From NCBI GenBank assembly GCA_900199595.1, contig FZRB01000021.1, forward strand, positions 1 through 64,000: a DNA stretch of 64,000 nucleotides. Reading direction: 5' to 3'. The DNA is from Lachnospiraceae bacterium (GTDB taxonomy: Bacteria; Bacillota; Clostridia; Lachnospirales; Lachnospiraceae). Made by a program: the position numbers and the translations under genes. Under the pieces are notes generated by a model. The model searched no databases and was not told the origin of the DNA. It was given only the letters and a program-made list of their open reading frames with translations. Positions 1 through 64,000 of this stretch are shown here, piece by piece (positions within the stretch are counted from its first letter, which is position 1; every line of letters begins with the position of its first letter).

Positions 1-1
1 G

Positions 2-1573
2 ACCATATTTAAGTGTCCTAACTGTGGTGGTGAGATCATCTCAACCGATGAAACTGTTGCGTCTTTTTGCAGTTATTGCGGAACATCTTCAGTTCTTGAA
101 TCAAGACTTTCCAAGGGCAAAAAGCCTGAGCTGATTATTCCATTTAAAAAGTCTAAAAAAGACTGCACAGATGCTTTTGAAGGTTTTATAAAAAAAGCCA
201 TATTTGCTCCCAAGTCTTTCAGGGAGGCCGGTAAGGCAGAATCCTTCAGAGGTATATATATGCCGTACTGGCTGTATGATATGTCTCAGAGATGCGATGT
301 AAACATAGCCACATCTGATTCACACAGGAGCGGCGATTATATAATAACCGATCACTATATGATGAGAGGTACGCTTGATAATTATTATAACGGAGTTTCC
401 TATGATGCTTCGTCTTCATTTGCCGATGATATAAGCAGTGATATTGCGCCGTTTAACGTAAAGGATATCACTGCATTTGACACTTCCTTTCTTGCTGGAT
501 TCTATGCAGATCTTGCAGATGTAGGGGTTGATACCTATAAGGAAACGGCTGTAGACCTTGCACAGGAGAGTACATATAATTACCTGAAGAAGAGAAGTCC
601 GATGTCACATGAGAACTTCGATAACCCGAAGGAAACTGTGAAAAAACAGTTCAGGACCAATATAAATGTAACCCGTTCAGCCATGTTTCCGGTATGGTTT
701 ATGTCATATAGAAACAAGGACAGAGTCGCATATGCAACAGTGAACGGGCAGACAGGAAAAGTATCTGCGGATATACCTATGAGTGTTCCAAAGTATTTTG
801 CTGCTGCTCTCGGAATAGCAGCTGTATTGTTCGTGATATTCCAGATGCTCTTTACAATTACTCCGAATATTCTTGCAGTTATAGTTTCAATATTTGGTCT
901 TATCAGCGTTCTTTCCTATGGTTCGGAAATGAAGAAGATAGTTGCCAAGGAAAACTATGATGATGACCTTGGTATGCAGGAAAGAGAGAGACTTGTAGAA
1001 GAAAAGAAGAAGCAGCGTATACAGGCCCAGAAAGGAGCCGAGTTTTCAGACGGCGGCGGTATCGGAAATGATGGCGCTTATGTTCTTACTCAGAATGATA
1101 TCAGACGTGCAAAAAAAGAAAAATCAAAGAAGAAAAAGGCAGAAAAGAAGAGTACTAATTTCTTATCTCTAATAACTGTCGCAGTGATTTTGTTTATTGC
1201 TTTCGGATCTGCCGGGGCAGGTCTGCTTGAAAGCATTTTTGAAAATGGAAATGTAAGCTCCTTCAGCGCATTTCTTGCAATGATATTCCTTATCATTTCA
1301 ATTATAAGCGTTATAAATGCCAAGAAGAATATATCCATGATGAAATCCAAGAACGGACTTCCGGCATCTATCTGGTCAGCATTAAGTATGCTTCTTATTA
1401 TGATAATAGGCTTCTGGAATCCGCCAAATGACGGGATATATTACGGAGCTGTTATAATTGCGGGAATATGTATTATAATTAATATTCTGGGTATCATTAA
1501 GAATTATAATCTTCTTGCAATGAGACCATTACCTCAGTTTGAGATGTATCATGGAGGTGATGATCGTGGCTAA
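2..1573 (+). CDS. Zinc-ribbon multi-pass membrane protein (5' partial)
   Basis: The reading frame is open from base 2, upstream of the first ATG at 260, so the gene begins before the window. The visible N-terminal part has two CxxC pairs (CPNCG, then CSYCG 20 residues on), a TFIIB-type zinc ribbon. A soluble region of about 230 residues follows, then two membrane segments, a very basic linker (RRAKKEKSKKKK-like) near 1105-1160, and further hydrophobic segments to the end. Zinc-ribbon membrane proteins of this kind are common in Lachnospiraceae and lack an assigned function. The next gene overlaps its last 8 bases, so the two are probably translationally coupled. The family call is moderately sure; the role is unknown. 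Confidence 0.75.
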   Translation, partial: TIFKCPNCGGEIISTDETVASFCSYCGTSSVLESRLSKGKKPELIIPFKKSKKDCTDAFEGFIKKAIFAPKSFREAGKAESFRGIYMPYWLYDMSQRCDVNIATSDSHRSGDYIITDHYMMRGTLDNYYNGVSYDASSSFADDISSDIAPFNVKDITAFDTSFLAGFYADLADVGVDTYKETAVDLAQESTYNYLKKRSPMSHENFDNPKETVKKQFRTNINVTRSAMFPVWFMSYRNKDRVAYATVNGQTGKVSADIPMSVPKYFAAALGIAAVLFVIFQMLFTITPNILAVIVSIFGLISVLSYGSEMKKIVAKENYDDDLGMQERERLVEEKKKQRIQAQKGAEFSDGGGIGNDGAYVLTQNDIRRAKKEKSKKKKAEKKSTNFLSLITVAVILFIAFGSAGAGLLESIFENGNVSSFSAFLAMIFLIISIISVINAKKNISMMKSKNGLPASIWSALSMLLIMIIGFWNPPNDGIYYGAVIIAGICIIINILGIIKNYNLLAMRPLPQFEMYHGGDDRG

Positions 1574-2861
1574 AAAAAGAAATGTAAATCACAGGATAGT
1601 ATATAAAGCATTAGCTGTTCTGCTGGCATCACTAATGGTGTTTGGAGTTATCTGTTTTGGTACATTTCCTGCATCGACAGTAGCTGCAGAGGAACCGTTG
1701 GAATATGAGAATACTGAAACAGGTTACAGAGCACTGATACTGGATGATTCAGACCGCCTGACGGATAATGAGGAAAAAAAGCTTCTAGAATATATGAAGC
1801 CGATTACCACCTATGGTAATGCATGCTTCTATGCATCAGATGGACAGACAGGTGATTCCGGAGCAATATGTGATGAAACATATACTGATTTTATTGGTGA
1901 TCCGGAGAAAGAAAACGGAGTTTTACTTCTTGTAAATGTTGATACAGAAGAACTTAATCTGAGTGGATACGGATTGTTTCCGTACTGGCTTAAGGAAGGC
2001 ACAACTCAGGGAATAATTGATGACAGCATAAATGAATTTAACACAAATGGTGATTACTTCGGCGCTGAATATGTATTTACGAAGTATTACGAAGCAATTG
2101 ATTCAAGTGACCAGCAGCTGAACTATGAGCCTGTTGGCGAAGATGCAGAAAAAGCTTCAGAACCGGTTGATACATTGTCTGTAAAAAATAAAGAGACCGG
2201 ATATGAGTCGGCTATCTTAGATGAGGCGGATCTTATAAGTGATGGCGAGGAGAGAAAGCTCCTTGAAGATATGGCTCCATTTACCACCTATGGAAATGCG
2301 GTCTTTTACACTATTGATCATGATAAGGGAAATACCCTTGATGCAGCTACAAACAAGTTCTGGGAAATGTATGGACAGGACTCTGATGGAGCTATATTCC
2401 TTATAGATATGGCTAATCGTCAGATATCTATCTATAGTGACGGAACCGTATATGAGACCATTACTAAGGCTAAGGCTGCCACGGTTGTTGATAATGTATA
2501 CCGTTATGCATCAGACAAAGACTATTACAGCTGCGCCGGAGAAGCCTTCAGAGAGATGACTACAATGATGGAGGGCGGTAAAGTTGCAGCTCCCATGAAG
2601 CTGGCATCAAATATACTTTTGGCTCTCATTATGGGGCTTATGATAGCTTACTGGGTAGTAAGATCATTTTCAATTGTACCGAAGCCTTCAGAGAAGGAGC
2701 TTCTTGCAGCTATCCAGGCTAAGCAGAATCTGCTTAATTACAGAAAAGAATTCACGCATCAGACGAGACGTTATGATCCACCTAGTTCATCATCCTCCGG
2801 TGGCGGAGGCGGTGGTGGCGGAGGCGGCGGTGGCGGTGGTGGCGCCAGCCATGGTTTCTAA
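1566..2861 (+). CDS. Exported membrane-anchored protein with two TPM domains and a poly-glycine tail
   Basis: I chose the GTG at 1566 because GGAGG at 1553-1557 lies 8 bases upstream; the ATG at 1560 is only 2 bases from it. The protein has a basic N-terminus, a hydrophobic signal segment and an AAEE cleavage-like site. Two homologous halves follow, each with an ILD(D/E)xDxL(T/S)D start and a TTYGNA(C/V)FY strand, which is the TPM fold seen in YgcG-like and photosystem II repair proteins. A transmembrane segment sits near residue 355, then a basic stretch, and the protein ends with serines, about 15 consecutive glycines and ASHGF. Gly-rich tails are typical of YgcG-like TPM proteins. It is coupled to the zinc-ribbon gene upstream. 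The function is unknown. Confidence 0.75.
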   Translation: MAKKRNVNHRIVYKALAVLLASLMVFGVICFGTFPASTVAAEEPLEYENTETGYRALILDDSDRLTDNEEKKLLEYMKPITTYGNACFYASDGQTGDSGAICDETYTDFIGDPEKENGVLLLVNVDTEELNLSGYGLFPYWLKEGTTQGIIDDSINEFNTNGDYFGAEYVFTKYYEAIDSSDQQLNYEPVGEDAEKASEPVDTLSVKNKETGYESAILDEADLISDGEERKLLEDMAPFTTYGNAVFYTIDHDKGNTLDAATNKFWEMYGQDSDGAIFLIDMANRQISIYSDGTVYETITKAKAATVVDNVYRYASDKDYYSCAGEAFREMTTMMEGGKVAAPMKLASNILLALIMGLMIAYWVVRSFSIVPKPSEKELLAAIQAKQNLLNYRKEFTHQTRRYDPPSSSSSGGGGGGGGGGGGGGGASHGF

Positions 2862-2929
2862 AACCGTTATCCGACTCGTATGGAGAAGCTGATAAGTGGG
2901 GGATTTTCAGAATAATTGAGGAGAAAAAT

Positions 2930-4357
2930 ATGCGTAAGACAAAAGTGATATGCACTATTGGGCCTGCTTGTGATAACGAGCAGACCTTAAGAAAACTGAT
3001 AGAAGAAGGAATGGCTGTTGCAAGACTTAACTTCTCTCATGGAACCCACGAGGAGCACCGAAAGAAGTTTGATCTTGTCAAGAAGGTCAGAGCTGAGTTG
3101 AGACAGCCGATTCCGATCATGCTTGATACCAAGGGACCTGAATACAGAATAAAAACCTTTGAAGATGGTAAGGTAACCCTCAAGGAAGGTGATACATTTA
3201 CCTTTACGACGGATGAGATAGTGGGAGACAGCACCCGTGTTTCCGTAAGCTACAAGAATCTCATAGATAATCTTGAGATAGGTGACAGAATACTTGTTAA
3301 CAACGGTCTGGTTATCTTTGAGGTTAAAGAGCTTAAAGGAAATAATGCTGTCTGTGAATGTCTGGCAGGAGGAATTCTGTCTGACAGAAAGTCCATGAAC
3401 TTCCCTAATAAGGTTCTTGATCAGCCGTTTTTAAGTGAGCAGGATAAGAAGGACCTTCTCTTCGGAATACAGAACGGAGCAGACTATGTGGCTGCGTCCT
3501 TCGTGTCGAATAAGCAGGATGTCAAGGCTATGCGTGACTTTCTGGATGAAAACGGAGGAAAGGATATCGAGATAATTGCTAAGATCGAGAATCGTTCCGG
3601 AGTTGAAAACATTGAGGAAATCTGTGAGCTTTCTGACGGTATCATGATAGCAAGAGGTGATCTGGGTGTTGAGATACCCGGAGTTGAGGTGCCTTCTGTA
3701 CAGAAGTATCTTATATCCAAGTGCCGTATGCTCGGAGTTCGTGTTATCACGGCTACCGAAATGCTTGAGTCCATGATCAATAACCCACGTCCTACCAGAG
3801 CAGAAATATCCGATGTGGCAAATGCGGTTTATGACGGAACCTCTGCAGTAATGCTTTCCGGCGAAACTGCTTCAGGTAAGTATCCTATTCAGGCACTTAA
3901 AACAATGGTTGAAACTATTGAATTCACAGAGTCAAAGATTCACTACAAGAAGCGTTTCAGAAATGCCGATTTCGAGGTTAGAAATACTCTGGATGCCATT
4001 TCACATACAGCCTGTACCATGGCTATAGATGTGGATGCAAAATGTATCATAGTTAATTCTCTTAGTGGCAGAACAGCCCGAATGGTCAGCCGTTTCAGAT
4101 GTCCGGTGGATATCATAGGTATGACAACCTCGGCTAAGGTATGGAGAAAACTTAACTTAAGCTGGGGACTTACTCCTGTTATGTGCGGTATGTATGACAC
4201 AATGGAGGAAATGTTCCGTAATTCAGTTCTGGAGGCAACAGATGCACTTGGGCTTAAGAAGGGTGATAATGTTGTAATAACCGGTGGGGCACTGAATGGA
4301 AGCAGCGGAAATACTAATCTCATTCAGGTTGAGACCATCGAGAGAAGCGATGGCTAA
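2930..4357 (+). CDS. pyk: Pyruvate kinase
   Basis: Transfers phosphate from phosphoenolpyruvate to ADP in the last step of glycolysis. The start MRKTKVICTIGPACD is the canonical N-terminus, followed by VARLNFSHG, the inserted B domain, the active-site IIAKIENRSGVENIEEI helix, IMIARGDLGVEIP (Mg and substrate site) and the TATEMLESM and PTRAEISDVANAV motifs. At 475 residues it has the ordinary A, B and C domains and lacks the extra C-terminal PEP-utiliser domain found in Bacillus. A GAGGAG ribosome site precedes the ATG. The stop codon lies just before the TetR-family gene, suggesting co-transcription. Confidence 0.97.
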   Translation: MRKTKVICTIGPACDNEQTLRKLIEEGMAVARLNFSHGTHEEHRKKFDLVKKVRAELRQPIPIMLDTKGPEYRIKTFEDGKVTLKEGDTFTFTTDEIVGDSTRVSVSYKNLIDNLEIGDRILVNNGLVIFEVKELKGNNAVCECLAGGILSDRKSMNFPNKVLDQPFLSEQDKKDLLFGIQNGADYVAASFVSNKQDVKAMRDFLDENGGKDIEIIAKIENRSGVENIEEICELSDGIMIARGDLGVEIPGVEVPSVQKYLISKCRMLGVRVITATEMLESMINNPRPTRAEISDVANAVYDGTSAVMLSGETASGKYPIQALKTMVETIEFTESKIHYKKRFRNADFEVRNTLDAISHTACTMAIDVDAKCIIVNSLSGRTARMVSRFRCPVDIIGMTTSAKVWRKLNLSWGLTPVMCGMYDTMEEMFRNSVLEATDALGLKKGDNVVITGGALNGSSGNTNLIQVETIERSDG

Positions 4358-4376
4358 AAAGGAGATAGTATCTTTA

Positions 4377-4943
4377 ATGGCGAAGAGAGACACAAAAGAG
4401 CTCATAATGAATTCATTTCTGGAGCTGGCGAGAACAAAGGGGATAGATCAGCTGACTGTAAGAGAAATATCCAGAAACTGTGGAATAACACCTCAGACCT
4501 TCTACAAATATTATCCTGATAAGTATGATCTGGTATTTGCCAGGTATAGATACCGAGTAGATAAAATATTTGCTGAGTATGAGGATGGTTCGCTGGTATG
4601 GAAAGAAATGCTGAAACTATATATAGCCGGTTTTAGAGGAAATGCCAGATTTATATCAGATGCATTTAAAAAAATGAATGGTCAGGATTCTTATATCGAC
4701 AGATCAACGGCATATATGGTTAAACATATAAAAAGAATTCTTATGGAAAGAAAACAGATAGATGAACTCCCCGAAGAGTTAGATTATATAATAGGATTCT
4801 ATGCCGGTGGTATTACCTATGCCATAGGAAAGTGGCTGGAAAGAGGAATGCCTATTTCTGAGGATGAATTTGCTGACCATCTTCTGGAGTCAGTGCCTAA
4901 GAGATTGATAGATTATTATTTTGAAGATTGTGAACCGAAGTAA
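4377..4943 (+). CDS. TetR/AcrR-family transcriptional regulator
   Basis: Residues 1-60 form a TetR-type helix-turn-helix: a helix beginning RDTKELIMNSFLELA, then LTVREISRNCGITPQTFYKYYPDKYDLV, which matches the family's recognition helix and TFYxYFxxK motif. The C-terminal part is helical with no recognisable ligand pocket, like the TetR-C groups that pair with dihydroxyacetone kinase or efflux genes. GGAG at 4361-4364 supports the ATG at 4377. An upstream in-frame ATG at 4350 would overlap the pyruvate kinase stop by 8 bases and is the alternative. Its target is not evident. The next gene, hsp20, has its own HrcA site. Confidence 0.85.
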   Translation: MAKRDTKELIMNSFLELARTKGIDQLTVREISRNCGITPQTFYKYYPDKYDLVFARYRYRVDKIFAEYEDGSLVWKEMLKLYIAGFRGNARFISDAFKKMNGQDSYIDRSTAYMVKHIKRILMERKQIDELPEELDYIIGFYAGGITYAIGKWLERGMPISEDEFADHLLESVPKRLIDYYFEDCEPK

Positions 4944-4969
4944 TGGTTCACAATTTCTTCACACATTTA

Positions 4970-4996
4970 TTAGCACTCACGCTTGACGAGTGCTAA
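4970..4996. promoter_or_regulatory. CIRCE operator (HrcA binding site)
   Basis: A perfect inverted repeat TTAGCACTC-N9-GAGTGCTAA, the textbook CIRCE element bound by the heat-shock repressor HrcA. It overlaps the -35 element of the hsp20 promoter, so HrcA binding should block RNA polymerase. Confidence 0.97.
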
Positions 4997-5011
4997 TAAA
5001 TGTGATATAAC
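4983..5011 (+). promoter_or_regulatory. Sigma-A promoter of hsp20
   Basis: TTGACG (4983-4988), a 17-base spacer and TATAAC (5006-5011). The -35 lies inside the CIRCE element. Predicted transcription start is near 5018, giving a leader of about 90 bases. Confidence 0.85.
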
Positions 5012-5035
5012 ATACTCAACAATAAAAAATATCGA

Positions 5036-5081
5036 TTATCTGATAGCCCTCCAGGAAAATGACTGGAAGATAATCAGATAA
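5036..5081 (+). other. Hairpin in the hsp20 mRNA leader
   Basis: TTATCTGAT (5036-5044) pairs with ATCAGATAA (5073-5081), and CCAG (5051-5054) can pair inside with CTGG (5063-5066). CTCC at 5049-5052 is complementary to the Shine-Dalgarno GGAG at 5094-5097, so an alternative fold could mask translation. Whether it acts as an RNA thermometer or as a stabilising 5' hairpin is not decidable here. Confidence 0.55.
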
Positions 5082-5106
5082 ATTCATAAAAAAGGAGCGA
5101 TGAATT

Positions 5107-5661
5107 ATGTTGTACCCAGGATTTTTAAATGAAGATTTCTATACTAACTTTTTTGATGAGATGCTCGATCTTCCATTCTCATATGGAAAGAGAGTAAGAA
5201 ATGAGGTTCTTCCTAAGAGGAAGGGAACAACCGATATCATAGAGTACGAGGATAAATATGTACTTGAGATGGAGCTTCCGGGATATAAGAAAGAGGATAT
5301 CAAAGCTGAGCTTAAAAACGGATATCTGGTTGTAAGTGCAGAACACAGTGAAAAAAAGGAAGAAAAGTCAGAAAAGTCAGAAAAGTCAGAGGATGCTAAG
5401 CCTGCTGAGACAGCAGAGGGAGAGCCGGAGGTTGTTACAGAGGAAACCGAGAAGAAAGAGCTTACCAGTGAACCAAAGTATATCTGCAGAGAAAGATTTT
5501 ACGGAAAGACCGAAAGAAGCTTCTTTGTAGGAAAGGAACTTTCCAAGGAAGACATCAAGGCACAGTTCACAAATGGAGTCCTTACGCTTACATTTCCTAA
5601 GATGGTAAAGAAACCTGAAAAGGAAAGAGAATTTATATCAATACTTGATGAAAATGAATAA
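5107..5661 (+). CDS. Hsp20/alpha-crystallin small heat-shock protein
   Basis: An ATP-independent holdase that binds unfolding proteins. The N-terminal LYPGFLNEDFYTNFFDEML is typical of clostridial Hsp18/Hsp20. The alpha-crystallin domain begins at IIEYEDKYVLEMELPGYKKEDIKAELKNGYLVVSAE and resumes at YICRERFYGKTERSFFVGK, ending with NGVLTLTFPK. The two halves are split by an acidic insertion of about 40 residues (Lys/Glu/Ser-rich, roughly residues 80-120) where ordinary family members have a short loop. GGAG at 5094-5097 supports the start. CIRCE control upstream implies HrcA regulation. Confidence 0.95.
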   Translation: MLYPGFLNEDFYTNFFDEMLDLPFSYGKRVRNEVLPKRKGTTDIIEYEDKYVLEMELPGYKKEDIKAELKNGYLVVSAEHSEKKEEKSEKSEKSEDAKPAETAEGEPEVVTEETEKKELTSEPKYICRERFYGKTERSFFVGKELSKEDIKAQFTNGVLTLTFPKMVKKPEKEREFISILDENE

Positions 5662-5675
5662 TAAAAGAATGATAC

Positions 5676-5712
5676 AAGAGGGAACAAATTTGTTCCCTCT
5701 TATTGAGTTTTT
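5676..5712 (+). terminator. Rho-independent terminator after hsp20
   Basis: A perfect palindrome with 13-base arms, AAGAGGGAACAAA / TTTGTTCCCTCTT (5676-5701), followed by ATTGAGTTTTT. The T tract is interrupted, so efficiency may be modest. Confidence 0.7.
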
Positions 5713-5773
5713 CATGTTAAAGGTATATAATTAAATAGACGAGGAAAGATGCAAAATAAAGGAACCCCGGGAC

Positions 5774-6652
5774 ATGGAAAAGAAGAAGCTTATTAAGAAA
5801 ATAGAAAAGAATATAGGCATAAAGAAGGTTAAGGGAACCGTAAGAAGTATTAATGCAGCCCTTGGCTTCTTTATTTTTCTGGCTTTTTATTCTATTTATC
5901 TGAACCATTCGGGCTGGATGCTTTCTTATGGTATTATTGTAGCGGCTGTTTCTCTGATAGCCCTCGCACTTTTTCTGTCATACCGTATAAAACTTCAGGT
6001 CAATCTTAACAATATAAAAAAGGATTATAGTAAATATCTTGTCAAGCCTGTAGCTGAATATTACTTTGAAAAAGGCAGCTTCTCGAGAACAGGAGGTCTT
6101 ACAGAAAGAGAAATCGTCAGCAGTCTGATGTTTTCCGACGGTACGGAATATAAGTATAATTCCTGCAATGAATTAAAGGGAATATATAAAGGTGTTAAAT
6201 TTGCAAACTCTGATATGACAGAAGACTGTATGGGAAATAATTTTCATGTAAGCGGACGTATATTTGAATTTGATATGCCGACCAAGAACATTAATCCCAT
6301 TATTTTCACAACAGCGACGGCACCTATTATAGAATATCATCATTCGCGGGTACATCTTATAAATCCATCAGATGAAAAGATAAGAAAGATGTTTCGTGTG
6401 TATGCATATGATGAAAAAGAAGCAGATGAACTGCTTACAGAAAGCGTGATTCATAAACTTCGTGAGCTGGTTGCCCAGCAGTTTGGAAAAATAATAAAAA
6501 TAAGTTTTATAAATGGCAAAATATACGTATTCTTCACAACTGACCGACCAACCTACGAAGAATACTTTACCAAGAAGAATGACGTGAAAGAAGAAATGAA
6601 AAAAGTCCGGAACGAGTTTAACGTAGTTGGTAAGATCATAGATATATTGTAA
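5774..6652 (+). CDS. DUF3137-family membrane protein
   Basis: Two adjacent transmembrane segments (about residues 28-70: FFIFLAFYSIYL and YGIIVAAVSLIALALFL) follow a basic N-terminus. The cytoplasmic part contains the DUF3137-like pattern: GGLTEREIVSSLMF, then YKYNSCNELKGIYKGVKFANSDM, and a C-terminal FINGKIYVFFTTDRP strand. Proteins of this family are often LemA neighbours in other genomes, but no lemA is visible here. Monocistronic: it lies between the hsp20 terminator and a hairpin at 6668. Function unknown. Confidence 0.7.
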   Translation: MEKKKLIKKIEKNIGIKKVKGTVRSINAALGFFIFLAFYSIYLNHSGWMLSYGIIVAAVSLIALALFLSYRIKLQVNLNNIKKDYSKYLVKPVAEYYFEKGSFSRTGGLTEREIVSSLMFSDGTEYKYNSCNELKGIYKGVKFANSDMTEDCMGNNFHVSGRIFEFDMPTKNINPIIFTTATAPIIEYHHSRVHLINPSDEKIRKMFRVYAYDEKEADELLTESVIHKLRELVAQQFGKIIKISFINGKIYVFFTTDRPTYEEYFTKKNDVKEEMKKVRNEFNVVGKIIDIL

Positions 6653-6667
6653 TATAGTGGTTTACAT

Positions 6668-6711
6668 AAAAAGATGACACTTTGAACCTGATTCAAAGTG
6701 TCATCTTTTTT
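6668..6711. terminator. Bidirectional terminator (TGACA family)
   Basis: GATGACACTTTGAA (6673-6686) pairs with TTCAAAGTGTCATC (6692-6705), flanked by A and T tracts, between two convergent genes. It overlaps the last codon of gltX on the other strand. It is one of eight terminators in the window sharing a TGACA/TGTCA core and one of three preceded by GGTTWACATAAAA. Confidence 0.9.
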
Positions 6712-8170
6712 AGCTCAGTTTTTCTATTGCTGCATTTATTCTGTTAAGAGATTCTTCTTTACCGAGTATAGACATCAGTTCGGTGGCTCCGCCCGGGGTG
6801 GCAGCCTTACCGGACATTGCGGTTCTGATAGGCCACATGATGAATCCTACCTTATACTCCTTCTCAGCTCCGAATGCTTTCAAAAGCTCGAAAAGGCTGT
6901 CATTATCAAAGGCATCGGCAGCCTCGAGTACAGGCTTGACTTCTTTAAGAAGTGTAAGTGAATTCTCGGGATTAGTCTTCATTTTTTTATGAGTATAAAG
7001 CTCATTATCGTATTCCGGTACATTTTCGAAGAAGTCGATCTGTTCCGGTATATCAGTAAATACCTCTATACGGGACTGAACCATCTCTGCTATTTTTCTG
7101 ATATCCAGTGGACGTGTGATAATACTCTTTATTACTGGTTCAGCCTTCTTATAGAACTTCTCAAAGTCCATCTTCTTTATATATTCGCCGTTCATCCACT
7201 TAAGCTTTGTCATATCAAGAACGGCGGGAGATTTGGATATCTTGTGATAATCAAATTCTTTGACCAGCTCTTCCAGTGAGAATATCTCGTTATTTCCCTC
7301 CGGACTCCATCCCAGGAGAGAAACAAAATTAACTATGGTCTCAGTAAGAAATCCTGCTTCCAGCAGATCCTCAAAGGATGAGTGACCACTTCGCTTTGAA
7401 AGCTTATTATGATTTTCGTCTGTAATAAGAGGGCAGTGGATATAAACTGGAACCTCCCATCCAAATGCCTCATACAGTCTGTTGTATTTTGGGGCGGAAG
7501 ACAGGTATTCATTTCCTCTTACAACATGGGTTATGCCCATGAGATGATCATCCACTACATTTGCAAAATTATAAGTAGGGAAGCCGTCTGACTTAATAAG
7601 AATCATGTCATCCAGCTCTATATTAGGAACTGTTATAGTCCCATACAGCTCGTCCTCAAACTTTGTTTCACCCTCAGTCGGATTGTTCTGTCTTATAACA
7701 TAAGGAATTCCTGCTGCAAGCTTTTCCTCTATTTCTTCTTTTGAAAGATGCAGGCAGTGCTTGTCATAATGGAAGATAGTTTTTTTCTCACCGTCTATCT
7801 CTATTTCCTGGTTTAGCCCCTTAAGTCTTTCCTCATCACAGAAGCAGTAGTATGCTTCTCCCTTTTCAATCAGCTTCTTTGCGTACTCCAGATATATGCC
7901 CTGAGCCATTCTCTCAGACTGGATATACGGACCGACTCCGCCATCTTTGTCAGGACCTTCATCCCATAGAAGACCCGTTTCGGTAAGCGTTCTGTAAATG
8001 ATATCTACAGCTCCCTCCATCTCGCGGTTCTGGTCAGTATCCTCAATTCTCAGGATAAAATCTCCACCCTCATGTTTTGTGATAAGATATGCATATAGAG
8101 CTGTACGAAGGTTGCCTACATGCATTCTTCCTGTTGGACTGGGTGCGAATCTTGTTCTGATTTTCTGCAT
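6710..8170 (-). CDS. gltX: Glutamate--tRNA ligase
   Basis: Charges tRNA-Glu (and possibly tRNA-Gln for the transamidation route, known in many Firmicutes). Class I signatures are present: [22 protein letters not shown] (HIGH region), the LRIEDTD motif and KLSKRSG (KMSKS loop). The 486-residue length is normal, and the C-terminal anticodon-binding part is helical. It lies 31 bases downstream of the BrkB-like gene on the same strand and is probably co-transcribed with it; no T-box lies directly before it. Confidence 0.97.
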
Positions 8171-8201
8171 TTTTTTCTACCTCTTTATTTTATTGATTCA
8201 T

Positions 8202-9239
8202 TTAACCCGAAGAATCCCTTTTGTATTCGGATTTATTTTTATCTGACTTGTTATTCTTTCTGTGAAGAACTTTGTCATAATCTATTATTTTGCCTGGTTT
8301 TTTATCGTCTGATGTTTCAATATCTGCATCTTTGATATCGGTTGATTCATCCTTGGATATCTCATCATCCTCCCAGATGTCCTCATCATTATCCTGATTG
8401 GCAAAACTCTTTTCCTCCAGATTACGCCTGCGGCAGAAATGGAGATACTCGTTCAGCTGGGCTCCGATAAATATGGAATAAATAACAAAATACATCCAGA
8501 AAAGGAGCATTATAACAGTTGTAAGTGAACCATACATAAAGCTTTTGGATGCATAATAGTCGATATAAAGTGAAAACAGCTTAGTTATAAATACCCACAG
8601 AAAAGCGGCCAGCACAGCACCGGGAGCCTGTTTTCCAAACTTGAGCTTCTTACTTGGAACTATTGTATATAAAAGATCAAACATTATAAAAAGCAGGATA
8701 AATGTTGCCGAGCTTCGTATACTGTACACCAGAAGAGTAACATCTGTAAAGTGAGGGAACTGGTTAAACAGATAAAGAGCTATCTGGGTTCCGAACATAT
8801 TCAGGGGAACCAGAACCAGAACGAGCAATACAAATACTATAGTGTATACAGCACTGATGCTTCGGATAATAAAATAATTTCTTGCCTCTCTTGAACGATA
8901 AACCTCATTCAGACCATATCTTACAGCAGTCAGTCCCTTGGCAGCAGACCAGACAGCGATAATAAGAGATATAATAGTTATGGAATTTGAGGAGTTATCA
9001 TACATTTCCCTTACCAGATTAGCCACATATTCCTCGAAGCTGACCGGAAGTGAATAATATATAAGGTCAATTATCTGCTGTTCGTTAACAGGAAGAAGCT
9101 TGGGAAGAGATACGATCAGGTTAATGATCGGGAAAAAAGAGAGAAATATAAAAAAGGCTGACTGTGCGGCAAAAGCGCCCATATGTTCGTCAGCAGTTCC
9201 ATTCCAAAATCTGATAATGTCTTTTAATCTATTCATTCT
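8202..9239 (-). CDS. YihY/BrkB-family inner-membrane protein
   Basis: A polytopic protein with about six hydrophobic segments. The N-terminal AAQSAFFIFLSFFPIINLIVSL is the YihY/BrkB signature, and AKGLTAVRYGLNEVYRSREARNYF is the conserved central loop. The last 75 residues are charged and probably cytoplasmic. I prefer the ATG at 9239 (MNRLKDIIRFW). The in-frame ATG at 9263 would read through the 3' strand of the structured RNA's closing stem and lacks a ribosome site. The family was once misassigned as RNase BN; its role is unsettled. Confidence 0.85.
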   Translation of the reverse strand, partial: RMNRLKDIIRFWNGTADEHMGAFAAQSAFFIFLSFFPIINLIVSLPKLLPVNEQQIIDLIYYSLPVSFEEYVANLVREMYDNSSNSITIISLIIAVWSAAKGLTAVRYGLNEVYRSREARNYFIIRSISAVYTIVFVLLVLVLVPLNMFGTQIALYLFNQFPHFTDVTLLVYSIRSSATFILLFIMFDLLYTIVPSKKLKFGKQAPGAVLAAFLWVFITKLFSLYIDYYASKSFMYGSLTTVIMLLFWMYFVIYSIFIGAQLNEYLHFCRRRNLEEKSFANQDNDEDIWEDDEISKDESTDIKDADIETSDDKKPGKIIDYDKVLHRKNNKSDKNKSEYKRDSSG

Positions 9240-9245
9240 ATAATC

Positions 9246-9459
9246 CAAAAAAATATTAAACATCCGGAGGTGCCGGTCCCTGTCTTTTGACGCCTAGCCC
9301 AAGGCCAGGTGGGTGATCGCACCCGGTTTTCTGATGTCCACTCAAAGGAGGCATATCATCTGACCGGAGATATAGAAATCCCATTAAGTATATGTAGGTT
9401 CAAAATATACAGGAATTACCGAGCATCCCAGATATTTAATTCGTGTCTTATATAAGATA
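9246..9459 (-). ncRNA. Structured RNA of unidentified class upstream of the BrkB-gltX operon
   Basis: Read on the minus strand. A promoter at 9465-9493 would start RNA near 9459. UUAAAUAUCUGG (genomic 9429-9440) can pair over 12 positions, two of them G-U, with CCGGAUGUUUAA (genomic 9254-9265), which is followed directly by UAUUUUUUU. Inside are a GUAUAU/AUAUAC hairpin with an 11-base loop and a long arm: CCGGUC/GACCGG, then AUGCCU/AGGCGU, topped by GGGUG-CGAU-CACCC. The result is a multi-branched fold with a terminator-like end. It could be a stand-alone RNA (6S- or raiA-like) or a riboswitch leader for the downstream operon. I do not recognise the class. Confidence 0.5.
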
Positions 9460-9464
9460 CCCTA

Positions 9465-9493
9465 ATTATAGCTGTTTGGTTTACATATTGCAA
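9465..9493 (-). promoter_or_regulatory. Sigma-A promoter of the structured RNA
   Basis: On the minus strand, TTGCAA (9488-9493), a 17-base spacer and TATAAT (9465-9470). This is the best promoter in the 340-base gap between the divergent BrkB-like and LCP genes. Confidence 0.7.
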
Positions 9494-9501
9494 CAAAAAT
9501 C

Positions 9502-9535
9502 TTGTAATTAGAGGTTTAATCGTTTATCATAAACG
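9502..9535 (+). promoter_or_regulatory. Candidate LCP promoter overlapped by a palindrome
   Basis: TTGTAA (9502-9507), 17-base spacer and TATCAT (9525-9530). A perfect 15-base dyad CGTTTATCATAAACG (9521-9535) covers the -10, which would suit a repressor operator. The predicted leader is about 65 bases. Confidence 0.45.
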
Positions 9536-9603
9536 GGATGATGTCGCTATGAACACTAAAAGAACATCATTTTTAATAAATTCCCTATACAGAGAGGTAT
9601 TAT

Positions 9604-10767
9604 ATGAGTACATATGATGACGATATAGATATATATGAAAAGCCAACCGGAGGCAAGAAGAGAAAAAGAAGAAAAGGTATGAGCTCTGCCGGGAAATGGG
9701 GTATAGCTCTTTTGCTTGAGCTTATTATCATAACGCTGATGGGATATGGTGTATTCAGGATTTACCTGCATGATAAATATCAGAAGTTTGATCATGTGGA
9801 TGATCTTTCAGAGGAAGAACTGAAGGTCAATGAAGGCGCTAACGAAGATATGAAGGGATATACCAATATCGCTTTATTTGGTATAGATGCAAGAGATAAT
9901 TCTCTGGGCAAAGGTAACAGAAGTGATGCTATCATGGTTGCCAGTATAAATAACGAAACAAAGGATATACGTATAGTATCCATTTACCGTGATACGCTTG
10001 CAGAGGTTATGAAGGATGATGGCAGCTCGGTAACAACAAAGATAAATGCGGCCTATGCTTATGGCGGTCCAGAGCTTGCTATCCAGACAATTAACAGAAA
10101 TTATGATCTTGATGTATCAGAATATGTAACTCTTAACTGGGAAGGCCTTACCAGAGCTATTGATTCTCTGGGTGGAGTTGTGGTTCACGTTGAAGAGAAT
10201 GAGCTTTCGACGCTGAATGGTGTGCTTGCAGAACAGATACAGGTAAATGGAATTAATTCAGACGGTGTTTATGAAACAGGATATGTTACGCTTAATGGAG
10301 CGCAGGCAACAGCTTATGCACGAATCAGAAGCACCGATCAGGGTGATATAACAAGAACAGAGCGTCAGCGTGAGGTTATTCAGGCTATGCTGTCAAAGGC
10401 TAAGTCATCGGATCTTAAGACACTTAACAATATCATAGATGAGGTATTTCCTTATGTTGGTACCTCCATCACAGAACAACAGGTTCTGGAACTTGTTTCA
10501 GGAGTAATGTCTTATAATCTTGACAGAACCATAGGTTTTCCAATTAAATTCAGTTTCTATTCAACCTCTCAGAAGGGTTCATGCATAGCACCGGTTGATC
10601 TGAATGAGAATGTAAAGACTATGCAGGAATTTCTTTTTGGAACTACAAATTATGAGCCGACTTCGACTGTAAGAGATATAAGCGACAGAATAACCGAAGA
10701 AACCGGCTGCAAGAGTGAGGGGGCAATTCCTGTTCCTGAGGCACCGGCTGAAGAAAATGGTGATTGA
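9604..10767 (+). CDS. LytR-CpsA-Psr (LCP) family protein
   Basis: LCP enzymes attach teichoic acids or other glycopolymers to peptidoglycan, outside the membrane. Layout: a short acidic then Lys/Arg-rich cytoplasmic N-terminus, one transmembrane helix (about residues 38-56) and an extracellular LCP domain. Family motifs seen are NIALFGIDARDN, RSDAIMVASIN, IRIVSIYRDT, KINAAYAYGG, VTLNWEGLTRAIDSLGGV and YARIRSTDQGDITRTERQREV, which include the conserved Arg and Asp residues of the phosphotransferase pocket. At 387 residues it is of usual length. It stands alone with no capsule or teichoic-acid genes beside it, so the polymer is unknown. Confidence 0.93.
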   Translation: MSTYDDDIDIYEKPTGGKKRKRRKGMSSAGKWGIALLLELIIITLMGYGVFRIYLHDKYQKFDHVDDLSEEELKVNEGANEDMKGYTNIALFGIDARDNSLGKGNRSDAIMVASINNETKDIRIVSIYRDTLAEVMKDDGSSVTTKINAAYAYGGPELAIQTINRNYDLDVSEYVTLNWEGLTRAIDSLGGVVVHVEENELSTLNGVLAEQIQVNGINSDGVYETGYVTLNGAQATAYARIRSTDQGDITRTERQREVIQAMLSKAKSSDLKTLNNIIDEVFPYVGTSITEQQVLELVSGVMSYNLDRTIGFPIKFSFYSTSQKGSCIAPVDLNENVKTMQEFLFGTTNYEPTSTVRDISDRITEETGCKSEGAIPVPEAPAEENGD

Positions 10768-10821
10768 TGTTACCATGAACAGTGACAATTGAAAAAAATG
10801 GAAAATGATGTGTAATCTATC

Positions 10822-10851
10822 TTGTAAAAATACTAGATGTTGTGTTATACT
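10822..10851 (+). promoter_or_regulatory. Candidate sigma-A promoter for the 10897 gene
   Basis: TTGTAA (10822-10827), an 18-base spacer and TATACT (10846-10851). The start would be near 10858, followed by a GAGGGG ribosome site before the ATG at 10897. Confidence 0.5.
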
Positions 10852-10896
10852 TTCATAGTTGAATAGTTTAGATTAGTACGAGGGGATATATTAAAG

Positions 10897-12156
10897 ATGA
10901 AAGATTTTATGAAAGCCTTGGGAGAACTACAGCCTGCAACATTGGTGCTTCTTATCTTTGCTGCTGTTTTGCTGTTGCTGCTTCTGGTTCTTATTATAGT
11001 TACAATAAGGGTTCTCAGATCAAAAGATGATGAGGACGAATCTGAAGATGAAGAGGAAAGCACTGAGGATAAGACGGATGAAACCTCTGAGGTAGAGGAT
11101 GAAACTACGAAGATAATAAACGAAGCCGTTCAGTCCGTTGAGGAAACCAGAGCCAAGGTTGAAGCAGAGAAGATAGCCAAGGAAGCTGAAGCTGCAAGAA
11201 AGGCGAAGGAAGACGAGGAAAGAGAAAGCGCCAAGGCAAAGGTTGAAGAGATAGCCAAGTCGGTTAAGGGTGATAAGGAAAACAAAGCTGATAAAGAAGC
11301 TGCAGCTGATCAGGATGAATCAGATGATGATGACTACAGCGAAGATGATACTGAGATAACCAATGAGCTTGATTCTAAAAAGATAGAGGAAGAGCTTTCA
11401 AAATCAGATAAGGGTGACGTTCAGCCTATAGAAGAGGTTGGAGATGCAGCAAGAGACAAGGTTCAGTCTGATGATTATGATGCTGATATGGATAGTGCAT
11501 TTATAGATAAACCGGACGTACCTGCAGGAAAGACTCTTGATGCAACTGAGGAAGCAATTGTAGCAGGTGCTGTTAAGTCAGCAAGAAATGGCGGAAAGGC
11601 AGCTGCAGAGTCCGCAGCAGTGGCTGCAGCGGCAGCTAAGGAGACATCAGAACCTAAGCCAAAGAAGAATCATAAAAAGAAGAAGGCTGCACCAAAGTCT
11701 GAAATCGTTAAACCTTCTGTAGGTGATACAAAGAGCTACTGGTATAACAAGCAGGATGTAGAGGGTCTGGCTCGTAAAGAGGATATGTACTTCAAATGTC
11801 ATTATTTTACAGATCCTGATGATGCACTCCTTGATCTTATCACCGAGATGTATGACTGCGGATATGTTCGTACGGAACAGCTTCAGAGAATTGCATACGG
11901 CATTACATTTAAGTCTCTTGGAATGAAAGAGATACTTCAGTCCGATGCAAATCTTGGCTTCAATAAGGATACAGCAACAAAGGAACCTACTGAAGCAGAT
12001 AAGGAAGAAGTTTACATAAAGTGGTGCGAATATGTGGACAACTTCTTTGAAATAGCAGTTATAGAGGGACCTGAAGAAGTAAAGGATTATATAAAGAAGA
12101 AAATGTACGAATATGGTCGTAAGGATGTTGAAGACCTGATGTACAGTCCTTACTAA
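10897..12156 (+). CDS. Single-pass membrane protein with long charged linker, function unknown
   Basis: A short N-terminus precedes one transmembrane helix (about residues 15-40, Leu/Val-rich). About 230 residues of charged, Asp/Glu/Lys/Ala-rich sequence follow, partly heptad-like around residues 75-130 and therefore possibly coiled coil. After an Ala-rich stretch and a Lys-rich patch comes a globular C-terminus of about 140 residues starting near SYWYNKQDVEGLARKEDMYFKCHYF, with many aromatic and acidic residues. I recognise no family. The layout suggests a membrane-tethered protein holding a cytoplasmic domain away from the membrane. The DHH phosphoesterase gene follows 50 bases later, so the two may form an operon. 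Confidence 0.75.
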   Translation: MKDFMKALGELQPATLVLLIFAAVLLLLLLVLIIVTIRVLRSKDDEDESEDEEESTEDKTDETSEVEDETTKIINEAVQSVEETRAKVEAEKIAKEAEAARKAKEDEERESAKAKVEEIAKSVKGDKENKADKEAAADQDESDDDDYSEDDTEITNELDSKKIEEELSKSDKGDVQPIEEVGDAARDKVQSDDYDADMDSAFIDKPDVPAGKTLDATEEAIVAGAVKSARNGGKAAAESAAVAAAAAKETSEPKPKKNHKKKKAAPKSEIVKPSVGDTKSYWYNKQDVEGLARKEDMYFKCHYFTDPDDALLDLITEMYDCGYVRTEQLQRIAYGITFKSLGMKEILQSDANLGFNKDTATKEPTEADKEEVYIKWCEYVDNFFEIAVIEGPEEVKDYIKKKMYEYGRKDVEDLMYSPY

Positions 12157-12206
12157 AGGCGGTTGTTCTTATGCGAAGAGAGGAATCTCTTTCAAGAGGA
12201 AAACAG

Positions 12207-13706
12207 ATGAAATTAAGCGAACTTTTAAGTTTTAATAATATAATTATTCAATGCCATGATAATCCGGATGCTGACGCGCTCGCATCCGGATATGCGCTTT
12301 TCTGGTACCTGAAAAGGATGGGAAAAGAACCGAAATTTATATACAGAGGAGTAAAAAGGGTCAATAAGAGCAACCTTCTTATCATGATGGGTGAACTGCA
12401 GGTTCCCGTAAGCTATGAACCTGATTTTAATGAAAAGCCTGAGCTTCTCGTTCTTGTTGACTGTCAGTATGGACAGAAAAATGTAACTGTAGGTGAAGCG
12501 GAAACTATAGCAGTTATCGATCATCATCAGATAGCCACAGAACTTCCTGAGCTGTGTGAGGTAAGGAGCAATATCGGAAGCTGCGCTACAGTTATCTGGG
12601 ATATGCTTCGTGACGAAGGACAGGATAAAGGCCTGACTAAAGAGCTGGGTACTGCGCTTTATTATGGACTTTTTACAGATACAAACAGGCTGACTGAGAT
12701 ATCACATCCGCTGGATCGTGATATGATAGATTCGGTTCCGGTAAACAAATCTCTGATAAAAGAGATGAGCAATTCCAACATTTCCCTTGAAGAGCTGAGA
12801 ATCACCGGAACAGCTATTATGGAAAGTGAATACAGTATAGATCATAGATTTCTTGTTATCCAGGCAAAGCCTTGTGATCCAATCATACTCGGTGTTATGA
12901 GCGATTTTTCCATGGAGACCGAAAATGTAGATGTTTGTGTTGCATTTTATGAAAGCCCCCAGGAGGTAAAATTCTCTGTGAGAAGCTGCTCCAAGGAGGT
13001 TCACGCCGATGAAGTGGCTGATTATATATCAGAGGGCTTTGGCGGTGGCGGCGGCCATCTGTATAAAGCTGGAGGAATTCTGTGGCCTGATAAGCTGAGC
13101 CTCATCAATGATGGAGAAGCTGATTTTTCCAGAAGATTTATTCAGGACCGCATGAATTCATATTTTGAAAGATATGAGGTTATATATGCAGCTACGACAG
13201 AGATGGACAGAGAGGGAATGAAGCTGTATGCAAAAAGACCCCAGCATATGGGTGTTGTAAAGCTGACAGATATATTTGAATCAGGTGAAAATGTTGAGAT
13301 AAGGACTCTTGAGGGAGACGTCTCTGTTCGGATAGATGATGATGTATGGCTTATGATAGGAATTGAGGGAGAGGTATATCCGATCAATAAAGAAAAGCTT
13401 ATGAAAAGCTACACAATTACCGATGAACCGTACCGGACATCTTTTGAATATGATCCTACTATAAAGAATATACGTACAGGTGAAAAGAAGAATGTATTAG
13501 CCTACGCGAAGGACGTAATAAGCAGCGGCGGTTCAAAGATATATGCGAAGCCTTTGGACAAGTATGTAAAGCTATTTACTGCCTGGGATGAGGAGAAATA
13601 CTACAGCGGACAGCCGGGCGACTTCATCGCTATGCGCGAAGACGACGCCCATGATTTCTACATCATCCGAAGACGTTTGTTTGACAAACTGTACAGTGAG
13701 CTGTAG
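12207..13706 (+). CDS. DHH-family phosphoesterase (NrnA-like) with C-terminal extension
   Basis: Likely a Mn-dependent nanoRNase, pAp phosphatase or cyclic-dinucleotide hydrolase. Motifs: QCHDNPDADALASG (metal ligands), LVDCQYG, AVIDHHQ (the DHH motif) and the DHHA1 substrate motif GFGGGGGHLYKAGG near residue 280. NrnA proteins are about 320 residues; this one is 499, with about 200 extra C-terminal residues I cannot assign. The ATG at 12207 has an AGAGGA ribosome site; an in-frame ATG at 12171 is the alternative. It is convergent with the TIR-protein gene, only 22 bases away and with no hairpin between them. Whether the substrate is oligoRNA, pAp or a linear dinucleotide cannot be read from the sequence. 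Confidence 0.88.
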   Translation: MKLSELLSFNNIIIQCHDNPDADALASGYALFWYLKRMGKEPKFIYRGVKRVNKSNLLIMMGELQVPVSYEPDFNEKPELLVLVDCQYGQKNVTVGEAETIAVIDHHQIATELPELCEVRSNIGSCATVIWDMLRDEGQDKGLTKELGTALYYGLFTDTNRLTEISHPLDRDMIDSVPVNKSLIKEMSNSNISLEELRITGTAIMESEYSIDHRFLVIQAKPCDPIILGVMSDFSMETENVDVCVAFYESPQEVKFSVRSCSKEVHADEVADYISEGFGGGGGHLYKAGGILWPDKLSLINDGEADFSRRFIQDRMNSYFERYEVIYAATTEMDREGMKLYAKRPQHMGVVKLTDIFESGENVEIRTLEGDVSVRIDDDVWLMIGIEGEVYPINKEKLMKSYTITDEPYRTSFEYDPTIKNIRTGEKKNVLAYAKDVISSGGSKIYAKPLDKYVKLFTAWDEEKYYSGQPGDFIAMREDDAHDFYIIRRRLFDKLYSEL

Positions 13707-13728
13707 ATAAATAATATAAACCTTCCTA

Positions 13729-16700
13729 TCAGTCACCGTACTCGATTCCGTATTCGGATTTCTGTTGATCAGTAAGCTCAGAGTCATGTAACATGCTCTG
13801 GGCTTTTTCAATTAATTCATCCAGAGAATACCTCTTATAATATCCCAGCTGATAATCTTCAGGACCATTAGCCCAAATAGTTATGAATCTGTCAGATCCT
13901 TCATGATATCCGAGAGAATTTCCTACACAGTAATATTCAATCCAGTTATCTGTATCAACAACTAGAGTGGAGCTTCCAACCTGGAGATACATGCATTCAG
14001 AAGCTTCATCATAGTTTATAGTTATGTCATTATAGAGTAAATCATTTTTCAGACTCTTGTCCAGGACAGTACTACCGAGAAATGCGCCATCAGGGATACT
14101 ATATCTCTGAAGGGTTGCATCTTCGCCGATGACAAGTAACATTTTTTGTTTTTTGGTACTGAAGTAGCCTATTCCAAGAGGCAGACCATTTGCTGTAGGA
14201 ATCCTCGAAACAATATTCCCATCAGTGTCAATAAGAATAACCTGAGTACTGTCTGAAACAGCAAACAGACCGGCATCCTCAAGGGCAGTACAGTATTCTA
14301 CTTGTCGCCATTCTTCAGGAACTACTACTTTAGTATTTTCCTTTGTTTTCATATTAAGTACAAAGCAGGAGGATTTGCTATGATATAAAACCACGTCTTT
14401 ACCCGGCATATAAAAATACTTATTATATAATACACTGCTCATTCCTTCTGTTGCTTCTGCTTCATCCTCTAAAAGTGAATATTCAGAGGTTTCTTTGGTT
14501 TTTATATTATAAACAAACATCGCAGGTTCAAAATCATCATTATTTGAAAAATAAGATATAGAGTCTATATCAAACATAGGAACCGATGTACCTATATATT
14601 TGTCTGTGAATGTTGTTTCGGAGAGCTTTCCGGTTTCAAGATCGATATCCGCAAGTTTCTGTTCATCATTAAAATAGGTAATAAATAACTTCTTATCATA
14701 GACTCCGAGGATTGAATTTGATGAAAGACTATCCGGATCCATCGGATAGGAAACACTTCTGTAATTATCACCATTTAATTCAGTTAAAATAAGCTTGTCA
14801 TATGAAGAAGTAGAATATACAAGTAAGCTGTCATCCATATAATTATCATAAGGATATCCGGAAAGTGTAACGTCACCGTTATCTATAGCAACCCAGCTAT
14901 CGTCATACATTTCGCTGGAATAGCTTATGATTTCGTTGGAAACGCTCTGTTGTAAACATATTACTCCGTTTTCAACCTCAGCCTGCTGCAGATCATCAAC
15001 AAAATACTTGTTGCAATATATGGAGTTCTGTCCATCCGAAAACTGCGGAATGGATATATAGCCGCTTTCGGTGATAAAGCATGGGATGTCACCCTTTGCG
15101 CTTTTGTATGCATAAATGATAGAATCATTCAGGTCTCCACTGTAAATATCTTTTCCATTCTTAATATCTATAGCCTTAAAGCAGTTACCATTATAAAAAA
15201 CGAGGCTGCCGGATTCTTCAAAATACATGAATCCATCATTATTGGCGGGTTCGTTGCTTATAAGCTCGTTTGTCCATTCCTCTTTCATATCCTTTATGGA
15301 AATATATTTGATAATGCTCTTACTATCACTGAGAATCTTGATATTGCCCATTGACATATTCTGTTCATCACCGAAAACAGAGCATGAAACAGCAAAATGG
15401 TCATTATCTGTCCATTGGATTTTCGATATATAATCAGCTTTTTGCTCTAGGAATTTAGGGGAACCGGAACCAATATCAGTGTATCCGACATAATATCCTT
15501 CAGTTATTTTGGTCGCTGAAAATGCTATTTTGGATTCATCCGGAGAAAGCTTTATATTATGAATATATACATCTTCACCTAAGTAATTTGAAGGGAGCTC
15601 ATAGAGATCCTGAAGAGACCCATTTTTGTAGTTTAGAGAAAGCAGCTTATTATTGTTAAGAGGTATATATATATTTTCTTCACCAATGATGATGTCGTTG
15701 TAGTCCGGTGATTCTTCTCCCATATCATAGGACCATGATTCCTGTTGATTTTCGGGATTAAAGCATTTAACGATGCTGTTTTCATCTGTAGTTATGTAAA
15801 CTACAGTATCATTTGGAAGAAATGTAATGTTTTGGAAAAATGAATAAGAGGGAGCCTTGTAAGTCAGCAGCTGCTCGTGAGTCTGAAGATTCCAGACAGA
15901 TATATTATTGTTGTAATCACTGGCAGCAAGATACTTGCCGTTTGGTGAAACGGTAAAATCATTTATGGTGCTTAACATACTGTAGTTGCAGTCTATATCA
16001 ATGTTTGAATTAGCTTTGCCGACGTAAGCATAGGTTGATCTGGCAAGAGCGCGGACGGCCTCGGAGATTACAGGACGCGGATCCTTTTCGTCCTTTGGAA
16101 GAGCGGCAAGAGCCAGCTGCAGCGCGGTTAGTCTGCGCTGGTTATCCATAAGATTTTCGGACTCCTTTGCCAGATACCGGGACTGATTTTTAAGAGCATT
16201 TATATAATTATTTTGGATAACCCTTCTGCTGTGAAACATATAGATTCCGAAAGCAGCCAAAACAGCGGTAAGTGCAGCAAATATATACATCGTCTGACGT
16301 ATCTTGTACTGACGCTGACGATTGATCAGATCATCATAAGAACAGCCTATGAGTGCAGATACCAGACGCGGAAGCTCCTGTCTTTTGGCCTGACTCTTTG
16401 GCATTCGGCAGTCACAGGAAAGTGGCTCAATAGCTATTGTTATTTTCTGAGGATTACCTTCGGTGTCATAGACGGTCTTTTCATCCTGTAAAAGAACCTG
16501 AGGTATGACATCATTTGGCTCGCCGTCAACAAGGACAGTAAGCACCTGTTTCTTGGAATGAGTTCTCAGAAAGAATTCAATTTCTCTTGAAACCCATATG
16601 GATTCTTTGGTTTTAGTCGAACATATGACAATGAGATAATCTGAATTATTCAGGGCATCTGATATAGTCTCGGTAAGATCACTTGTGATAGGCAGTTCAT

Positions 16701-16860
16701 TTTTGTCGCGAAATATACGGTTTATCTTTTTAATCCCGGTTGACTTTTGAATCTTAGAAGGTATCTTATAATGCTCCAGCCCACTCTGAATCATATCAGC
16801 TATCCGGCTGTCCTTTGCCTCGTGTTTATATGATATAAATGCGTTGTAATGAATACTCAT
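13729..16860 (-). CDS. TIR-transmembrane-beta-propeller protein
   Basis: A 1043-residue protein starting MSIHYNAFISYKHEAKD. The ATG at 16860 has GGAGGG 5 bases upstream; an in-frame ATG at 16962 lies within the promoter and is rejected. Residues 1-170 are a TIR domain with the IFRDKNELP box and ESIWVSREIEFF, placing W89 and E93 where TIR NADases carry the catalytic glutamate. One transmembrane helix follows (about 191-209), then a linker with the TALQLALAALP motif seen in bacterial TIR/WD40 proteins, and about 780 residues of degenerate propeller blades (for example FTVSPNGKYLAASDYNNNISVWNL). The layout implies an extracytoplasmic propeller and an intracellular TIR domain. It could be a signalling or anti-phage effector. 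It stands alone, with no defence partners nearby. Confidence 0.85.
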   Translation of the reverse strand: MSIHYNAFISYKHEAKDSRIADMIQSGLEHYKIPSKIQKSTGIKKINRIFRDKNELPITSDLTETISDALNNSDYLIVICSTKTKESIWVSREIEFFLRTHSKKQVLTVLVDGEPNDVIPQVLLQDEKTVYDTEGNPQKITIAIEPLSCDCRMPKSQAKRQELPRLVSALIGCSYDDLINRQRQYKIRQTMYIFAALTAVLAAFGIYMFHSRRVIQNNYINALKNQSRYLAKESENLMDNQRRLTALQLALAALPKDEKDPRPVISEAVRALARSTYAYVGKANSNIDIDCNYSMLSTINDFTVSPNGKYLAASDYNNNISVWNLQTHEQLLTYKAPSYSFFQNITFLPNDTVVYITTDENSIVKCFNPENQQESWSYDMGEESPDYNDIIIGEENIYIPLNNNKLLSLNYKNGSLQDLYELPSNYLGEDVYIHNIKLSPDESKIAFSATKITEGYYVGYTDIGSGSPKFLEQKADYISKIQWTDNDHFAVSCSVFGDEQNMSMGNIKILSDSKSIIKYISIKDMKEEWTNELISNEPANNDGFMYFEESGSLVFYNGNCFKAIDIKNGKDIYSGDLNDSIIYAYKSAKGDIPCFITESGYISIPQFSDGQNSIYCNKYFVDDLQQAEVENGVICLQQSVSNEIISYSSEMYDDSWVAIDNGDVTLSGYPYDNYMDDSLLVYSTSSYDKLILTELNGDNYRSVSYPMDPDSLSSNSILGVYDKKLFITYFNDEQKLADIDLETGKLSETTFTDKYIGTSVPMFDIDSISYFSNNDDFEPAMFVYNIKTKETSEYSLLEDEAEATEGMSSVLYNKYFYMPGKDVVLYHSKSSCFVLNMKTKENTKVVVPEEWRQVEYCTALEDAGLFAVSDSTQVILIDTDGNIVSRIPTANGLPLGIGYFSTKKQKMLLVIGEDATLQRYSIPDGAFLGSTVLDKSLKNDLLYNDITINYDEASECMYLQVGSSTLVVDTDNWIEYYCVGNSLGYHEGSDRFITIWANGPEDYQLGYYKRYSLDELIEKAQSMLHDSELTDQQKSEYGIEYGD

Positions 16861-16932
16861 TTTTCCCTCCGCGCAGTTGTCGTCTTCGTGAAGATGACTG
16901 AAGAATAATTCTTGATATTGACCAATAATGGG

Positions 16933-16962
16933 ATTATAACACTCTAGGTTAACTCCCTTCAA
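16933..16962 (-). promoter_or_regulatory. Candidate promoter of the TIR gene
   Basis: On the minus strand, TTGAAG (16957-16962), an 18-base spacer and TATAAT (16933-16938). Transcription would start near 16926, leaving about 65 bases of leader before the ATG at 16860. Confidence 0.6.
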
Positions 16963-17008
16963 CTTAAATTGACTCTAAAAAGACTTATAACTCAACTTAA
17001 AAAGCCTC

Positions 17009-17037
17009 TTGACTTTGGGAGATAAAGAATCTATAAT
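17009..17037 (+). promoter_or_regulatory. Sigma-A promoter of the pheS-pheT operon
   Basis: TTGACT (17009-17014), an exact 17-base spacer and TATAAT (17032-17037). It lies directly upstream of the T-box leader. Confidence 0.85.
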
Positions 17038-17043
17038 CGGAAA

Positions 17044-17340
17044 AAGTTGTAAATTAAATATTTTTAAGACTATGATGGTGCATAAAGCTGTTAAGAGTCG
17101 CTTACAGAGAGATGAGGTCATCGGCTGAGAGCCTTGTCAGAAGGATGTAACAGTTATCTTCACACCGGAGTTGCCGGATTGAAAACTATTGATGAGTGGT
17201 TTAGTAGGTCCGGACGTCAGGCGCGTTAAGCCTTTTAAGAGTATATGGATTATCTGATCCATATGAATGCGGGTGGTACCGCGGTTGGAATTAACTGATC
17301 GTCCCGGGATATATGATATATCCCGGGATCTTTTTATATC
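17044..17340 (+). promoter_or_regulatory. T-box leader (tRNA-Phe sensing) of pheST
   Basis: The T-box sequence TGGTACCGCG lies at 17274-17283. Its variable base T matches the discriminator A of tRNA-Phe (TGGT pairs with ACCA). A UUC Phe codon followed by A at 17159-17161 fits the specifier-loop position in stem I, and the AGAGAGATGAGG-like GA motif lies at about 17106-17117. The leader ends in an intrinsic terminator. Uncharged tRNA-Phe should stabilise the antiterminator and raise pheST expression. Confidence 0.95.
17297..17335 (+). terminator. T-box regulated intrinsic terminator
   Basis: TCCCGGGATAT (17302-17312) pairs with ATATCCCGGGA (17318-17328), extended by GATC/GATC and followed by TTTTT (17331-17335). 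It competes with the antiterminator containing the T-box sequence. Confidence 0.9.
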
Positions 17341-17434
17341 ATAAGAAATTGCGAAGCAATTTCCAAAATCACGAAGTGATTTTGAAGCCGCAAAGTGGCT
17401 ATGATATACCGAAGAAAACTGCAAAGCAGTTTTC
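17336..17434. repeat. Multi-hairpin element with RAA triloops
   Basis: Four consecutive hairpins, each with a three-base loop closed by C-G: AAATTGC-GAA-GCAATTT (17346-17362), AAAATCAC-GAA-GTGATTTT (17365-17383), AGCCGC-AAA-GTGGCT (17386-17400) and GAAAACTGC-AAA-GCAGTTTTC (17414-17434). The first three are enclosed by ATATCATA/TATGATAT (17336-17343, 17400-17407). It lies between the T-box terminator and pheS. A related hairpin occurs at 35251. Confidence 0.8.
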
Positions 17435-17500
17435 GAAGGAATAACCTTATATACAGGGCAGACAAAGATTGAAGAATTATTATATGGAGGTCATACCAAT

Positions 17501-18577
17501 ATGAAGGAAATGCTTGAAAAGATCAAACTGGAAGCAGAGAGAAGAATAACCGAATCCGGTACTCCTGAAGCACTGGATGAGATCAAGGTATCTGTTCTCG
17601 GAAAAAAAGGAGAGCTAACCCAGATACTTAAGGGAATGAAAGACCTTACTCCTGAAGAGAGACCAAAAGTCGGACAGCTTGTAAATGAAGCGAGAGCTCA
17701 GATAGAAGAGAAAATGAATGAGAAGAGAGATGCAATAAGAAGAGAGCTTCTCACTCAGAAGATGGCAAGAGAGACCATCGACGTAACTCTTCCGGGCAAG
17801 AAGATGATAAGAGGTCATAAGCACCCTAATCAGATAGCACTTGAGGATCTGGAGAGAGTATTTATCGGAATGGGCTATGAAGTTGTAGATGGTCCTGAAG
17901 TAGAGTATGACCGTATGAACTTTAAGCTCTTAAATATTCCTGAGAATCATCCTGCAAAGGACGAGCAGGATACATTTTATATAGCAAGAGGCGAGACTAC
18001 TGAGCAGGATATCCTTCTCAGAACCCAGACCTCTTCAGTTCAGGCAAGAATCATGCTTGCTGCAGGAAAGCTTAAGGAAACCTCAAAGGGCTTCCCTGAG
18101 AGAGACCTCCCGATTAAGATCATATCACCGGGTCGTGTATTCAGATCCGACGAAGTAGATGCAACTCATTCACCATCCTTCCATCAGGTAGAGGGACTTG
18201 TAATAGGTAAAAATGTAACCATGGCTGACCTAAAGGGAACCCTGGATCAGTTCGCTACTAACTTCTTCGGACCGAAGACGAAAACAAAGCTTCGTCCACA
18301 TCATTTCCCATTCACAGAGCCATCTGCAGAGGTAGATGTTACCTGCTTCAAATGCGGCGGCAAGGGCTGTGGTGTATGCAAGGGTTCAGGTTGGATAGAA
18401 ATACTCGGCTGTGGAATGGTACATCCTCATGTGCTTGAGATGTGCGGTATCGACCCAGAGGTATACAGTGGTTTCGCATTTGGTATCGGACTTGAAAGAG
18501 TCGCACTGTTAAAATACGAGATCGCGGACATGCGTCTGATGTACGAGAATGATATCAGATTCTTAGAGCAGTTCTAG
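17501..18577 (+). CDS. pheS: Phenylalanine--tRNA ligase alpha subunit
   Basis: Catalytic subunit of the alpha2-beta2 PheRS. The N-terminal coiled coil (about residues 1-85) precedes the class II core, with GYEVVDGPEVEYDRMNFKLLNIPENHPAKDEQDTFY, the motif 2 region (PGRVFRSDEVDATHSPSFHQVEGLVI) and the motif 3 FGIGLERVALLKY. A small Cys cluster (CFKCGGKGCGVCKGSG), seen in many Firmicute PheS proteins, lies before motif 3. GGAGG precedes the ATG. It is the first gene after the Phe T-box, with pheT 18 bases downstream. Confidence 0.98.
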   Translation: MKEMLEKIKLEAERRITESGTPEALDEIKVSVLGKKGELTQILKGMKDLTPEERPKVGQLVNEARAQIEEKMNEKRDAIRRELLTQKMARETIDVTLPGKKMIRGHKHPNQIALEDLERVFIGMGYEVVDGPEVEYDRMNFKLLNIPENHPAKDEQDTFYIARGETTEQDILLRTQTSSVQARIMLAAGKLKETSKGFPERDLPIKIISPGRVFRSDEVDATHSPSFHQVEGLVIGKNVTMADLKGTLDQFATNFFGPKTKTKLRPHHFPFTEPSAEVDVTCFKCGGKGCGVCKGSGWIEILGCGMVHPHVLEMCGIDPEVYSGFAFGIGLERVALLKYEIADMRLMYENDIRFLEQF

Positions 18578-18595
18578 TTAGGAGGAGAAAAGATT

Positions 18596-21028
18596 ATGAA
18601 CACACCTATATCATGGATAAAAGCATATGTTCCTGACCTGAATGTATCACCTCAGGAATTCGTAGATAAAATAACCCTTTCAGGTTCTCATGTGGAGAAT
18701 TACAATCAGTACAATAAGAATCTGGAGAAGATAGTAGTAGGAAAGGTTCTTTCCATAGAAAAGCATCCGGATGCAGATAAGCTGGTTATCTGTCAGGTGG
18801 ATGTGGGAGAGTCAGAGCCGATTCAGATAGTAACCGGTGCATCAAATGTTGTTGTGGGAGCTCTTGTTCCTACAGTTCTTGATGGCGGTAAGGTTGCTGG
18901 CGGACATGACGGTGGAGAGCTTCCTCCTGATGGTATCCGTATCAAGGCAGGAAAGCTGAGAGGAATCCCTTCAGCAGGTATGATGTGCGCTATAGAGGAA
19001 CTGGGTTCATCCAGAGACCTTTACCCTGAAGCACCTGAAGACGGCATCTACATTTTCCCTGACAAAGCAGGTGTAAAGCCGGGAGACGATGCAGTAAAGG
19101 CACTGGGACTTGATGATACAAATGTAGAGTACGAGATCACTTCAAACAGAGTAGACTGCTTCTCCATCATAGGTATGGCAAGAGAAGCTGCAGCTACCTT
19201 TGATCTTGATTTCAAGCCTCCTGTAGTTGAAGTACAGGAAAAATCAAAGGAAGAAACAAAGGACTATATATCAGTTGATATACAGGACACAAAGCTTTGT
19301 AAGAGATATATTGCAAGAGTAGTAAAAAATGTAAAAATAGGACCTTCACCTAAGTGGATGCAGGACAGACTCCGCAGCCAGGGTATCAGATCCATTAATA
19401 ACATCGTTGATATAACCAACTATGTAATGGAAGAAATGGGACAGCCTATGCACGCATTTGACCTGTCCACTATTGCAGGTAATAAGATTGTTGTAAAATG
19501 CGCTTCAGACGGCGATAAGTTCACAACTCTTGATGGAATCGAGAGAGAGCTTTCAAAGGATGTACTTATGATCTGTGATGGCGAGAAGGAAGTTGCCATA
19601 GCCGGAATCATGGGTGGTGAGAATTCGATGGTTACAGAGACCATGGATACACTTCTTTTCGAGGCTGCCTGCTTCGATGGAACAAATATCCGTCTGTCAG
19701 AGAGAAGACTTGGACTTAGAACTGATTCAGCCGGCAAGTTCGAGAAGGGACTTGACCCGAATCTTGCAGAGGAAGCCATAAACCGTGCCTGCCAGCTTGT
19801 TGAAGAAATGGGCTGCGGTGAAGTACTTAAGGGCGCTGTTGATGTATATCCTGAGCCGGTTATGCCATGGACACTTCCATTTGAGCCGGACAAGATGAAT
19901 GCTCTGCTTGGACTTAATATCCCTGTAGATACACAGCTTCATATATATGACAGACTCGGTCTTACCTATAATGAGGCAGACCAGACACTTACAATACCTA
20001 CCTTCAGACAGGACCTTCTCTGCATGGCAGATCTTGCTGAGGAGATAGCTCGTATATATGGTTATGATAAGATTCCATCAACACTTCCTACAACAAATGC
20101 CGGTATAGGAGGCATCTCCTATGAAGAAGGAATCAACAGAATAGCAAGAAGCGTTTCAGAGGATAACGGTTTCTCACAGGCTATGTTCTACAGCTTTGAG
20201 AGTCCGAAGGTTTATGATAAGCTGCTCATTCCTGCTGACAGTTCAGTGAGACAGGCGGTTAAGATCATGAATCCTCTGGGAGAGGACTTCAGTATAATGA
20301 GAACTCTGCCACTTAACGGACTTCTTACTTCACTTTCTATCAACTTTAATAGAAGAAACAAGAATGTACGTCTCTATGAGCTGGGTAAGGTATATCTTCC
20401 GAAGGAGCTTCCTCTTAAGGAACTTCCTGAAGAAAAGGAGAGACTTGCTCTCGGAATGTATGGAGACGGAGACTTCTTCACACTTAAGGGTGTAGTTGAA
20501 GAGCTTCTTACAAAGCTTGGCTTCGGTAAGGACTGTGATTTTGTTCCTACAAAGGATTATCCATATCTTCATCCGGGCAGACAGGCAAATATCCAGAAGG
20601 GTAAGATGCATGTCGGTTATATCGGACAGCTTCATCCTGAAGCAGCTCTTAACTACGATATGAAGACAGAGGTTTATGTTGCAGTTATCAACATGGACGT
20701 AGCTTCCATGCTTGCTAAGTTTGATGTTAAATATACAGGTATCGCTAAGTTCCCTGCTACAACAAGAGATCTTGCGCTTGTATGCAGTAAGGATACATAT
20801 GTAGGCGATATAGAGAAGATAATCCGTAAGAATGCAGGACAGTATCTCGAGAGCCTGGAGCTCTTCGATGTATACGAAGGTGAGCAGGTCGGAGAAGGAA
20901 AGAAGAGCGTGGCATTTGCCCTTGCTTTCAGAAGTGCTGACCATACACTTAAGGATGATGAAGTTAATCCTGCTATCGACAAGATCCTCGGCGCACTTTC
21001 CGCTGAAGGGATCGAAATCAGAGCATAA
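18596..21028 (+). CDS. pheT: Phenylalanine--tRNA ligase beta subunit
   Basis: Non-catalytic partner of PheS that carries the editing site and binds tRNA. Domains in order: N-terminal B1, an EMAP/tRNA-binding OB fold (about residues 40-155, VVGKVLSIEKHPDADKLVICQVDVG), the B3/B4 editing domain (VDITNYVMEEMGQPMHAFDL), B5, a catalytic-like class II fold, and the C-terminal FDX-ACB anticodon domain (FPATTRDLALVCSKDTYVGDIE). The 810-residue length is ordinary. An AGGAGG ribosome site precedes the start. Ends with a TGACA-family terminator. Confidence 0.98.
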   Translation: MNTPISWIKAYVPDLNVSPQEFVDKITLSGSHVENYNQYNKNLEKIVVGKVLSIEKHPDADKLVICQVDVGESEPIQIVTGASNVVVGALVPTVLDGGKVAGGHDGGELPPDGIRIKAGKLRGIPSAGMMCAIEELGSSRDLYPEAPEDGIYIFPDKAGVKPGDDAVKALGLDDTNVEYEITSNRVDCFSIIGMAREAAATFDLDFKPPVVEVQEKSKEETKDYISVDIQDTKLCKRYIARVVKNVKIGPSPKWMQDRLRSQGIRSINNIVDITNYVMEEMGQPMHAFDLSTIAGNKIVVKCASDGDKFTTLDGIERELSKDVLMICDGEKEVAIAGIMGGENSMVTETMDTLLFEAACFDGTNIRLSERRLGLRTDSAGKFEKGLDPNLAEEAINRACQLVEEMGCGEVLKGAVDVYPEPVMPWTLPFEPDKMNALLGLNIPVDTQLHIYDRLGLTYNEADQTLTIPTFRQDLLCMADLAEEIARIYGYDKIPSTLPTTNAGIGGISYEEGINRIARSVSEDNGFSQAMFYSFESPKVYDKLLIPADSSVRQAVKIMNPLGEDFSIMRTLPLNGLLTSLSINFNRRNKNVRLYELGKVYLPKELPLKELPEEKERLALGMYGDGDFFTLKGVVEELLTKLGFGKDCDFVPTKDYPYLHPGRQANIQKGKMHVGYIGQLHPEAALNYDMKTEVYVAVINMDVASMLAKFDVKYTGIAKFPATTRDLALVCSKDTYVGDIEKIIRKNAGQYLESLELFDVYEGEQVGEGKKSVAFALAFRSADHTLKDDEVNPAIDKILGALSAEGIEIRA

Positions 21029-21044
21029 TACTGGTTAACATAAA

Positions 21045-21086
21045 ATGATGACAATTTTTCATCTGATGAAAAATTGTCATCTTATT
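21045..21086 (+). terminator. Terminator after pheT (TGACA family)
   Basis: GATGACAATTTTTCAT (21047-21062), CTG loop, ATGAAAAATTGTCATC (21066-21081): a 16-bp perfect stem followed by TTATT. It is preceded by GGTTAACATAAAA. The short T tract may let some transcription reach queA. Confidence 0.8.
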
Positions 21087-21100
21087 GGAGTTGAGAATAT

Positions 21101-22231
21101 ATGGACGTTAAGGATTTTTATTACGATCTGCCCCAGGAGCTTATAGCTCAGGATCCGCTGGAGAAACGAGACAACTCGAGACTCATGGTGATTCACAGGG
21201 ATACCGGGGAGATAGAGCATAAGCATTTTCATGATATAACTGAATATCTAAATCCCGGAGACTGCCTTGTTATCAATGATACCAAGGTTATTCCTGCCCG
21301 TCTTCTGGGCGAGAAGGAAGGAACGGGAGCGGCTATCGAGGTTCTGCTGCTTAAGAACAAAGGTGATAATGTATGGGAATGTCTTGTGAAACCCGGTAAG
21401 AAGATGAAACCCGGTGCAAGGGTGCTTTTCGGGGTTGAGACAGAGAATAAAGGTACGGCAGAAGAGGGAAATGATGAAAACTCTGACGGATTCAAGAAAG
21501 CAATTCTCACAGGTGAGGTCCTGGACGTTGTCGAAGAAGGAAACCGCCTTATTAAATTCACCTATGAAGGTATATGGGAGGAAGTGCTGGACAGTCTGGG
21601 AGAGATGCCCCTTCCGCCATATATAACTCATAAACTTGAAGATAAGAACCGTTATCAGACTGTTTATGCAAAGAATACGGGAAGTGCTGCGGCACCTACC
21701 GCAGGACTGCATTTTACTGAGGAACTTCTTAAACAGATAGAGGATATGGGAGTAAAGATAGCCAGATTGACTCTTCATGTGGGACTGGGAACCTTCAGAC
21801 CTGTCAAAGTCGAGAAGATAGAGGACCATCACATGCATACCGAGTATTACGAGCTGTCTCAGGAAGCGGCTGATATAATAAATGAAACCAGAAGAAAAGG
21901 CGGCCGGGTAATCTCTGTCGGTACCACAAGCACCAGGACAATGGAAACTGTGGGAACTGCGCAAGGTTTACATAAAGTTGCTTCCGGCGAGTCTTATGAT
22001 GAAAGTAATGAATTAAAGCCTGCCAGCGGCTGGACCAGTATTTTTATATATCCAGGCTATGAATTCAAGGTGGTGGACAGTCTCATCACGAACTTCCACC
22101 TGCCCGAATCGACGCTGATCATGCTGGTATCAGCTTTCTACGAAAGAGAGGGCGTAATGAAAGCCTATGAGGAGGCTGTAAAGGAGCGCTACAGATTTTT
22201 CTCCTTTGGAGATGCTATGATTTTGTTATGA
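21101..22231 (+). CDS. queA: S-adenosylmethionine:tRNA ribosyltransferase-isomerase
   Basis: Transfers and isomerises the ribosyl group of SAM onto 7-aminomethyl-7-deazaguanine in tRNA to make epoxyqueuosine. QueA signatures: [25 protein letters not shown] at the start, [73 protein letters not shown] and [17 protein letters not shown]. At 376 residues it is slightly long because of an acidic insertion near residue 115. The stop overlaps the GDPD gene start by 4 bases. Confidence 0.97.
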
Positions 22232-24048
22232 AAAATATACGTGACAGTATAAAGTTATTCAGATTTAATATTGTTAATACGCTGTTGTTTGAAATATTCA
22301 TCACAACAGTTTCTTTTGCTGTCCTGATTCCGCTTTATTACGCATTTATCAACCTTGCTATTAACCTGTCAGGTATAAGCTACATGACAAAGGAAAATGT
22401 CGGAAAGTTCTTTAAAGCTCCGTCGACCTACGCATTAATCATAATTATGATGCTTTTTATATCCATGTATATAATGATAAATGTATCCGCAATAAGCTAT
22501 TCATATTATAGGGCTGACCGGTTAAAGAAGACCGGGCCGGTCAGAATGGCGCTGGTGGGAATAAGGTCTGCACTGAGGATGCTTCGTCCCAAAAACTATC
22601 CAATGATTTTCCTTCTTCTATGTTACCTTCCCGTAATAGGAAATGTAATTCTTACCATAAGGCTTCTGAACATTAAAGCCCCCTACGTAATAGACATATT
22701 ATCCTTTAATATGTATGTAACAATTTCAGTTCTGGCGGTTTATGCATTGATCGTTATTCTTTCGCTTAGACACGTTTATGTTATACATATATATAATGTA
22801 GATAAAGTTGATTATTTTGAGGCGGCGCGTCTTTCAAAAGAAACTTTGAAGGGTAAGAAATTCAGGACTCTTCTTGATCTTTTTGGTTGGCTTATTATTA
22901 CCATTGGAATTCCGGGTGCTTTGCTATATATCTATAATGGCCCTGTGCTGGATTCGGTTATCAAATCTGCGCTTGCAATTCGTGTGACGGGAATGATATA
23001 CGAAACTGTTCGTATAGTTTTTGCAGGTATCTATGTTCTGTTCGGACTTCCATTCATCTATTCATATATCTGTAATTCTTACTATAATCATGTTCTTCGT
23101 GATGAAGAATTACCGAGTATCGATGATCTGGAAGAATACGATGCAAAGAAGACGGGAAAAATTGAAAGAAGAATATTTGCGGTTATTCTGATTGTTGCTA
23201 TTATTCTGGACGGAGGCTTTTATCTTCTTAAAAGATATAATGTTATTTCCGTAAATGCAGACTATATGAATAAAGTAAAGGTTACAGCTCATAGAGGTGA
23301 TTCGAAGAAGGCGCCGGAAAATACGCTGGCTGCCTTTGAAAAGGCAATTGAAAACGGAGCCGACGTGATAGAGCTGGATGTGAGGCAGACCAAGGACGGT
23401 GAGATAGTCATAATGCATGATGAAAATCTGAAACGTACCTGCGGGGTTGATGCCAAGGTTGGAGACCTTACTTACGCAGAACTGCAGCGCTGCAGTGCCG
23501 GTGTCACATTTAAAGGAAAGAATAAGGATATATACAGAAACGAAAAAATTCCGACTCTGAGAGACGCATTTGACCTGATAGGTGACAGGGCTGAGGTTAA
23601 TATCGAGCTTAAGCCTGCCAAAACAGATACTGATCTGGAAAAAAGAGTGGCAGAGATAATTAATGAATACGATTATTACGATAATTGTGTGGTTGCCTCC
23701 CTTGTTTACAAATCCATCAAAAAAACCAAGAAGGCAGACCCCAAAATAAAAACTATCTATGTCATGGCTATGGCTATGGGTGATTTTTATAATCTTGAAT
23801 ATGCAGACGGCTTCAGTATAAAACACCGCTTTATCAACAGAGAGGTTATAAAGAATTCTCATAAGGTGGGAAAAGAAGTATATGCCTGGACCATAGACGA
23901 CAAGGAAGTGCTGGAGAATATGATGCTTCTTGATGTGGACTCCATCATAACCAATAATCCGGGCTATATAAGAAGAGCTATGTACGAGAACTATTATGGA
24001 GATACACTTATAAAAAGAATAAATGCTTTTCTGGACAGTCAGCTTTGA
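22228..24048 (+). CDS. Membrane-bound glycerophosphodiester phosphodiesterase
   Basis: Predicted to hydrolyse glycerophosphodiesters to glycerol-3-phosphate and an alcohol at the membrane. The N-terminal 340 residues carry about seven to eight hydrophobic segments, the GDPD membrane-associated domain seen in Gram-positive YhdW-like proteins. The catalytic domain starts at about residue 350 with [54 protein letters not shown]. This includes the HRG, ENT, the ExD metal pair and HD residues needed for activity, with YAWTIDD near the end. ATGA overlap with queA indicates translational coupling. Confidence 0.93.
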
Positions 24049-24073
24049 CAGCGCTGACGTATTGTAATATACT
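24045..24073 (+). promoter_or_regulatory. Sigma-A promoter overlapping a stop codon
   Basis: TTGACA (24045-24050), a 17-base spacer and TATACT (24068-24073). The -35 includes the stop codon of the GDPD gene. TGACGTAT occurs twice, at 24055 and 24075, flanking the -10. Confidence 0.75.
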
Positions 24074-24137
24074 GTGACGTATGTCGTAAAAATGTCATAT
24101 CATCCTACGCAAAACAAAGGATTTATAGGAGAATAAA

Positions 24138-24629
24138 ATGATTCACTATTTAATAGTATTTTTTATATCAATGGTACCACTTATTGAGCTTAGACTTGCC
24201 ATACCTTATGCAGTAGGGCATGGACTTAACATGCCTCTTTCATATCTTGTGGCAATAGTTGGAAATATGATTCCTGTGCCGATTATCTTCTTTTTTGCAA
24301 GAAGAGTTCTGGAGTGGGGAACAAAGTTTAACTGGCCTAAGGGATTTGGCTGGATAGGTAAATTCTTCCACTTCTGTCTTGAAAAAGGAGAAAAGGGTGG
24401 AAAAAAACTGACTGAAAAATCAGAAAGAAGCACTTATGTGGCTTTACTTTTATTTGTAGGTATACCGCTTCCGGGAACAGGAGCCTGGACAGGTACCCTT
24501 GCAGCCAGCATACTTGACCTGGATTTTAAGAAGAGTGTTATTGCTGTATTGGGTGGTATAGTACTAGCCGGAGTGATAATGGGACTGGGAAGTCTGGGAC
24601 TTTTCAGCGCCATTCGTGCCCTATTTTAA
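24138..24629 (+). CDS. Small multidrug-export-family (COG2426) membrane protein
   Basis: A 163-residue protein with about four hydrophobic segments. The start MIHYLIVFFISMVPLIELRLAIPYAVGHGL, VGNMIPVPIIFFFARRVLEW and the re-entrant-like FVGIPLPGTGAWTGTLAASIL are conserved in the COG2426 'small multi-drug export' family, which is distantly related to DedA-like membrane proteins. The transport role is by annotation tradition only. It has its own promoter at 24045 and AGGAG before the start. The interspersed repeat at 24630 follows directly. Confidence 0.85.
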   Translation: MIHYLIVFFISMVPLIELRLAIPYAVGHGLNMPLSYLVAIVGNMIPVPIIFFFARRVLEWGTKFNWPKGFGWIGKFFHFCLEKGEKGGKKLTEKSERSTYVALLLFVGIPLPGTGAWTGTLAASILDLDFKKSVIAVLGGIVLAGVIMGLGSLGLFSAIRALF

Positions 24630-24683
24630 AACCTTTTGAGAGGAAGCTGTCAGCTGCTCCTTCAGCTGACGGATGAGGTGTAT
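24630..24683. repeat. Interspersed repeat providing a ribosome site
   Basis: GTCAGCTG (24649-24656) pairs with CAGCTGAC (24663-24670), followed by GGATGAGGTGTATA. GAGG at 24675-24678 serves as Shine-Dalgarno for the ATG at 24690. The arrangement GGAAGxTGTCA...TGACGGATGAGG recalls a repeat I associate with many clostridial genomes. Related copies: 31757, 37133, 41822, 51649. Confidence 0.65.
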
Positions 24684-24689
24684 ATATAA

Positions 24690-25748
24690 ATGACAGGATT
24701 ATTAAATAAAAAAAGAATATCTGCCATCCTGATCTTATGCGTTATTCTCTCCCTTGCCGGCTGTGGTAAAAAGAAAGAAGAGCCGACTACAGAGACTACA
24801 GAATCAGCTGAGCTGGGACTTACAGACTCGGATGGTTTTGTGACTGTTAAGGATTATGTTGCGACTCTGCAGGATAATGTAAGGATACGTAGAGAAGCTA
24901 AAGAGGATGCGGATGTATATATAACACTTGATAAGGGCGTAAATCTCACGCGTACCGGAATCAAGGACGAGTGGACCAGAGTTCTTCTCAATGGAAGCAG
25001 CTTCTATGTACAGTCAAAGTATGTGGAGGAGACTAACATTAAATGGGCTACGGAAACCGAGGTAGAAAGAACCAGCCATATTGTTTATATCGATCCTGCC
25101 AAGCAGATCAGCGAGGATATGACATTTGAACCTGTCAGTCCGGATATAGAAGCTCCATCCGGAGCGACAAAAGCTACATTTACAGATGCACTTGGAATGA
25201 AGCGCAAGATGACTTCATCTGCAGTGGGGGTGGATTCCGGAGTTTTTGAGTATGATATAACAATGAAAATAGCCGAATACCTGAATGCTGAGCTTGTGAA
25301 AAGGGGTTATACGGTATACATGTCAAGAACGACAAATAATGTTGACCTCAGCAATGCCAAAAGAACTCAGATGTCAAATGCCTGCGGTGCGGAAATATAT
25401 ATAAAGCTTCAGACTCCTGCGGTAAATGACCCATCAGCGTCAGGAGTTCTCGGATTTATCACCACCTCTACCAATTCGCATACTGCCTCCAGGTATCAGA
25501 ATAATTATGAACTTTGCTACGATATCCTGAAGGAAGCCTGTGAGAATACTGATGCCAGAAGAATGGGAATATATGAAACAGATGATATGACTTCACTGAA
25601 TTATTCAGATGTTCCTGCAACTGTAATCAATATGGGATTCTTATCAAACGAGCTGGACGACGTATATCTTAATGATGATGGTTATAGAAAAAAGATGGCT
25701 CAGGGAATAGCAAACGGAATAGATCTGTATTTTAATGAAACAAAATAG
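24690..25748 (+). CDS. SH3-domain lipoprotein with degenerate amidase_3 domain
   Basis: A lipoprotein signal ends at LSLAGC (Cys near residue 25). A bacterial SH3 domain spans about residues 50-112 (DNVRIRREAKEDADVYITLDKGVNLTRTG). Residues 127-352 align with N-acetylmuramoyl-L-alanine amidase family 3, but the metal and catalytic residues are replaced. The DPGHGG motif reads DPAKQI, the ISIHANA motif reads IKLQTPA, and the catalytic Glu before GFLSN is Asn (VINMGFLSN). Only the Glu in GVFEYDI appears kept. It is therefore probably a wall-binding pseudoenzyme rather than an active amidase. The ribosome site comes from the repeat upstream. Confidence 0.85.
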   Translation: MTGLLNKKRISAILILCVILSLAGCGKKKEEPTTETTESAELGLTDSDGFVTVKDYVATLQDNVRIRREAKEDADVYITLDKGVNLTRTGIKDEWTRVLLNGSSFYVQSKYVEETNIKWATETEVERTSHIVYIDPAKQISEDMTFEPVSPDIEAPSGATKATFTDALGMKRKMTSSAVGVDSGVFEYDITMKIAEYLNAELVKRGYTVYMSRTTNNVDLSNAKRTQMSNACGAEIYIKLQTPAVNDPSASGVLGFITTSTNSHTASRYQNNYELCYDILKEACENTDARRMGIYETDDMTSLNYSDVPATVINMGFLSNELDDVYLNDDGYRKKMAQGIANGIDLYFNETK

Positions 25749-25827
25749 ATCATTAATCAGAAATAATAAATAGTACTTTAATATAGTAACAATAAATAGC
25801 GAAATATATCAAAAATATTAAAAAGCC

Positions 25828-25856
25828 TTGACATATATATTACGAAGTGTTAACAT
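25828..25856 (+). promoter_or_regulatory. Candidate promoter for the SleB-like gene
   Basis: TTGACA (25828-25833), 17-base spacer and TAACAT (25851-25856) in the 247-base AT-rich gap before 25996. The implied leader is about 130 bases. I saw no other clear structure in this gap. Confidence 0.6.
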
Positions 25857-25995
25857 GACCTTGTAATAAATATGTAACAATTGAGAGAAAAATGTAACAT
25901 TTGTTTACATAATATCGCATTTTTGTAATATTTTGTTAAAAAATAATAGTTTTTACACTATATTTTGTGGTTTTTAACAAAAGAGGCTGATTAAT

Positions 25996-27231
25996 ATGAA
26001 ACGAAGAACAGAGATAAAACTTGAAAGTGCAAAGCTATTCTCGAAGAAGTATATTTTCTCCGGAAGGTTTATAGTAAGAAACACACTTTGTGTGATTGTT
26101 CTTGCTGCTATGACAGGTTCCGCAGTTCTTGCTGCTGATGTAGTAGGTGACAGCAAAAGCATGAAAGCTGCTACAGCAAAGATATCAGAAGTTGCTGAAG
26201 TATCTAAGGTTGTTGCTGCTGAGGAAACTGCTCCGGAAGATCTTGGATATGTTGTTAAGCTTGAGAATACAGAGATGATGGATACATCTTCTATAGATAA
26301 TCTTTATGCAAGATTTGAAGAAGACGGCGTTGTACTTGCAAAGGCAAATAAAGCAGAATATCTCACACAGTCTGAAACAGACATGACTGACAAATACATA
26401 GTAGTTACTGAAGGCCTTAATCTTCGTGCTGAGGCATCTGAGGATGGAAATGTAATCTCAGTCCTTAATACCGGTGATTCCGGTAAGGTTGTTGGAACAG
26501 ATGGCGACTGGACAATGGTTGTTGATGGTTCCGCAGAGGGATATGTTAAGTCCGAGTTCATCGTAGTTGGTGATGCAGCTACAGAAATAGCTAAGAGAGC
26601 TGCAGATGAAAAGAGGACACTCAGAGAAGTCATCGGTGTTGATGAAGTAGAAGTAGCAGAGACTGACGAAGAGGAAGAGACTGAAGAAGTAGTTGAAGTT
26701 GCTGAAGCTGAAGCTGAGGAAGAGGAAGTAGTTGAGGAAGTTACTGAAGAGGTTGCAGAGGCTGAGGAAGAAGTAACAGAGGCTCCTGTAGAGGAAACAA
26801 CAGAGGTTGCTGAAGAAACAACAGAGGCTCCGGCAGAGACAACAGTTGAAGAAACAAAAGAAGCTCCTGTAAAAGCATCTGCTGATGATCTTTACCTTCT
26901 CGCAGCTATAGTATATGGAGAAGCTGGTAACCAGTCTTATGAAGGACAGCTTGCAGTTGCAAGTGTAGTAATGAACAGACTTCGCAGCGGACTCTGGGGC
27001 AGCTCACTTTCAGATGTTATCTATGCACCATATCAGTTTGAGGCTACAGGAACAAGTTATTTCCTTGAAGCACTTAGTACAGGTGGTACAGAGACATCAC
27101 TTAAGGCAGCACAGGATGCACTTAACGGTGCAAACAACGTAGGAAGCTACATGTACTTCCTGCCTACCTGGAATGTAGATACATCTACACTTTCAAGCTA
27201 CATGCAGATAGGTGATCACATTTTCTTTTAA
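25996..27231 (+). CDS. Exported SH3-SleB cell wall hydrolase
   Basis: A long signal peptide (about residues 1-47, cleavage near AVLAAD) leads to an SH3 domain (about 130-197, YIVVTEGLNLRAEASEDGNVIS). A glutamate/valine/threonine-rich low-complexity spacer spans about 215-295, and a C-terminal SleB/Hydrolase_2 domain starts at DDLYLLAAIVYGEAGNQSYEGQLAVASVVMNRL. The Glu in YGEAG corresponds to the catalytic acid of SleB lytic transglycosylases. The acidic spacer probably spans the wall. A TGACA-family terminator follows. Likely role: peptidoglycan cleavage in growth or separation; germination is possible but not indicated by context. Confidence 0.92.
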   Translation: MKRRTEIKLESAKLFSKKYIFSGRFIVRNTLCVIVLAAMTGSAVLAADVVGDSKSMKAATAKISEVAEVSKVVAAEETAPEDLGYVVKLENTEMMDTSSIDNLYARFEEDGVVLAKANKAEYLTQSETDMTDKYIVVTEGLNLRAEASEDGNVISVLNTGDSGKVVGTDGDWTMVVDGSAEGYVKSEFIVVGDAATEIAKRAADEKRTLREVIGVDEVEVAETDEEEETEEVVEVAEAEAEEEEVVEEVTEEVAEAEEEVTEAPVEETTEVAEETTEAPAETTVEETKEAPVKASADDLYLLAAIVYGEAGNQSYEGQLAVASVVMNRLRSGLWGSSLSDVIYAPYQFEATGTSYFLEALSTGGTETSLKAAQDALNGANNVGSYMYFLPTWNVDTSTLSSYMQIGDHIFF

Positions 27232-27259
27232 AACTTATTTCACAAAGAAACTCTTATAT

Positions 27260-27300
27260 AGGTGGCAGTTGAGTATATACTTCAACTGTCACCTTCTTTG
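27260..27300 (+). terminator. Terminator after the SleB-like gene (TGACA family)
   Basis: AGGTGGCAGTTGA (27260-27272) pairs with TCAACTGTCACCT (27282-27294) with one G-U pair, followed by TCTTTG. Confidence 0.8.
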
Positions 27301-27338
27301 TTAATTCTAATTAAATACCTCAGCGCTAGAAATATTGC

Positions 27339-27367
27339 TTGATTATAAAAATGATTTGTTCTATTAT
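27339..27367 (+). promoter_or_regulatory. Candidate argG promoter
   Basis: TTGATT (27339-27344), 17-base spacer and TATTAT (27362-27367), about 30 bases before the argG start. Confidence 0.6.
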
Positions 27368-27398
27368 TATGTAAGTGTTTTTTCAGGAGGATAAAAAT

Positions 27399-28616
27399 AT
27401 GTCAAAAGAAAAAGTAGTACTGGCTTATTCAGGTGGACTTGATACAACTGCTATCATCCCATGGCTGAAGGAAACCTATGATTATGAAGTTATCTGTGCC
27501 TGCATCGATGTAGGTCAGGAATCCGAACTGGACGGACTTGAGGAAAGAGCAAAGCACTCAGGTGCTGAGAAATGCTACATAATCGATGTAGTAGATGAAT
27601 TTTGCGATAATTACATCATGCCTACAGTTAAGGCTGATGCAGTATATGAGAACAAGTACCTTCTCGGTACTTCATTTGCAAGACCTCTCATTGGTAAGGT
27701 TCTTGTAGATATAGCGCGTAAGGAAGGCGCAACAGCTATCTGCCACGGAGCTACAGGTAAGGGAAATGACCAGCTTCGTTTTGAGCTTGCCATTAAAGCG
27801 CTTGCACCTGATATAAGAATCATCGCTTGCTGGAGAGATCCTAACTGGCAGTTTGATTCACGTGAGTCAGAGTATGAATATTGTAAAGAAAAGGGAATCG
27901 AGCTTACATTTGACGTTTCTCAGAGCTACAGCCGTGACAGAAATATCTGGCATATCTCTCATGAGGGACTTGAGCTTGAGGATCCTGCAAATGAACCTAA
28001 CTATGATCATCTCCTTGTACTGGGAGTATCACCTGAGAAGGCTCCTGATGAGGGTGAATATGTAGAACTTACATTTGAGGCAGGTGTTCCAACATCTGTT
28101 AATGGTGTTAAGATGAAGGTTTCTGATGTTATCCGTGAGCTGAACCGTCTTGGCGGAAAGCACGGAATCGGAATCATAGATATAGTTGAGAACCGTGTAG
28201 TAGGAATGAAGAGCCGTGGTGTATATGAGACACCTGGTGGAACAATCCTTATGGAGGCTCATAAGCAGCTTGAGGAGCTGATTCTCGACCGTGACACACT
28301 TGATTTCAAGCGTCATATCGGTATCAAGTTTGCAGACCTCGTATATGAAGGAAAGTGGTTCTGCCCGCTTCGTGAATCACTTCAGGCATTTATCGAGAAG
28401 AGTGATGAGCGTGTAACAGGTACAGTTAAGTTCAAGCTTTATAAAGGTAATATAATCAAAGCCGGAACAACTTCACCATTTACACTTTATTCAGAATCAC
28501 TTGCCAGCTTCACAACCGGTGATCTCTATGATCATAAGGATGCGAGCGGTTTCATCAACCTCTTCGGTCTTCCTATGAAGGTCAGAGCTATGCTTGACCA
28601 GCAGAGAGACCAGTAA
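27399..28616 (+). CDS. argG: Argininosuccinate synthase
   Basis: Condenses citrulline and aspartate with ATP in arginine synthesis. It starts MSKEKVVLAYSGGLDTTAIIPWLKE, containing the PP-loop SGGLDT of N-type ATP pyrophosphatases. ATGKGNDQLRFELA and FDVSQSYSRDRNIWHISHEG are also conserved. The ATG at 27399 has AGGAGG at 27385-27390. At 405 residues it is normal. It is transcribed alone here: argH is not in the window, while argJ and argB lie 0.8 and 2.3 kb downstream. Confidence 0.97.
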   Translation: MSKEKVVLAYSGGLDTTAIIPWLKETYDYEVICACIDVGQESELDGLEERAKHSGAEKCYIIDVVDEFCDNYIMPTVKADAVYENKYLLGTSFARPLIGKVLVDIARKEGATAICHGATGKGNDQLRFELAIKALAPDIRIIACWRDPNWQFDSRESEYEYCKEKGIELTFDVSQSYSRDRNIWHISHEGLELEDPANEPNYDHLLVLGVSPEKAPDEGEYVELTFEAGVPTSVNGVKMKVSDVIRELNRLGGKHGIGIIDIVENRVVGMKSRGVYETPGGTILMEAHKQLEELILDRDTLDFKRHIGIKFADLVYEGKWFCPLRESLQAFIEKSDERVTGTVKFKLYKGNIIKAGTTSPFTLYSESLASFTTGDLYDHKDASGFINLFGLPMKVRAMLDQQRDQ

Positions 28617-28640
28617 GATTATTGATAATTGGTTAACATA

Positions 28641-28683
28641 AAAAAGATGACAGTTTGAACCTGGTTCAAACTGTCATCTTTTT
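28641..28683 (+). terminator. Terminator after argG (TGACA family)
   Basis: A 20-bp perfect stem, 28641-28660 paired with 28664-28683, around a CTG loop, with GATGACAGTTTGAAC and its complement flanked by A5 and T5. Preceded by GGTTAACATA. The strongest member of the family in this window. Confidence 0.95.
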
Positions 28684-28713
28684 AACCCTGGATATGTATA
28701 TGGAGAATAATTA

Positions 28714-29265
28714 ATGTTATATATAATTCGACACGGAAAAACTGACTGGAACAATCTGCATAAGATTCAGGGCAGGACTGATGTTCCTTTAAATGAAGAG
28801 GGAAAGGCTATGGCTGAGGAGGCCGCAGAGGAATATAAGGATGTACATTTTGATATATGCTACTGTTCACCGTTGATCCGTGCTATGGAAACAGCTGAAA
28901 TCCTGCTGAAGGACAGAGATGTTCCGATTATCACCGATGACAGGCTTATGGAAATGTGCTTCGGTGTATATGAAGGAGTAGAAGAATGCTTTAAGATTCC
29001 TGACTGTCCCCTGGTTCCATTTTTCAAGGAACCTCAGAACTATACTGTTCCTGTGGAAGGAGCTGAAAGTATAGATGACCTTTTTGAGAGAACCGGAGAA
29101 TTTCTTGAGGACAAGGTGTATCCCGAGCTGGAAAAAGGAAAAGACATTCTTATCGTGGGACATGGGGCCATGAATTCCAGTATAGTCAGCCGTATCAGAG
29201 GTTATGAACGAAAGGATTTCTGGAGTGCCGGAATAGAAAACTGCAAGCTTATGAAGCTGATTTAG
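28714..29265 (+). CDS. Histidine phosphatase (phosphoglycerate-mutase-like)
   Basis: A 183-residue member of the histidine phosphatase superfamily. LYIIRHGKTDWN carries the catalytic RHG histidine, GRTDVPLNEEGKAMA and YCSPLIRAMETAEILL hold the conserved Arg, and IVGHGAMNSSIVSRI supplies the second histidine. The family includes cofactor-dependent phosphoglycerate mutases, adenosylcobalamin phosphatase and broad phosphatases. The short length and the MCFGVYEGVEE stretch (LxExxFGxWEG-like) fit a small phosphatase rather than glycolytic PGM. Substrate unknown. It lies between argG and argJ, which may be coincidence. Confidence 0.88.
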   Translation: MLYIIRHGKTDWNNLHKIQGRTDVPLNEEGKAMAEEAAEEYKDVHFDICYCSPLIRAMETAEILLKDRDVPIITDDRLMEMCFGVYEGVEECFKIPDCPLVPFFKEPQNYTVPVEGAESIDDLFERTGEFLEDKVYPELEKGKDILIVGHGAMNSSIVSRIRGYERKDFWSAGIENCKLMKLI

Positions 29266-29404
29266 AGTTTTAAGAATCCATCGGAAAAAAGTAGCAGTTG
29301 TAAATTTTTCCAGGATGGAGTATCTTATACTTGTTTCATGAGTCAATATTAACTGTTCATTTTGGCTCATTTTGTAAAAAGGTTAAAAGAAGGAGACTAA
29401 CTAT

Positions 29405-30796
29405 ATGGTCAAGAAAGTAGAGGGTGGCATCCTTGCCGCAAAGGGTTATAGCGTAGCAAGTAAGAGAATAGGTATCAAACCATCGGGAGAGAACAGAGAT
29501 CTTACGTTGATTATGAGTGATGTTCCTGCTACTGTGGCCGGTACATTTACCAGAAATATAGTTAAGGCTGCTCCTGTACAATGGGATATGATGGTTGTTG
29601 CAGGCGGAGTAGCAAGCGCAGCTGTTATTAATACAGGAATCGCAAATGCGGCTACAGGCCGTGAGGGTCTTAAAAACTGCGAGCGCGAGGCCGCAAGAGT
29701 TGCGGAGTGTCTGGGAGTTGAAAAGAATCATGTTCTAACCATGTCCACTGGTGTAATCGGTCCTCAGATTCCTATAGAGAAGATAGAAGAAGGTATCGGA
29801 GATCTGTCGAAACATATGGCAGGCGTACCTTATACCAATACTGCAGTTTTAAGACAGTATTTTGATGGTAATAAGGCAAATGCGTTTATGGAAGCAAATG
29901 AGGCTGCCAAGGCGATTATGACTACAGATACTATACCAAAGGAAGTAGCTGTTGAATTTGAAATGAGTGGCAAGACTTGTCATATTGGTGCCATGTGTAA
30001 GGGCTCCGGTATGATTCATCCCAATATGGGGACTATGCTTGGCTTTGCCATGTCAGACATTTCTATAGAAAAAAATCTGGCTCAGAAGATGCTCAGATCA
30101 GTTGTTGAGCGAACCTTCAACATGGTTTCAGTGGATGGAGATACATCAACCAATGATACATTTGTCTGGCTGTCAAATGGACTTGCTCAGAATGAAACTC
30201 TTTCAGCTGAGTCGCTTGGAATAGAACTGAGTGCCATAGATGAAACAGGAACAGAGGATATCAGAGAACTTGCTGAAAGACTTGTTGAATACGCTGGTTC
30301 TGCAGAAAAGCTGATGGCTGCAAATGATTTTCGTGAACTGACAGAAGCACTATTCACAGTTATGGAATATCTGGCAAGAATGATGGCTTCGGATGGAGAG
30401 GGTGCAACCCGTCTCTTTACTGCACGTGTGGTAGGTGCGCCGGATTATAAGACTGCCAAAACACTTGCTAAATCAATCATAACCTCAAGCCTTACCAAGG
30501 CTGCTATATACGGAAGAGATGCAAACTGCGGAAGAATCTTTTGTGCAATGGGCTACTCGGGTGCAAAGTTTGATCCGAATAAAACAGATATAACGATGAT
30601 GAGCCGGGAAGGTTCTATAAAGCTTATAGAAAAAGGAACCATGCCTGAATTCTCAGAGGAGGAGGCCCTCAGGATACTTTCTCCGGATGAGATAACGGCT
30701 GTCTGCGATATTCATGACGGAGAGTATGAAGCTACAGCATGGGGTTGTGACCTTACTCATGAATATGTTACAATAAACGCCGATTACAGGTCATAA
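29405..30796 (+). CDS. argJ: Bifunctional glutamate N-acetyltransferase / amino-acid acetyltransferase
   Basis: Recycles the acetyl group from N-acetylornithine to glutamate, and in bifunctional forms also uses acetyl-CoA. It has AAKGYSVASKRIGIK, TMSTGVIGPQIPIEKI and KGSGMIHPNMGTMLGF. The last holds the autoproteolysis site, where the Thr in GTML becomes the N-terminal nucleophile of the beta chain (usual motif ATML, here Gly replaces Ala). ARVVGAPDYKTAKTLAKSI and GRDANCGRIFCAMGYSG follow, and the end AWGCDLTHEYVTINADYRS is canonical. An AAGGAGA site precedes the ATG. It is followed by argB. Confidence 0.97.
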   Translation: MVKKVEGGILAAKGYSVASKRIGIKPSGENRDLTLIMSDVPATVAGTFTRNIVKAAPVQWDMMVVAGGVASAAVINTGIANAATGREGLKNCEREAARVAECLGVEKNHVLTMSTGVIGPQIPIEKIEEGIGDLSKHMAGVPYTNTAVLRQYFDGNKANAFMEANEAAKAIMTTDTIPKEVAVEFEMSGKTCHIGAMCKGSGMIHPNMGTMLGFAMSDISIEKNLAQKMLRSVVERTFNMVSVDGDTSTNDTFVWLSNGLAQNETLSAESLGIELSAIDETGTEDIRELAERLVEYAGSAEKLMAANDFRELTEALFTVMEYLARMMASDGEGATRLFTARVVGAPDYKTAKTLAKSIITSSLTKAAIYGRDANCGRIFCAMGYSGAKFDPNKTDITMMSREGSIKLIEKGTMPEFSEEEALRILSPDEITAVCDIHDGEYEATAWGCDLTHEYVTINADYRS

Positions 30797-30824
30797 GTAT
30801 GTCATTATGAGCATAATATAAAAT

Positions 30825-30850
30825 GTTATTCTGAATGAAGCGAAGAATCT
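30825..30850. repeat. Copy of an ATTCTGA...GCGAAGAATCT repeat
   Basis: GTTATTCTGAATGAAG followed by CGAAGAATCT, an imperfect palindrome in the leader of argB, with a partial copy GTCATTATGAGC at 30801. A second full copy is at 49578 before the coupling-ATPase gene. Confidence 0.65.
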
Positions 30851-30866
30851 AATATGAGGAGAAATT

Positions 30867-31754
30867 ATGATGAAAAAGAACGATGATATAGAAGAGGTAA
30901 TGAAAAAAGCCCAAACCCTGATAGAAGCTCTTCCATATATCAAGAAGTTTAATGGAAAAAAAATAGTAGTTAAATACGGCGGTTCTGCCATGCTTGATGA
31001 GAATCTTAAGTACAATGTTATCCAGGACGTTGCACTGCTGAAGCTGGTAGGTTTCAAGCCCATCATAGTTCATGGCGGCGGTAAGGAAATAAGCAAATGG
31101 ATAGATAAGCTTGGCATGGAAACACATTTCCAGAATGGCCTCAGAGTTACAGATGAATCAACCCTTGAGGTTGCTGAGATGGTGCTGAATAATGTAAACA
31201 GAAGCCTGGTAGGTCTCATGTCAAAGGTGGGGCTGAAGGCAGTCGGAATCAGTGGTAAGGATGCAGGCCTTCTTAAGGTTCAGAAGAAGCTTTCTGACGG
31301 AAAGGATATAGGTTACGTTGGCGAGGTTGTTGAGACTGACAGCTCTGTTATTGATTCACTTCTGGAGGCAGATTTTATTCCTGTTGTAGCTCCTATTGGA
31401 ATGGGAATAGATGATGATCACGATTACAACATAAATGCTGATGACTGTGCATGTGCAGTTGCCACAGCGATCCAGGCTGAAAAACTGGTTTTCCTTACTG
31501 ATATAGAAGGTGTTTTCACAGACCCCACAGATAAGAAGACGCTTATATCGGAAATGTATATAGATGAGGCTCAGGCACTTATTGATGAAGGTGTTGTAGG
31601 TGGTGGAATGCTTCCTAAGCTCCAGAACTGCATAGATGCCATGAAGAATGGTGTATCCCGTGTCCATATCCTTGACGGACGTCTTGAACATTGTCTTTTA
31701 CTTGAGTTCTACACCGATACAGGAATCGGAACAGCCATCAGGAAAGAAGATTAA
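30867..31754 (+). CDS. argB: Acetylglutamate kinase
   Basis: Phosphorylates N-acetylglutamate, the second step of arginine synthesis and usual point of arginine feedback. It has the amino-acid kinase fold motifs [76 protein letters not shown] and [11 protein letters not shown]. The N-terminal extra helix (residues 1-25, with [15 protein letters not shown]) is the one used for hexamer formation in arginine-inhibited forms. At 295 residues it is of normal length. It lies 70 bases after argJ, with an interspersed repeat between them. Confidence 0.97.
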
Positions 31755-31756
31755 AA

Positions 31757-31782
31757 ATTCTTCCCCTTGAGGGGAAGGTGTG
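31757..31782. repeat. CCTTCCCC/GGGGAAGG-type interspersed repeat
   Basis: CTTCCCCT (31760-31767) pairs with AGGGGAAG (31770-31777), followed by GTGTG. Same family as 37133-37157. It may act as a weak terminator for argB but has no T tract. Confidence 0.6.
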
Positions 31783-31830
31783 ATAAAATCAAATTACGTA
31801 TTTCTGCAGATTATCCTGAGAGGAGGATAT

Positions 31831-32607
31831 ATGCAGAAAATAAAACTAAATATAATATATAGAAGCCTGAAATCGGCTGGTCTTTTGATGCGATTTGTAA
31901 TTATAATATTACTGATCATGATGACTTCCTGTGGACAGGAGGACATCACTATCGATACCATCAGGGATGATACCACTGCAGTTGCTGATGAAATCTCCGA
32001 TGAGACGAAATTATCTGATGTGGCTGATACACCCAATGCATATGAAACAGATAAGTCATCTGAAACAGATACTTCTTCAGAACAGGCTTTACATGAGGAT
32101 AATCTGTCAGCTCCGGAAAAAGTATTTGTATATATATGCGGGGCAGTTAGTAATGAGGGGGTATATGAATTGCCCTGTGATTCACGGATAGCTGATGCAG
32201 TAGAAATGGCAGGCGGTATGACTGAGGATGCATGCTCAGGCTATGTGAACCTTGCAGAGAAGCTGACTGATGGTGAGAAGATATATATTCCTACAGTTGA
32301 TGAAGTTGAGTCAAATGATATAAAAATAGGGATAAATGAATTCTCCGGCATCACGTCATCCGGTTCAGCGGGTTTGTCTGATTTCCCGGCTTCAAATGAT
32401 TCTTCATCTGATGGCAGGATAAATATCAACCTTGCCACAAAGGAAGAACTAATGACTCTTTCGGGAATCGGCGAGAGAAAGGCTGATGATATAATAGCAT
32501 ATAGAGAAGCAAATGGTGGCTTTGGTGCAATAGAAGAGATCACAAATGTAAGCGGAATCGGAAATACTACATTTGAAAAACTGAAAGATAAGATAAAGAC
32601 AGATTAG
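31831..32607 (+). CDS. ComEA-like lipoprotein with SLBB and helix-hairpin-helix domains
   Basis: Binds double-stranded DNA outside the membrane in competence systems. The ATG at 31831 has GAGGAGG upstream. A membrane/lipoprotein signal ends in MMTSC. After a Thr/Ser/Asp-rich spacer comes an SLBB domain (VFVYICGAVSNEGVYELPCDSRIADAVEMAGGMT, about residues 95-150). The C-terminus holds two helix-hairpin-helix motifs (ININLATKEELMTLSGIGERKADDIIAYREANGGF, then ITNVSGIGNTTFEKLK). The layout matches ComEA exactly, but no comEC or comF is visible in the window. In Lachnospiraceae single ComEA proteins are common, so active DNA uptake is not shown. Confidence 0.9.
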   Translation: MQKIKLNIIYRSLKSAGLLMRFVIIILLIMMTSCGQEDITIDTIRDDTTAVADEISDETKLSDVADTPNAYETDKSSETDTSSEQALHEDNLSAPEKVFVYICGAVSNEGVYELPCDSRIADAVEMAGGMTEDACSGYVNLAEKLTDGEKIYIPTVDEVESNDIKIGINEFSGITSSGSAGLSDFPASNDSSSDGRININLATKEELMTLSGIGERKADDIIAYREANGGFGAIEEITNVSGIGNTTFEKLKDKIKTD

Positions 32608-32621
32608 GAAAGGAATGACAT

Positions 32622-33311
32622 ATGAAAAGAGTTCTGGTTGTAGACGATGAGAAGTTGATTGTTAAGGGACTTAAGTTTTCTCTTGAACAGGAAGATATGG
32701 AAGTAGATACCGCATTTGACGGTGAAGAGGCAGTTGAGAAGGCCAGGGCAAACAGCTACGATATAATGCTTCTTGATATAATGCTTCCGAAGCTTTCGGG
32801 ACTTGAAGTATGCCAGATGGTAAGAGAATTTTCAGACGTTCCAATTATTATGCTTACAGCCAAGGGCGAAGACATGGACAAGATCATGGGTCTTGAATAT
32901 GGCGCAGATGATTATGTTACAAAGCCTTTCAATATTCTTGAAGTAAAGGCCCGTATAAAGGCAATACTCAGAAGAAACAATAAGGGTGACGATCTTAAGA
33001 TAAGCACCGCAAATATCATAGAGAAGAAGGGACTTAAGATAGAGATAGATTCAAGAAGAGTCTTTATCAAGGGTCACGAAGTAAGCCTTACAGCAAAAGA
33101 GTTCGATCTCGTAATGCTTCTTGTTTCAAATCCTAACAGGGTTTATTCAAGAGACGAGCTGCTGAATGAGATATGGGGCTCAACCTATCCCGGAGATGCC
33201 AGAACAGTTGATGTTCATGTAAGACGTCTCAGAGAGAAGATAGAGGTTCGTCCGGCAGATCCCGAGTACATCCATACCAAATGGGGTGTCGGCTACTTCT
33301 TCCAAGACTAA
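32622..33311 (+). CDS. OmpR/PhoB-family response regulator (no kinase gene nearby)
   Basis: Receiver domain 1-118 with VVDDEK, the phosphoacceptor Asp in IMLLDIMLPKLSG, the switch Thr in IIMLTAK and Lys in VTKPFN. A winged-helix DNA-binding domain spans about 130-229 (VSLTAKEFDLVMLLVSNPNRVYSRDELLNEIWG; RTVDVHVRRLREKI; TKWGVGYFF). It resembles the essential WalR/PhoP group. No histidine kinase gene follows: the next item is a terminator and then iorA, so it is an orphan regulator locally. It lies 14 bases after the ComEA-like gene and is probably co-transcribed. Confidence 0.92.
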   Translation: MKRVLVVDDEKLIVKGLKFSLEQEDMEVDTAFDGEEAVEKARANSYDIMLLDIMLPKLSGLEVCQMVREFSDVPIIMLTAKGEDMDKIMGLEYGADDYVTKPFNILEVKARIKAILRRNNKGDDLKISTANIIEKKGLKIEIDSRRVFIKGHEVSLTAKEFDLVMLLVSNPNRVYSRDELLNEIWGSTYPGDARTVDVHVRRLREKIEVRPADPEYIHTKWGVGYFFQD

Positions 33312-33342
33312 AATAATAAATAAGCTAATTATAACTCATAAT

Positions 33343-33380
33343 AATGTGGCAATTGCGATTGACGTGATTGTCACATTTTT
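33343..33380 (+). terminator. Terminator after the orphan regulator (TGACA family)
   Basis: AATGTGGCAAT (33343-33353) pairs with ATTGTCACATT (33366-33376) including a G-U pair, followed by a T run. Confidence 0.8.
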
Positions 33381-33382
33381 TG

Positions 33383-33411
33383 TTGTAAATTTTTATGAAA
33401 TGAAGTAAAAT
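33383..33411 (+). promoter_or_regulatory. Candidate iorA promoter
   Basis: TTGTAA (33383-33388), 17-base spacer and TAAAAT (33406-33411), directly after the terminator T run. Confidence 0.45.
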
Positions 33412-33475
33412 CTTCTCTATGTATTAAAAGCGTAAATAACAAACGATAAATAAGTTAAAGAAGGAGTTTGGAAAA

Positions 33476-35266
33476 TTGGAAAAGAAGATTATGCTTGGAA
33501 ATGAAGCCATAGCCAGAGGCGCCTGGGAGGCGGGAGTAAAGGTTTCATCTGCTTATCCTGGAACACCAAGTACCGAGATGAGCGAAAATCTTGTTAAGTA
33601 CGAAGGAGTGTATGCTGAGTGGGCACCTAATGAAAAGGTTGCAGCAGAGGTTGCAATGGGTGCATCTATAGCAGGTGTAAGAGCTATGTGCGCTATGAAG
33701 TGCGTAGGTCTCAATGTTGCGTCTGACCCGCTTTACACAGCTTCCTACATCGGAGCAAAGGGCGGTCTCGTATATCTTGTTGCAGATGATCCGGGACTTT
33801 ACAGCTCACAGAATGAGCAGGATACCAGACGTATCGGTATCTCCTCACATGTACCTGTAATTGAGCCTTCTGATTCAGAAGAAGCAAGATTTTTCACAAA
33901 GAGAGCATTTGAAATATCAGAAGAGTATGACACACCTGTAATCCTCAGAACAACAACACGTATAGCTCATTCCCAGGGCGTTGTAAATCTCGAGGACAGA
34001 GTGGAAGTAGCAGATAAAGAATATGTAAGAGATCCTGCAAAGAACGTTATGGTTCCCGCAAATGCAGCTAAGCGTCATAAGTTCGTTATAGAGCGTGACA
34101 GAAAGCTTGCAGAGGACGGCTCAACAGAGAAGTTTGCAGATATCAATAAAGTAGTGTATACAGATAAGACTTATCCGGTGCTTGTTAACGGTGCCATAGA
34201 GGAGAAGAAGGTCGGCTTCATCACAAGTGGTATTCCTTATCAGTATGTAAAGGAAGTATTTCCTGAAGCAAGCGTTCTGAAGCTAGGTATGGTTTCACCG
34301 CTTCCTAAGAAGCTTATCGAGGAGTTTGCTTCTAAGGTAGAAGTTCTTTATATCATTGAGGAGCTTGAGCCTGTTATCGAAGAGCAGGTTCGCTCATGGG
34401 GAATTGACTGTGTTGGTAAGGACGTATTTCCTCTTGATGGTGAGTACAGTGCAAATATGCTTCGTGAGAAGGTGCTTGGTCTTGATCTTGATTTATCAGA
34501 TCCAGCAAATGTTCCTGTACGTCCACCTATTCTTTGTCCGGGATGTCCGCACAGAGCAACCTACAGCGTGCTGAAGAAGCTTAAGATACATGCAAGCGGA
34601 GATATCGGATGCTACACCTTAGGTGTTGCAGCTCCACTTTCAGTAGTAGATACAACCCTTTGTATGGGTGGTTCCATCTCTATGCTCCATGGTATGGAGA
34701 AGGGTAAAGGTAAGGACTACGTAAAGAACTGGGTGGCAGTTATCGGAGATTCAACCTTCCTTCATACAGGTGTTAATTCACTTATGAACATGGTATATAA
34801 CCAGGCTACAGGAACAGTTATCATCCTTGATAACTCAACCACAGGTATGACAGGCCATCAGAACCATCCAGCAACAGGCAAGATGCTGAACGGTGAGGAG
34901 ACATTTGCCATTGATCTTGTAAAGCTCTGCGAAGGTATGGGCATCAAGCATGTAAAGGTAGTTGACGCATTTGACCTTAAATTACTTGAAGAAACTATTA
35001 AAGAAGAAGTTGCAAGAGATGAGCTTTCAGTCATCATTTCCCAGTCACCTTGCGCGCTCCTTAAGACATACGTTCCAAAAGGCAAGTGCTTCGTTGATAC
35101 AGAGAAATGCATGAAGTGTGGTATGTGCCTCTCACCCGGATGTCCTGCGATCAAGAAAGATAAAGAAACAGGATTCTCAGTAATAGATGAAACAATGTGT
35201 AACGGATGTGGACTTTGCAGTCAGCTCTGTCCGTTTGATGCTATTCAGACCAAGGTTACGAAGTAA
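33476..35266 (+). CDS. iorA: Indolepyruvate ferredoxin oxidoreductase alpha subunit
   Basis: Oxidatively decarboxylates aryl pyruvates to aryl-acetyl-CoA, reducing ferredoxin. The start is TTG at 33476, 9 bases after AAGGAG. The N-terminus (MLGNEAIARGAWEAGVKVSSAYPGTPSTEM) is the pyrimidine-binding region. PPILCPGCPHRATYSVLKKL, GDIGCYTLG and VIGDSTFLHTGVNSLMNMVYN form the TPP site. The C-terminus has two 4Fe-4S motifs, CMKCGMCLSPGC and CNGCGLCSQLCPF. At 596 residues it is normal. The stop codon is embedded in a perfect hairpin (35251-35271). iorB follows. Confidence 0.96.
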   Translation: MEKKIMLGNEAIARGAWEAGVKVSSAYPGTPSTEMSENLVKYEGVYAEWAPNEKVAAEVAMGASIAGVRAMCAMKCVGLNVASDPLYTASYIGAKGGLVYLVADDPGLYSSQNEQDTRRIGISSHVPVIEPSDSEEARFFTKRAFEISEEYDTPVILRTTTRIAHSQGVVNLEDRVEVADKEYVRDPAKNVMVPANAAKRHKFVIERDRKLAEDGSTEKFADINKVVYTDKTYPVLVNGAIEEKKVGFITSGIPYQYVKEVFPEASVLKLGMVSPLPKKLIEEFASKVEVLYIIEELEPVIEEQVRSWGIDCVGKDVFPLDGEYSANMLREKVLGLDLDLSDPANVPVRPPILCPGCPHRATYSVLKKLKIHASGDIGCYTLGVAAPLSVVDTTLCMGGSISMLHGMEKGKGKDYVKNWVAVIGDSTFLHTGVNSLMNMVYNQATGTVIILDNSTTGMTGHQNHPATGKMLNGEETFAIDLVKLCEGMGIKHVKVVDAFDLKLLEETIKEEVARDELSVIISQSPCALLKTYVPKGKCFVDTEKCMKCGMCLSPGCPAIKKDKETGFSVIDETMCNGCGLCSQLCPFDAIQTKVTK

Positions 35267-35301
35267 CCTTGTGGAGCGAAGCGACCTAGCAAGCCGCAGC
35301 T
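35251..35301. repeat. GAA-triloop hairpin element spanning the iorA stop codon
   Basis: CAAGGTTAC (35251-35259), loop GAA, GTAACCTTG (35263-35271). The TAA stop is inside the right arm. It is followed by GGAGC-GAA-GCGACC and AAGC-CGCA-GCTT. It resembles the pheS-leader element at 17336. Confidence 0.7.
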
Positions 35302-35335
35302 TATATAATTTGATAGGAAAAAGAGGAAAATAAAA

Positions 35336-35914
35336 ATGGCAGTTACAAATATTATGATAGTAGGTGTAGGTGGTCAGGGAACACTCCTCACAAGCCGCAT
35401 ACTGGGAGGACTTGCTGAAACAGCAGGCTATGACGTTAAGCTTTCAGAGGTTCACGGTATGGCACAGCGTGGAGGTTCAGTTGTTACCTACGTAAGATAT
35501 GCAACAGAAGGAGAGGCAGTTACAGAGCCTATAGTAGAAGAAGGATGTGCAGATGTTCTCATAGCATTTGAGAGACTTGAGGCACTCAGATATGCACATT
35601 TCCTTAAGAAAAACGGAGCACTCATCGTAAATGATCAGCGTATCGATCCAATGCCTGTAATCACAGGAGCAGCTGAATACCCTGAGAACATCCTTGAGGG
35701 ACTTCGTGAGAAGTATAAGGTATATTCCATCGATGCAATGGCAAAGGCAGAAGAACTGGGCAATACAAGAGTATTCAACACAGTAGTACTTGGAATGGCT
35801 GCCCGCCACATGAATTATACAAAGGAACAGTGGATTGAAGTTATAAAGTCCAAGGTTCCGCCTAAGACAATAGACATAAACCTTGCAGGCTTCGAAGCAG
35901 GCTACGCAAACTAA
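35336..35914 (+). CDS. iorB: Indolepyruvate ferredoxin oxidoreductase beta subunit
   Basis: Partner of IorA belonging to the gamma-type domain of 2-oxoacid:acceptor oxidoreductases, where the CoA-reacting part lies. MIVGVGGQGTLLTSRILGGLAETAGYDVKLSEVHGMAQRGGSVVTYVRY is the family signature. At 192 residues it is normal. It lies 69 bases after iorA, with a hairpin element in the gap that may set the ratio of the two subunits. A strong terminator follows. Confidence 0.96.
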   Translation: MAVTNIMIVGVGGQGTLLTSRILGGLAETAGYDVKLSEVHGMAQRGGSVVTYVRYATEGEAVTEPIVEEGCADVLIAFERLEALRYAHFLKKNGALIVNDQRIDPMPVITGAAEYPENILEGLREKYKVYSIDAMAKAEELGNTRVFNTVVLGMAARHMNYTKEQWIEVIKSKVPPKTIDINLAGFEAGYAN

Positions 35915-35926
35915 ATAAATATTCCC

Positions 35927-35996
35927 AAAAGGTGACAGTTGAATCAGGTTCAAACTGTCACCTTTTTGCTATCAGGTGAAAAATTGTTACCTTTTT
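35927..35996 (+). terminator. Terminator after iorB (TGACA family), with a second partial copy
   Basis: AAAAGGTGACAGTTGAA (35927-35943) pairs with TTCAAACTGTCACCTTTTT (35949-35967) with one bulged base. A second AGGTGA...TTACCTTTTT unit (35974-35995) follows, like a decayed duplicate. Confidence 0.88.
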
Positions 35997-36161
35997 GTTG
36001 ATTTATGAGTAATTAAGGAAGCGTTAAGGTTAAAAGATTAATTCTGAAAGAATTGACTGTTATTATATACACATAAAGTTGATACGGCACCGAGATAAAG
36101 AAATAAAAGCAGGGGTGCTTATAAGATATAAAGTTCTATAACAGTCAAGGAGGTTAAGGTT

Positions 36162-37052
36162 ATGTGGACAAGGAAAGAACTTAAAGAAAAAGGAAAGCTT
36201 TGCTTTAAAAGGAATTATTGGAAATGTGTTCTGGTAGCGTTGATCATATCCTTCATAGCAGGAGGAAGCGGAGGCTTCTCCGGAGGAACCGGTTCAAGTT
36301 CATTTACGAGCCTTGGAAACAGATTCAGTAAAAATTCAAAAGTAGAATCTATTGAAGGTGATAAGGATGAAACAGGTCTCATTGGCGAAGTAGAAGGTGA
36401 AACAGCTTCTGATAAAGGTTCAGATGAATCCGAAGGAATTGAATTTAGTGTAGATGCAGACAGCCCTGAAGAACTTGCTGATCAGATAAATGAGAAGCTT
36501 GACAACATGGAGCCTTCAGATAAGACAGCAATGATCGTATCTATGGTAGTAGTATTCATAGTAGTATTCTTAGTAGTTTTTGTATTCGTATTTGCATTCA
36601 GTGCATTTATCATTAACCCGATAATGGTTGGCTGCGACAGATTCTTCTTCAAGAATCTTGACGAACCGGCAAACTTCTCAAATATAGTTCATGCATTTGA
36701 TCATAACTATATGAATACAGTTAAGACAATGTTCTGCAAAGATATCTTCACAGTACTCTGGTCAATGCTGTTCATCATTCCTGGTATCATCAAGAGCTAT
36801 GAATACAGAATGATTCCATATATTCTTGCTGATAATCCTGATATGGACAGAAAAGCAGTATTCGCACTTAGCAAAGAGCTTATGACAGGAAATAAGTGGA
36901 AAGCATTCGTACTTGACCTTTCATTCATAGGTTGGGAGTTACTTTCAATCCTTACATGTGGTATACTGTCAGTGTTCTATGTAAATCCATATATCTTCTC
37001 AACAAATGCAGCACTTTATGAGAAGCTTAGATATGGAAATGCAGCACAGTAA
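36162..37052 (+). CDS. DUF975-family membrane protein
   Basis: The start MWTRKELKEKGKLCFKRNYWKCVLVALIISFI is the signature of DUF975 membrane proteins, abundant in Firmicutes. An inserted loop (about residues 36-120, Gly/Ser-rich then acidic) separates the first membrane helix from three or four further helices. Also conserved are FIINPIMVGCDRFFFKNLDEP, IPGIIKSYEYRMIPYILADNP and the final GWELLSILTCGILSVFYVNPY. AAGGAGG precedes the start. No function is established for the family. The two-component genes downstream could be a separate unit. Confidence 0.85.
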   Translation: MWTRKELKEKGKLCFKRNYWKCVLVALIISFIAGGSGGFSGGTGSSSFTSLGNRFSKNSKVESIEGDKDETGLIGEVEGETASDKGSDESEGIEFSVDADSPEELADQINEKLDNMEPSDKTAMIVSMVVVFIVVFLVVFVFVFAFSAFIINPIMVGCDRFFFKNLDEPANFSNIVHAFDHNYMNTVKTMFCKDIFTVLWSMLFIIPGIIKSYEYRMIPYILADNPDMDRKAVFALSKELMTGNKWKAFVLDLSFIGWELLSILTCGILSVFYVNPYIFSTNAALYEKLRYGNAAQ

Positions 37053-37132
37053 ATAATAAGACATCAGTCTTCCTGGAATATAAAGAAAGCAATAAATAAA
37101 TGAAGGACAGCCTTCCTGGAAAAAGATAACGA

Positions 37133-37157
37133 GCCTTCCCCTTTTGGGGAAGGTGTC
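37133..37157. repeat. CCTTCCCC/GGGGAAGG interspersed repeat
   Basis: CCTTCCCC (37134-37141), TTTT loop, GGGGAAGG (37146-37153), then TGTC. Upstream, CAGTCTTCCTGGAA (from 37063) and CAGCCTTCCTGGAA (from 37108) form an additional direct repeat. Confidence 0.65.
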
Positions 37158-37194
37158 GTTTGCTTTTCAAAATATATTAATTAAGGGGAAAAAC

Positions 37195-37878
37195 ATGAAC
37201 TACAAAATCTTAGTAGCAGATGATGAGGATGAGATAAGAAGTCTTCTTAAGCTTTATCTGGAAAATGAAGGTTACACAGTAATCGAAGCAAAGGATGGTG
37301 CAGAAGCAGTATTATTTCTTAAGGAGAAGAAACCGGATCTCTGTATACTTGATATAATGATGCCGAAACTGGATGGATATCAGGTGCTCAGAAAGCTGAG
37401 AGAGGACAGTAATATACCTGTTATTATACTTTCAGCTAAAAGTGCTGATTCGGAAAAAATACTTGGTCTTAATCTCGGGGCAGATGATTATCTGGCTAAA
37501 CCATTTAATCCTCTGGAGGCAGTTGCCAGAGTTAATTCAAATATTAGAAGATTTTACAGCCTTGGTGCCAGCGAAGTAAAGAGGGAAACCTTGAAGGTAA
37601 GAGACCTGGTACTTGATCCGGAGTCCTGTACACTAACAAAGGGAGGAGAAGTCATCGAACTTACCTCTGTCGAGTATAAGATAATGGAGCTTTTCATGAC
37701 TTATCCCGGAAAGGTTTTCACCAAGCAGCAGATTTATGAATATGGCTGGGGAGAGGATTACATTATAGCTGATAACAACATAATGGTTTGTATCAGCAAG
37801 CTTCGTTCGAAGCTGTCAGATGACCAGTCAGAATACATCAAGACCATGAGAGGTCTGGGCTACCGCCTGGAGAAATAA
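37195..37878 (+). CDS. OmpR-family response regulator
   Basis: I chose the ATG at 37195 (MNYKILVADDEDE) because AAGGGG lies 5-6 bases upstream; an in-frame start at 37144 falls inside the repeat element. The receiver domain has VADDED, the phosphoacceptor in CILDIMMPKLDG, IILSAKS and the Lys in LAKPFNP. The winged helix at about 130-228 has LTSVEYKIMELFMTYPGKVFTKQQIYEYGWG and MVCISKLRSKL. The next gene, 7 bases later, is the sensor kinase. VanR/CssR-like architecture; signal unknown. Confidence 0.93.
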   Translation: MNYKILVADDEDEIRSLLKLYLENEGYTVIEAKDGAEAVLFLKEKKPDLCILDIMMPKLDGYQVLRKLREDSNIPVIILSAKSADSEKILGLNLGADDYLAKPFNPLEAVARVNSNIRRFYSLGASEVKRETLKVRDLVLDPESCTLTKGGEVIELTSVEYKIMELFMTYPGKVFTKQQIYEYGWGEDYIIADNNIMVCISKLRSKLSDDQSEYIKTMRGLGYRLEK

Positions 37879-37885
37879 TAATTAT

Positions 37886-39076
37886 ATGAATGAATATAAA
37901 AATCTTCGAGCTTTCTTAATAAAAAGATTCCTGCTTACCATCGCATTTGTGGGCATCAACGAATATGCCGTTCTGTACATTGTGAACAGAACGTTTATCC
38001 CTGTTGTCATGAGTCTGTTTTTTCATGGAGAAAGTGTTGAAGAGGTTGGTATAGCCGGAATTATATTTGCAATTATTTCAATTCTTGTGACTCTTATTCT
38101 GGAACTGGTCAAGTTTCTGGTTCCTGATGGCATGAAGCTTACGGTGAACACGCTCATAAATGCGCTGAAAAGCAGCGTAGGAACTAAGATTCTCGGAAGT
38201 CCTAAAGAATTTGCAAAGCTAAATGCGTCGCAGGAGGTTCTGCTTTCTGTATTTTTTATAGCAATCCTTATTATTATCCTGATTCCCTATGCAATAGGAG
38301 CGTATTATTTTGCCAGAAAGATTATTGTTGAAGTAAAGAAAATTGAGGAAGAGGATCTGGCTAAGCAGAAGGAATATGAGAAAAGCAGGAATCTTATGCT
38401 TTCTGATATAGCCCATGATCTGAGAACTCCGATTACGACCGTGTCCGGTTATGCCAAGGCTCTGGAAGACGGCATGGTTTCTGATGACAAGAAGCCGGAG
38501 TATCTTGCGGCCATACAGCGGAAGTCTGCAAGGCTTACCGATCTTATCAATCTGCTCTTTGATTATGTGCGCCTCGACAGTGAAGGCTTTACGCTGACTA
38601 AAGAGGATTTTGATATCTGCGAGCTCTGCAGGGAAACAGCTGCATTTATGTATCAGGATATCGAGGATGCCGGTATGGAGCTTGAGGTGGATATCCCTGA
38701 AAAGATAAAAAAGATCAATGGGGATAAGCTTCAGGTTTCCCGTGTCATAACCAATCTTCTGACAAATGCGATCCGCCATAACAAGACCGGTACAAGTATC
38801 GGACTCTTCCTCATTATAGAGGATGATGAAACCATAAGGATCATGGTGGCTGATAATGGTGAAAAGATAGATGAGGAGTATGCCAAAACCATATTTGAGC
38901 CCTTCGTGGTCGGAGATGAGTCCAGAAGCACAAAAGGCGGAACGGGTCTTGGTCTTTCCATCGTTAAGAAGGTTCTTGATATGCATGAGTGGAAGATCCG
39001 TCTCGTGCAGCAGCCCCACACCCGGAAGTATCCTGTTGCAGCAGAGTACAGCAAGATGTTTATGATTACTATATAA
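37886..39076 (+). CDS. Sensor histidine kinase, partner of the 37195 regulator
   Basis: A 396-residue membrane kinase: one N-terminal transmembrane helix, a second long hydrophobic stretch near 50-75, and another at about 118-140 (VFFIAILIIILIPYAIGAYYF). A short linker without an obvious HAMP precedes LMLSDIAHDLRTPITTVSGYAKALEDGM, with H177 as phospho-accepting His. The HATPase domain has NLLTNAIRHN, VADNGEKIDEEY and STKGGTGLGLSIVKKVLDMH. Wall-stress or antibiotic-sensing VanS-like kinases look similar. Ligand unknown. Confidence 0.93.
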   Translation: MNEYKNLRAFLIKRFLLTIAFVGINEYAVLYIVNRTFIPVVMSLFFHGESVEEVGIAGIIFAIISILVTLILELVKFLVPDGMKLTVNTLINALKSSVGTKILGSPKEFAKLNASQEVLLSVFFIAILIIILIPYAIGAYYFARKIIVEVKKIEEEDLAKQKEYEKSRNLMLSDIAHDLRTPITTVSGYAKALEDGMVSDDKKPEYLAAIQRKSARLTDLINLLFDYVRLDSEGFTLTKEDFDICELCRETAAFMYQDIEDAGMELEVDIPEKIKKINGDKLQVSRVITNLLTNAIRHNKTGTSIGLFLIIEDDETIRIMVADNGEKIDEEYAKTIFEPFVVGDESRSTKGGTGLGLSIVKKVLDMHEWKIRLVQQPHTRKYPVAAEYSKMFMITI

Positions 39077-39108
39077 CAACCTCATCAGGTTATTATTTAA
39101 TATTGATA

Positions 39109-39152
39109 ATAGATTTCTTTACTGCATTAAATAGATTTCTTTACTGCATTAA
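39109..39152. repeat. Perfect 22-base tandem duplication
   Basis: Units 39109-39130 and 39131-39152 are identical (ATAGATTTCTTTACTGCATT plus AA). They lie in the non-coding gap after the kinase gene. Confidence 0.9.
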
Positions 39153-39196
39153 AGCGTTGACGCAACATCTTTTTTGAGTTAAACTACAAAAAGTGG

Positions 39197-39240
39197 CCTT
39201 GTATAGCATGTATCATACAATCGCTATACAAGGTTTTTTT
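39197..39240 (+). terminator. Terminator after the two-component operon
   Basis: CCTTGTATAGC (39197-39207) pairs with GCTATACAAGG (39223-39233) and is followed by seven Ts. Not of the TGACA family. Confidence 0.92.
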
Positions 39241-39293
39241 CGAAAGAAAATTAAAGTACGATAAATAAAAATACATTTTTGGAGGATTTAAAA

Positions 39294-40937
39294 ATGCCAA
39301 TAACACAATTATTAGAAAGAAATGCCCGCGAGTACGCAAATGACGTTGCTCTCGTGGAAGTAAATCCTGCTATCACAGAGGTAAGAAGAGTGACCTGGAG
39401 AGAGTATGAACTGATGGAGCCAAATCCAAAGGCACCTTACAGAAGAGAGATAACCTGGTCAGTTTTTAATGAAAAAGCAAACCGTTTTGCAAATGTGCTC
39501 CTCAGCAGAGGTATCAAGAAGAATGATAAGGTCGGAATCCTGCTGATGAACTGCCTTGAGTGGCTGCCTATTTATTTTGGTATCCTGAAGACAGGTGCCC
39601 TGGCAGTGCCTCTTAACTTCAGATATGATGCTGACGAGATAGAGTACTGTGTAGATCTTGCAGATGTGGATATCCTGGTGTTTGGTCCTGAATTCATCGG
39701 ACGTGTTGAAGAAATAGCTGAGAAGATATCAAAGAACAGACTCCTTTTCTATGTAGGTGAGAACTGTCCTTCATTTGCTGAGGATTATAATGAGATGGTT
39801 GCCAACTCAAGCTCCATCACACCTGATATAGAGATAACAGATGAGGATTACGGCGCAATTTATTTTTCTTCAGGAACTACAGGCTTTCCGAAGGCTATCC
39901 TTCATAAGCATCAGTCCCTGATGCACAGTGCTAAGGTTGAACAGGCACACCACGGACAGACAAAGGATGACGTATTCCTTTGTATCCCGCCGCTTTACCA
40001 CACAGGAGCTAAGATGCACTGGTTCGGTTCACTTATTTCCGGAGGAAAGGCTGTTCTTCTCAAAGGAACAAAGCCTGAATATATATTAGATACAGTCAGC
40101 AGAGAAAAATGTACCATAGTCTGGCTGCTTGTTCCGTGGGCACAGGATCTTCTGATCTCCCTTGAGGACGGCAAGCTGAACAAAGCAGATTATGAACTGG
40201 ATCAGTGGAGACTTATGCATATAGGCGCTCAGCCTGTACCGGCAAGTCTTATCACCAGATGGAAGGAAGTATTTCCGAATCATGATTATGATACCAATTA
40301 TGGTCTTTCAGAATCCATCGGTCCTGGCTGCGTGCATCTCGGCGTAGAAAATATCGACCATGTTGGAGCTATCGGAGTACCGGGATACGGCTGGGAGTGC
40401 AAGATAGTAACTGAAGAGGGTGCAGTAGTTGACAAGACAGACTCTGATTCAGTAGGTGAACTCTGTGTTAAGGGTCCGGGTGTCATGACCTGCTACTATA
40501 AAAATGAAGAGGCTACAAATGAATGTCTGAAGGATGGCTGGCTTTATACAGGAGATATGGCTAAGTATGATGAGGACGGATTTATCTGGCTTGTTGACCG
40601 TAAGAAGGACGTTATAATAAGTGGTGGTGAGAATATCTATCCGGTTCAGATAGAAAGCTTCATTATGAAAAACAGAAAGGTTCAGGATGTTGCCGTAATA
40701 GGAACACCTGACGCTAGACTGGGTGAGATATCAACAGCGATCATCCAGCTTAAGGATGGAGAAGAGGCAACAGAGGAAGAGATGAACAGCTTCTGTCTTG
40801 AGCTTCCACGTTATAAGCGTCCAAGACAGATTATATTTGCAGAGGTTCCTCGAAATGCAACAGGCAAGATCGAGAAGCCTGCTTTAAGAGAAAAGTATGG
40901 CGCAGCCAATCTCGTAGATAGAGAAAACCGCAGATAA
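39294..40937 (+). CDS. AMP-binding acyl-CoA synthetase-like ligase
   Basis: Activates a carboxylic acid as acyl-AMP, then thioester. The ATG at 39294 has GGAGG 8 bases upstream. Signatures: GAIYFSSGTTGFPKAILHKH (P-loop), DTNYGLSES, DGWLYTGDMAKYDEDGFIWLVDRKKDVIISGGENIYPVQIE (hinge) and ATGKIEKPALREKY (catalytic Lys). An extra segment near residues 25-55 (TEVRRVTWREYELMEPNPKAPYRREITW) precedes the usual TWSVFNEKANRFANVL start. Substrate unknown; an aryl or medium-chain acid is plausible. The IorAB complex 4 kb upstream makes aryl-acetyl-CoA, a possible but unproven link. Confidence 0.9.
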   Translation: MPITQLLERNAREYANDVALVEVNPAITEVRRVTWREYELMEPNPKAPYRREITWSVFNEKANRFANVLLSRGIKKNDKVGILLMNCLEWLPIYFGILKTGALAVPLNFRYDADEIEYCVDLADVDILVFGPEFIGRVEEIAEKISKNRLLFYVGENCPSFAEDYNEMVANSSSITPDIEITDEDYGAIYFSSGTTGFPKAILHKHQSLMHSAKVEQAHHGQTKDDVFLCIPPLYHTGAKMHWFGSLISGGKAVLLKGTKPEYILDTVSREKCTIVWLLVPWAQDLLISLEDGKLNKADYELDQWRLMHIGAQPVPASLITRWKEVFPNHDYDTNYGLSESIGPGCVHLGVENIDHVGAIGVPGYGWECKIVTEEGAVVDKTDSDSVGELCVKGPGVMTCYYKNEEATNECLKDGWLYTGDMAKYDEDGFIWLVDRKKDVIISGGENIYPVQIESFIMKNRKVQDVAVIGTPDARLGEISTAIIQLKDGEEATEEEMNSFCLELPRYKRPRQIIFAEVPRNATGKIEKPALREKYGAANLVDRENRR

Positions 40938-40975
40938 AAATATGACAGCACTGGTTCACTAGTGTCATATTTGGG
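40938..40975 (+). terminator. Terminator after the acyl-CoA synthetase gene (TGACA family)
   Basis: AAATATGACA...CACT (40938-40952) pairs with AGTGTCATATTT (40961-40972), with a mismatch inside. The T tract is short, so it may be leaky. Confidence 0.65.
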
Positions 40976-40997
40976 TTAAAAGTTGAGGGTTTCGGAT

Positions 40998-41810
40998 ATG
41001 AGAAAAATATATAAAAGAATATCAGCCGGCGTTCTGGTGGGGATTCTTTGCTTAAGCCTGTGCGGCTGTGGCGGCACCTCCGGAATTAAGGGTGACAGTT
41101 CTGCAAGTGGTAAAGATGAGACTTCGGCAGGTGCAACTTCAGCATCTGAAGCAGTAGATATATCTTCAGATGTTGCAACTACGACCATGCTTGGAGAATC
41201 TCCGGAATGGATAACCAAGCTTCCTGAGGCTGAAACGGCCAGCCAGCTGTTTGTTGTAGCTAATTATGAAGGGACAACTGCGTGGGTTTCTCTGAATGAA
41301 AAAGATTCAAACGGAAAATGGCAGATGATCATGAGCACTCCGGGCTTCATAGGTAAGGCCGGGCTGGGAAAGACCAAGGAAGGTGATGCAATGACGCCTG
41401 TTGGTACATTTGGCTTTAATGCAGCCTTTGGTATAGCTCCGGATCCGGGCTGTGCGATTCCGTATACACAGGTGGATGACGATATCTATTGGTCGGGTGA
41501 TCAGAAGGATGGCATGAAATATAATGAAATGGTAAGTATTAAGGATTACCCTGATCTTGATACCGAAAACAGTGAACATATCATCGAATATACAAGACAG
41601 TATCAATACTGCCTGAACATTGATTACAACAAAGAAGGAACTCCGGGTCTCGGTTCGGCTATATTCCTTCACTGTTTCGGACCATACAAGCCCTACACCG
41701 GGGGCTGTGTGGCCATCCCCGAAAATCAGATGGTTGTAGTTATGAAAAATGTAAAGAAAGACTGCGTCGTAGTGATTGACACACTTGATAACCTCGGCGG
41801 AAGCTTCTAA
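40998..41810 (+). CDS. L,D-transpeptidase (YkuD-family) lipoprotein
   Basis: Likely cross-links peptidoglycan through meso-DAP residues or attaches proteins. The ATG at 40998 has GAGGG 8 bases before it. The lipoprotein signal ends LSLCGC. After a Ser/Ala/Thr linker comes the catalytic domain: VVANYEGTTAWVSLNEKD, GKTKEGDAMTPVGTFGF (conserved TPxG) and the active-site IFLHCFGPYKPYTGGCVAIPE, with His and the nucleophilic Cys in the spacing of the family motif (usual SHGC appears as TGGC). Followed by a SleB-type hydrolase, suggesting a wall-remodelling pair. Confidence 0.9.
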   Translation: MRKIYKRISAGVLVGILCLSLCGCGGTSGIKGDSSASGKDETSAGATSASEAVDISSDVATTTMLGESPEWITKLPEAETASQLFVVANYEGTTAWVSLNEKDSNGKWQMIMSTPGFIGKAGLGKTKEGDAMTPVGTFGFNAAFGIAPDPGCAIPYTQVDDDIYWSGDQKDGMKYNEMVSIKDYPDLDTENSEHIIEYTRQYQYCLNIDYNKEGTPGLGSAIFLHCFGPYKPYTGGCVAIPENQMVVVMKNVKKDCVVVIDTLDNLGGSF

Positions 41811-41821
41811 TAGATTAATAA

Positions 41822-41864
41822 GCCTTCCTCCTCCGGGGGATGTGCCTGAATGGCGTAAGAGGGG
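41822..41864. repeat. Degenerate interspersed repeat supplying a ribosome site
   Basis: GCCTTCCTCCTCCGGGGGA (41822-41840), then TGTGCCTGAATGGCGTAAGAGGGG. Its right end GAGGGG (41859-41864) is the Shine-Dalgarno of the TTG start at 41870. Confidence 0.55.
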
Positions 41865-41869
41865 CATAA

Positions 41870-43027
41870 TTGAGACATAGAAAGATAAAAAGAATACTTC
41901 TATCAGCGGGCATGTCAGCGTGTCTCTTATTATCATGCCTCGCAGGCTCTTCAATTAAGCCTGACGCCGAAGGAACAGGAGATACCAGGAAGGAATATGA
42001 AGACGAGAAGAATACTGCGAAAGCTTACGAACGTACTGCGGAACTTCTTTCGGACCAGATAAGAGATATTAACAGAAAGATAGCTGAGACGACTCTGGAG
42101 ATTGAGGACTTAAATGGCGAGATAAATGTGCTGGATCTGGAGATAGAGGATGCAGAGAAGCTGTATTTCGAATACGCCGATGGCATGATCGTTGAAAAGG
42201 AAAAAATCAACAAAGTTGTAAAGCTTCTGTATGAGAATTCAGTCAGCGAGGATGAGATAGCTACCATACTCCAGTCGGAAGATATTAGCATGGTTCTGAA
42301 TCGTGAAGAGTATCTGAATGGAATCAGCAATTATTATAACGAAGCGGTTTCCGAATACAATGATATGCTGGTTGAAGCTCAGGAAAAAGAGAGTGAACTT
42401 AACAATCTTAGACTTGATCGAGAGGCCGAGATAATAGAACTTGAGAAGAAACAGCAGGAAATGAGTGCTGACATAAAAGAGCTTGGCGAGGTTATGGCAG
42501 AAGCGAAGAAGAAGTCTGAGGATGCTCAGGAGCTTGCAAATGCGCTTGCAAAAAAGGTTGCCGAAATCGAGGCGCAGGAAAGAGCGGCCCTTTCATCCAG
42601 AAAATATGATGGTTCCATGAGTAAGGTTGACTATAGCGGAGATGGGACAAGCTATTATTACGAGGAACCTTATCCTTATACTTCAGATGAGCTGCTTCTC
42701 ATGGCCGGAATCATAGAGGCTGAAGCAGGAAGCGTGAGCTATCCGGGTATGGTGGCGGTAGGAAGTGTGGTTATGAACAGGGTCAAAAGTCCTGATTTTG
42801 GGAATACCATAGCTGGTGTGGTCTATGCACCGTATCAGTTTGAACCGGCAGAAACGGGAAGACTTGCAATGATTCTTGCTGAAGGTCCTGTGGATTCCTG
42901 TATGTCAGTTGCCAAGGAGGTTCTGGAGGGGAAGAGAAATGTGCCGAATCTCTATTTCAAGGCAGCATGGTACGCTGAGGAGAATGGTATATCCGGCGTA
43001 AATATCGGGGGAAATGTTTTTCATTAG
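41870..43027 (+). CDS. Exported coiled-coil SleB-type cell wall hydrolase
   Basis: Start codon TTG at 41870, 5 bases after GAGGGG. A signal peptide (about residues 1-27) leads to roughly 200 residues of coiled coil (KNTAKAYERTAELLSDQIRDINRKIAE onward) like the PcsB/CwlO N-terminal regulatory coils that dock to FtsEX. The C-terminal SleB/Hydrolase_2 domain begins at LLLMAGIIEAEAGSVSYPGMVAVGSVVMNRVKS, with the Glu of EAEAG as probable catalytic acid. A histidine kinase gene starts 15 bases downstream, so the hydrolase may be in the regulatory operon and could open the wall for the secretion apparatus encoded beyond (inference). Confidence 0.9.
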   Translation: MRHRKIKRILLSAGMSACLLLSCLAGSSIKPDAEGTGDTRKEYEDEKNTAKAYERTAELLSDQIRDINRKIAETTLEIEDLNGEINVLDLEIEDAEKLYFEYADGMIVEKEKINKVVKLLYENSVSEDEIATILQSEDISMVLNREEYLNGISNYYNEAVSEYNDMLVEAQEKESELNNLRLDREAEIIELEKKQQEMSADIKELGEVMAEAKKKSEDAQELANALAKKVAEIEAQERAALSSRKYDGSMSKVDYSGDGTSYYYEEPYPYTSDELLLMAGIIEAEAGSVSYPGMVAVGSVVMNRVKSPDFGNTIAGVVYAPYQFEPAETGRLAMILAEGPVDSCMSVAKEVLEGKRNVPNLYFKAAWYAEENGISGVNIGGNVFH

Positions 43028-43042
43028 TGGAGTTTTTTAAGT

Positions 43043-44392
43043 ATGAATGAATATGAACCTTATTATTTAATTTATTTTGCGGTGTTTTTGCAGCTGATAG
43101 GACTTACATTTGCTGCATTTGTCGATCCGTACATAAGTAAGAGACATAAGACGGTTATTCTTATAAACTGTCTTCTGACCTTTGTTCTTATCGTGCAGAA
43201 TTATATGGAGTGCAGCTTCAGCCTTCAGCCTACGATGTTTTTTCAGCGTAAGGTGACAGGAATTATCGGGTATTCCATAAGACCGGTCATTCTGGTGATG
43301 TGGCTTTATCTTATCTGCAAAAATCAGAGGCTGATATTTGCCTGGGCACTGGTTATAATAAATGCTCTGGTCCATCTGACAGCACTTTTTTCAGGGGTAT
43401 GCTTTACGATCACTCCGGAAAATGTATTTGAGAGAGGTCCGCTTGGTTATACCTGCCATATGATCAGTGCTGTGCTTCTTGTCTATCTTTTCTGGCTGTC
43501 GGCCGATATGTATGTAGAATCGGTTGACAGGAAAATTACAAGCAAGGGAAATGTACAGATAAATGACATATCCCAAGGGCTTTCTTCGGATCAGATGAAA
43601 CAGGAAATCATGAAATACGGCTATGGTATAGAGGGACTTCTTCCTGTAGCCTGCGTTCTTATCATCATAATTTCCGTAATACTGGATTCAAAAATCGTTT
43701 TTGATTATGAACCTATAGTTTTTCTGACGATTGCCATTGTAAGCAGTAACCTTTTCTACTATATATGGCTTCACCTGGGCTTTGTCAAAGAACATGAGCA
43801 TGACTTACAGGCGCAGCAGAGAATACAGATAATGAAGTCGCAGATACAGCCACATTTTCTGTATAATACTTTATCTACTATACAGGCGCTGTGTCTTACC
43901 GATCCCGATAAAGCAGCAGATACAGCAGAAAGATTTGGCACATATCTCAGACAGAATCTGAATTCGCTGGATCAGTCAGAGCTTATTCCGTTTGAGAAAG
44001 AAATGGAGCATACCAGAGTTTATGCGGAAATAGAGCAGATACGTTTTCCGTCTATAGAAGTGACCTATGATGTGAAGGAAGTTGAAGATAGTGACCTTGA
44101 CATTCCTGCACTTACCGTTCAGCCGCTGGTGGAAAATGCAATCCGCCACGGAGTCCGTTCGAAGACTCAGGGAATAATCCACGTGAGTGCCAGCAAAAAG
44201 GAAAGCTTTTACGTGATAACCGTTGAGGATAACGGCCGGGGTTTTGATACAGAAGTACTTAAGAATCAGGATAATGAACATATAGGTATACAAAATGTAA
44301 AGGAACGTCTGGAAAGTCTTTGTAATGGAAAGCTCACTGTAAACAGCAGACCGGGCGAGGGAACAATGGTTACCATTCGTATACCGGTTTAG
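43043..44392 (+). CDS. LytS/YesM-type sensor histidine kinase (first)
   Basis: The N-terminal half has about seven hydrophobic segments like the 7TM histidine-kinase sensor region. A linker with EHDLQAQQRIQIMKSQIQPHFLYNTLSTIQALC follows: a HisKA_7TM/His_kinase-type dimerisation motif with H271 in PHFLYN. The HATPase part has LVENAIRHGV, VEDNGRGF and GIQNVKERLESLCNGKLTVNSRPGEGTMVTI. This class usually pairs with LytTR or AraC regulators. Here the partner downstream (28 bases) has a SARP-like output domain. Confidence 0.92.
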   Translation: MNEYEPYYLIYFAVFLQLIGLTFAAFVDPYISKRHKTVILINCLLTFVLIVQNYMECSFSLQPTMFFQRKVTGIIGYSIRPVILVMWLYLICKNQRLIFAWALVIINALVHLTALFSGVCFTITPENVFERGPLGYTCHMISAVLLVYLFWLSADMYVESVDRKITSKGNVQINDISQGLSSDQMKQEIMKYGYGIEGLLPVACVLIIIISVILDSKIVFDYEPIVFLTIAIVSSNLFYYIWLHLGFVKEHEHDLQAQQRIQIMKSQIQPHFLYNTLSTIQALCLTDPDKAADTAERFGTYLRQNLNSLDQSELIPFEKEMEHTRVYAEIEQIRFPSIEVTYDVKEVEDSDLDIPALTVQPLVENAIRHGVRSKTQGIIHVSASKKESFYVITVEDNGRGFDTEVLKNQDNEHIGIQNVKERLESLCNGKLTVNSRPGEGTMVTIRIPV

Positions 44393-44420
44393 TCTGATTA
44401 TCTACATGGAAGGAATAAGC

Positions 44421-45224
44421 ATGAGAGCAATTTGCGTTGATGATGAACAGCTGATTCTGAATATGATAGTCACCATGTGCCGGGACCTTCCACAGCTTAC
44501 TGAGGTTCAGGGCTTTTCAGATGTGAATGAGGCTCTTCGCTGGATAGAAAATAACCCCATAGATATAGCGTTTCTTGATATAGATATGCCTGAGATGAAC
44601 GGGATTAATCTGGCTATGAATATAAAGAATATCAGTCCTGAGACAGCGATTGTATTTCTTACCGGTTATTCTGATTATGCCGTAGAAGCCTTCAAGGTTC
44701 ATGCCTCGGGATATCTTCTTAAACCTGTCAACAGAGAAAAACTTGAAAATGAAGTGGAGTATGCGCTCTCACGAAAAAAGTCTGATTCCAGGGAGTTTTC
44801 ACATATTACCGTAGTAACCTTTGGTGAGTTCGATATATATGTGGATGGAAAGGTCATGAATTTTAAGAGAGCAAAATCCAAAGAACTCCTTGCTTATCTT
44901 ATAGACAGAAGAGGCGGAGGAGTATCGAGAGCTACTGCATTTTCTATTCTCTGGGAGGACGAAATCTATGACAGGAGCAGGCAGAAGCATGTGGATGTTA
45001 TTGTAAGAAGTCTCAGAGATACGCTTAAGGAGTATGGGATAGGAGAGATACTGAGTATAGATAAGGGACTGATGCGAGTGCTTCCCGAGAAGATAGACTG
45101 TGATCTCTATCGATTTATGGATGGTGACATCGAGATAATAAACCGCTATCGCGGAGAATATATGAATCAGTACTCATGGGCAGGAACAACAGAGGGCTTC
45201 ATAACTGCCAGGATGAGTGAATAA
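44421..45224 (+). CDS. Response regulator with SARP-like DNA-binding domain (first of three)
   Basis: I chose the ATG at 44421 (MRAICVDDEQ), with GGAAGGA 6 bases upstream; ATG 44406 is in frame but poorer. Receiver about 1-115: phosphoacceptor D53 in IAFLDIDMPEMNG, switch Thr in IVFLTGYS, Lys in YLLKPVN. The output domain, about 130-265, begins ITVVTFGEFDIYVDGKVMNFKRAKSKELLAYLIDRRGG, continues QKHVDVIVRSLRDTLKEYGI, and ends with a BTAD-like stub IDCDLYRFMDGD. This is the winged-helix fold of Streptomyces antibiotic regulatory proteins without a complete BTAD. It is paralogous to the next two genes and probably acts on GTTG-type direct repeats nearby. Confidence 0.9.
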   Translation: MRAICVDDEQLILNMIVTMCRDLPQLTEVQGFSDVNEALRWIENNPIDIAFLDIDMPEMNGINLAMNIKNISPETAIVFLTGYSDYAVEAFKVHASGYLLKPVNREKLENEVEYALSRKKSDSREFSHITVVTFGEFDIYVDGKVMNFKRAKSKELLAYLIDRRGGGVSRATAFSILWEDEIYDRSRQKHVDVIVRSLRDTLKEYGIGEILSIDKGLMRVLPEKIDCDLYRFMDGDIEIINRYRGEYMNQYSWAGTTEGFITARMSE

Positions 45225-45229
45225 TTTTT

Positions 45230-45262
45230 GTTGGACATCTGTTGGACAGTCTTCATTATAAT
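45230..45262 (+). promoter_or_regulatory. SARP-type promoter 1 (direct repeats plus -10) before RR2
   Basis: GTTGGAC at 45230-45236 and 45241-45247 (11-bp period), then 9 bases to TATAAT (45257-45262). It would drive the regulator at 45296 and the genes to 48810. The same layout occurs at 48847, 49500 and 61123. Confidence 0.8.
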
Positions 45263-45295
45263 TCCCTACGAAGAATAACATTCCAGGGAGTTGTA

Positions 45296-46066
45296 ATGAA
45301 GGCTGTTTTAGTTGATGACGAAAAACTGGGTCTGGATTATCTCGAAACCCTTTGTAGTAACATACCTGTTCTGAACGATATCAAAAGTTTCACCCGTTCT
45401 AAAAATGCGTATAAATGGTGTGAGGATAATCCTGTAGATATAATTATACTTGATATTAATATGCCTGATATTAATGGAATAACTCTCGTAACTAAGTTAA
45501 GAGAGATAAAACCTGATATCAGGGTTATTTTTGTTACTGCTTATGAGAAGTATGCTCTGGATGCATTTGGAGTTCATGCAGACGGTTATCTCCTTAAACC
45601 GGTTAATCAGGAGAATTTGACGAAAGAAGTAGAGTATGCTCTGTCAGACGTTAATGTAAATGCTCCCAATCATATAGTGGTGAAGACCTTTGGTGACTTT
45701 GAGGTTCTGGTGGATGGTGAACCGGTTACATTTTCAAGATCAAAATCCAAGGAGCTTTTTGCCTACCTTATAGACAGACAGGGCAGAGCAGTAAACAGAG
45801 CCAATATATTTTCAATACTGTGGGAAGACGGTGTGTATGACAGATCCAAGCAGAAACAGCTGGATGTTATAATAAGAAGTCTTAAGTCCACACTTCAGAA
45901 ATGTGGTATAAGTGAGATACTGGAAATGCATAGCGGTTCTATAAGGGTACGAACGGAACTTATTAACTGCGATATGTATAAATATCTGGAAGGTGACAAG
46001 GAAGCACAGAACAGTTATCAGGGGACATATATGACCCCATACAGCTGGGCAAGCTTCTCAGGTTAA
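45296..46066 (+). CDS. Response regulator with SARP-like DNA-binding domain (second)
   Basis: ATG at 45296 (MKAVLVDDEKLG), preceded by a GGGAG-like site; an in-frame TTG at 45242 lies inside the promoter and is rejected. Receiver: D53 in IIILDINMPDING, Thr in IFVTAYE, Lys in YLLKPVN. Output domain from IVVKTFGDFEVLVDGEPVTFSRSKSKELFAYLIDRQGRAVNRANIFSILWEDGVYDRSKQKQLDVIIRSL, closely similar to the first regulator, with the stub INCDMYKYLEGD. It is preceded by its own direct-repeat promoter, suggesting auto- or cross-regulation among the paralogues. Confidence 0.9.
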   Translation: MKAVLVDDEKLGLDYLETLCSNIPVLNDIKSFTRSKNAYKWCEDNPVDIIILDINMPDINGITLVTKLREIKPDIRVIFVTAYEKYALDAFGVHADGYLLKPVNQENLTKEVEYALSDVNVNAPNHIVVKTFGDFEVLVDGEPVTFSRSKSKELFAYLIDRQGRAVNRANIFSILWEDGVYDRSKQKQLDVIIRSLKSTLQKCGISEILEMHSGSIRVRTELINCDMYKYLEGDKEAQNSYQGTYMTPYSWASFSG

Positions 46067-46081
46067 AAAGGAGGGTTACAT

Positions 46082-46876
46082 ATGGTTACAATTTCAGTAG
46101 ATGATCAGCCGAAGGTATCTGAGGAAATCATAAAGATTATGTCAGAGATAGACCCGGGCGGAACACACACAGGCTATTCTGACATAAACCAGGCACTTGC
46201 TTACGTAAAAGAGAATAAGCCGGAAGTGGCATGGCTTGATATAGAAATGCCGGTTATGTCGGGACTTGAGCTGGCCATGGAGGTTAAGAAAGTCTCTCCT
46301 ATGACCAATATCGTTTTTGTCACAGGTCATGAGAAGTTTGCATACCAGTCCTTTCAGCTTCATGCCAGCGGTTTCGTATTAAAGCCTGTAACAAAAGAAG
46401 CTATCGAAAGAGAACTGGGTAATCTCAGAAATCCTGTGGAGATAAAAAAGAATGGTCTTATAAGGATTCAGTGCTTCGGTAACTTCGAGGTATTTGATAA
46501 GGACGGTAATCCTCTTAAATTCAGAAGAAGCAGGAGTAAGGAAATACTTGCTTATATGATAGACAGGCGTGGAGCTCTCTGTACCATAGGTGAACTCTGT
46601 GGAATTCTCTTTGAGGACAGAGAAGAGGACAGAGGACTTAAGAAGCAGATCAGAGTATTTATAGCAGGATTAAGAGATGCTCTCGGAAGTGTTGGAGCAG
46701 AGTCAATCCTTGTAAAGGGGTGGGATTCCTGTGGTATAGACACCTCTTTGGTAGACTGCGATTATTATGATTATTTAAAGGGTGACAGTGTTGCTGTCAA
46801 TTCCTTTATGGGTGAATATATGACACAGTACTCATGGTCAGAGATGACACTGGGTGAGTTAATAATGAAACCATAG
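46082..46876 (+). CDS. Response regulator with SARP-like DNA-binding domain (third, most divergent)
   Basis: An AAGGAGG site precedes MVTISVDDQPKVSEEI. Receiver: the first acidic patch reads VDDQ rather than VDDE, the phosphoacceptor D53 in AWLDIEMPVMSG is kept, Thr in IVFVTGHE, Lys in FVLKPVT. Output domain: LIRIQCFGNFEVFDKDGNPLKFRRSRSKEILAYMIDRRGALCTIGELCGILFEDREEDRGLKKQIRVFIAGLRDAL, then VDCDYYDYLKGD. It lies 15 bases after the second regulator in the same operon. The divergence in the recognition region suggests a different site preference or an interaction role. Confidence 0.88.
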   Translation: MVTISVDDQPKVSEEIIKIMSEIDPGGTHTGYSDINQALAYVKENKPEVAWLDIEMPVMSGLELAMEVKKVSPMTNIVFVTGHEKFAYQSFQLHASGFVLKPVTKEAIERELGNLRNPVEIKKNGLIRIQCFGNFEVFDKDGNPLKFRRSRSKEILAYMIDRRGALCTIGELCGILFEDREEDRGLKKQIRVFIAGLRDALGSVGAESILVKGWDSCGIDTSLVDCDYYDYLKGDSVAVNSFMGEYMTQYSWSEMTLGELIMKP

Positions 46877-46910
46877 TTGCTTCAAATAGTAACATATCCA
46901 AGGTGTTAAT

Positions 46911-47600
46911 ATGAAAGACAATATCGATCTAAAAGTTCTCCGGGCCCTTCCATACGCCGTTTTCACCATGTTTATTTCTATCATGTTTAGTATGGCCGGC
47001 CTGATTGTCAGGATAATAACCTCCGGCAGCGTGTCGGACTCCGCTCTGTATCAGATGGACAGTAATATCTATATGATATGCTATTTTATCATGTATGTTG
47101 CTGTTGTTCTTATCATGTCCTTTCTTTACGAAATGTCCAATATATCCAAGTGGTTTGGCTATGCATGCACTACAACGTTGGTATTTATTCTCTCGGAGAC
47201 AGTAGATTTTGTTGTCAGGTGGGCTGTTAGATATATTGATAACTATATGATCAAGATGGCATTGGTTGTTATATCAGAAATCATTCCGTCGCTCTGTATA
47301 GTTTTCCTTGTTATATTTATTCTGCATGGGATGATCGAACTGTACATGTTAATGGATAAAGAGAAGAAGGCTTTAAAATGTAAACGTTTCAGGGTGTACT
47401 GCATTATAGCCTTTGCTCTTCAGATACTTCTCAGCGCCCTTGCTTCTGCAAGTAATCAGAATAACAGGATTTTTATATTCTTTATAGTAACCGCGGGAGC
47501 TATCTACATATTTAATTTGATCATTATTTATTTCTTATATGGCAGGATAAAAACATTCTGCTATGATTTTTATCTATATTCATACAACAGCGGGAGGTAG
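46911..47600 (+). CDS. Multi-pass membrane protein in the kinase/regulator operon, unknown
   Basis: A 229-residue protein with about six to seven hydrophobic segments (for example AVFTMFISIMFSMAGLIVRII, IYMICYFIMYVAVVLIMSFLYE, LCIVFLVIFILHGMIELYML) and short loops. I recognise no family. It lies between the third regulator (35 bases upstream) and a histidine kinase (TTG start 4 bases downstream), and resembles in layout the 7TM sensor half of the first kinase. It could be a sensor or accessory subunit of the downstream kinase. AAGGTG precedes the ATG weakly. Confidence 0.75.
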   Translation: MKDNIDLKVLRALPYAVFTMFISIMFSMAGLIVRIITSGSVSDSALYQMDSNIYMICYFIMYVAVVLIMSFLYEMSNISKWFGYACTTTLVFILSETVDFVVRWAVRYIDNYMIKMALVVISEIIPSLCIVFLVIFILHGMIELYMLMDKEKKALKCKRFRVYCIIAFALQILLSALASASNQNNRIFIFFIVTAGAIYIFNLIIIYFLYGRIKTFCYDFYLYSYNSGR

Positions 47601-47604
47601 AGGC

Positions 47605-48810
47605 TTGAGAAGTATTTTCAGTTCGGCTTTTCTGATCGAAATGACTAACAAAATATTCATACTCGTTTCTATTCTTCTGGCGACAGTTGTTCTTATAGTG
47701 GCCTATAATATGAAGAACCATAACAGAAGGATGAGATATTTCCTTGGAAGTATAGCATTTGCCCTTGGAGGACTGATGCTTCAGATAGGCGGTTATACCA
47801 AGTATGCTTATGCCATGTATTCGCTGGCGGCGCCTGTTTTTACTCTTTACTTTATAGAGACAGAGCGCGACGACGAAGGAAATAGCTGGGACGGTTTTTT
47901 TTGGATGTCCCTCCAGTGTCTGGCGGCTGTGCTTTCTGTAATAATGGTTATTTTTACCGGCCGTGGTAATCTTGCGTTTCTCATTCAATTCTTAATAGTA
48001 ATAATCATGCTCCTCTTCTCCTCGAAGGACCTGAAGTCTTCAATTGGCTTCCTTATAGGGAGTATATTTCCCGTATCAGCCTGCCTTGCAGGTCTTCTGA
48101 ATAAGGATCTGAGGCTGATGGGCTTTGGTATTATTATGCTTCAGCTGATAGTTTTCTTCAGTTACCAGTACGATCTCGAGCGTGAGCTTATGAAAAATCA
48201 GGTCGAACTGTCCGAAAATAAAGTGGCGCTGCTTATGGAGCAGATGCACCCGCATTTCATATATAATGCTCTACAGCAGATAGCTCTTCTCTGTGATGAG
48301 GACCCTTCGGCGGTGAAACCGTCTATCTTCAGCTTCTCAGCATACCTTAGGAAGAATCTTGAGGCTCTTACAAATGAGAAGATGATTCCTTTCCTTACAG
48401 AAATGGAGCATGTTGATGCGTATGTTGAGTTGTCACAGATACTTCCGTCCAGGAAATTTGAACTCGTTAAAGATTTTCAGATAACAGATTTCTATATTCC
48501 GGCCCTTACAGTGCAGCCTTTAGTGGAAAATGCTATCTATTATGGCATAGGTATGAGCGAGGAAGGAAATGTAATCCGTCTTGAAACTAAGCTCGAGGAC
48601 GGTTATGTGATAGTCCGTGTTTCTGATGACGGGCACGGAAAAAGGACCAGTCTGCCGACGCAGAAAAAGCATAATAGTGTGGGTACAAAGAACGTAATTA
48701 CCCGTCTGAAGATACTTTGTGACGGAGAATTTATACTGAATAAGTCGGATAATGGTTCCGAGGCAATTATAAAAATCCCCGAATTTAGGGCGGTTGCGGG
48801 CGATAAATAA
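47605..48810 (+). CDS. LytS/YesM-type sensor histidine kinase (second)
   Basis: The start is TTG at 47605: GGGAGG lies 7 bases before it and the upstream gene ends at 47600. The in-frame ATG at 47563 lies inside that gene with no ribosome site. The N-terminal part has about six membrane segments. The kinase part has LLMEQMHPHFIYNALQQIALLCDEDP (H217), LTVQPLVENAIYYGIG, VSDDGHG and VGTKNVITRLKILC. It is paralogous to the 43043 kinase in the cytoplasmic half (shared FSAYLRKNLE-like and EMEHxxAYxE segments). Two kinases for three regulators suggests a branched phosphorelay. Confidence 0.9.
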   Translation: MRSIFSSAFLIEMTNKIFILVSILLATVVLIVAYNMKNHNRRMRYFLGSIAFALGGLMLQIGGYTKYAYAMYSLAAPVFTLYFIETERDDEGNSWDGFFWMSLQCLAAVLSVIMVIFTGRGNLAFLIQFLIVIIMLLFSSKDLKSSIGFLIGSIFPVSACLAGLLNKDLRLMGFGIIMLQLIVFFSYQYDLERELMKNQVELSENKVALLMEQMHPHFIYNALQQIALLCDEDPSAVKPSIFSFSAYLRKNLEALTNEKMIPFLTEMEHVDAYVELSQILPSRKFELVKDFQITDFYIPALTVQPLVENAIYYGIGMSEEGNVIRLETKLEDGYVIVRVSDDGHGKRTSLPTQKKHNSVGTKNVITRLKILCDGEFILNKSDNGSEAIIKIPEFRAVAGDK

Positions 48811-48846
48811 TATTTTTAAAAAAAAATAAAAAATATTTTTATCCGT

Positions 48847-48879
48847 GTTGCACTTTTGTTGCGCCCTTAGTGATATAGT
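48847..48879 (+). promoter_or_regulatory. SARP-type promoter 2 before the pilin gene
   Basis: GTTGCAC (48847-48853) and GTTGCGC (48858-48864) 11 bp apart, 9 bases, then TATAGT (48874-48879). Transcript start near 48886, leader about 65 bases. Confidence 0.78.
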
Positions 48880-48950
48880 TGTCTCATAAAATAAAAAACA
48901 CGCCGGAAAGGCAAACAAAAAAATCAGTTTAATCCAAGGAGGATGGGAGA

Positions 48951-49409
48951 ATGAGAAACAAAGTTATGAAAATGGTAAAGGGATTTACATCTAATCCAAA
49001 GGCTGTTATGGCAGCTAAGATCGTAGCAACAGCTATCGTGGCAGCAATCGGAGCGATCGCATACAGCACAGGCGCTTTTGCAGCAGGTGAGGTTGGAGCA
49101 GACTTCTCAGGAGTTACAAGCCCAATCGTAGGACTTATCAATTCACTTGTTAATCCGTTACTTGCAATCGTAGGAGCAGGCGGAACTATCTTCTGCATAT
49201 TCCTCGGTGTTAAGTTCGCTACAGCTGAAGAGCCACAGGAGAAGGAAAAGAGAAAGCAGGCACTTAAGACAGCCATCATCGGTTTCTTCCTTATATTCGT
49301 ACTTATGGCAGCACTTAAGCTTTCAATCAAGCCTATGACTGACTGGTATCAGGCAGCTACAGTTAGCACAAACAGCACACAGGCTCCTACAGAAGCTGAA
49401 ACGAAGTAA
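48951..49409 (+). CDS. VirB2/TrbC-like pilin subunit
   Basis: A 152-residue protein. A basic N-terminus and hydrophobic segment (about residues 18-44, ending TGAFAAGE) form a signal. Two hydrophobic helices follow (IVGLINSLVNPLLAIVGAGGTIFCIFLGVKF and ALKTAIIGFFLIFVLMAALKL) separated by a short charged loop (AEEPQEKEKRKQ), the two-helix layout of conjugative pilins of Gram-positive type IV systems. A Thr/Ser/Gln-rich tail ends it. AAGGAGG precedes the start. It has its own direct-repeat promoter and its own terminator, consistent with high stand-alone expression of a structural subunit. Confidence 0.8.
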   Translation: MRNKVMKMVKGFTSNPKAVMAAKIVATAIVAAIGAIAYSTGAFAAGEVGADFSGVTSPIVGLINSLVNPLLAIVGAGGTIFCIFLGVKFATAEEPQEKEKRKQALKTAIIGFFLIFVLMAALKLSIKPMTDWYQAATVSTNSTQAPTEAETK

Positions 49410-49436
49410 TACTTAATTAACCGATCGGATAATATG

Positions 49437-49476
49437 AAAATGTGACAGCAGAGCTATAACTCTCTGTCACATTTTT
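49437..49476 (+). terminator. Terminator after the pilin gene (TGACA family)
   Basis: AAAATGTGACAG plus AGAG (49437-49453) pairs with CTCTCTGTCACATTTTT (49460-49476). It separates the pilin transcript from the coupling-ATPase promoter. Confidence 0.88.
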
Positions 49477-49499
49477 ACTTAAAAATATAAATACTGTTT

Positions 49500-49532
49500 G
49501 TTGGACATTTGTTGGACTGGGTTTACTATAAT
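49500..49532 (+). promoter_or_regulatory. SARP-type promoter 3 before the coupling-ATPase gene
   Basis: GTTGGAC at 49500-49506 and 49511-49517, 9 bases, TATAAT (49527-49532). The heptamers and their spacing are identical to promoter 1 at 45230. Confidence 0.85.
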
Positions 49533-49577
49533 AATAATTTGAGGTATTATGTAACCCAGTGGTATAATAAACAATAT

Positions 49578-49604
49578 GTCATTCTGAGCTTAAGCGAAGA
49601 ATCT
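49578..49604. repeat. Copy of the ATTCTGA...GCGAAGAATCT repeat in a leader
   Basis: GTCATTCTGAGCTTAAGCG then AAGAATCT, with ATTCT and AGAAT arms pairing. It lies between promoter 3 and the ATPase start. The other copy is at 30825. Confidence 0.7.
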
Positions 49605-49620
49605 AAAGAAGGAATCTTAT

Positions 49621-51648
49621 ATGAATACAAGAACAAAAGTCATACTATATATCTTTGTATTATTGCTTGTTTCTGCTTTATCAGGTTTTCTTATGCGATC
49701 AATCGGATCGATGATAACCGATACTCTGAGCGGAGAGGGCTACAAGGTTGATCTGAGCCTGTTTCTTCAGTGGAAGACATGGGCCTTAGGTGCAGTTGGT
49801 GCGTTCTTTGTATTTCTCATATGGGTTCTGTCCGGAAGCAATCTGGATTCGCTGCTTATGGAAAAAAGCGGAGGTATGCTGGGAACCAAGAAGGGTAAGC
49901 CGGACGTAGTTACCGGATCTCTTGAAAACAGCCGTTTTCTTACAGAAAAGGAAAGAGATAAGTACTTCCCTGAACATGTATACAGCGCACTCAATGGTGT
50001 TAAGAAGGATGGTATTCCGGTAAGAGCCGTACTTGATAAAAAGAATACACTTCAGGTTAATTTCTATCCCGGTGCGCATTCACTTATCATCGGTGCTACC
50101 GGTTCCGGTAAAACAACCACATTCATCAATCCTATGATCCAGCTTCTGGGTGCTACTTCAGCCGGAAGTTCCATGATAATGACGGACCCTAAAGGAGAGC
50201 TTTTTGATCTTCATTCAAAGTTTCTGGTATCCAGAGGCTACAAGGTTCTTCTGCTGGATCTCCGTGATACATATTCGTCATCCAGATGGAATCCTCTTGA
50301 GGGTATCTGGGATATGTATCAGGAATATGTTGATGCTGGTAAGGGTATCAAGTTCCACAAGGACAGCATATCTGATTATCCGGATCTTAAGAAAATGGAT
50401 GGAGACGGTGAACCCGGAAAGCCATGGGCTGAGTGGAGAGGAAATGCTTATGCAGATCTGACTCACTGCCAGGATGATGTATCTGTTACAAGACAGAGAT
50501 TCTACGATGAGATGTATGAGGACTTAAACGACCTCATATCCGTTATATGTCCAATAGAAAATGAAAAGGATCCTGTATGGGAGAAGGGTGCCCGTTCAAT
50601 CATAATGGCTACCTGTCTTGCCATGTTGGAGGATTCGGAAGATGAACGACTTGGAATGACCAAGGATAAGTTCAACTTCTTCAATATAAGTAAAGCGCTT
50701 ACGAACTCAGAAGAAGAGTTCCGTGCGTTAAAAGAATATTTCGAGGGAAGAAGTAAGCTGTCTCAGGCCTATACACTTTCACGTCAGGTTCTTTCAGCTG
50801 CAGATACAACACTTTCCTCATACATGTCAATTACATTTGATAAGCTGAATATGTTTAACGACCGTGGACTCTGCGGTCTGACCTCAGCAACAGATGTGCA
50901 GGCTGAGAAGTTTGCTGATCAGCCTACAGCACTATTCATGAAGATACCTGATGAGAAGGATACACGTCATGGACTGGCGGCCGTATTTATTCTCTGTATG
51001 TATAAAGCACTTATCAAGGTGGCTTCAGCGAGAGAAGATCTGTCGCTTCCTAGAAATGTTTATTTCATCCTTGATGAGTTTGGTAATATGCCGAAGATAG
51101 AGAAGTTCGACAAGATGATCACAGTTGGACGTTCCAGAAAGATATGGTTTAACATGGTTGTTCAGTCTTATTCACAGCTGAATAACGTTTATGGAGAGAA
51201 GGTTGCAGATATAGTTAAATCTAACTGTGGTATGAAGATGTTCATCGGTTCCAATGATATTGGAACCTGTGAAGAATTCTCGAAGCTCTGCGGTAATATG
51301 ACAGTTCGTACTACTTCGACATCATCAAATGTAGGCTCCAAGGCGGGCGAGATGAATGTCTCCTCACAGACCCAGGTAAGACCTCTTATCTATCCGAGTG
51401 AGCTACAGATGCTTAACAACAAGGAAAGTACAGGAAATGCGATTATCGTTACCTTCGGTAACTACCCGCTCAGAACCAAATATACACCGAGTTATCTGTG
51501 CCCGTATTATAAGATGGGCAGAATGAACATGGACGAGCTTCGTTCACATATGTTCAGAGCTGACGAAGTGTATTACGATCTGGATGAGAGAAACGAAATC
51601 GTTCTCGGTAAGTCCGAAGACGAAGGTGATATGGATCAAAGTGCATAG
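49621..51648 (+). CDS. VirD4/TraG-like type IV coupling ATPase
   Basis: Recruits substrates to a type IV secretion channel. Two N-terminal membrane helices (about residues 7-27 and 50-72) are followed by a TraG-like region (GSLENSRFLTEKERDKYFPE). The Walker A is GATGSGKT at residues 158-165, then MIMTDPKGELFDLHSKFLVSRGYKVLLLDLRD. Walker B is YFILDEFGNMP (D485/E486), and KIWFNMVVQSYSQLNNVYGEKVADIVKSNCG follows. At 675 residues it is typical of VirD4/TcpA proteins of Firmicute ICEs. No relaxase gene accompanies it in the window. Ribosome site AAGGAA. It leads the operon that continues with the VirB6- and VirB4-like genes. Confidence 0.94.
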   Translation: MNTRTKVILYIFVLLLVSALSGFLMRSIGSMITDTLSGEGYKVDLSLFLQWKTWALGAVGAFFVFLIWVLSGSNLDSLLMEKSGGMLGTKKGKPDVVTGSLENSRFLTEKERDKYFPEHVYSALNGVKKDGIPVRAVLDKKNTLQVNFYPGAHSLIIGATGSGKTTTFINPMIQLLGATSAGSSMIMTDPKGELFDLHSKFLVSRGYKVLLLDLRDTYSSSRWNPLEGIWDMYQEYVDAGKGIKFHKDSISDYPDLKKMDGDGEPGKPWAEWRGNAYADLTHCQDDVSVTRQRFYDEMYEDLNDLISVICPIENEKDPVWEKGARSIIMATCLAMLEDSEDERLGMTKDKFNFFNISKALTNSEEEFRALKEYFEGRSKLSQAYTLSRQVLSAADTTLSSYMSITFDKLNMFNDRGLCGLTSATDVQAEKFADQPTALFMKIPDEKDTRHGLAAVFILCMYKALIKVASAREDLSLPRNVYFILDEFGNMPKIEKFDKMITVGRSRKIWFNMVVQSYSQLNNVYGEKVADIVKSNCGMKMFIGSNDIGTCEEFSKLCGNMTVRTTSTSSNVGSKAGEMNVSSQTQVRPLIYPSELQMLNNKESTGNAIIVTFGNYPLRTKYTPSYLCPYYKMGRMNMDELRSHMFRADEVYYDLDERNEIVLGKSEDEGDMDQSA

Positions 51649-51680
51649 GCTTCTATTTAGAGAAGCTGACTGATGAGGTA
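51649..51680. repeat. Truncated interspersed repeat with GATGAGG end
   Basis: GCTTCT (51649-51654) pairs with AGAAGC (51661-51666), followed by TGACTGATGAGGTATATAA. GAGG at 51675-51678 is the only Shine-Dalgarno-like site before the ATG at 51693, although the spacing of 14 is long. Same family as 24630. Confidence 0.55.
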
Positions 51681-51692
51681 TATAAGCAAAAC

Positions 51693-52802
51693 ATGAGTCG
51701 ATTAAAAACATACAATATGATAACCCGTAAAATCAGCCAAATAACACTGGCTTTCTTAGTTGCACTCATTTTTACCATTGCTTTTTCATCAGAAAACAGC
51801 TCTTTGATAATAGATTCATTCGTTCCTGCAGTTCATGCTGCCGGTGAGGATGAAGAAGAAAACACAAGCTTTAAGGTGCAGGAAGACAGCACTGAGAGCT
51901 CAAAGTATAAGCCTGACGAGACAGGATTTGTTGATTATTCAGGTGATGTTGATATCTATACCGGTAAACCGGTAGATGATAATGATGATAATACCAGGAA
52001 TTCATACTATATAGCTATTAAGGATGGATCCACATATGATGCTGAGCACAGCATGTTTATATATACTCTGGAGAATGGTACATTTAGCTGCTCAGTATGT
52101 GACGGAATGGTTGTTACAAACCCCGTTTTACTCGAAAAAGAAGGAGAGTACAATGTTGCTCTTTATCGTAACGGTGTTAAGGTTGACGGGATTCCTGCCA
52201 CAGTTACAGATCCGGGTTCATATGTAGTTATTACCTGGGACAATGAAAGTGAAAACCAGCTGATGTCCTTCCAGATAGTTGAAAAAGAAACCGGAAGGAT
52301 CAATCAGTATATAATCCCTCAGGGCTTTACCATTAAAACAGTTTATCTTGATGGTGAACTTCAGAAGAACAGCTTCGGTTCTGTTGATATGACCAAGGAA
52401 GGCTATTACGAGATCTGTTACAGATGTTCTGCAACAGGAATAGATTATTATCTGAATGTAACTACGGATCATACCCCTCCTGATGTTACATTTGAGGGAA
52501 TTGACAGTAATTCAAAGGCAAAGGGTCCTGTTACTTTAAAGGGACTTCAGGAAGGAGATACAGTATATATCCTTCTTAATAGTGACGAAACAGGAAAAAT
52601 GAATTACCAGAACCAGATAACCAAGGAAGGTGAATATCACGTAACGGTTATGGATAAGGCCGGTAATTCAATAAGCAGAGATTTTATAATTATGTTTTAT
52701 CTGAACGTGAAGGGTGTATTTTTCCTTTCACTGATTGTAGTACTTATAATTGGAGTTTTGATAGCACTTTATATTTCAAGAAAGAGATTGAGAGTAAGAT
52801 AG
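51693..52802 (+). CDS. Exported, C-terminally anchored Ig-like protein of the secretion cluster
   Basis: Signal segment (about residues 12-50, AAGEDEE after cleavage), an acidic linker, then two or three beta-rich regions. The last (HTPPDVTFEGIDSNSKAKGPVTLKGLQEGDTVYILLNS...GEYHVTVMDKAGNS) resembles bacterial Ig-like folds of surface proteins. A C-terminal transmembrane helix (FFLSLIVVLIIGVLIALYI) and an RKRLRVR tail fix it in the membrane facing outward. I do not recognise it as a named type IV component. Its place between the coupling ATPase and the VirB6-like gene (1 base gap) argues for an apparatus or adhesion role. Confidence 0.78.
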   Translation: MSRLKTYNMITRKISQITLAFLVALIFTIAFSSENSSLIIDSFVPAVHAAGEDEEENTSFKVQEDSTESSKYKPDETGFVDYSGDVDIYTGKPVDDNDDNTRNSYYIAIKDGSTYDAEHSMFIYTLENGTFSCSVCDGMVVTNPVLLEKEGEYNVALYRNGVKVDGIPATVTDPGSYVVITWDNESENQLMSFQIVEKETGRINQYIIPQGFTIKTVYLDGELQKNSFGSVDMTKEGYYEICYRCSATGIDYYLNVTTDHTPPDVTFEGIDSNSKAKGPVTLKGLQEGDTVYILLNSDETGKMNYQNQITKEGEYHVTVMDKAGNSISRDFIIMFYLNVKGVFFLSLIVVLIIGVLIALYISRKRLRVR

Positions 52803-52803
52803 T

Positions 52804-55800
52804 ATGTTTGATGGCTTAATAGATACAGTGAAAGGCTGGATAGCCTCGTTTATAGAGTTCACTCTTTGGAGAATCTTCTGGTTCGTAGAGATAATGGTTG
52901 TCAAATTCGTTGGCTTTGTGGAAAGTATCATGGAGATATTTACTGGCGAAAGGACTGTTAAGTACAATGATTCTGACAAGACACTTATTAATATATTCTT
53001 TGAACATGAATCTGTAAGAGGAATATATGGTGGAATGGCGTTAATAGGAATCGTATTCTGTTTTGTATTCGCCATTATCTCGGTTATTAGAAGAGCGCTT
53101 GATCTGAGAGATAAGCAGCAGGGAGTAACAATGGGAATGATTCTTACGAATCTTCTTAAGAGTATTCTCATCATATCTAGTATGAATCTTATCATGCTTG
53201 TCGCTATAGAAACCACTAACAAGCTTGTTCAGCAGGTAAGCTGGACTATTCAGAATGGTGGTAACCTAGCGGTTGGTGGTGATACGATTACATTTACAAA
53301 TGAACAATACGCTGCCATGGGCAGGATAATTAATACATTAGGTAACTATTCTTTGAATCCGTCATATAAGTCCAGGTACAATCTGAACGCCTGCTATAAT
53401 GATATCAGAGTGGATCTTAAGTATCTGGGTGACCAGGGAGTGTTTAATTTCCATTATCTTGAAGAGGATCCGAAAACCGGAAAAACTATTCAATCCTGGC
53501 AGAGCCTGATGGAAAAGCTGGCGACGGCTTATGATTACAGCTCAGAAGTTCCTCTGGATTCCTACAATGATGGTGTCATAAATGCTGTCACAGACTGTAT
53601 GGAAATACTAAAAAAGAACCCGACAATGAAGGTTCATAAGAAATATAACAGAAAAGAAGAGGCATTTTCTCGGAAGAAAAAGGTTCCTATGGACAGAATT
53701 CTTTTCCTTGTAGGAACTATGGGGATAGACTCTAATAATGCGGCTGCAAGAAATAAGGAATACAACAAGAATCCAAGTTTCTTTGATAATGCGAGACTTC
53801 CGTTCTATTACGGAGAACAAGGATCGGATATATACAGTTATGATGATGTCAGAAAAGTATTTGATCCGAGCCCGTTTTATACAAATTATGTATTGGTATG
53901 GTTTTCAGGTCTTGCAATACTGAAGGAAATGCTGGTACTTATAGTAACCTGTTCAGTTAGAATATTTAACCTGCTTGCTCTTTATATAGCAGCGCCTCTG
54001 GCAATAGCAACTATGCCGATGGATGACGGTGGTAAATTCAAGCAGTGGACAACGGCGTTTATAGTACAGCTTCTTACTATAGTAGGTATGGTTATAGCCA
54101 TGAGACTTTTCCTGATGTTCATACCTATCATATGGAGTCCTGCGCTTAAAACATCTGATAATCCGCTATTGGACTGTATAATAAAGATGGTAATTCAGTA
54201 TGGTGCGGTGCTTTCGGTTAACAAGGTAAATGGTATCTTCACCGGAATCCTTGCTGATAATGCCGGATTCCAGGCTATAACAGCCGGTGATGTAAGACAG
54301 AATGTTGAAAACGGTGCTGCTGGAAAGATGCTTTCAGGCATGGGCGCCGGTGCTATGGCAGAGAAAGCTTTTGGTAAGGGAAGGGCCGCGCTTGGCAAAC
54401 AGATAGGAAAGCACAGTTCAAAGGCTGCATATCTTACTGATGCGATTGGTCTTACAGAGGGCGCCTACGAGGGCAGTAAAGACAGGCAGAACAAAGAAGA
54501 TGATAAGAAAGCCGGTAAGGCTCGTAAGAATATGAGAGATGCTAATAAGCTTGAACAGGATCTTGATTCCATGAAGAAACATGGTCAGCATCTTGATGGT
54601 ACTAAACCAAAGAACGAGAAAGATAAGAAGAACCAGATTAAGAAGATGGAAAACACTCTCAAGTACATGAAGGCCGGTAATGGTCAGACGAGTCTTAAGG
54701 ATGCCAAGAGAATGGCTGAGCGTGACATGAAAGAGGATAAGATGGATCAGCAGCAACAGGGCGAAATCGAAGCTATGAAGCTCAAGAATCCACCTCCAAA
54801 GAGACAGCCGGGAGCTACTAAGAAAAATGATGAAGTCAGCAAACCAGGCAGCAGACCAGGATCAGGAGGCGGACCAGGAAGTGGACCGGCACCTACACCA
54901 GGATATGGACCAGGACCGGCACCAGGACCAGCGCCAGGACCTATACCAGATGGTTCCGAAGGTGAACAAGATCTTCCAAACAGACAGGAAGTGGAAAGTG
55001 GCGGAACAGGAGAAAATAACAATACTAATACTCCTGGTGGTGAAGGTACGAATATCAACACTAATCAGCCTGAAGATCTGAATCAGACTAATCAGGGAAC
55101 TCAGGTAGGTGATGCACCACCTGGAGTTGATAATAATGCTACACCAGGAACTGATCAGAACAATACCACCAATACCAATACCAATACCGGTACTCAGCAG
55201 CCTCCGTTTGGAACACCTAATCAGAATAGTGGACCACACATAGGCGGTGGAGACGATGATGACGATGATGATGAAGTACCATTCAATCAGTCAAATCAGA
55301 ATACACAGGTAGGTGGTAATCCGACAAATTTTAACCAGACGTCGACTGGAATGATGAACGATCAGAATAATACAGCTCAGTCGACGAATTATACCCAGAC
55401 GAATCCGACGGCTAATACTCAGGGTGGCCCTCAGCCTAATCTGAATCAGCCGAATCAGTTCCAGCAGGTGGGTGGAACTCCGCAGATGAACACAAACAAT
55501 CCGCAGATGAATACAAACAATCCGCAGATGAACACAAACAATCCGCAGATGAACACAAACAATCCGCAGATGAACACAAACAATCAGCAGATGAACACAA
55601 ACAATCCGCAGATGAACATGAACAACCCGCAGATGAACATGAACAACCCGCAGATGAACGTGAATAATCCGCAGATGAACATGAACAACCCGCAGATGAA
55701 CACTAACAATATAAACATTAATAACACAAATACATCGACGGGAAACGTAAATTATGATCCTATGGGTGGAAATCAGTATAATCCAATGGGAAATAATAAC

Positions 55801-55824
55801 CCTACGGGAACAAACACCCCCTAA
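52804..55824 (+). CDS. VirB6/TrbL-like channel protein with long low-complexity tail
   Basis: About 500 N-terminal residues hold an amphipathic start and six or more membrane helices (GIYGGMALIGIVFCFVFAII, GMILTNLLKSILIISSMNLIMLVAIE, and a cluster around 365-460 with LLALYIAAPLAIATMPMDDGGKFKQWTTAF). This is the TrbL/VirB6 (CD1107-neighbour) pattern of Firmicute T4SS. The rest is unusual: a Lys/Glu-rich cytoplasmic-type linker (560-660), a Pro-Gly stretch (PGPAPGP type, about 690-720), an Asn/Gln/Thr-rich region with an Asp run, and eleven PQMNTNN-type heptads (residues 893-969). The gene starts 1 base after the previous stop. Confidence 0.85.
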   Translation: MFDGLIDTVKGWIASFIEFTLWRIFWFVEIMVVKFVGFVESIMEIFTGERTVKYNDSDKTLINIFFEHESVRGIYGGMALIGIVFCFVFAIISVIRRALDLRDKQQGVTMGMILTNLLKSILIISSMNLIMLVAIETTNKLVQQVSWTIQNGGNLAVGGDTITFTNEQYAAMGRIINTLGNYSLNPSYKSRYNLNACYNDIRVDLKYLGDQGVFNFHYLEEDPKTGKTIQSWQSLMEKLATAYDYSSEVPLDSYNDGVINAVTDCMEILKKNPTMKVHKKYNRKEEAFSRKKKVPMDRILFLVGTMGIDSNNAAARNKEYNKNPSFFDNARLPFYYGEQGSDIYSYDDVRKVFDPSPFYTNYVLVWFSGLAILKEMLVLIVTCSVRIFNLLALYIAAPLAIATMPMDDGGKFKQWTTAFIVQLLTIVGMVIAMRLFLMFIPIIWSPALKTSDNPLLDCIIKMVIQYGAVLSVNKVNGIFTGILADNAGFQAITAGDVRQNVENGAAGKMLSGMGAGAMAEKAFGKGRAALGKQIGKHSSKAAYLTDAIGLTEGAYEGSKDRQNKEDDKKAGKARKNMRDANKLEQDLDSMKKHGQHLDGTKPKNEKDKKNQIKKMENTLKYMKAGNGQTSLKDAKRMAERDMKEDKMDQQQQGEIEAMKLKNPPPKRQPGATKKNDEVSKPGSRPGSGGGPGSGPAPTPGYGPGPAPGPAPGPIPDGSEGEQDLPNRQEVESGGTGENNNTNTPGGEGTNINTNQPEDLNQTNQGTQVGDAPPGVDNNATPGTDQNNTTNTNTNTGTQQPPFGTPNQNSGPHIGGGDDDDDDDEVPFNQSNQNTQVGGNPTNFNQTSTGMMNDQNNTAQSTNYTQTNPTANTQGGPQPNLNQPNQFQQVGGTPQMNTNNPQMNTNNPQMNTNNPQMNTNNPQMNTNNQQMNTNNPQMNMNNPQMNMNNPQMNVNNPQMNMNNPQMNTNNININNTNTSTGNVNYDPMGGNQYNPMGNNNPTGTNTP
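55480..55710 (+). repeat. Eleven 21-base tandem repeats in the VirB6-like gene
   Basis: In-frame units of 21 bases (consensus CCGCAGATGAACACAAACAA plus T) encoding PQMNTNN. Units 1-6 are nearly identical. Units 7-10 carry ATG or GTG in place of ACA (Met or Val for Thr). Such repeats commonly change copy number between strains. Confidence 0.95.
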
Positions 55825-55859
55825 CAATAATGGTTAATTATTAAGGGTAACAAACTCGA

Positions 55860-55881
55860 GCAGGAGCGGACGCGCTCCTGC
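55860..55881 (+). other. GC-rich hairpin between the VirB6- and VirB4-like genes
   Basis: GCAGGAGCG, GACG loop, CGCTCCTGC; no T tract, so not an obvious terminator. It could be an mRNA processing or stability element that tunes downstream expression. Confidence 0.55.
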
Positions 55882-55913
55882 CCGGGAAAATACATACGTA
55901 ACAAGAGTTATAA

Positions 55914-58900
55914 ATGAGATTAATACCAGGAAAAACTAAAGTAAAGATTGAGGTATTCAAGCACATAACATTAGCCGACATAATCGTCGGCCTTATTGGC
56001 TTAGTTGCTGTTACCTTATGCGCAGTTTCATCTCTGCCCGGACGCTGGATAATAGCCGGAATCGTGGCGGCTGTTTTTGCGTTACTCCTTTTCAGACTTG
56101 ATGATGAACCGCTGTATGTCTTCATGTGGAATATGATGAAGTATTTTGCATATCCTAGAAGACTTGTTCGTGTATACGATGATAAGGCGATAAAGAATAT
56201 ATCCAAGGGAGACAGACAGGCAATCCTGGATGATTTCTTTGGCGAGGAGAATGGAGAAGGAGCAGAAAAGTCAGAGACTGCTGCTGAGACTTCAGCCCCA
56301 AAAGTTTCGCAGGTATCCGTAAATGAAGATGAGGATGTATCATTTAATGATATGTTTTCAGAAGAATCAGAAGAAGGATCCGAGTCAGAGGAAGACTATG
56401 AGTCTGAGGGACCTGAGGCTGCTCCCGAATCAGAATATACGGAAGAAACAGAAACATCGGTAGAAGTAGAAAAAGCAGAAGAGTCAGAAGAGGCGGATTC
56501 ATATATCGATGCTCTTGAAAAACAGGACAAAATAAATGAAGAGCTGAAAGAGATACAGAAGGATAAGAAGGCAGAAAAGAAACGTCTCAAACAGCTTATA
56601 AAGGAAGAAAATAAGATACTTAAGAGCAAGACTGCAACACCTGAAGAAAAGGATGCAGTCTGGCTTGCGAGGGCTGAAAGAAGCGCTGAAAAGAAAAAGG
56701 AAAAAGTTGAAAATAAGGAACAGGATGCTTCTTATGAGGAAATGAGTGACTTTATTCCTTTTACAGGAATAAGTGATAATTGTATCGACTATAACGGACA
56801 GTATTATGGTTCGGTTATTGAGATAGATCCAATAGCTTTCAGATTCTTCTCAGAGCATAGACGTAACAACTCAATTGAGAGTTGTCTTGGAAAGATTCTC
56901 AGAGGTCTTACAGGAGACTATGGCGCAAATATCGTAAAGATACAGCGTCCGATCATGTATGATGCTCATCTTGATGCAGAGTATGATAAGCTGGATGCAC
57001 TTAAAAAATCCTACGAGAGTGGACTTCTTACAGAAGAAGAACTCCAGGCCAGAGTTGAGATACAGTATGATCGTATAAATGAAGTACAGCTTCTTTGTAA
57101 TGAAGACAGAGTTATAGATCCTTTCTATTATCTCGTACTTTTTGAGTCAGATAAGAGAAGACTGGATACATTTACCAGACAGGCTATCATGACTCTTGAG
57201 CAGGGCGAGATGATCGTAAGAAGACTTGATAACAAGGGGCTTGCGCTTTTCCTGAAGTACACAAATCATCTTGATTTTGATGAAAGAGAAATAGATGACA
57301 TAGCAGAAGATCAGTGGGTTAACTGGGCTATGCCTCAGAGCCTTAAGTTTAGTATGAGAACTGCAGTAGTAGATGGTATCATAACTCATAACATGAGAGT
57401 TATATCCTTCCCTACTGTTGTTGGAGATTCATGGCTTGCAGGAGTTATGTCCTTCCCAAGTACAAAGGTTGTAGTTAAAGCGACCCCTATGGACAGAACG
57501 AAGGCTATTAAGTCTATCGACCGTTCGCTTGCTGAACTACGAGGACAGTATATGTCCACCAGTATCGATTCAAAGATGATCGAACTGCAGGAGCATATTA
57601 CCACACTGTCATCGCTTCTGGTTACTCTTCAGCAGGACAACGAAGCACTGCTTTCAGTAAATATATACATAACAGCCTATGATGCTATGATGACCGCCAA
57701 TGATCCTGTTCTTTCTCAGGACTTCAACACCATGATGCCATACGTGGCAGACATGAAGAAGACTCTGAAGAGAAACTGGAGTGAAGAAGGCATGAAACTG
57801 TCCGGAATGGACTTCCTTCAGATACAGAGTTTTATAGGTTCACAGATTTCCGCATATGATCCTATGCTTAAGGATGCCAGGGGAATTCCATCGAACACAA
57901 TTGCCGGAATGTTTCCTTGGATTTTTGCGCATACATCTGATGTTGGTGGTATACAGCTCGGTTCATCCGACAGCGTACCTGTATTTATAGATTTCTTCAA
58001 GAGAAATGAAGAACGTGTAAATTCCAATATGGTTATCGTAGGTAAGTCCGGTTCCGGTAAATCCTACGCTACCAAGTCACTTCTTACAAACCTTGCTTCA
58101 GAGGATGCAAAGATATTTATTCTCGATCCTGAGAACGAGTATTCACAGCTTGCTCATACTCTTCATGGTAAGGTAATAAATGTAGGAAATGCAAAGTTTG
58201 GACGACTGAATCCGTTCCATATTATAACTGCTCTCGATGATGATGAGGCGGGAACAGAGGGCGGCGGCCCTGGTGGAAGCTTTGCTACACATCTTCAGTT
58301 CCTGGAAGAGTTCTTCAGACAGATACTTCCTGATATCGATAAGGAAGCTCTGGAGTACCTCAATTCACTGGTTGAGAGAGTATATCTTAATTTCGGAATC
58401 ACTCCGGACACGGATCTGTCAGGCTTTACAGCTGATGATTATCCTATATTTGATGATCTCTATGATGTAATCCTTGCAGAGTTTGAAAGAACAAACAACG
58501 AGTACCTGAGAAATCTTCTCAGATCTCTCGTTAACTATATATCCAAATTCTCAACAGGCGGTCGAAATGCAAATATCTGGAACGGACCTTCTACAGTTAC
58601 CACAGAAGAGAACTTCTCGGTATTTAACTTCCAGTCTATGCTTGCGAACAGAAACTCAACTATCGCAAATGCACAGATGCTGCTTGTACTGAAGTATGTG
58701 GATAACGAGATAATTAAGAATAGAGATTACAATACAAAGTATGGTCTTAACAGAAAGATCGTAGTTGTAATCGATGAGGCCCATGTATTTATCGATACCA
58801 AGTTCCCTATAGCCCTGGACTTTATGTTCCAGCTGGCTAAGCGTATCCGTAAGTATAACGGTATGCAGATAGTTATTACTCAGAATATCAAGGACTTCGT

Positions 58901-60770
58901 AGGTAGTGAGGATATAGCAAGAAAATCATCTGCAATCATAAATGCGTGCCAGTATAGCTTTGTATTCGGTCTTGCGCCAAATGATATGTCAGATCTTTGT
59001 AAGCTCTATGAGAAGGCCGGCGGTATAAATGAGACCGAGCAGGAGGATATCCTTCAGGCTAAGCGTGGTGAGGCATTTACCATCATGAGCCCGACATCAA
59101 GATCATCTTTCCTGATCGAGGTACCGGATTCTTTCGTAGACATGTTTGAGAATAATAACTTTACAAGTAATTATTTCTCCGGTTACGAGGGTGCTGAGGT
59201 CTGGGAGGACTTTGTAAGTGAAAGCAGAGAAGCTCACGACAGGAACTATGAAGATCGTATACAGCTCGAAAATGTAGAGAGTTCCAGAAGAGAGCTTAAG
59301 AGCTCATTTAACTTCAGTGAGATAAGTGAAGAAGAGGCCGAGGAAGCAGCTCAGGCACCACAGAGTGCTGTAGACAAGATGATAGCTGCCGAGGAATATG
59401 TAAATCAGAAGGAACTCGAGATACTAACCGGACGCTTCGGAAATATTACTCTTCAGGAATTAAGCGAAGAAGAAGCAGAGGCCGAGGAAGCAGAAGAAAT
59501 AGCAGGCTCAACCGGTGGAGATTATTCAGAAGTTCAGCCTGAACCGGCGGAGGATCAGCAGGGTTATACAGAGTCAGATGATGACTTCGATATAGAATTA
59601 ACAGAAGGAGCTCCTATCAACATAGAACCGGAGCCAGAAGAAGAACCTGAAGAAAAGCCGGCTCCTAAGCAGGAGAAGATTTACAGATTCTCACATAATG
59701 GAGAAGAAAGAACTGTTTCAGTACCTGAAGCAGCTGAACAGATACCAACACAGCCGGTATACATACCCGGAAATGCACCTCAGTATGGAGCGCCGGCGGC
59801 TTATGGAGCACCCGGAACAGCACCGGCTGCAGCAGGAACAGTACCTGCATATACAGCAGCGGGACAGCCGATATATGGTGGAGTACAGGTTGGAGCAGCA
59901 GGCTATGGAGTTCCCACCGGAGTACCTGCAGGTTATGGTACTGCAGCACCTGTATATAATACACCGGCAGGTGAAAAGGTATATACCCAGGCAGAGGTTG
60001 ACCAGGTACTGGATTCCTTCAAAAAATCACTCAGAGAAGAACTTGAGAAAGATCTTGAAGATAAGTTGAAGTGGATTGCCCTCGGAGCAACAGCTGCAGG
60101 AGTTGGAGCTGGAACTGTGGGAGCAACAGCAGGAACTGGTGTTTCTGCAGGAACAGGAGTGGCTGCCACATCAGTTACGGAAGCAGCGGCAGCTGCCACA
60201 GCAGCCGGAGTTGGAACAGAGGCTCATGTCAAGGTATCAGCCGAAGATATGGCGGCTGAGGAAGAAGAAAAGGTTGCATTAGGAATCACAGATGAAGAAG
60301 CAGAAGATGAATTCATCAGCGGTCTTGGAGAAACAGATAAAGACTATGATGAAACAGAAGACGAATTCGAAGGCTTTGCTTCCGATGAAGAAGAAGAGGA
60401 TGAGGATGAATTCTTCTTCGATGAAAACGAAGAGGATGAGGGATACATCCCTGACGAAGACGATGAAGATGATGATATCTACGCTCCTGATGAACCTGAT
60501 GATGATGATGAAGACTTATATGAGGATGAGGACGAAGATGAAGATTACTTCTCCGATGATGAAGATGAAGATGAAGACTTTGACTTTGACAGTGATTCAG
60601 AAGAGTATGAGCCTGCACCATTCCTGTTTGCAGAGCTCTTAGCAGAAGCTGCAGACGAATACGCAAGTATGGATCTGGAAGAAAGAATGGAAGAGATGAA
60701 CGAGATGGTGCTCGAAGTAACCGTAGAAGAACTCAGCGAGTACATCAAGCAGCAGCGTAAGAAGAAATAA
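55914..60770 (+). CDS. PrgI-VirB4 fusion ATPase of the type IV secretion cluster
   Basis: Residues 1-95 form a PrgI-like membrane module with two adjacent helices (ITLADIIVGLIGLVAVTLCAV, WIIAGIVAAVFALLLFRL, then PLYVFMWNMMKYFAYPRR). After an acidic and a coiled-coil segment (about 115-260) comes the VirB4 ATPase. Walker A is GKSGSGKS at 710-717, and ILDPENEYSQLAHTLHGKVI and Walker B VVVIDEAH (D954/E955) follow, with ITQNIKDFVGSEDIARKSSAIINACQYSFVFGLAP. Beyond residue 1130 the protein is disordered: Pro/Ala/Gly repeats, a Gly/Ala-rich hydrophobic stretch, and about 110 residues very rich in Asp/Glu, ending in a helix with KKK. At 1618 residues it is roughly twice a typical VirB4. Confidence 0.92.
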   Translation: MRLIPGKTKVKIEVFKHITLADIIVGLIGLVAVTLCAVSSLPGRWIIAGIVAAVFALLLFRLDDEPLYVFMWNMMKYFAYPRRLVRVYDDKAIKNISKGDRQAILDDFFGEENGEGAEKSETAAETSAPKVSQVSVNEDEDVSFNDMFSEESEEGSESEEDYESEGPEAAPESEYTEETETSVEVEKAEESEEADSYIDALEKQDKINEELKEIQKDKKAEKKRLKQLIKEENKILKSKTATPEEKDAVWLARAERSAEKKKEKVENKEQDASYEEMSDFIPFTGISDNCIDYNGQYYGSVIEIDPIAFRFFSEHRRNNSIESCLGKILRGLTGDYGANIVKIQRPIMYDAHLDAEYDKLDALKKSYESGLLTEEELQARVEIQYDRINEVQLLCNEDRVIDPFYYLVLFESDKRRLDTFTRQAIMTLEQGEMIVRRLDNKGLALFLKYTNHLDFDEREIDDIAEDQWVNWAMPQSLKFSMRTAVVDGIITHNMRVISFPTVVGDSWLAGVMSFPSTKVVVKATPMDRTKAIKSIDRSLAELRGQYMSTSIDSKMIELQEHITTLSSLLVTLQQDNEALLSVNIYITAYDAMMTANDPVLSQDFNTMMPYVADMKKTLKRNWSEEGMKLSGMDFLQIQSFIGSQISAYDPMLKDARGIPSNTIAGMFPWIFAHTSDVGGIQLGSSDSVPVFIDFFKRNEERVNSNMVIVGKSGSGKSYATKSLLTNLASEDAKIFILDPENEYSQLAHTLHGKVINVGNAKFGRLNPFHIITALDDDEAGTEGGGPGGSFATHLQFLEEFFRQILPDIDKEALEYLNSLVERVYLNFGITPDTDLSGFTADDYPIFDDLYDVILAEFERTNNEYLRNLLRSLVNYISKFSTGGRNANIWNGPSTVTTEENFSVFNFQSMLANRNSTIANAQMLLVLKYVDNEIIKNRDYNTKYGLNRKIVVVIDEAHVFIDTKFPIALDFMFQLAKRIRKYNGMQIVITQNIKDFVGSEDIARKSSAIINACQYSFVFGLAPNDMSDLCKLYEKAGGINETEQEDILQAKRGEAFTIMSPTSRSSFLIEVPDSFVDMFENNNFTSNYFSGYEGAEVWEDFVSESREAHDRNYEDRIQLENVESSRRELKSSFNFSEISEEEAEEAAQAPQSAVDKMIAAEEYVNQKELEILTGRFGNITLQELSEEEAEAEEAEEIAGSTGGDYSEVQPEPAEDQQGYTESDDDFDIELTEGAPINIEPEPEEEPEEKPAPKQEKIYRFSHNGEERTVSVPEAAEQIPTQPVYIPGNAPQYGAPAAYGAPGTAPAAAGTVPAYTAAGQPIYGGVQVGAAGYGVPTGVPAGYGTAAPVYNTPAGEKVYTQAEVDQVLDSFKKSLREELEKDLEDKLKWIALGATAAGVGAGTVGATAGTGVSAGTGVAATSVTEAAAAATAAGVGTEAHVKVSAEDMAAEEEEKVALGITDEEAEDEFISGLGETDKDYDETEDEFEGFASDEEEEDEDEFFFDENEEDEGYIPDEDDEDDDIYAPDEPDDDDEDLYEDEDEDEDYFSDDEDEDEDFDFDSDSEEYEPAPFLFAELLAEAADEYASMDLEERMEEMNEMVLEVTVEELSEYIKQQRKKK

Positions 60771-60783
60771 TAGGAGGAAAACT

Positions 60784-61086
60784 ATGGATATCAAATTAGT
60801 GGCAAGAGAAGATGAAGGCGAACTTATTATGTCAGGAGATCTTGATACAAGGACCTCAAAGGATGCGGATGCACTCTTCTCTCAGATGGCTGACAGATTT
60901 AAGAATATAGTACTTAACATGAAGGATCTGGAATATGTATCCAGTGCGGGACTTCGTGCGATTCGTAATCTGTATATAAAAGTAAATCAGAACGGTGGCA
61001 AGCTGTCTCTTACTAATGTTAATGAAAATGTTATGGAGGTCTTTGAAATGACCGGACTTGCAGGCCTCCTGAATATTAGAGAATAA
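60784..61086 (+). CDS. STAS-domain protein (anti-sigma-factor antagonist type)
   Basis: A 100-residue single STAS domain: GELIMSGDLDTRTSKDADALFSQM, then IVLNMKDLEYVSSAGLRAIRNLYIKVNQNGGKLSLTNVNENVMEVFEMTGLAGLLNI. The serine of the VSSAGLR motif sits where SpoIIAA/RsbV-type proteins are phosphorylated. In known partner-switch systems such a protein frees a sigma factor or another target from an anti-sigma kinase. No HATPase anti-sigma kinase or phosphatase gene is visible nearby. It lies 13 bases after the VirB4-like gene with an AGGAGG site, so it belongs to the same operon. Confidence 0.9.
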   Translation: MDIKLVAREDEGELIMSGDLDTRTSKDADALFSQMADRFKNIVLNMKDLEYVSSAGLRAIRNLYIKVNQNGGKLSLTNVNENVMEVFEMTGLAGLLNIRE

Positions 61087-61122
61087 TCTGTCTGATTAGT
61101 AAAAAATTATTTTTTTCACAGT

Positions 61123-61155
61123 GTTGCGCTTTTGTTGTTATGTGGGGGATATAAT
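61123..61155 (+). promoter_or_regulatory. SARP-type promoter 4 before the large exported protein
   Basis: GTTGCGC (61123-61129) and GTTGTTA (61134-61140) 11 bp apart, 9 bases, TATAAT (61150-61155). Transcript start near 61162. Confidence 0.78.
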
Positions 61156-61163
61156 GATAACAA

Positions 61164-61316
61164 GTTCAGAAAGTATTAAGCCTTTTGTGCTTGCACAAAA
61201 AGGATTAATACCTTACTGAACGCAAAAACATGAGGAAATAGCAAAATTACTTTACAGTAATTTTGCGGTTCCGAATGTTTTCAGGATTGCGAAAGTTCGA
61301 TAGAACGAAGCAATCC
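61164..61316 (+). other. Structured 5' leader with three hairpins
   Basis: Hairpin A: GTTCAG and GTATTAAGCCTTTTGTGC pair with GCACAAAAAGGATTAATAC and CTGAAC (61164-61221), right at the predicted 5' end. Hairpin B: GCAAAATTACT / AGTAATTTTGC (61241-61266). Hairpin C: GGATTGC / GCAATCC around GTTC-GATA-GAAC (61284-61316). AGAGG at 61347-61351 is the ribosome site. No known riboswitch class was recognised. Confidence 0.7.
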
Positions 61317-61362
61317 GTGGTTATCATTAAAATGAAAAATCTATTTAGAGGCATAAACAGAT

Positions 61363-64000
61363 ATGAAGTTACGAGAACAATCCAAAAGAATAATTGCACT
61401 TGTGCTTGTTGCACTTATGCTTTCCACATACCTTCCAAATATTTTCGGAGGGATACTTAGCGTTAATGCAGCACCGGAGGATACTATGGTACCTGATGAA
61501 CCGGATTCTGATGCTACAACAGAAGAAGACGATTCATATACAGGTTTATTCATAGATCCAAGTTCACAGGAGGTTACAGGTAATCCTACCCCAAAGGATG
61601 ATGCTTTATATGATCCTACTAATCCATTCGGAGCTACAAACACAGATGCTTCTGCAGCTCCCAGAAGTGAAATAAATAATGGTTCACTTGATGATGGTCT
61701 TTTATCAGCTACATCAACTGATGCTGAAGAAACTCCTGCATATCATATAACACAGGATAGTGCAAAGCCTGCGTTTGAAAAATACAAGAATCTTGCTGAG
61801 TGGACAGCAAGAAAAGCCTTCAAGGCACCTGAAAGAACATATTCATTTGAGGTATGTACCGCAGCTAAGGCCGGTGATACTGTACTTTATTTTGCTGTAA
61901 AATATAAGGATACGGAAGGTGTTTCAAGAACACATTTTCTGTTCCCACATCTGGATGGATTTGACAGAAGTAATGCTCTTCTTGAATACTATGCTGATGA
62001 TAAGGCGAGCTATAATACTCCTTACGGTATGAAGCTGGCTGCAAATCTTAATTATGGTGTTCCGGGAAAAGAATATGCCGGGACAGATTATTCGATTAAT
62101 GAAAATCAGGATTATATAGATGCAAATGGTAATGTAGTCAGTGGTTCAACCAGCACTAAAAAATCATGGTCTGAAAAATATAATGATTTAAAAAATGGTA
62201 TCAGCAATGTTATTAAGACTATGACTGGCCAAAATACAACTACCCAAAACGTAGATACAAGCATTAAGAGTAATCCAAATGTTCTCAGGGAATGGACTGT
62301 GCAGGATTTTGCATTTCAGACTGAGGCAGAGATTAAGACCGTAGAAGAAATAGATATATATCTGGCAGGTGGAACCTATAACTGTACAGGTATTTCCATA
62401 TATAAAGTTGATGAATATAAGGGACTTGAGGAGTACGGAATGATCTCAGGTCAGCAGTTCTTTGATTTTAAGGGAACTCTTATAGCTGATACTGTAAAGA
62501 AGTCCAGTGCTGCACTTAATGGTGGCGGTATGGATACCGTTATCTTTATAGGTGGAATGTATGATTCAGGAAAGTTTACTCTGAATGACCGTTCTTCTGA
62601 TGATAAGCAGATTGTAAAGAATTTCGTTGGCGAGGATTCCCTGTATTCCTTCAGAGTTGATCTGGCTGATACAGTGGATGGCGGAATAGAGTCCTTTATT
62701 AATGCAGATGCTACACCTATAAATGGTGATACCGGAATAGTTGAAGACATAGCCCTTGAGATTCAGTACAAGGATATTCATGGATGGAACAGAAAAGTTG
62801 TTCTTCCATTTGTTTTGAATAGTTATGCTCAGGCAAGAAGTGCTTTGGTGGATAAGGTTATATTTGGTTATGCCCAAAGAGGAGACACCATAGCCTGTCA
62901 GGGCTTTTTCCCGGAACTTGCAACCTTTGTAAGTGATGTAAAGGTAATTGTAGGTGCGGAAGCAAGAAATGCAATTGTCAGTGCAGGTGGGCTTACTGAA
63001 AATGGTGCCACTTCAAAGATGAATAACTCTCTTTCCAATACAGTTTCAGATCATATCAGTATCTCTGGTATGTCACTCTATAAGGGCGGCTGTATGCCAT
63101 ATACTTTGGATGGAACAGATCCGGATGGTAACAGAGTAAGCGGAGCTACTATATATTATGCTTTTGAAAATGAAGGCAGCCCTATTTGGTATTATACGAC
63201 CACAAAGGCAGACGGCAGAAAGATTATGTCGGGTGGAAATGATACCGTTAAGCTTTCTACCTATACAGGTGGTCCGCTGATAGCGGCCGGAACGGATACT
63301 GATCAGTTCCTTGTTACGGTTAAAACCAGTGATATCGAAGGTGCGGGATCTGATAGTGATATAAGTATGAGATTCGGCTATAAGGATATCGAGGGTTCAA
63401 ATAATAATACTGCTATTTATCGTATAAAGGAGGCTGCAAACCAGTACATGGGTAAGTGGCCTACCATAGACAATGGTAATTTTGTTGATGCGTCGGGACT
63501 TGTTACCGGAGGTACTACTTCATTTCTGATAGAAGCAGAAGGACTTATGGACTTTACTGGACTTGAAGTAGATGTGGGTGATGACTCCTGGACAGTTCGT
63601 AATATAACTATAGCTTATCTGGAAAGCTATCAAAAGAGAGCAGCATTTTATACATTTGTCGAATCGGCAGGCGCAACCTCGAATTTCTGGTTACAGAGAG
63701 ATAATATCTCAGTAGATATATTCAGTCTCAAGGGAACAGTATCTGTTATTACCGATGAAGAAGGTAATAAAGTGGATAATACCGGCCAGAAGAAGAAGGA
63801 AATGCGATATAAGACTAATGAGAGAAACGAGATATTAGAAGACGAAAAAGGAAATCCTATATTAGAAGAAGTTCCTGAGGATGAGAGACAGGACAATGGC
63901 GTTGTTATCAATTCTGATATAACATTCAAACCTTCATCCTCTTACAGAATCAGCTTCGATACTGATACTACTGATGTAGATGTAAGAACTACCAAGTATT
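61363..64000 (+). CDS. Large exported protein of the secretion locus (3' partial)
   Basis: The frame is open from the ATG at 61363 to the window end (about 879 codons), so the gene continues outside. It starts MKLREQSKRIIALVLVALML with a signal peptide ending near SVNAAPED. An acidic/Thr/Ser-rich segment follows, then large beta-rich domains with repeated DxDG and GG turns (for example VDLADTVDGGIESFINADATPINGDTG and FGYAQRGDTIACQGFFPELATFVSDVKVIVGAE). I recognise no named domain. It has its own SARP-type promoter and a structured leader. It is probably a surface or secreted structural protein, and could be a substrate or outer part of the secretion system (inference). Confidence 0.85.
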   Translation, partial: MKLREQSKRIIALVLVALMLSTYLPNIFGGILSVNAAPEDTMVPDEPDSDATTEEDDSYTGLFIDPSSQEVTGNPTPKDDALYDPTNPFGATNTDASAAPRSEINNGSLDDGLLSATSTDAEETPAYHITQDSAKPAFEKYKNLAEWTARKAFKAPERTYSFEVCTAAKAGDTVLYFAVKYKDTEGVSRTHFLFPHLDGFDRSNALLEYYADDKASYNTPYGMKLAANLNYGVPGKEYAGTDYSINENQDYIDANGNVVSGSTSTKKSWSEKYNDLKNGISNVIKTMTGQNTTTQNVDTSIKSNPNVLREWTVQDFAFQTEAEIKTVEEIDIYLAGGTYNCTGISIYKVDEYKGLEEYGMISGQQFFDFKGTLIADTVKKSSAALNGGGMDTVIFIGGMYDSGKFTLNDRSSDDKQIVKNFVGEDSLYSFRVDLADTVDGGIESFINADATPINGDTGIVEDIALEIQYKDIHGWNRKVVLPFVLNSYAQARSALVDKVIFGYAQRGDTIACQGFFPELATFVSDVKVIVGAEARNAIVSAGGLTENGATSKMNNSLSNTVSDHISISGMSLYKGGCMPYTLDGTDPDGNRVSGATIYYAFENEGSPIWYYTTTKADGRKIMSGGNDTVKLSTYTGGPLIAAGTDTDQFLVTVKTSDIEGAGSDSDISMRFGYKDIEGSNNNTAIYRIKEAANQYMGKWPTIDNGNFVDASGLVTGGTTSFLIEAEGLMDFTGLEVDVGDDSWTVRNITIAYLESYQKRAAFYTFVESAGATSNFWLQRDNISVDIFSLKGTVSVITDEEGNKVDNTGQKKKEMRYKTNERNEILEDEKGNPILEEVPEDERQDNGVVINSDITFKPSSSYRISFDTDTTDVDVRTTKY

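Follow-up and report, generated by a model that had tools for sequence, protein, structure and literature searches.

Four promoter-like sites around a type IV secretion system (T4SS) locus in a clostridial genome raise the question of whether machine, regulators and an exported protein are switched on together, by what, and which other genes belong to the same set. The sites lie in the window, a stretch of 64,000 nucleotides analysed here, which belongs to contig C9. The initial annotation had placed two GTTG-beginning heptamers and a TATAAT-like -10 at each of them, and direct reading confirmed all coordinates, heptamers and -10 letters: GTTGGACATCTGTTGGAC-N9-TATAAT (site 1, 45230), GTTGCACTTTTGTTGCGC-N9-TATAGT (site 2, 48847), GTTGGACATTTGTTGGAC-N9-TATAAT (site 3, 49500) and GTTGCGCTTTTGTTGTTA-N9-TATAAT (site 4, 61123). 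Taken together, the evidence makes it probable that the four sites are promoters dependent on an activator and belong to a regulon that extends across the genome, is run by SARP-type response regulators (RRs) and drives the T4SS and its candidate substrates. The features of the region are as follows.

41870..43027, + strand, cell wall hydrolase (PF07486)
43043..44392, + strand, HK1 sensor kinase (His_kinase PF06580 and HATPase_c)
44406..45224, + strand, RR1: receiver, SARP-like winged helix and short BTAD-like stub
45230..45262, + strand, site 1 of the GGAC type, -10 included; lies 6 bp past the RR1 stop codon and is followed by RR2-RR3-membrane protein-HK2
45296..46066, + strand, RR2: receiver and an output domain similar to that of RR1
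46082..46876, + strand, RR3: receiver and similar output domain; recognition helix differs (R replaces D)
46911..47600, + strand, predicted membrane protein, encoded between the RR3 and HK2 genes; L107 and L108 have weak homologues (24-28%) at the corresponding position
47563..48810, + strand, HK2 sensor kinase (PF06580)
48847..48879, + strand, site 2 of the GCRC type, -10 included; followed by the pilin gene
48951..49409, + strand, T4SS pilin (PF18895; NCBIfam Mbov_0395 family)
49500..49532, + strand, site 3 of the GGAC type, -10 included; followed by the coupling ATPase operon
49621..51648, + strand, VirD4-type coupling protein (NCBIfam CD1115 family, E 1e-86)
51693..52802, + strand, exported protein; weak Ig-like Pfam matches below cut-off, operon position kept in relatives
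52804..55824, + strand, VirB6-like transmembrane protein (NCBIfam MMCAP2_0566 / Mbov_0396)
55914..60770, + strand, VirB4 ATPase (best NCBIfam Mbov_0397, E 3e-154, below the model's cut-off)
60784..61086, + strand, STAS domain protein, also in the T4SS operon of several relatives
61123..61155, + strand, site 4 of the GCRC type, -10 included; followed by the 2241-aa secreted protein
61363..64000, + strand, secreted 2241-aa protein with PLAT domain, continuing beyond the window to contig position 68088

The start of RR2 was set at the ATG at 45296, a longer open reading frame from 45242 beginning within site 1. From its position, a VirB1-like role is possible for the cell wall hydrolase.

Both strands of the window contain exactly these four matches to the full pattern, and 100 dinucleotide shuffles of the window gave a mean of 0.01 matches, none of them reaching four. 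The genome scan proposed with the initial annotation returned 25 matches in 3.49 Mb against 3 for the reversed pattern, so that the motif does not occur at random frequency. With the -10 condition removed (GTTGNNNNTNTGTTG), 30 genome sites are found versus 6 in the reversed control, and in 22 of the 30 a TANNNT stands exactly 12 bases past the second GTTG, no other offset from 5 to 24 being seen in more than 4; the -10 distance is therefore not imposed by the search. Another tally of the same genome gives 23 sites at this offset, the discrepancy probably reflecting two neighbouring opposite sites that share one stretch. In the consensus of the 22 sites, GTTGCRCWTTTGTTG leads into a tail of variable sequence and then a hexamer resembling TATAAT. 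Where a -35 would be expected at 17-bp spacing, they read CRCWTT and not TTGACA, which rules out a simple sigma-70 promoter and makes the sites look like promoters that need an activator.

The two heptamers also resemble each other in their variable letters, as expected of a true direct repeat. Among the 125 sites listed from 62 genomes (the tally has 27 more, from G000, G160 and G002), these letters agree at 222 of 375 positions where 111 are expected, a value reached in 0 of 10000 permutations. Kinship among the genomes is handled solely by the test with one site per genome, in which 101 of 186 letters are equal (51 expected). The tail of the second heptamer is degenerate at many of the promoters that precede the large proteins described below. 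GTTG repeats are short, and might be taken for chance repeats or a mobile repeat family, but this explanation carries practically no weight with us: the genome-wide excess, the fixed -10 distance and the conserved targets stand against both versions, flanks that vary between sites argue against a mobile family, and a chance origin is ruled out by the shuffles, the excess of 25 over 3 and the fixed spacing.

The initial annotation had proposed a regulon on the strength of four promoters, and suggested checking whether matches concentrate before T4SS genes. Sites do precede the RR2-RR3-kinase genes, the pilin, the coupling ATPase and the exported protein, but 25 genome matches (30 without the -10) rule out a regulon of just four promoters, and concentration at the machine accounts for only part of them. 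Five of the 25 lie on C9 in or near the T4SS locus, where four stand before RR2, the pilin, the coupling ATPase and the 2241-aa secreted protein, and the fifth, at C9:79685, before another secreted protein, whereas 16 are situated -2 to 150 bp (start codons assigned mechanically) ahead of large ORFs, hereafter the arsenal. Eleven sites fall on contig C43, every one before a large ORF, and five on C4, C13 (two), C27 and C33, before ORFs like those of C43; four of these five ORFs match the C43 set by BLAST. Single sites precede a STAS gene and the gene of a 116-aa Nif11-type peptide (PF07862). The stretch behind the site at C2:104369 is unclear, with a SpoIIE-type phosphatase 2.7 kb further on, and the C16 site is a misfit to the consensus.

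As for the regulators, the receiver domain is clear in RR1-3, and Pfam places Trans_reg_C just under its cut-off in RR1 and RR2 and does not report it in RR3. The predicted structure of the output domain is a SARP-type winged-helix fold that runs into the first BTAD helices. Full-length RR1 returned mostly receiver domains in the fold search, and the output domain was therefore modelled alone; it then matched SARP structures, including PDB 8k60 and 8hvr, with a weaker match to the OmpR/PhoB type. With an early profile of three output-domain sequences, EmbR (E 0.41) came out below an OmpR-type chain (E 0.019). A complete BTAD (PF03704) was not matched in RR1-3 at E 0.1, nor at E 0.001 in this genome and five relatives. 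The sites have a 7+4+7 geometry followed by 9 bp to the hexamer, i.e., SARP-like heptamers with an 11-bp period. The earlier proposal of SARP-like repeats and SARP-like output domains is thus borne out by the spacing and the predicted fold, respectively. Geometry alone was dropped as proof of SARP binding, since the OmpR/PhoB-family regulator PhoP is reported to use 7-bp direct repeats with a 4-bp spacer as well (PMC4832192).

A closer tie between sites and regulators comes from gene order. In 11 cases a site begins 6-73 bp past the stop codon of an RR gene, on the same strand: in the window, at the T4SS loci L115, L116, L113, L134, L152 and L196, and at L122-L125, which belong to four genomes without a close VirB4 (G199, G285, G104 and G051; the VirB4-like match in G104 reaches only 26%). 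These cases come from a survey of 44 rows, less two receiver-domain rows and one duplicate locus. A rough chance expectation, assuming 1.3 RR genes per genome, is 0.004 adjacencies among the 125 sites listed, versus 8 seen. Several RR genes that encode this output domain, at L256, L254 and L255, lack a site within the stretch scanned. When the recognition helices of the 11 cases are aligned by eye, GGAC sites pair with D (6/6) and GCRC sites with R (3/3), while a GTCC site pairs with T and a GTAC/GGAC site with H (one each). Similarly, the sites listed are all GG (8, 2 and 2) in G075, G215 and G245, where the sole RR found is of the D type, and CC or CT (7 and 2) in G330, which has an R-type RR3 orthologue. 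RR3-type genes follow GGAC sites in the window and at L141, L148, L107 and L253. Together with the pairing of helix and site, this leads us to propose the order RR1-type, RR3-type, then targets.

These observations bear on whether an ordinary OmpR/PhoB-type regulator, or some other factor, binds the sites, the three SARP-like RRs being bystanders. The repeats reported for PhoP (PMC4832192) suggest that such a regulator could read a site of this shape, and further OmpR-type RRs are encoded upstream in the window, at 32622 and 37144. It would then have to be explained why 11 sites closely follow SARP-like RR genes, at 6-73 bp, including four in genomes that lack a close VirB4, why this adjacency so far exceeds chance among the sites listed, and why the recognition-helix residue and the site letters change together. 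We regard a bystander role as very unlikely, and the SARP-type RRs as the probable activators.

Conservation of the sites holds for part of the relatives. Among 348 family genomes, 20 hold a VirB4 orthologue (51% identity or more), and at least two listed sites go with it: 8 of 16 genomes with such sites have the orthologue versus 12 of 332 others (p 2.5e-7). The reversed control over all 348 genomes sums to 30 (added by hand). Nine of the 20 VirB4 genomes lack any match to the tight pattern, and G046 and G111, two further carriers of the orthologue, have one match each that looks like background. In 80 named loci round VirB4 relatives, the pattern without the -10 condition gives 31 sites against 9 for the reversed one; 19 have a -10 at N12, 9 precede pilin genes (8 loci), 7 precede a homologue of the 2241-aa secreted protein (7 loci), and 2 are GGAC sites before RR3 orthologues (L141 and L148). 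The scan of relatives suggested with the initial annotation thus recovers sites before pilin, secreted-protein and RR3 genes, but fails in the nine VirB4 genomes that have none.

Whole named genomes give a similar picture. Six of eight with VirB4 carry 2 to 14 sites each (reversed controls, 2 overall), including Eubacterium ruminantium FB3002 (14), Lachnospiraceae YSB2008 (9) and C6A11 (14); the other two, Lachnospiraceae C10 and R. flavefaciens YRD2003, have VirB4 and no sites. At 30 site loci in named genomes, where 1.5 kb behind each site was compared, the downstream ORF matches the arsenal of our genome by BLAST in 9 cases and machine or RR genes in 3; 15 ORFs are without a match and 3 loci without an ORF. 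Arsenal-like ORFs have sites in front of them in other genera too, and some of the relatives' sites precede small ORFs or secreted proteins, or fall within ORFs.

VirB4, VirD4, VirB6-like protein and pilin are encoded together (NCBIfam and Pfam). The order coupling protein, Ig-like protein, VirB6-like protein, VirB4 is kept in many of 20 mapped stretches, often with the pilin ahead and the STAS and giant secreted proteins behind; losses and insertions occur. VirB4 carries an acidic C-terminal extension of 519 residues with a net charge of -122. The extension is present in all close family orthologues in which it could be measured (G330 and G332 end early, at a stop or contig end) and in all complete named relatives listed, aside from one row that looks misread (L189), and it is absent from 7/7 family VirB4s at 51-54% identity.

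The arsenal is concentrated on C43, where 9.4-118 kb forms a nearly unbroken island of large genes. Of its ORFs, 21 belong to the arsenal because they carry a module or have a site, and another 9 lack both yet resemble these in size and tail. A strict rule yields 26 arsenal ORFs within the genome stretches examined, excluding the ORF behind the second C13 site, which runs past its stretch; one more ORF with module A lies on contig C21. BLAST among themselves reveals the proteins as mosaics of common pieces. Three modules, A, C and D, recur: of the 43 site-driven proteins taken from our genome and from relatives, 29 have at least one of them, usually in the C-terminal half, and 14 have none. 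Among 201 other ORFs from the stretches scanned, 18 carry modules as well; judged by eye, these are similar genes from the same neighbourhood or operon. The arsenal tails are basic, with an abundance of K, R, Q, N, A, P, S and T. A net charge of at least +3 in the last 30 residues is found in 33 of 43 arsenal proteins versus 57 of 201 other proteins (p 5e-9), a conservative test because the 201 controls include the 18 module-bearing ORFs. The 43 are site-driven ORFs of at least 400 aa without a hydrophobic N-terminus, and their lack of a signal peptide is judged by this crude hydrophobicity rule.

Pfam at E 0.01 assigns no family to 23 of the 26 large arsenal proteins. The exceptions among the 26 are one ADP-ribosylglycohydrolase and two with weak resemblance to PI-kinase/Fam20 domains; in PDB profile searches the kinase-like group matches FAM20A (E 2.5e-4), and neither module A nor module D found a convincing match. 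The weak Fam20/PI-kinase-like matches and the ADP-ribosylglycohydrolase do not settle the target of the arsenal.

Modules and machine occur together. Module A is found in 9 of the 348 family genomes, of which 8 hold the VirB4 orthologue (p 2e-10) and the ninth, G331, is 68% complete and has a partial VirB4 match; all 7 genomes with module D hold the orthologue (p 7e-10). The opposite charges of the VirB4 and effector tails suggest that basic tails might dock on the acidic one. A misfit to this idea is G114, which has sites before large ORFs, yet a VirB4 without the acidic tail.

The mechanism that we propose, from binding and activation through cascade order and secretion to recruitment and target cells, is drawn from sequence. 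The two-component systems HK1-RR1 and RR2/RR3-HK2 would bind the direct repeat of 7+4+7 bp that closely precedes the -10. RR1-type regulators would read GTTGGAC sites, thereby activating their own second tier (RR2-RR3-HK2) and the coupling ATPase operon, and RR3-type regulators would read GTTGCRC sites before the pilin, the secreted protein and the arsenal. In this way a conjugation-derived T4SS without a PF03432 relaxase nearby (pilin, VirD4, VirB6-like protein, VirB4, STAS and other conserved partners) would be switched on along with the giant secreted protein and some dozens of giant cytoplasmic proteins, likely its protein substrates, whose basic tails may be recruited by the acidic VirB4 tail and/or VirD4. 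The fullest form of this proposal is one that we advance tentatively, as a fairly even but not favoured prospect: a protein-injection T4SS with at least 30 giant effectors in many rumen-type Clostridia, possibly aimed at eukaryotes (ciliates or fungi), under a two-tier cascade of SARP-type RRs and with recruitment through the VirB4 tail.

Two other views of machine and cargo deserve comparison with protein injection. The closest named models of the machine proteins are ICE and plasmid conjugation proteins, and the genome has a single PF03432 relaxase, on C43 at 223 kb, so the machine might serve conjugation and have nothing but a regulator in common with the large proteins, which would then be ordinary proteins of the cytoplasm or of mobile elements. 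A whole-genome profile search, however, finds no PF03432 relaxase on the T4SS contig; no mobile element is evident in the ten upstream genes scanned (32622-44389), which resemble metabolism, envelope and regulation genes; and the tracking of this VirB4 by the arsenal modules, together with basic effector tails and an acidic VirB4 extension, also speaks against conjugation, which we judge unlikely. Somewhat less unlikely, in our estimate, is an arsenal that serves contact-dependent killing of bacteria, as in the bacteria-killing T4SS of Xanthomonas, rather than one aimed at eukaryotes. T4SSs for such killing are described in PMC6536674. The rumen is a crowded habitat, which we counted in favour of this view. 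The killing effectors described in PMC6536674 are, on the other hand, accompanied by immunity genes, whereas the large ORFs at C43:9.4-98 kb stand nearly back to back, with six ORFs of 100-320 aa among them.

Compared with known systems, the proposed regulon combines features that are otherwise seen apart. In Legionella, PmrAB and CpxRA are two-component systems whose winged-helix regulators control scattered Icm/Dot effector genes, about 40 for PmrA, and CpxR also controls T4SS genes, according to PMC6989116. Two-component winged-helix regulators over scattered genes, here of candidate effectors, are thus a shared trait, but the T4SS described here is of the Gram-positive type, the output is of the SARP type, the direct repeats adjoin the -10, and the genes of what appears to be a two-tier cascade lie next to those of the machine. 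SARPs of Streptomyces, chiefly AfsR, are reported to bind direct repeats of heptamers, separated by 4 bp and lying about 8 bp ahead of the -10 (PMC7040171). The present sites share this geometry, and the output domain as predicted shares the SARP fold. Unlike those SARPs, the present regulators are fused to receivers, retain only a stub of the BTAD, occur in Clostridia and have their sites before secretion genes instead of antibiotic genes. In the open-licence literature, as represented by titles and the beginnings of abstracts, we found no description of a SARP-type RR regulon over a T4SS; if the proposal is true, SARP-type regulators gain a role outside antibiotic control.

The machine shares homologous pilin, VirB6, VirB4 and VirD4 proteins with Mycoplasma and Clostridium ICE conjugation systems (Mbov_0395/0396/0397, CD1115), and differs in the lack of a nearby PF03432 relaxase, the acidic VirB4 extension, the STAS partner and the effector-like cargo. 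With the Xanthomonas-type killing T4SS it shares C-terminal domains common to its candidate effectors, a role that XVIPCD has there (PMC6536674); Pfam at E 0.01 does not report the XVIPCD family in the 26 arsenal proteins, and here the machine is Gram-positive and immunity genes are not evident among ORFs of 100-320 aa. A 2025 review (PMC12857230) presents dedicated effector-translocating T4SSs of Gram-positive bacteria as a long-standing question and Streptococcus suis 89K as apparently the first such system. Protein export is argued there for a Gram-positive T4SS, with one substrate named, whereas the regulon described here spans several genera and offers many candidate substrates. The site signature lists such candidates genome by genome, in named strains too, which makes the question testable and the regulon a test case for Gram-positive effector secretion machines. 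If the proposal is true, the arsenal would bring a class of cell-contact weapons or manipulators into rumen ecology. As to habitat, the record titles of the 80 named loci are silent in 59 cases and name an animal or gut source in 21, 18 of them ruminant and 3 horse.

In two loci, L122 (genome G104) and L123 (genome G051), a sensor kinase gene is followed by one for a SARP-like response regulator, the site, and then other genes, large exported-looking ones among them, and no close relative of the VirB4 of the window was found in either genome. This arrangement suggests that the module of response regulator and site may serve further cargo as well. In VirB4 itself (window 55914-60770) and its close orthologues, the C-terminus is extended by an acidic segment of hundreds of residues; comparison of VirB4 C-termini showed a sister group to be without it.

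STAS, HATPase_c_2 and SpoIIE-phosphatase genes are repeatedly present in the regulon and its surroundings:

Window 60784-61086, STAS gene of the T4SS operon
L066:6570-6869, further locus of the STAS/HATPase_c_2/SpoIIE-phosphatase group
L061:7919-8416, same group
L056:6156-9230, same group
L065:9061-10500, same group

Among the mapped T4SS loci, the operons of several relatives also retain the STAS gene, which together with this recurrence suggests that a partner-switching module may add a further layer of control on secretion.

Downstream of one regulon site lies this gene:

L068:5430-5777 (contig C15:24429-24776), minus strand, Nif11-type peptide gene

The peptide is a possible RiPP precursor that would share the control of the regulon.

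Another recurrent site type, GTTGTTTATTTGTTG or GTTG(C/T)(T/C)TTTTTGTTGTGA with TATA-like hexamers, occurs in genomes G191, G093, G227 and G138, and is paired about 1.9 kb apart in the first two; perhaps a different SARP-like response regulator acts there. In strain C6A11 (locus L275), an ORF whose start resembles that of a type IV pilin (GFTLVELIVVLVI) has a site about 306 bp upstream.
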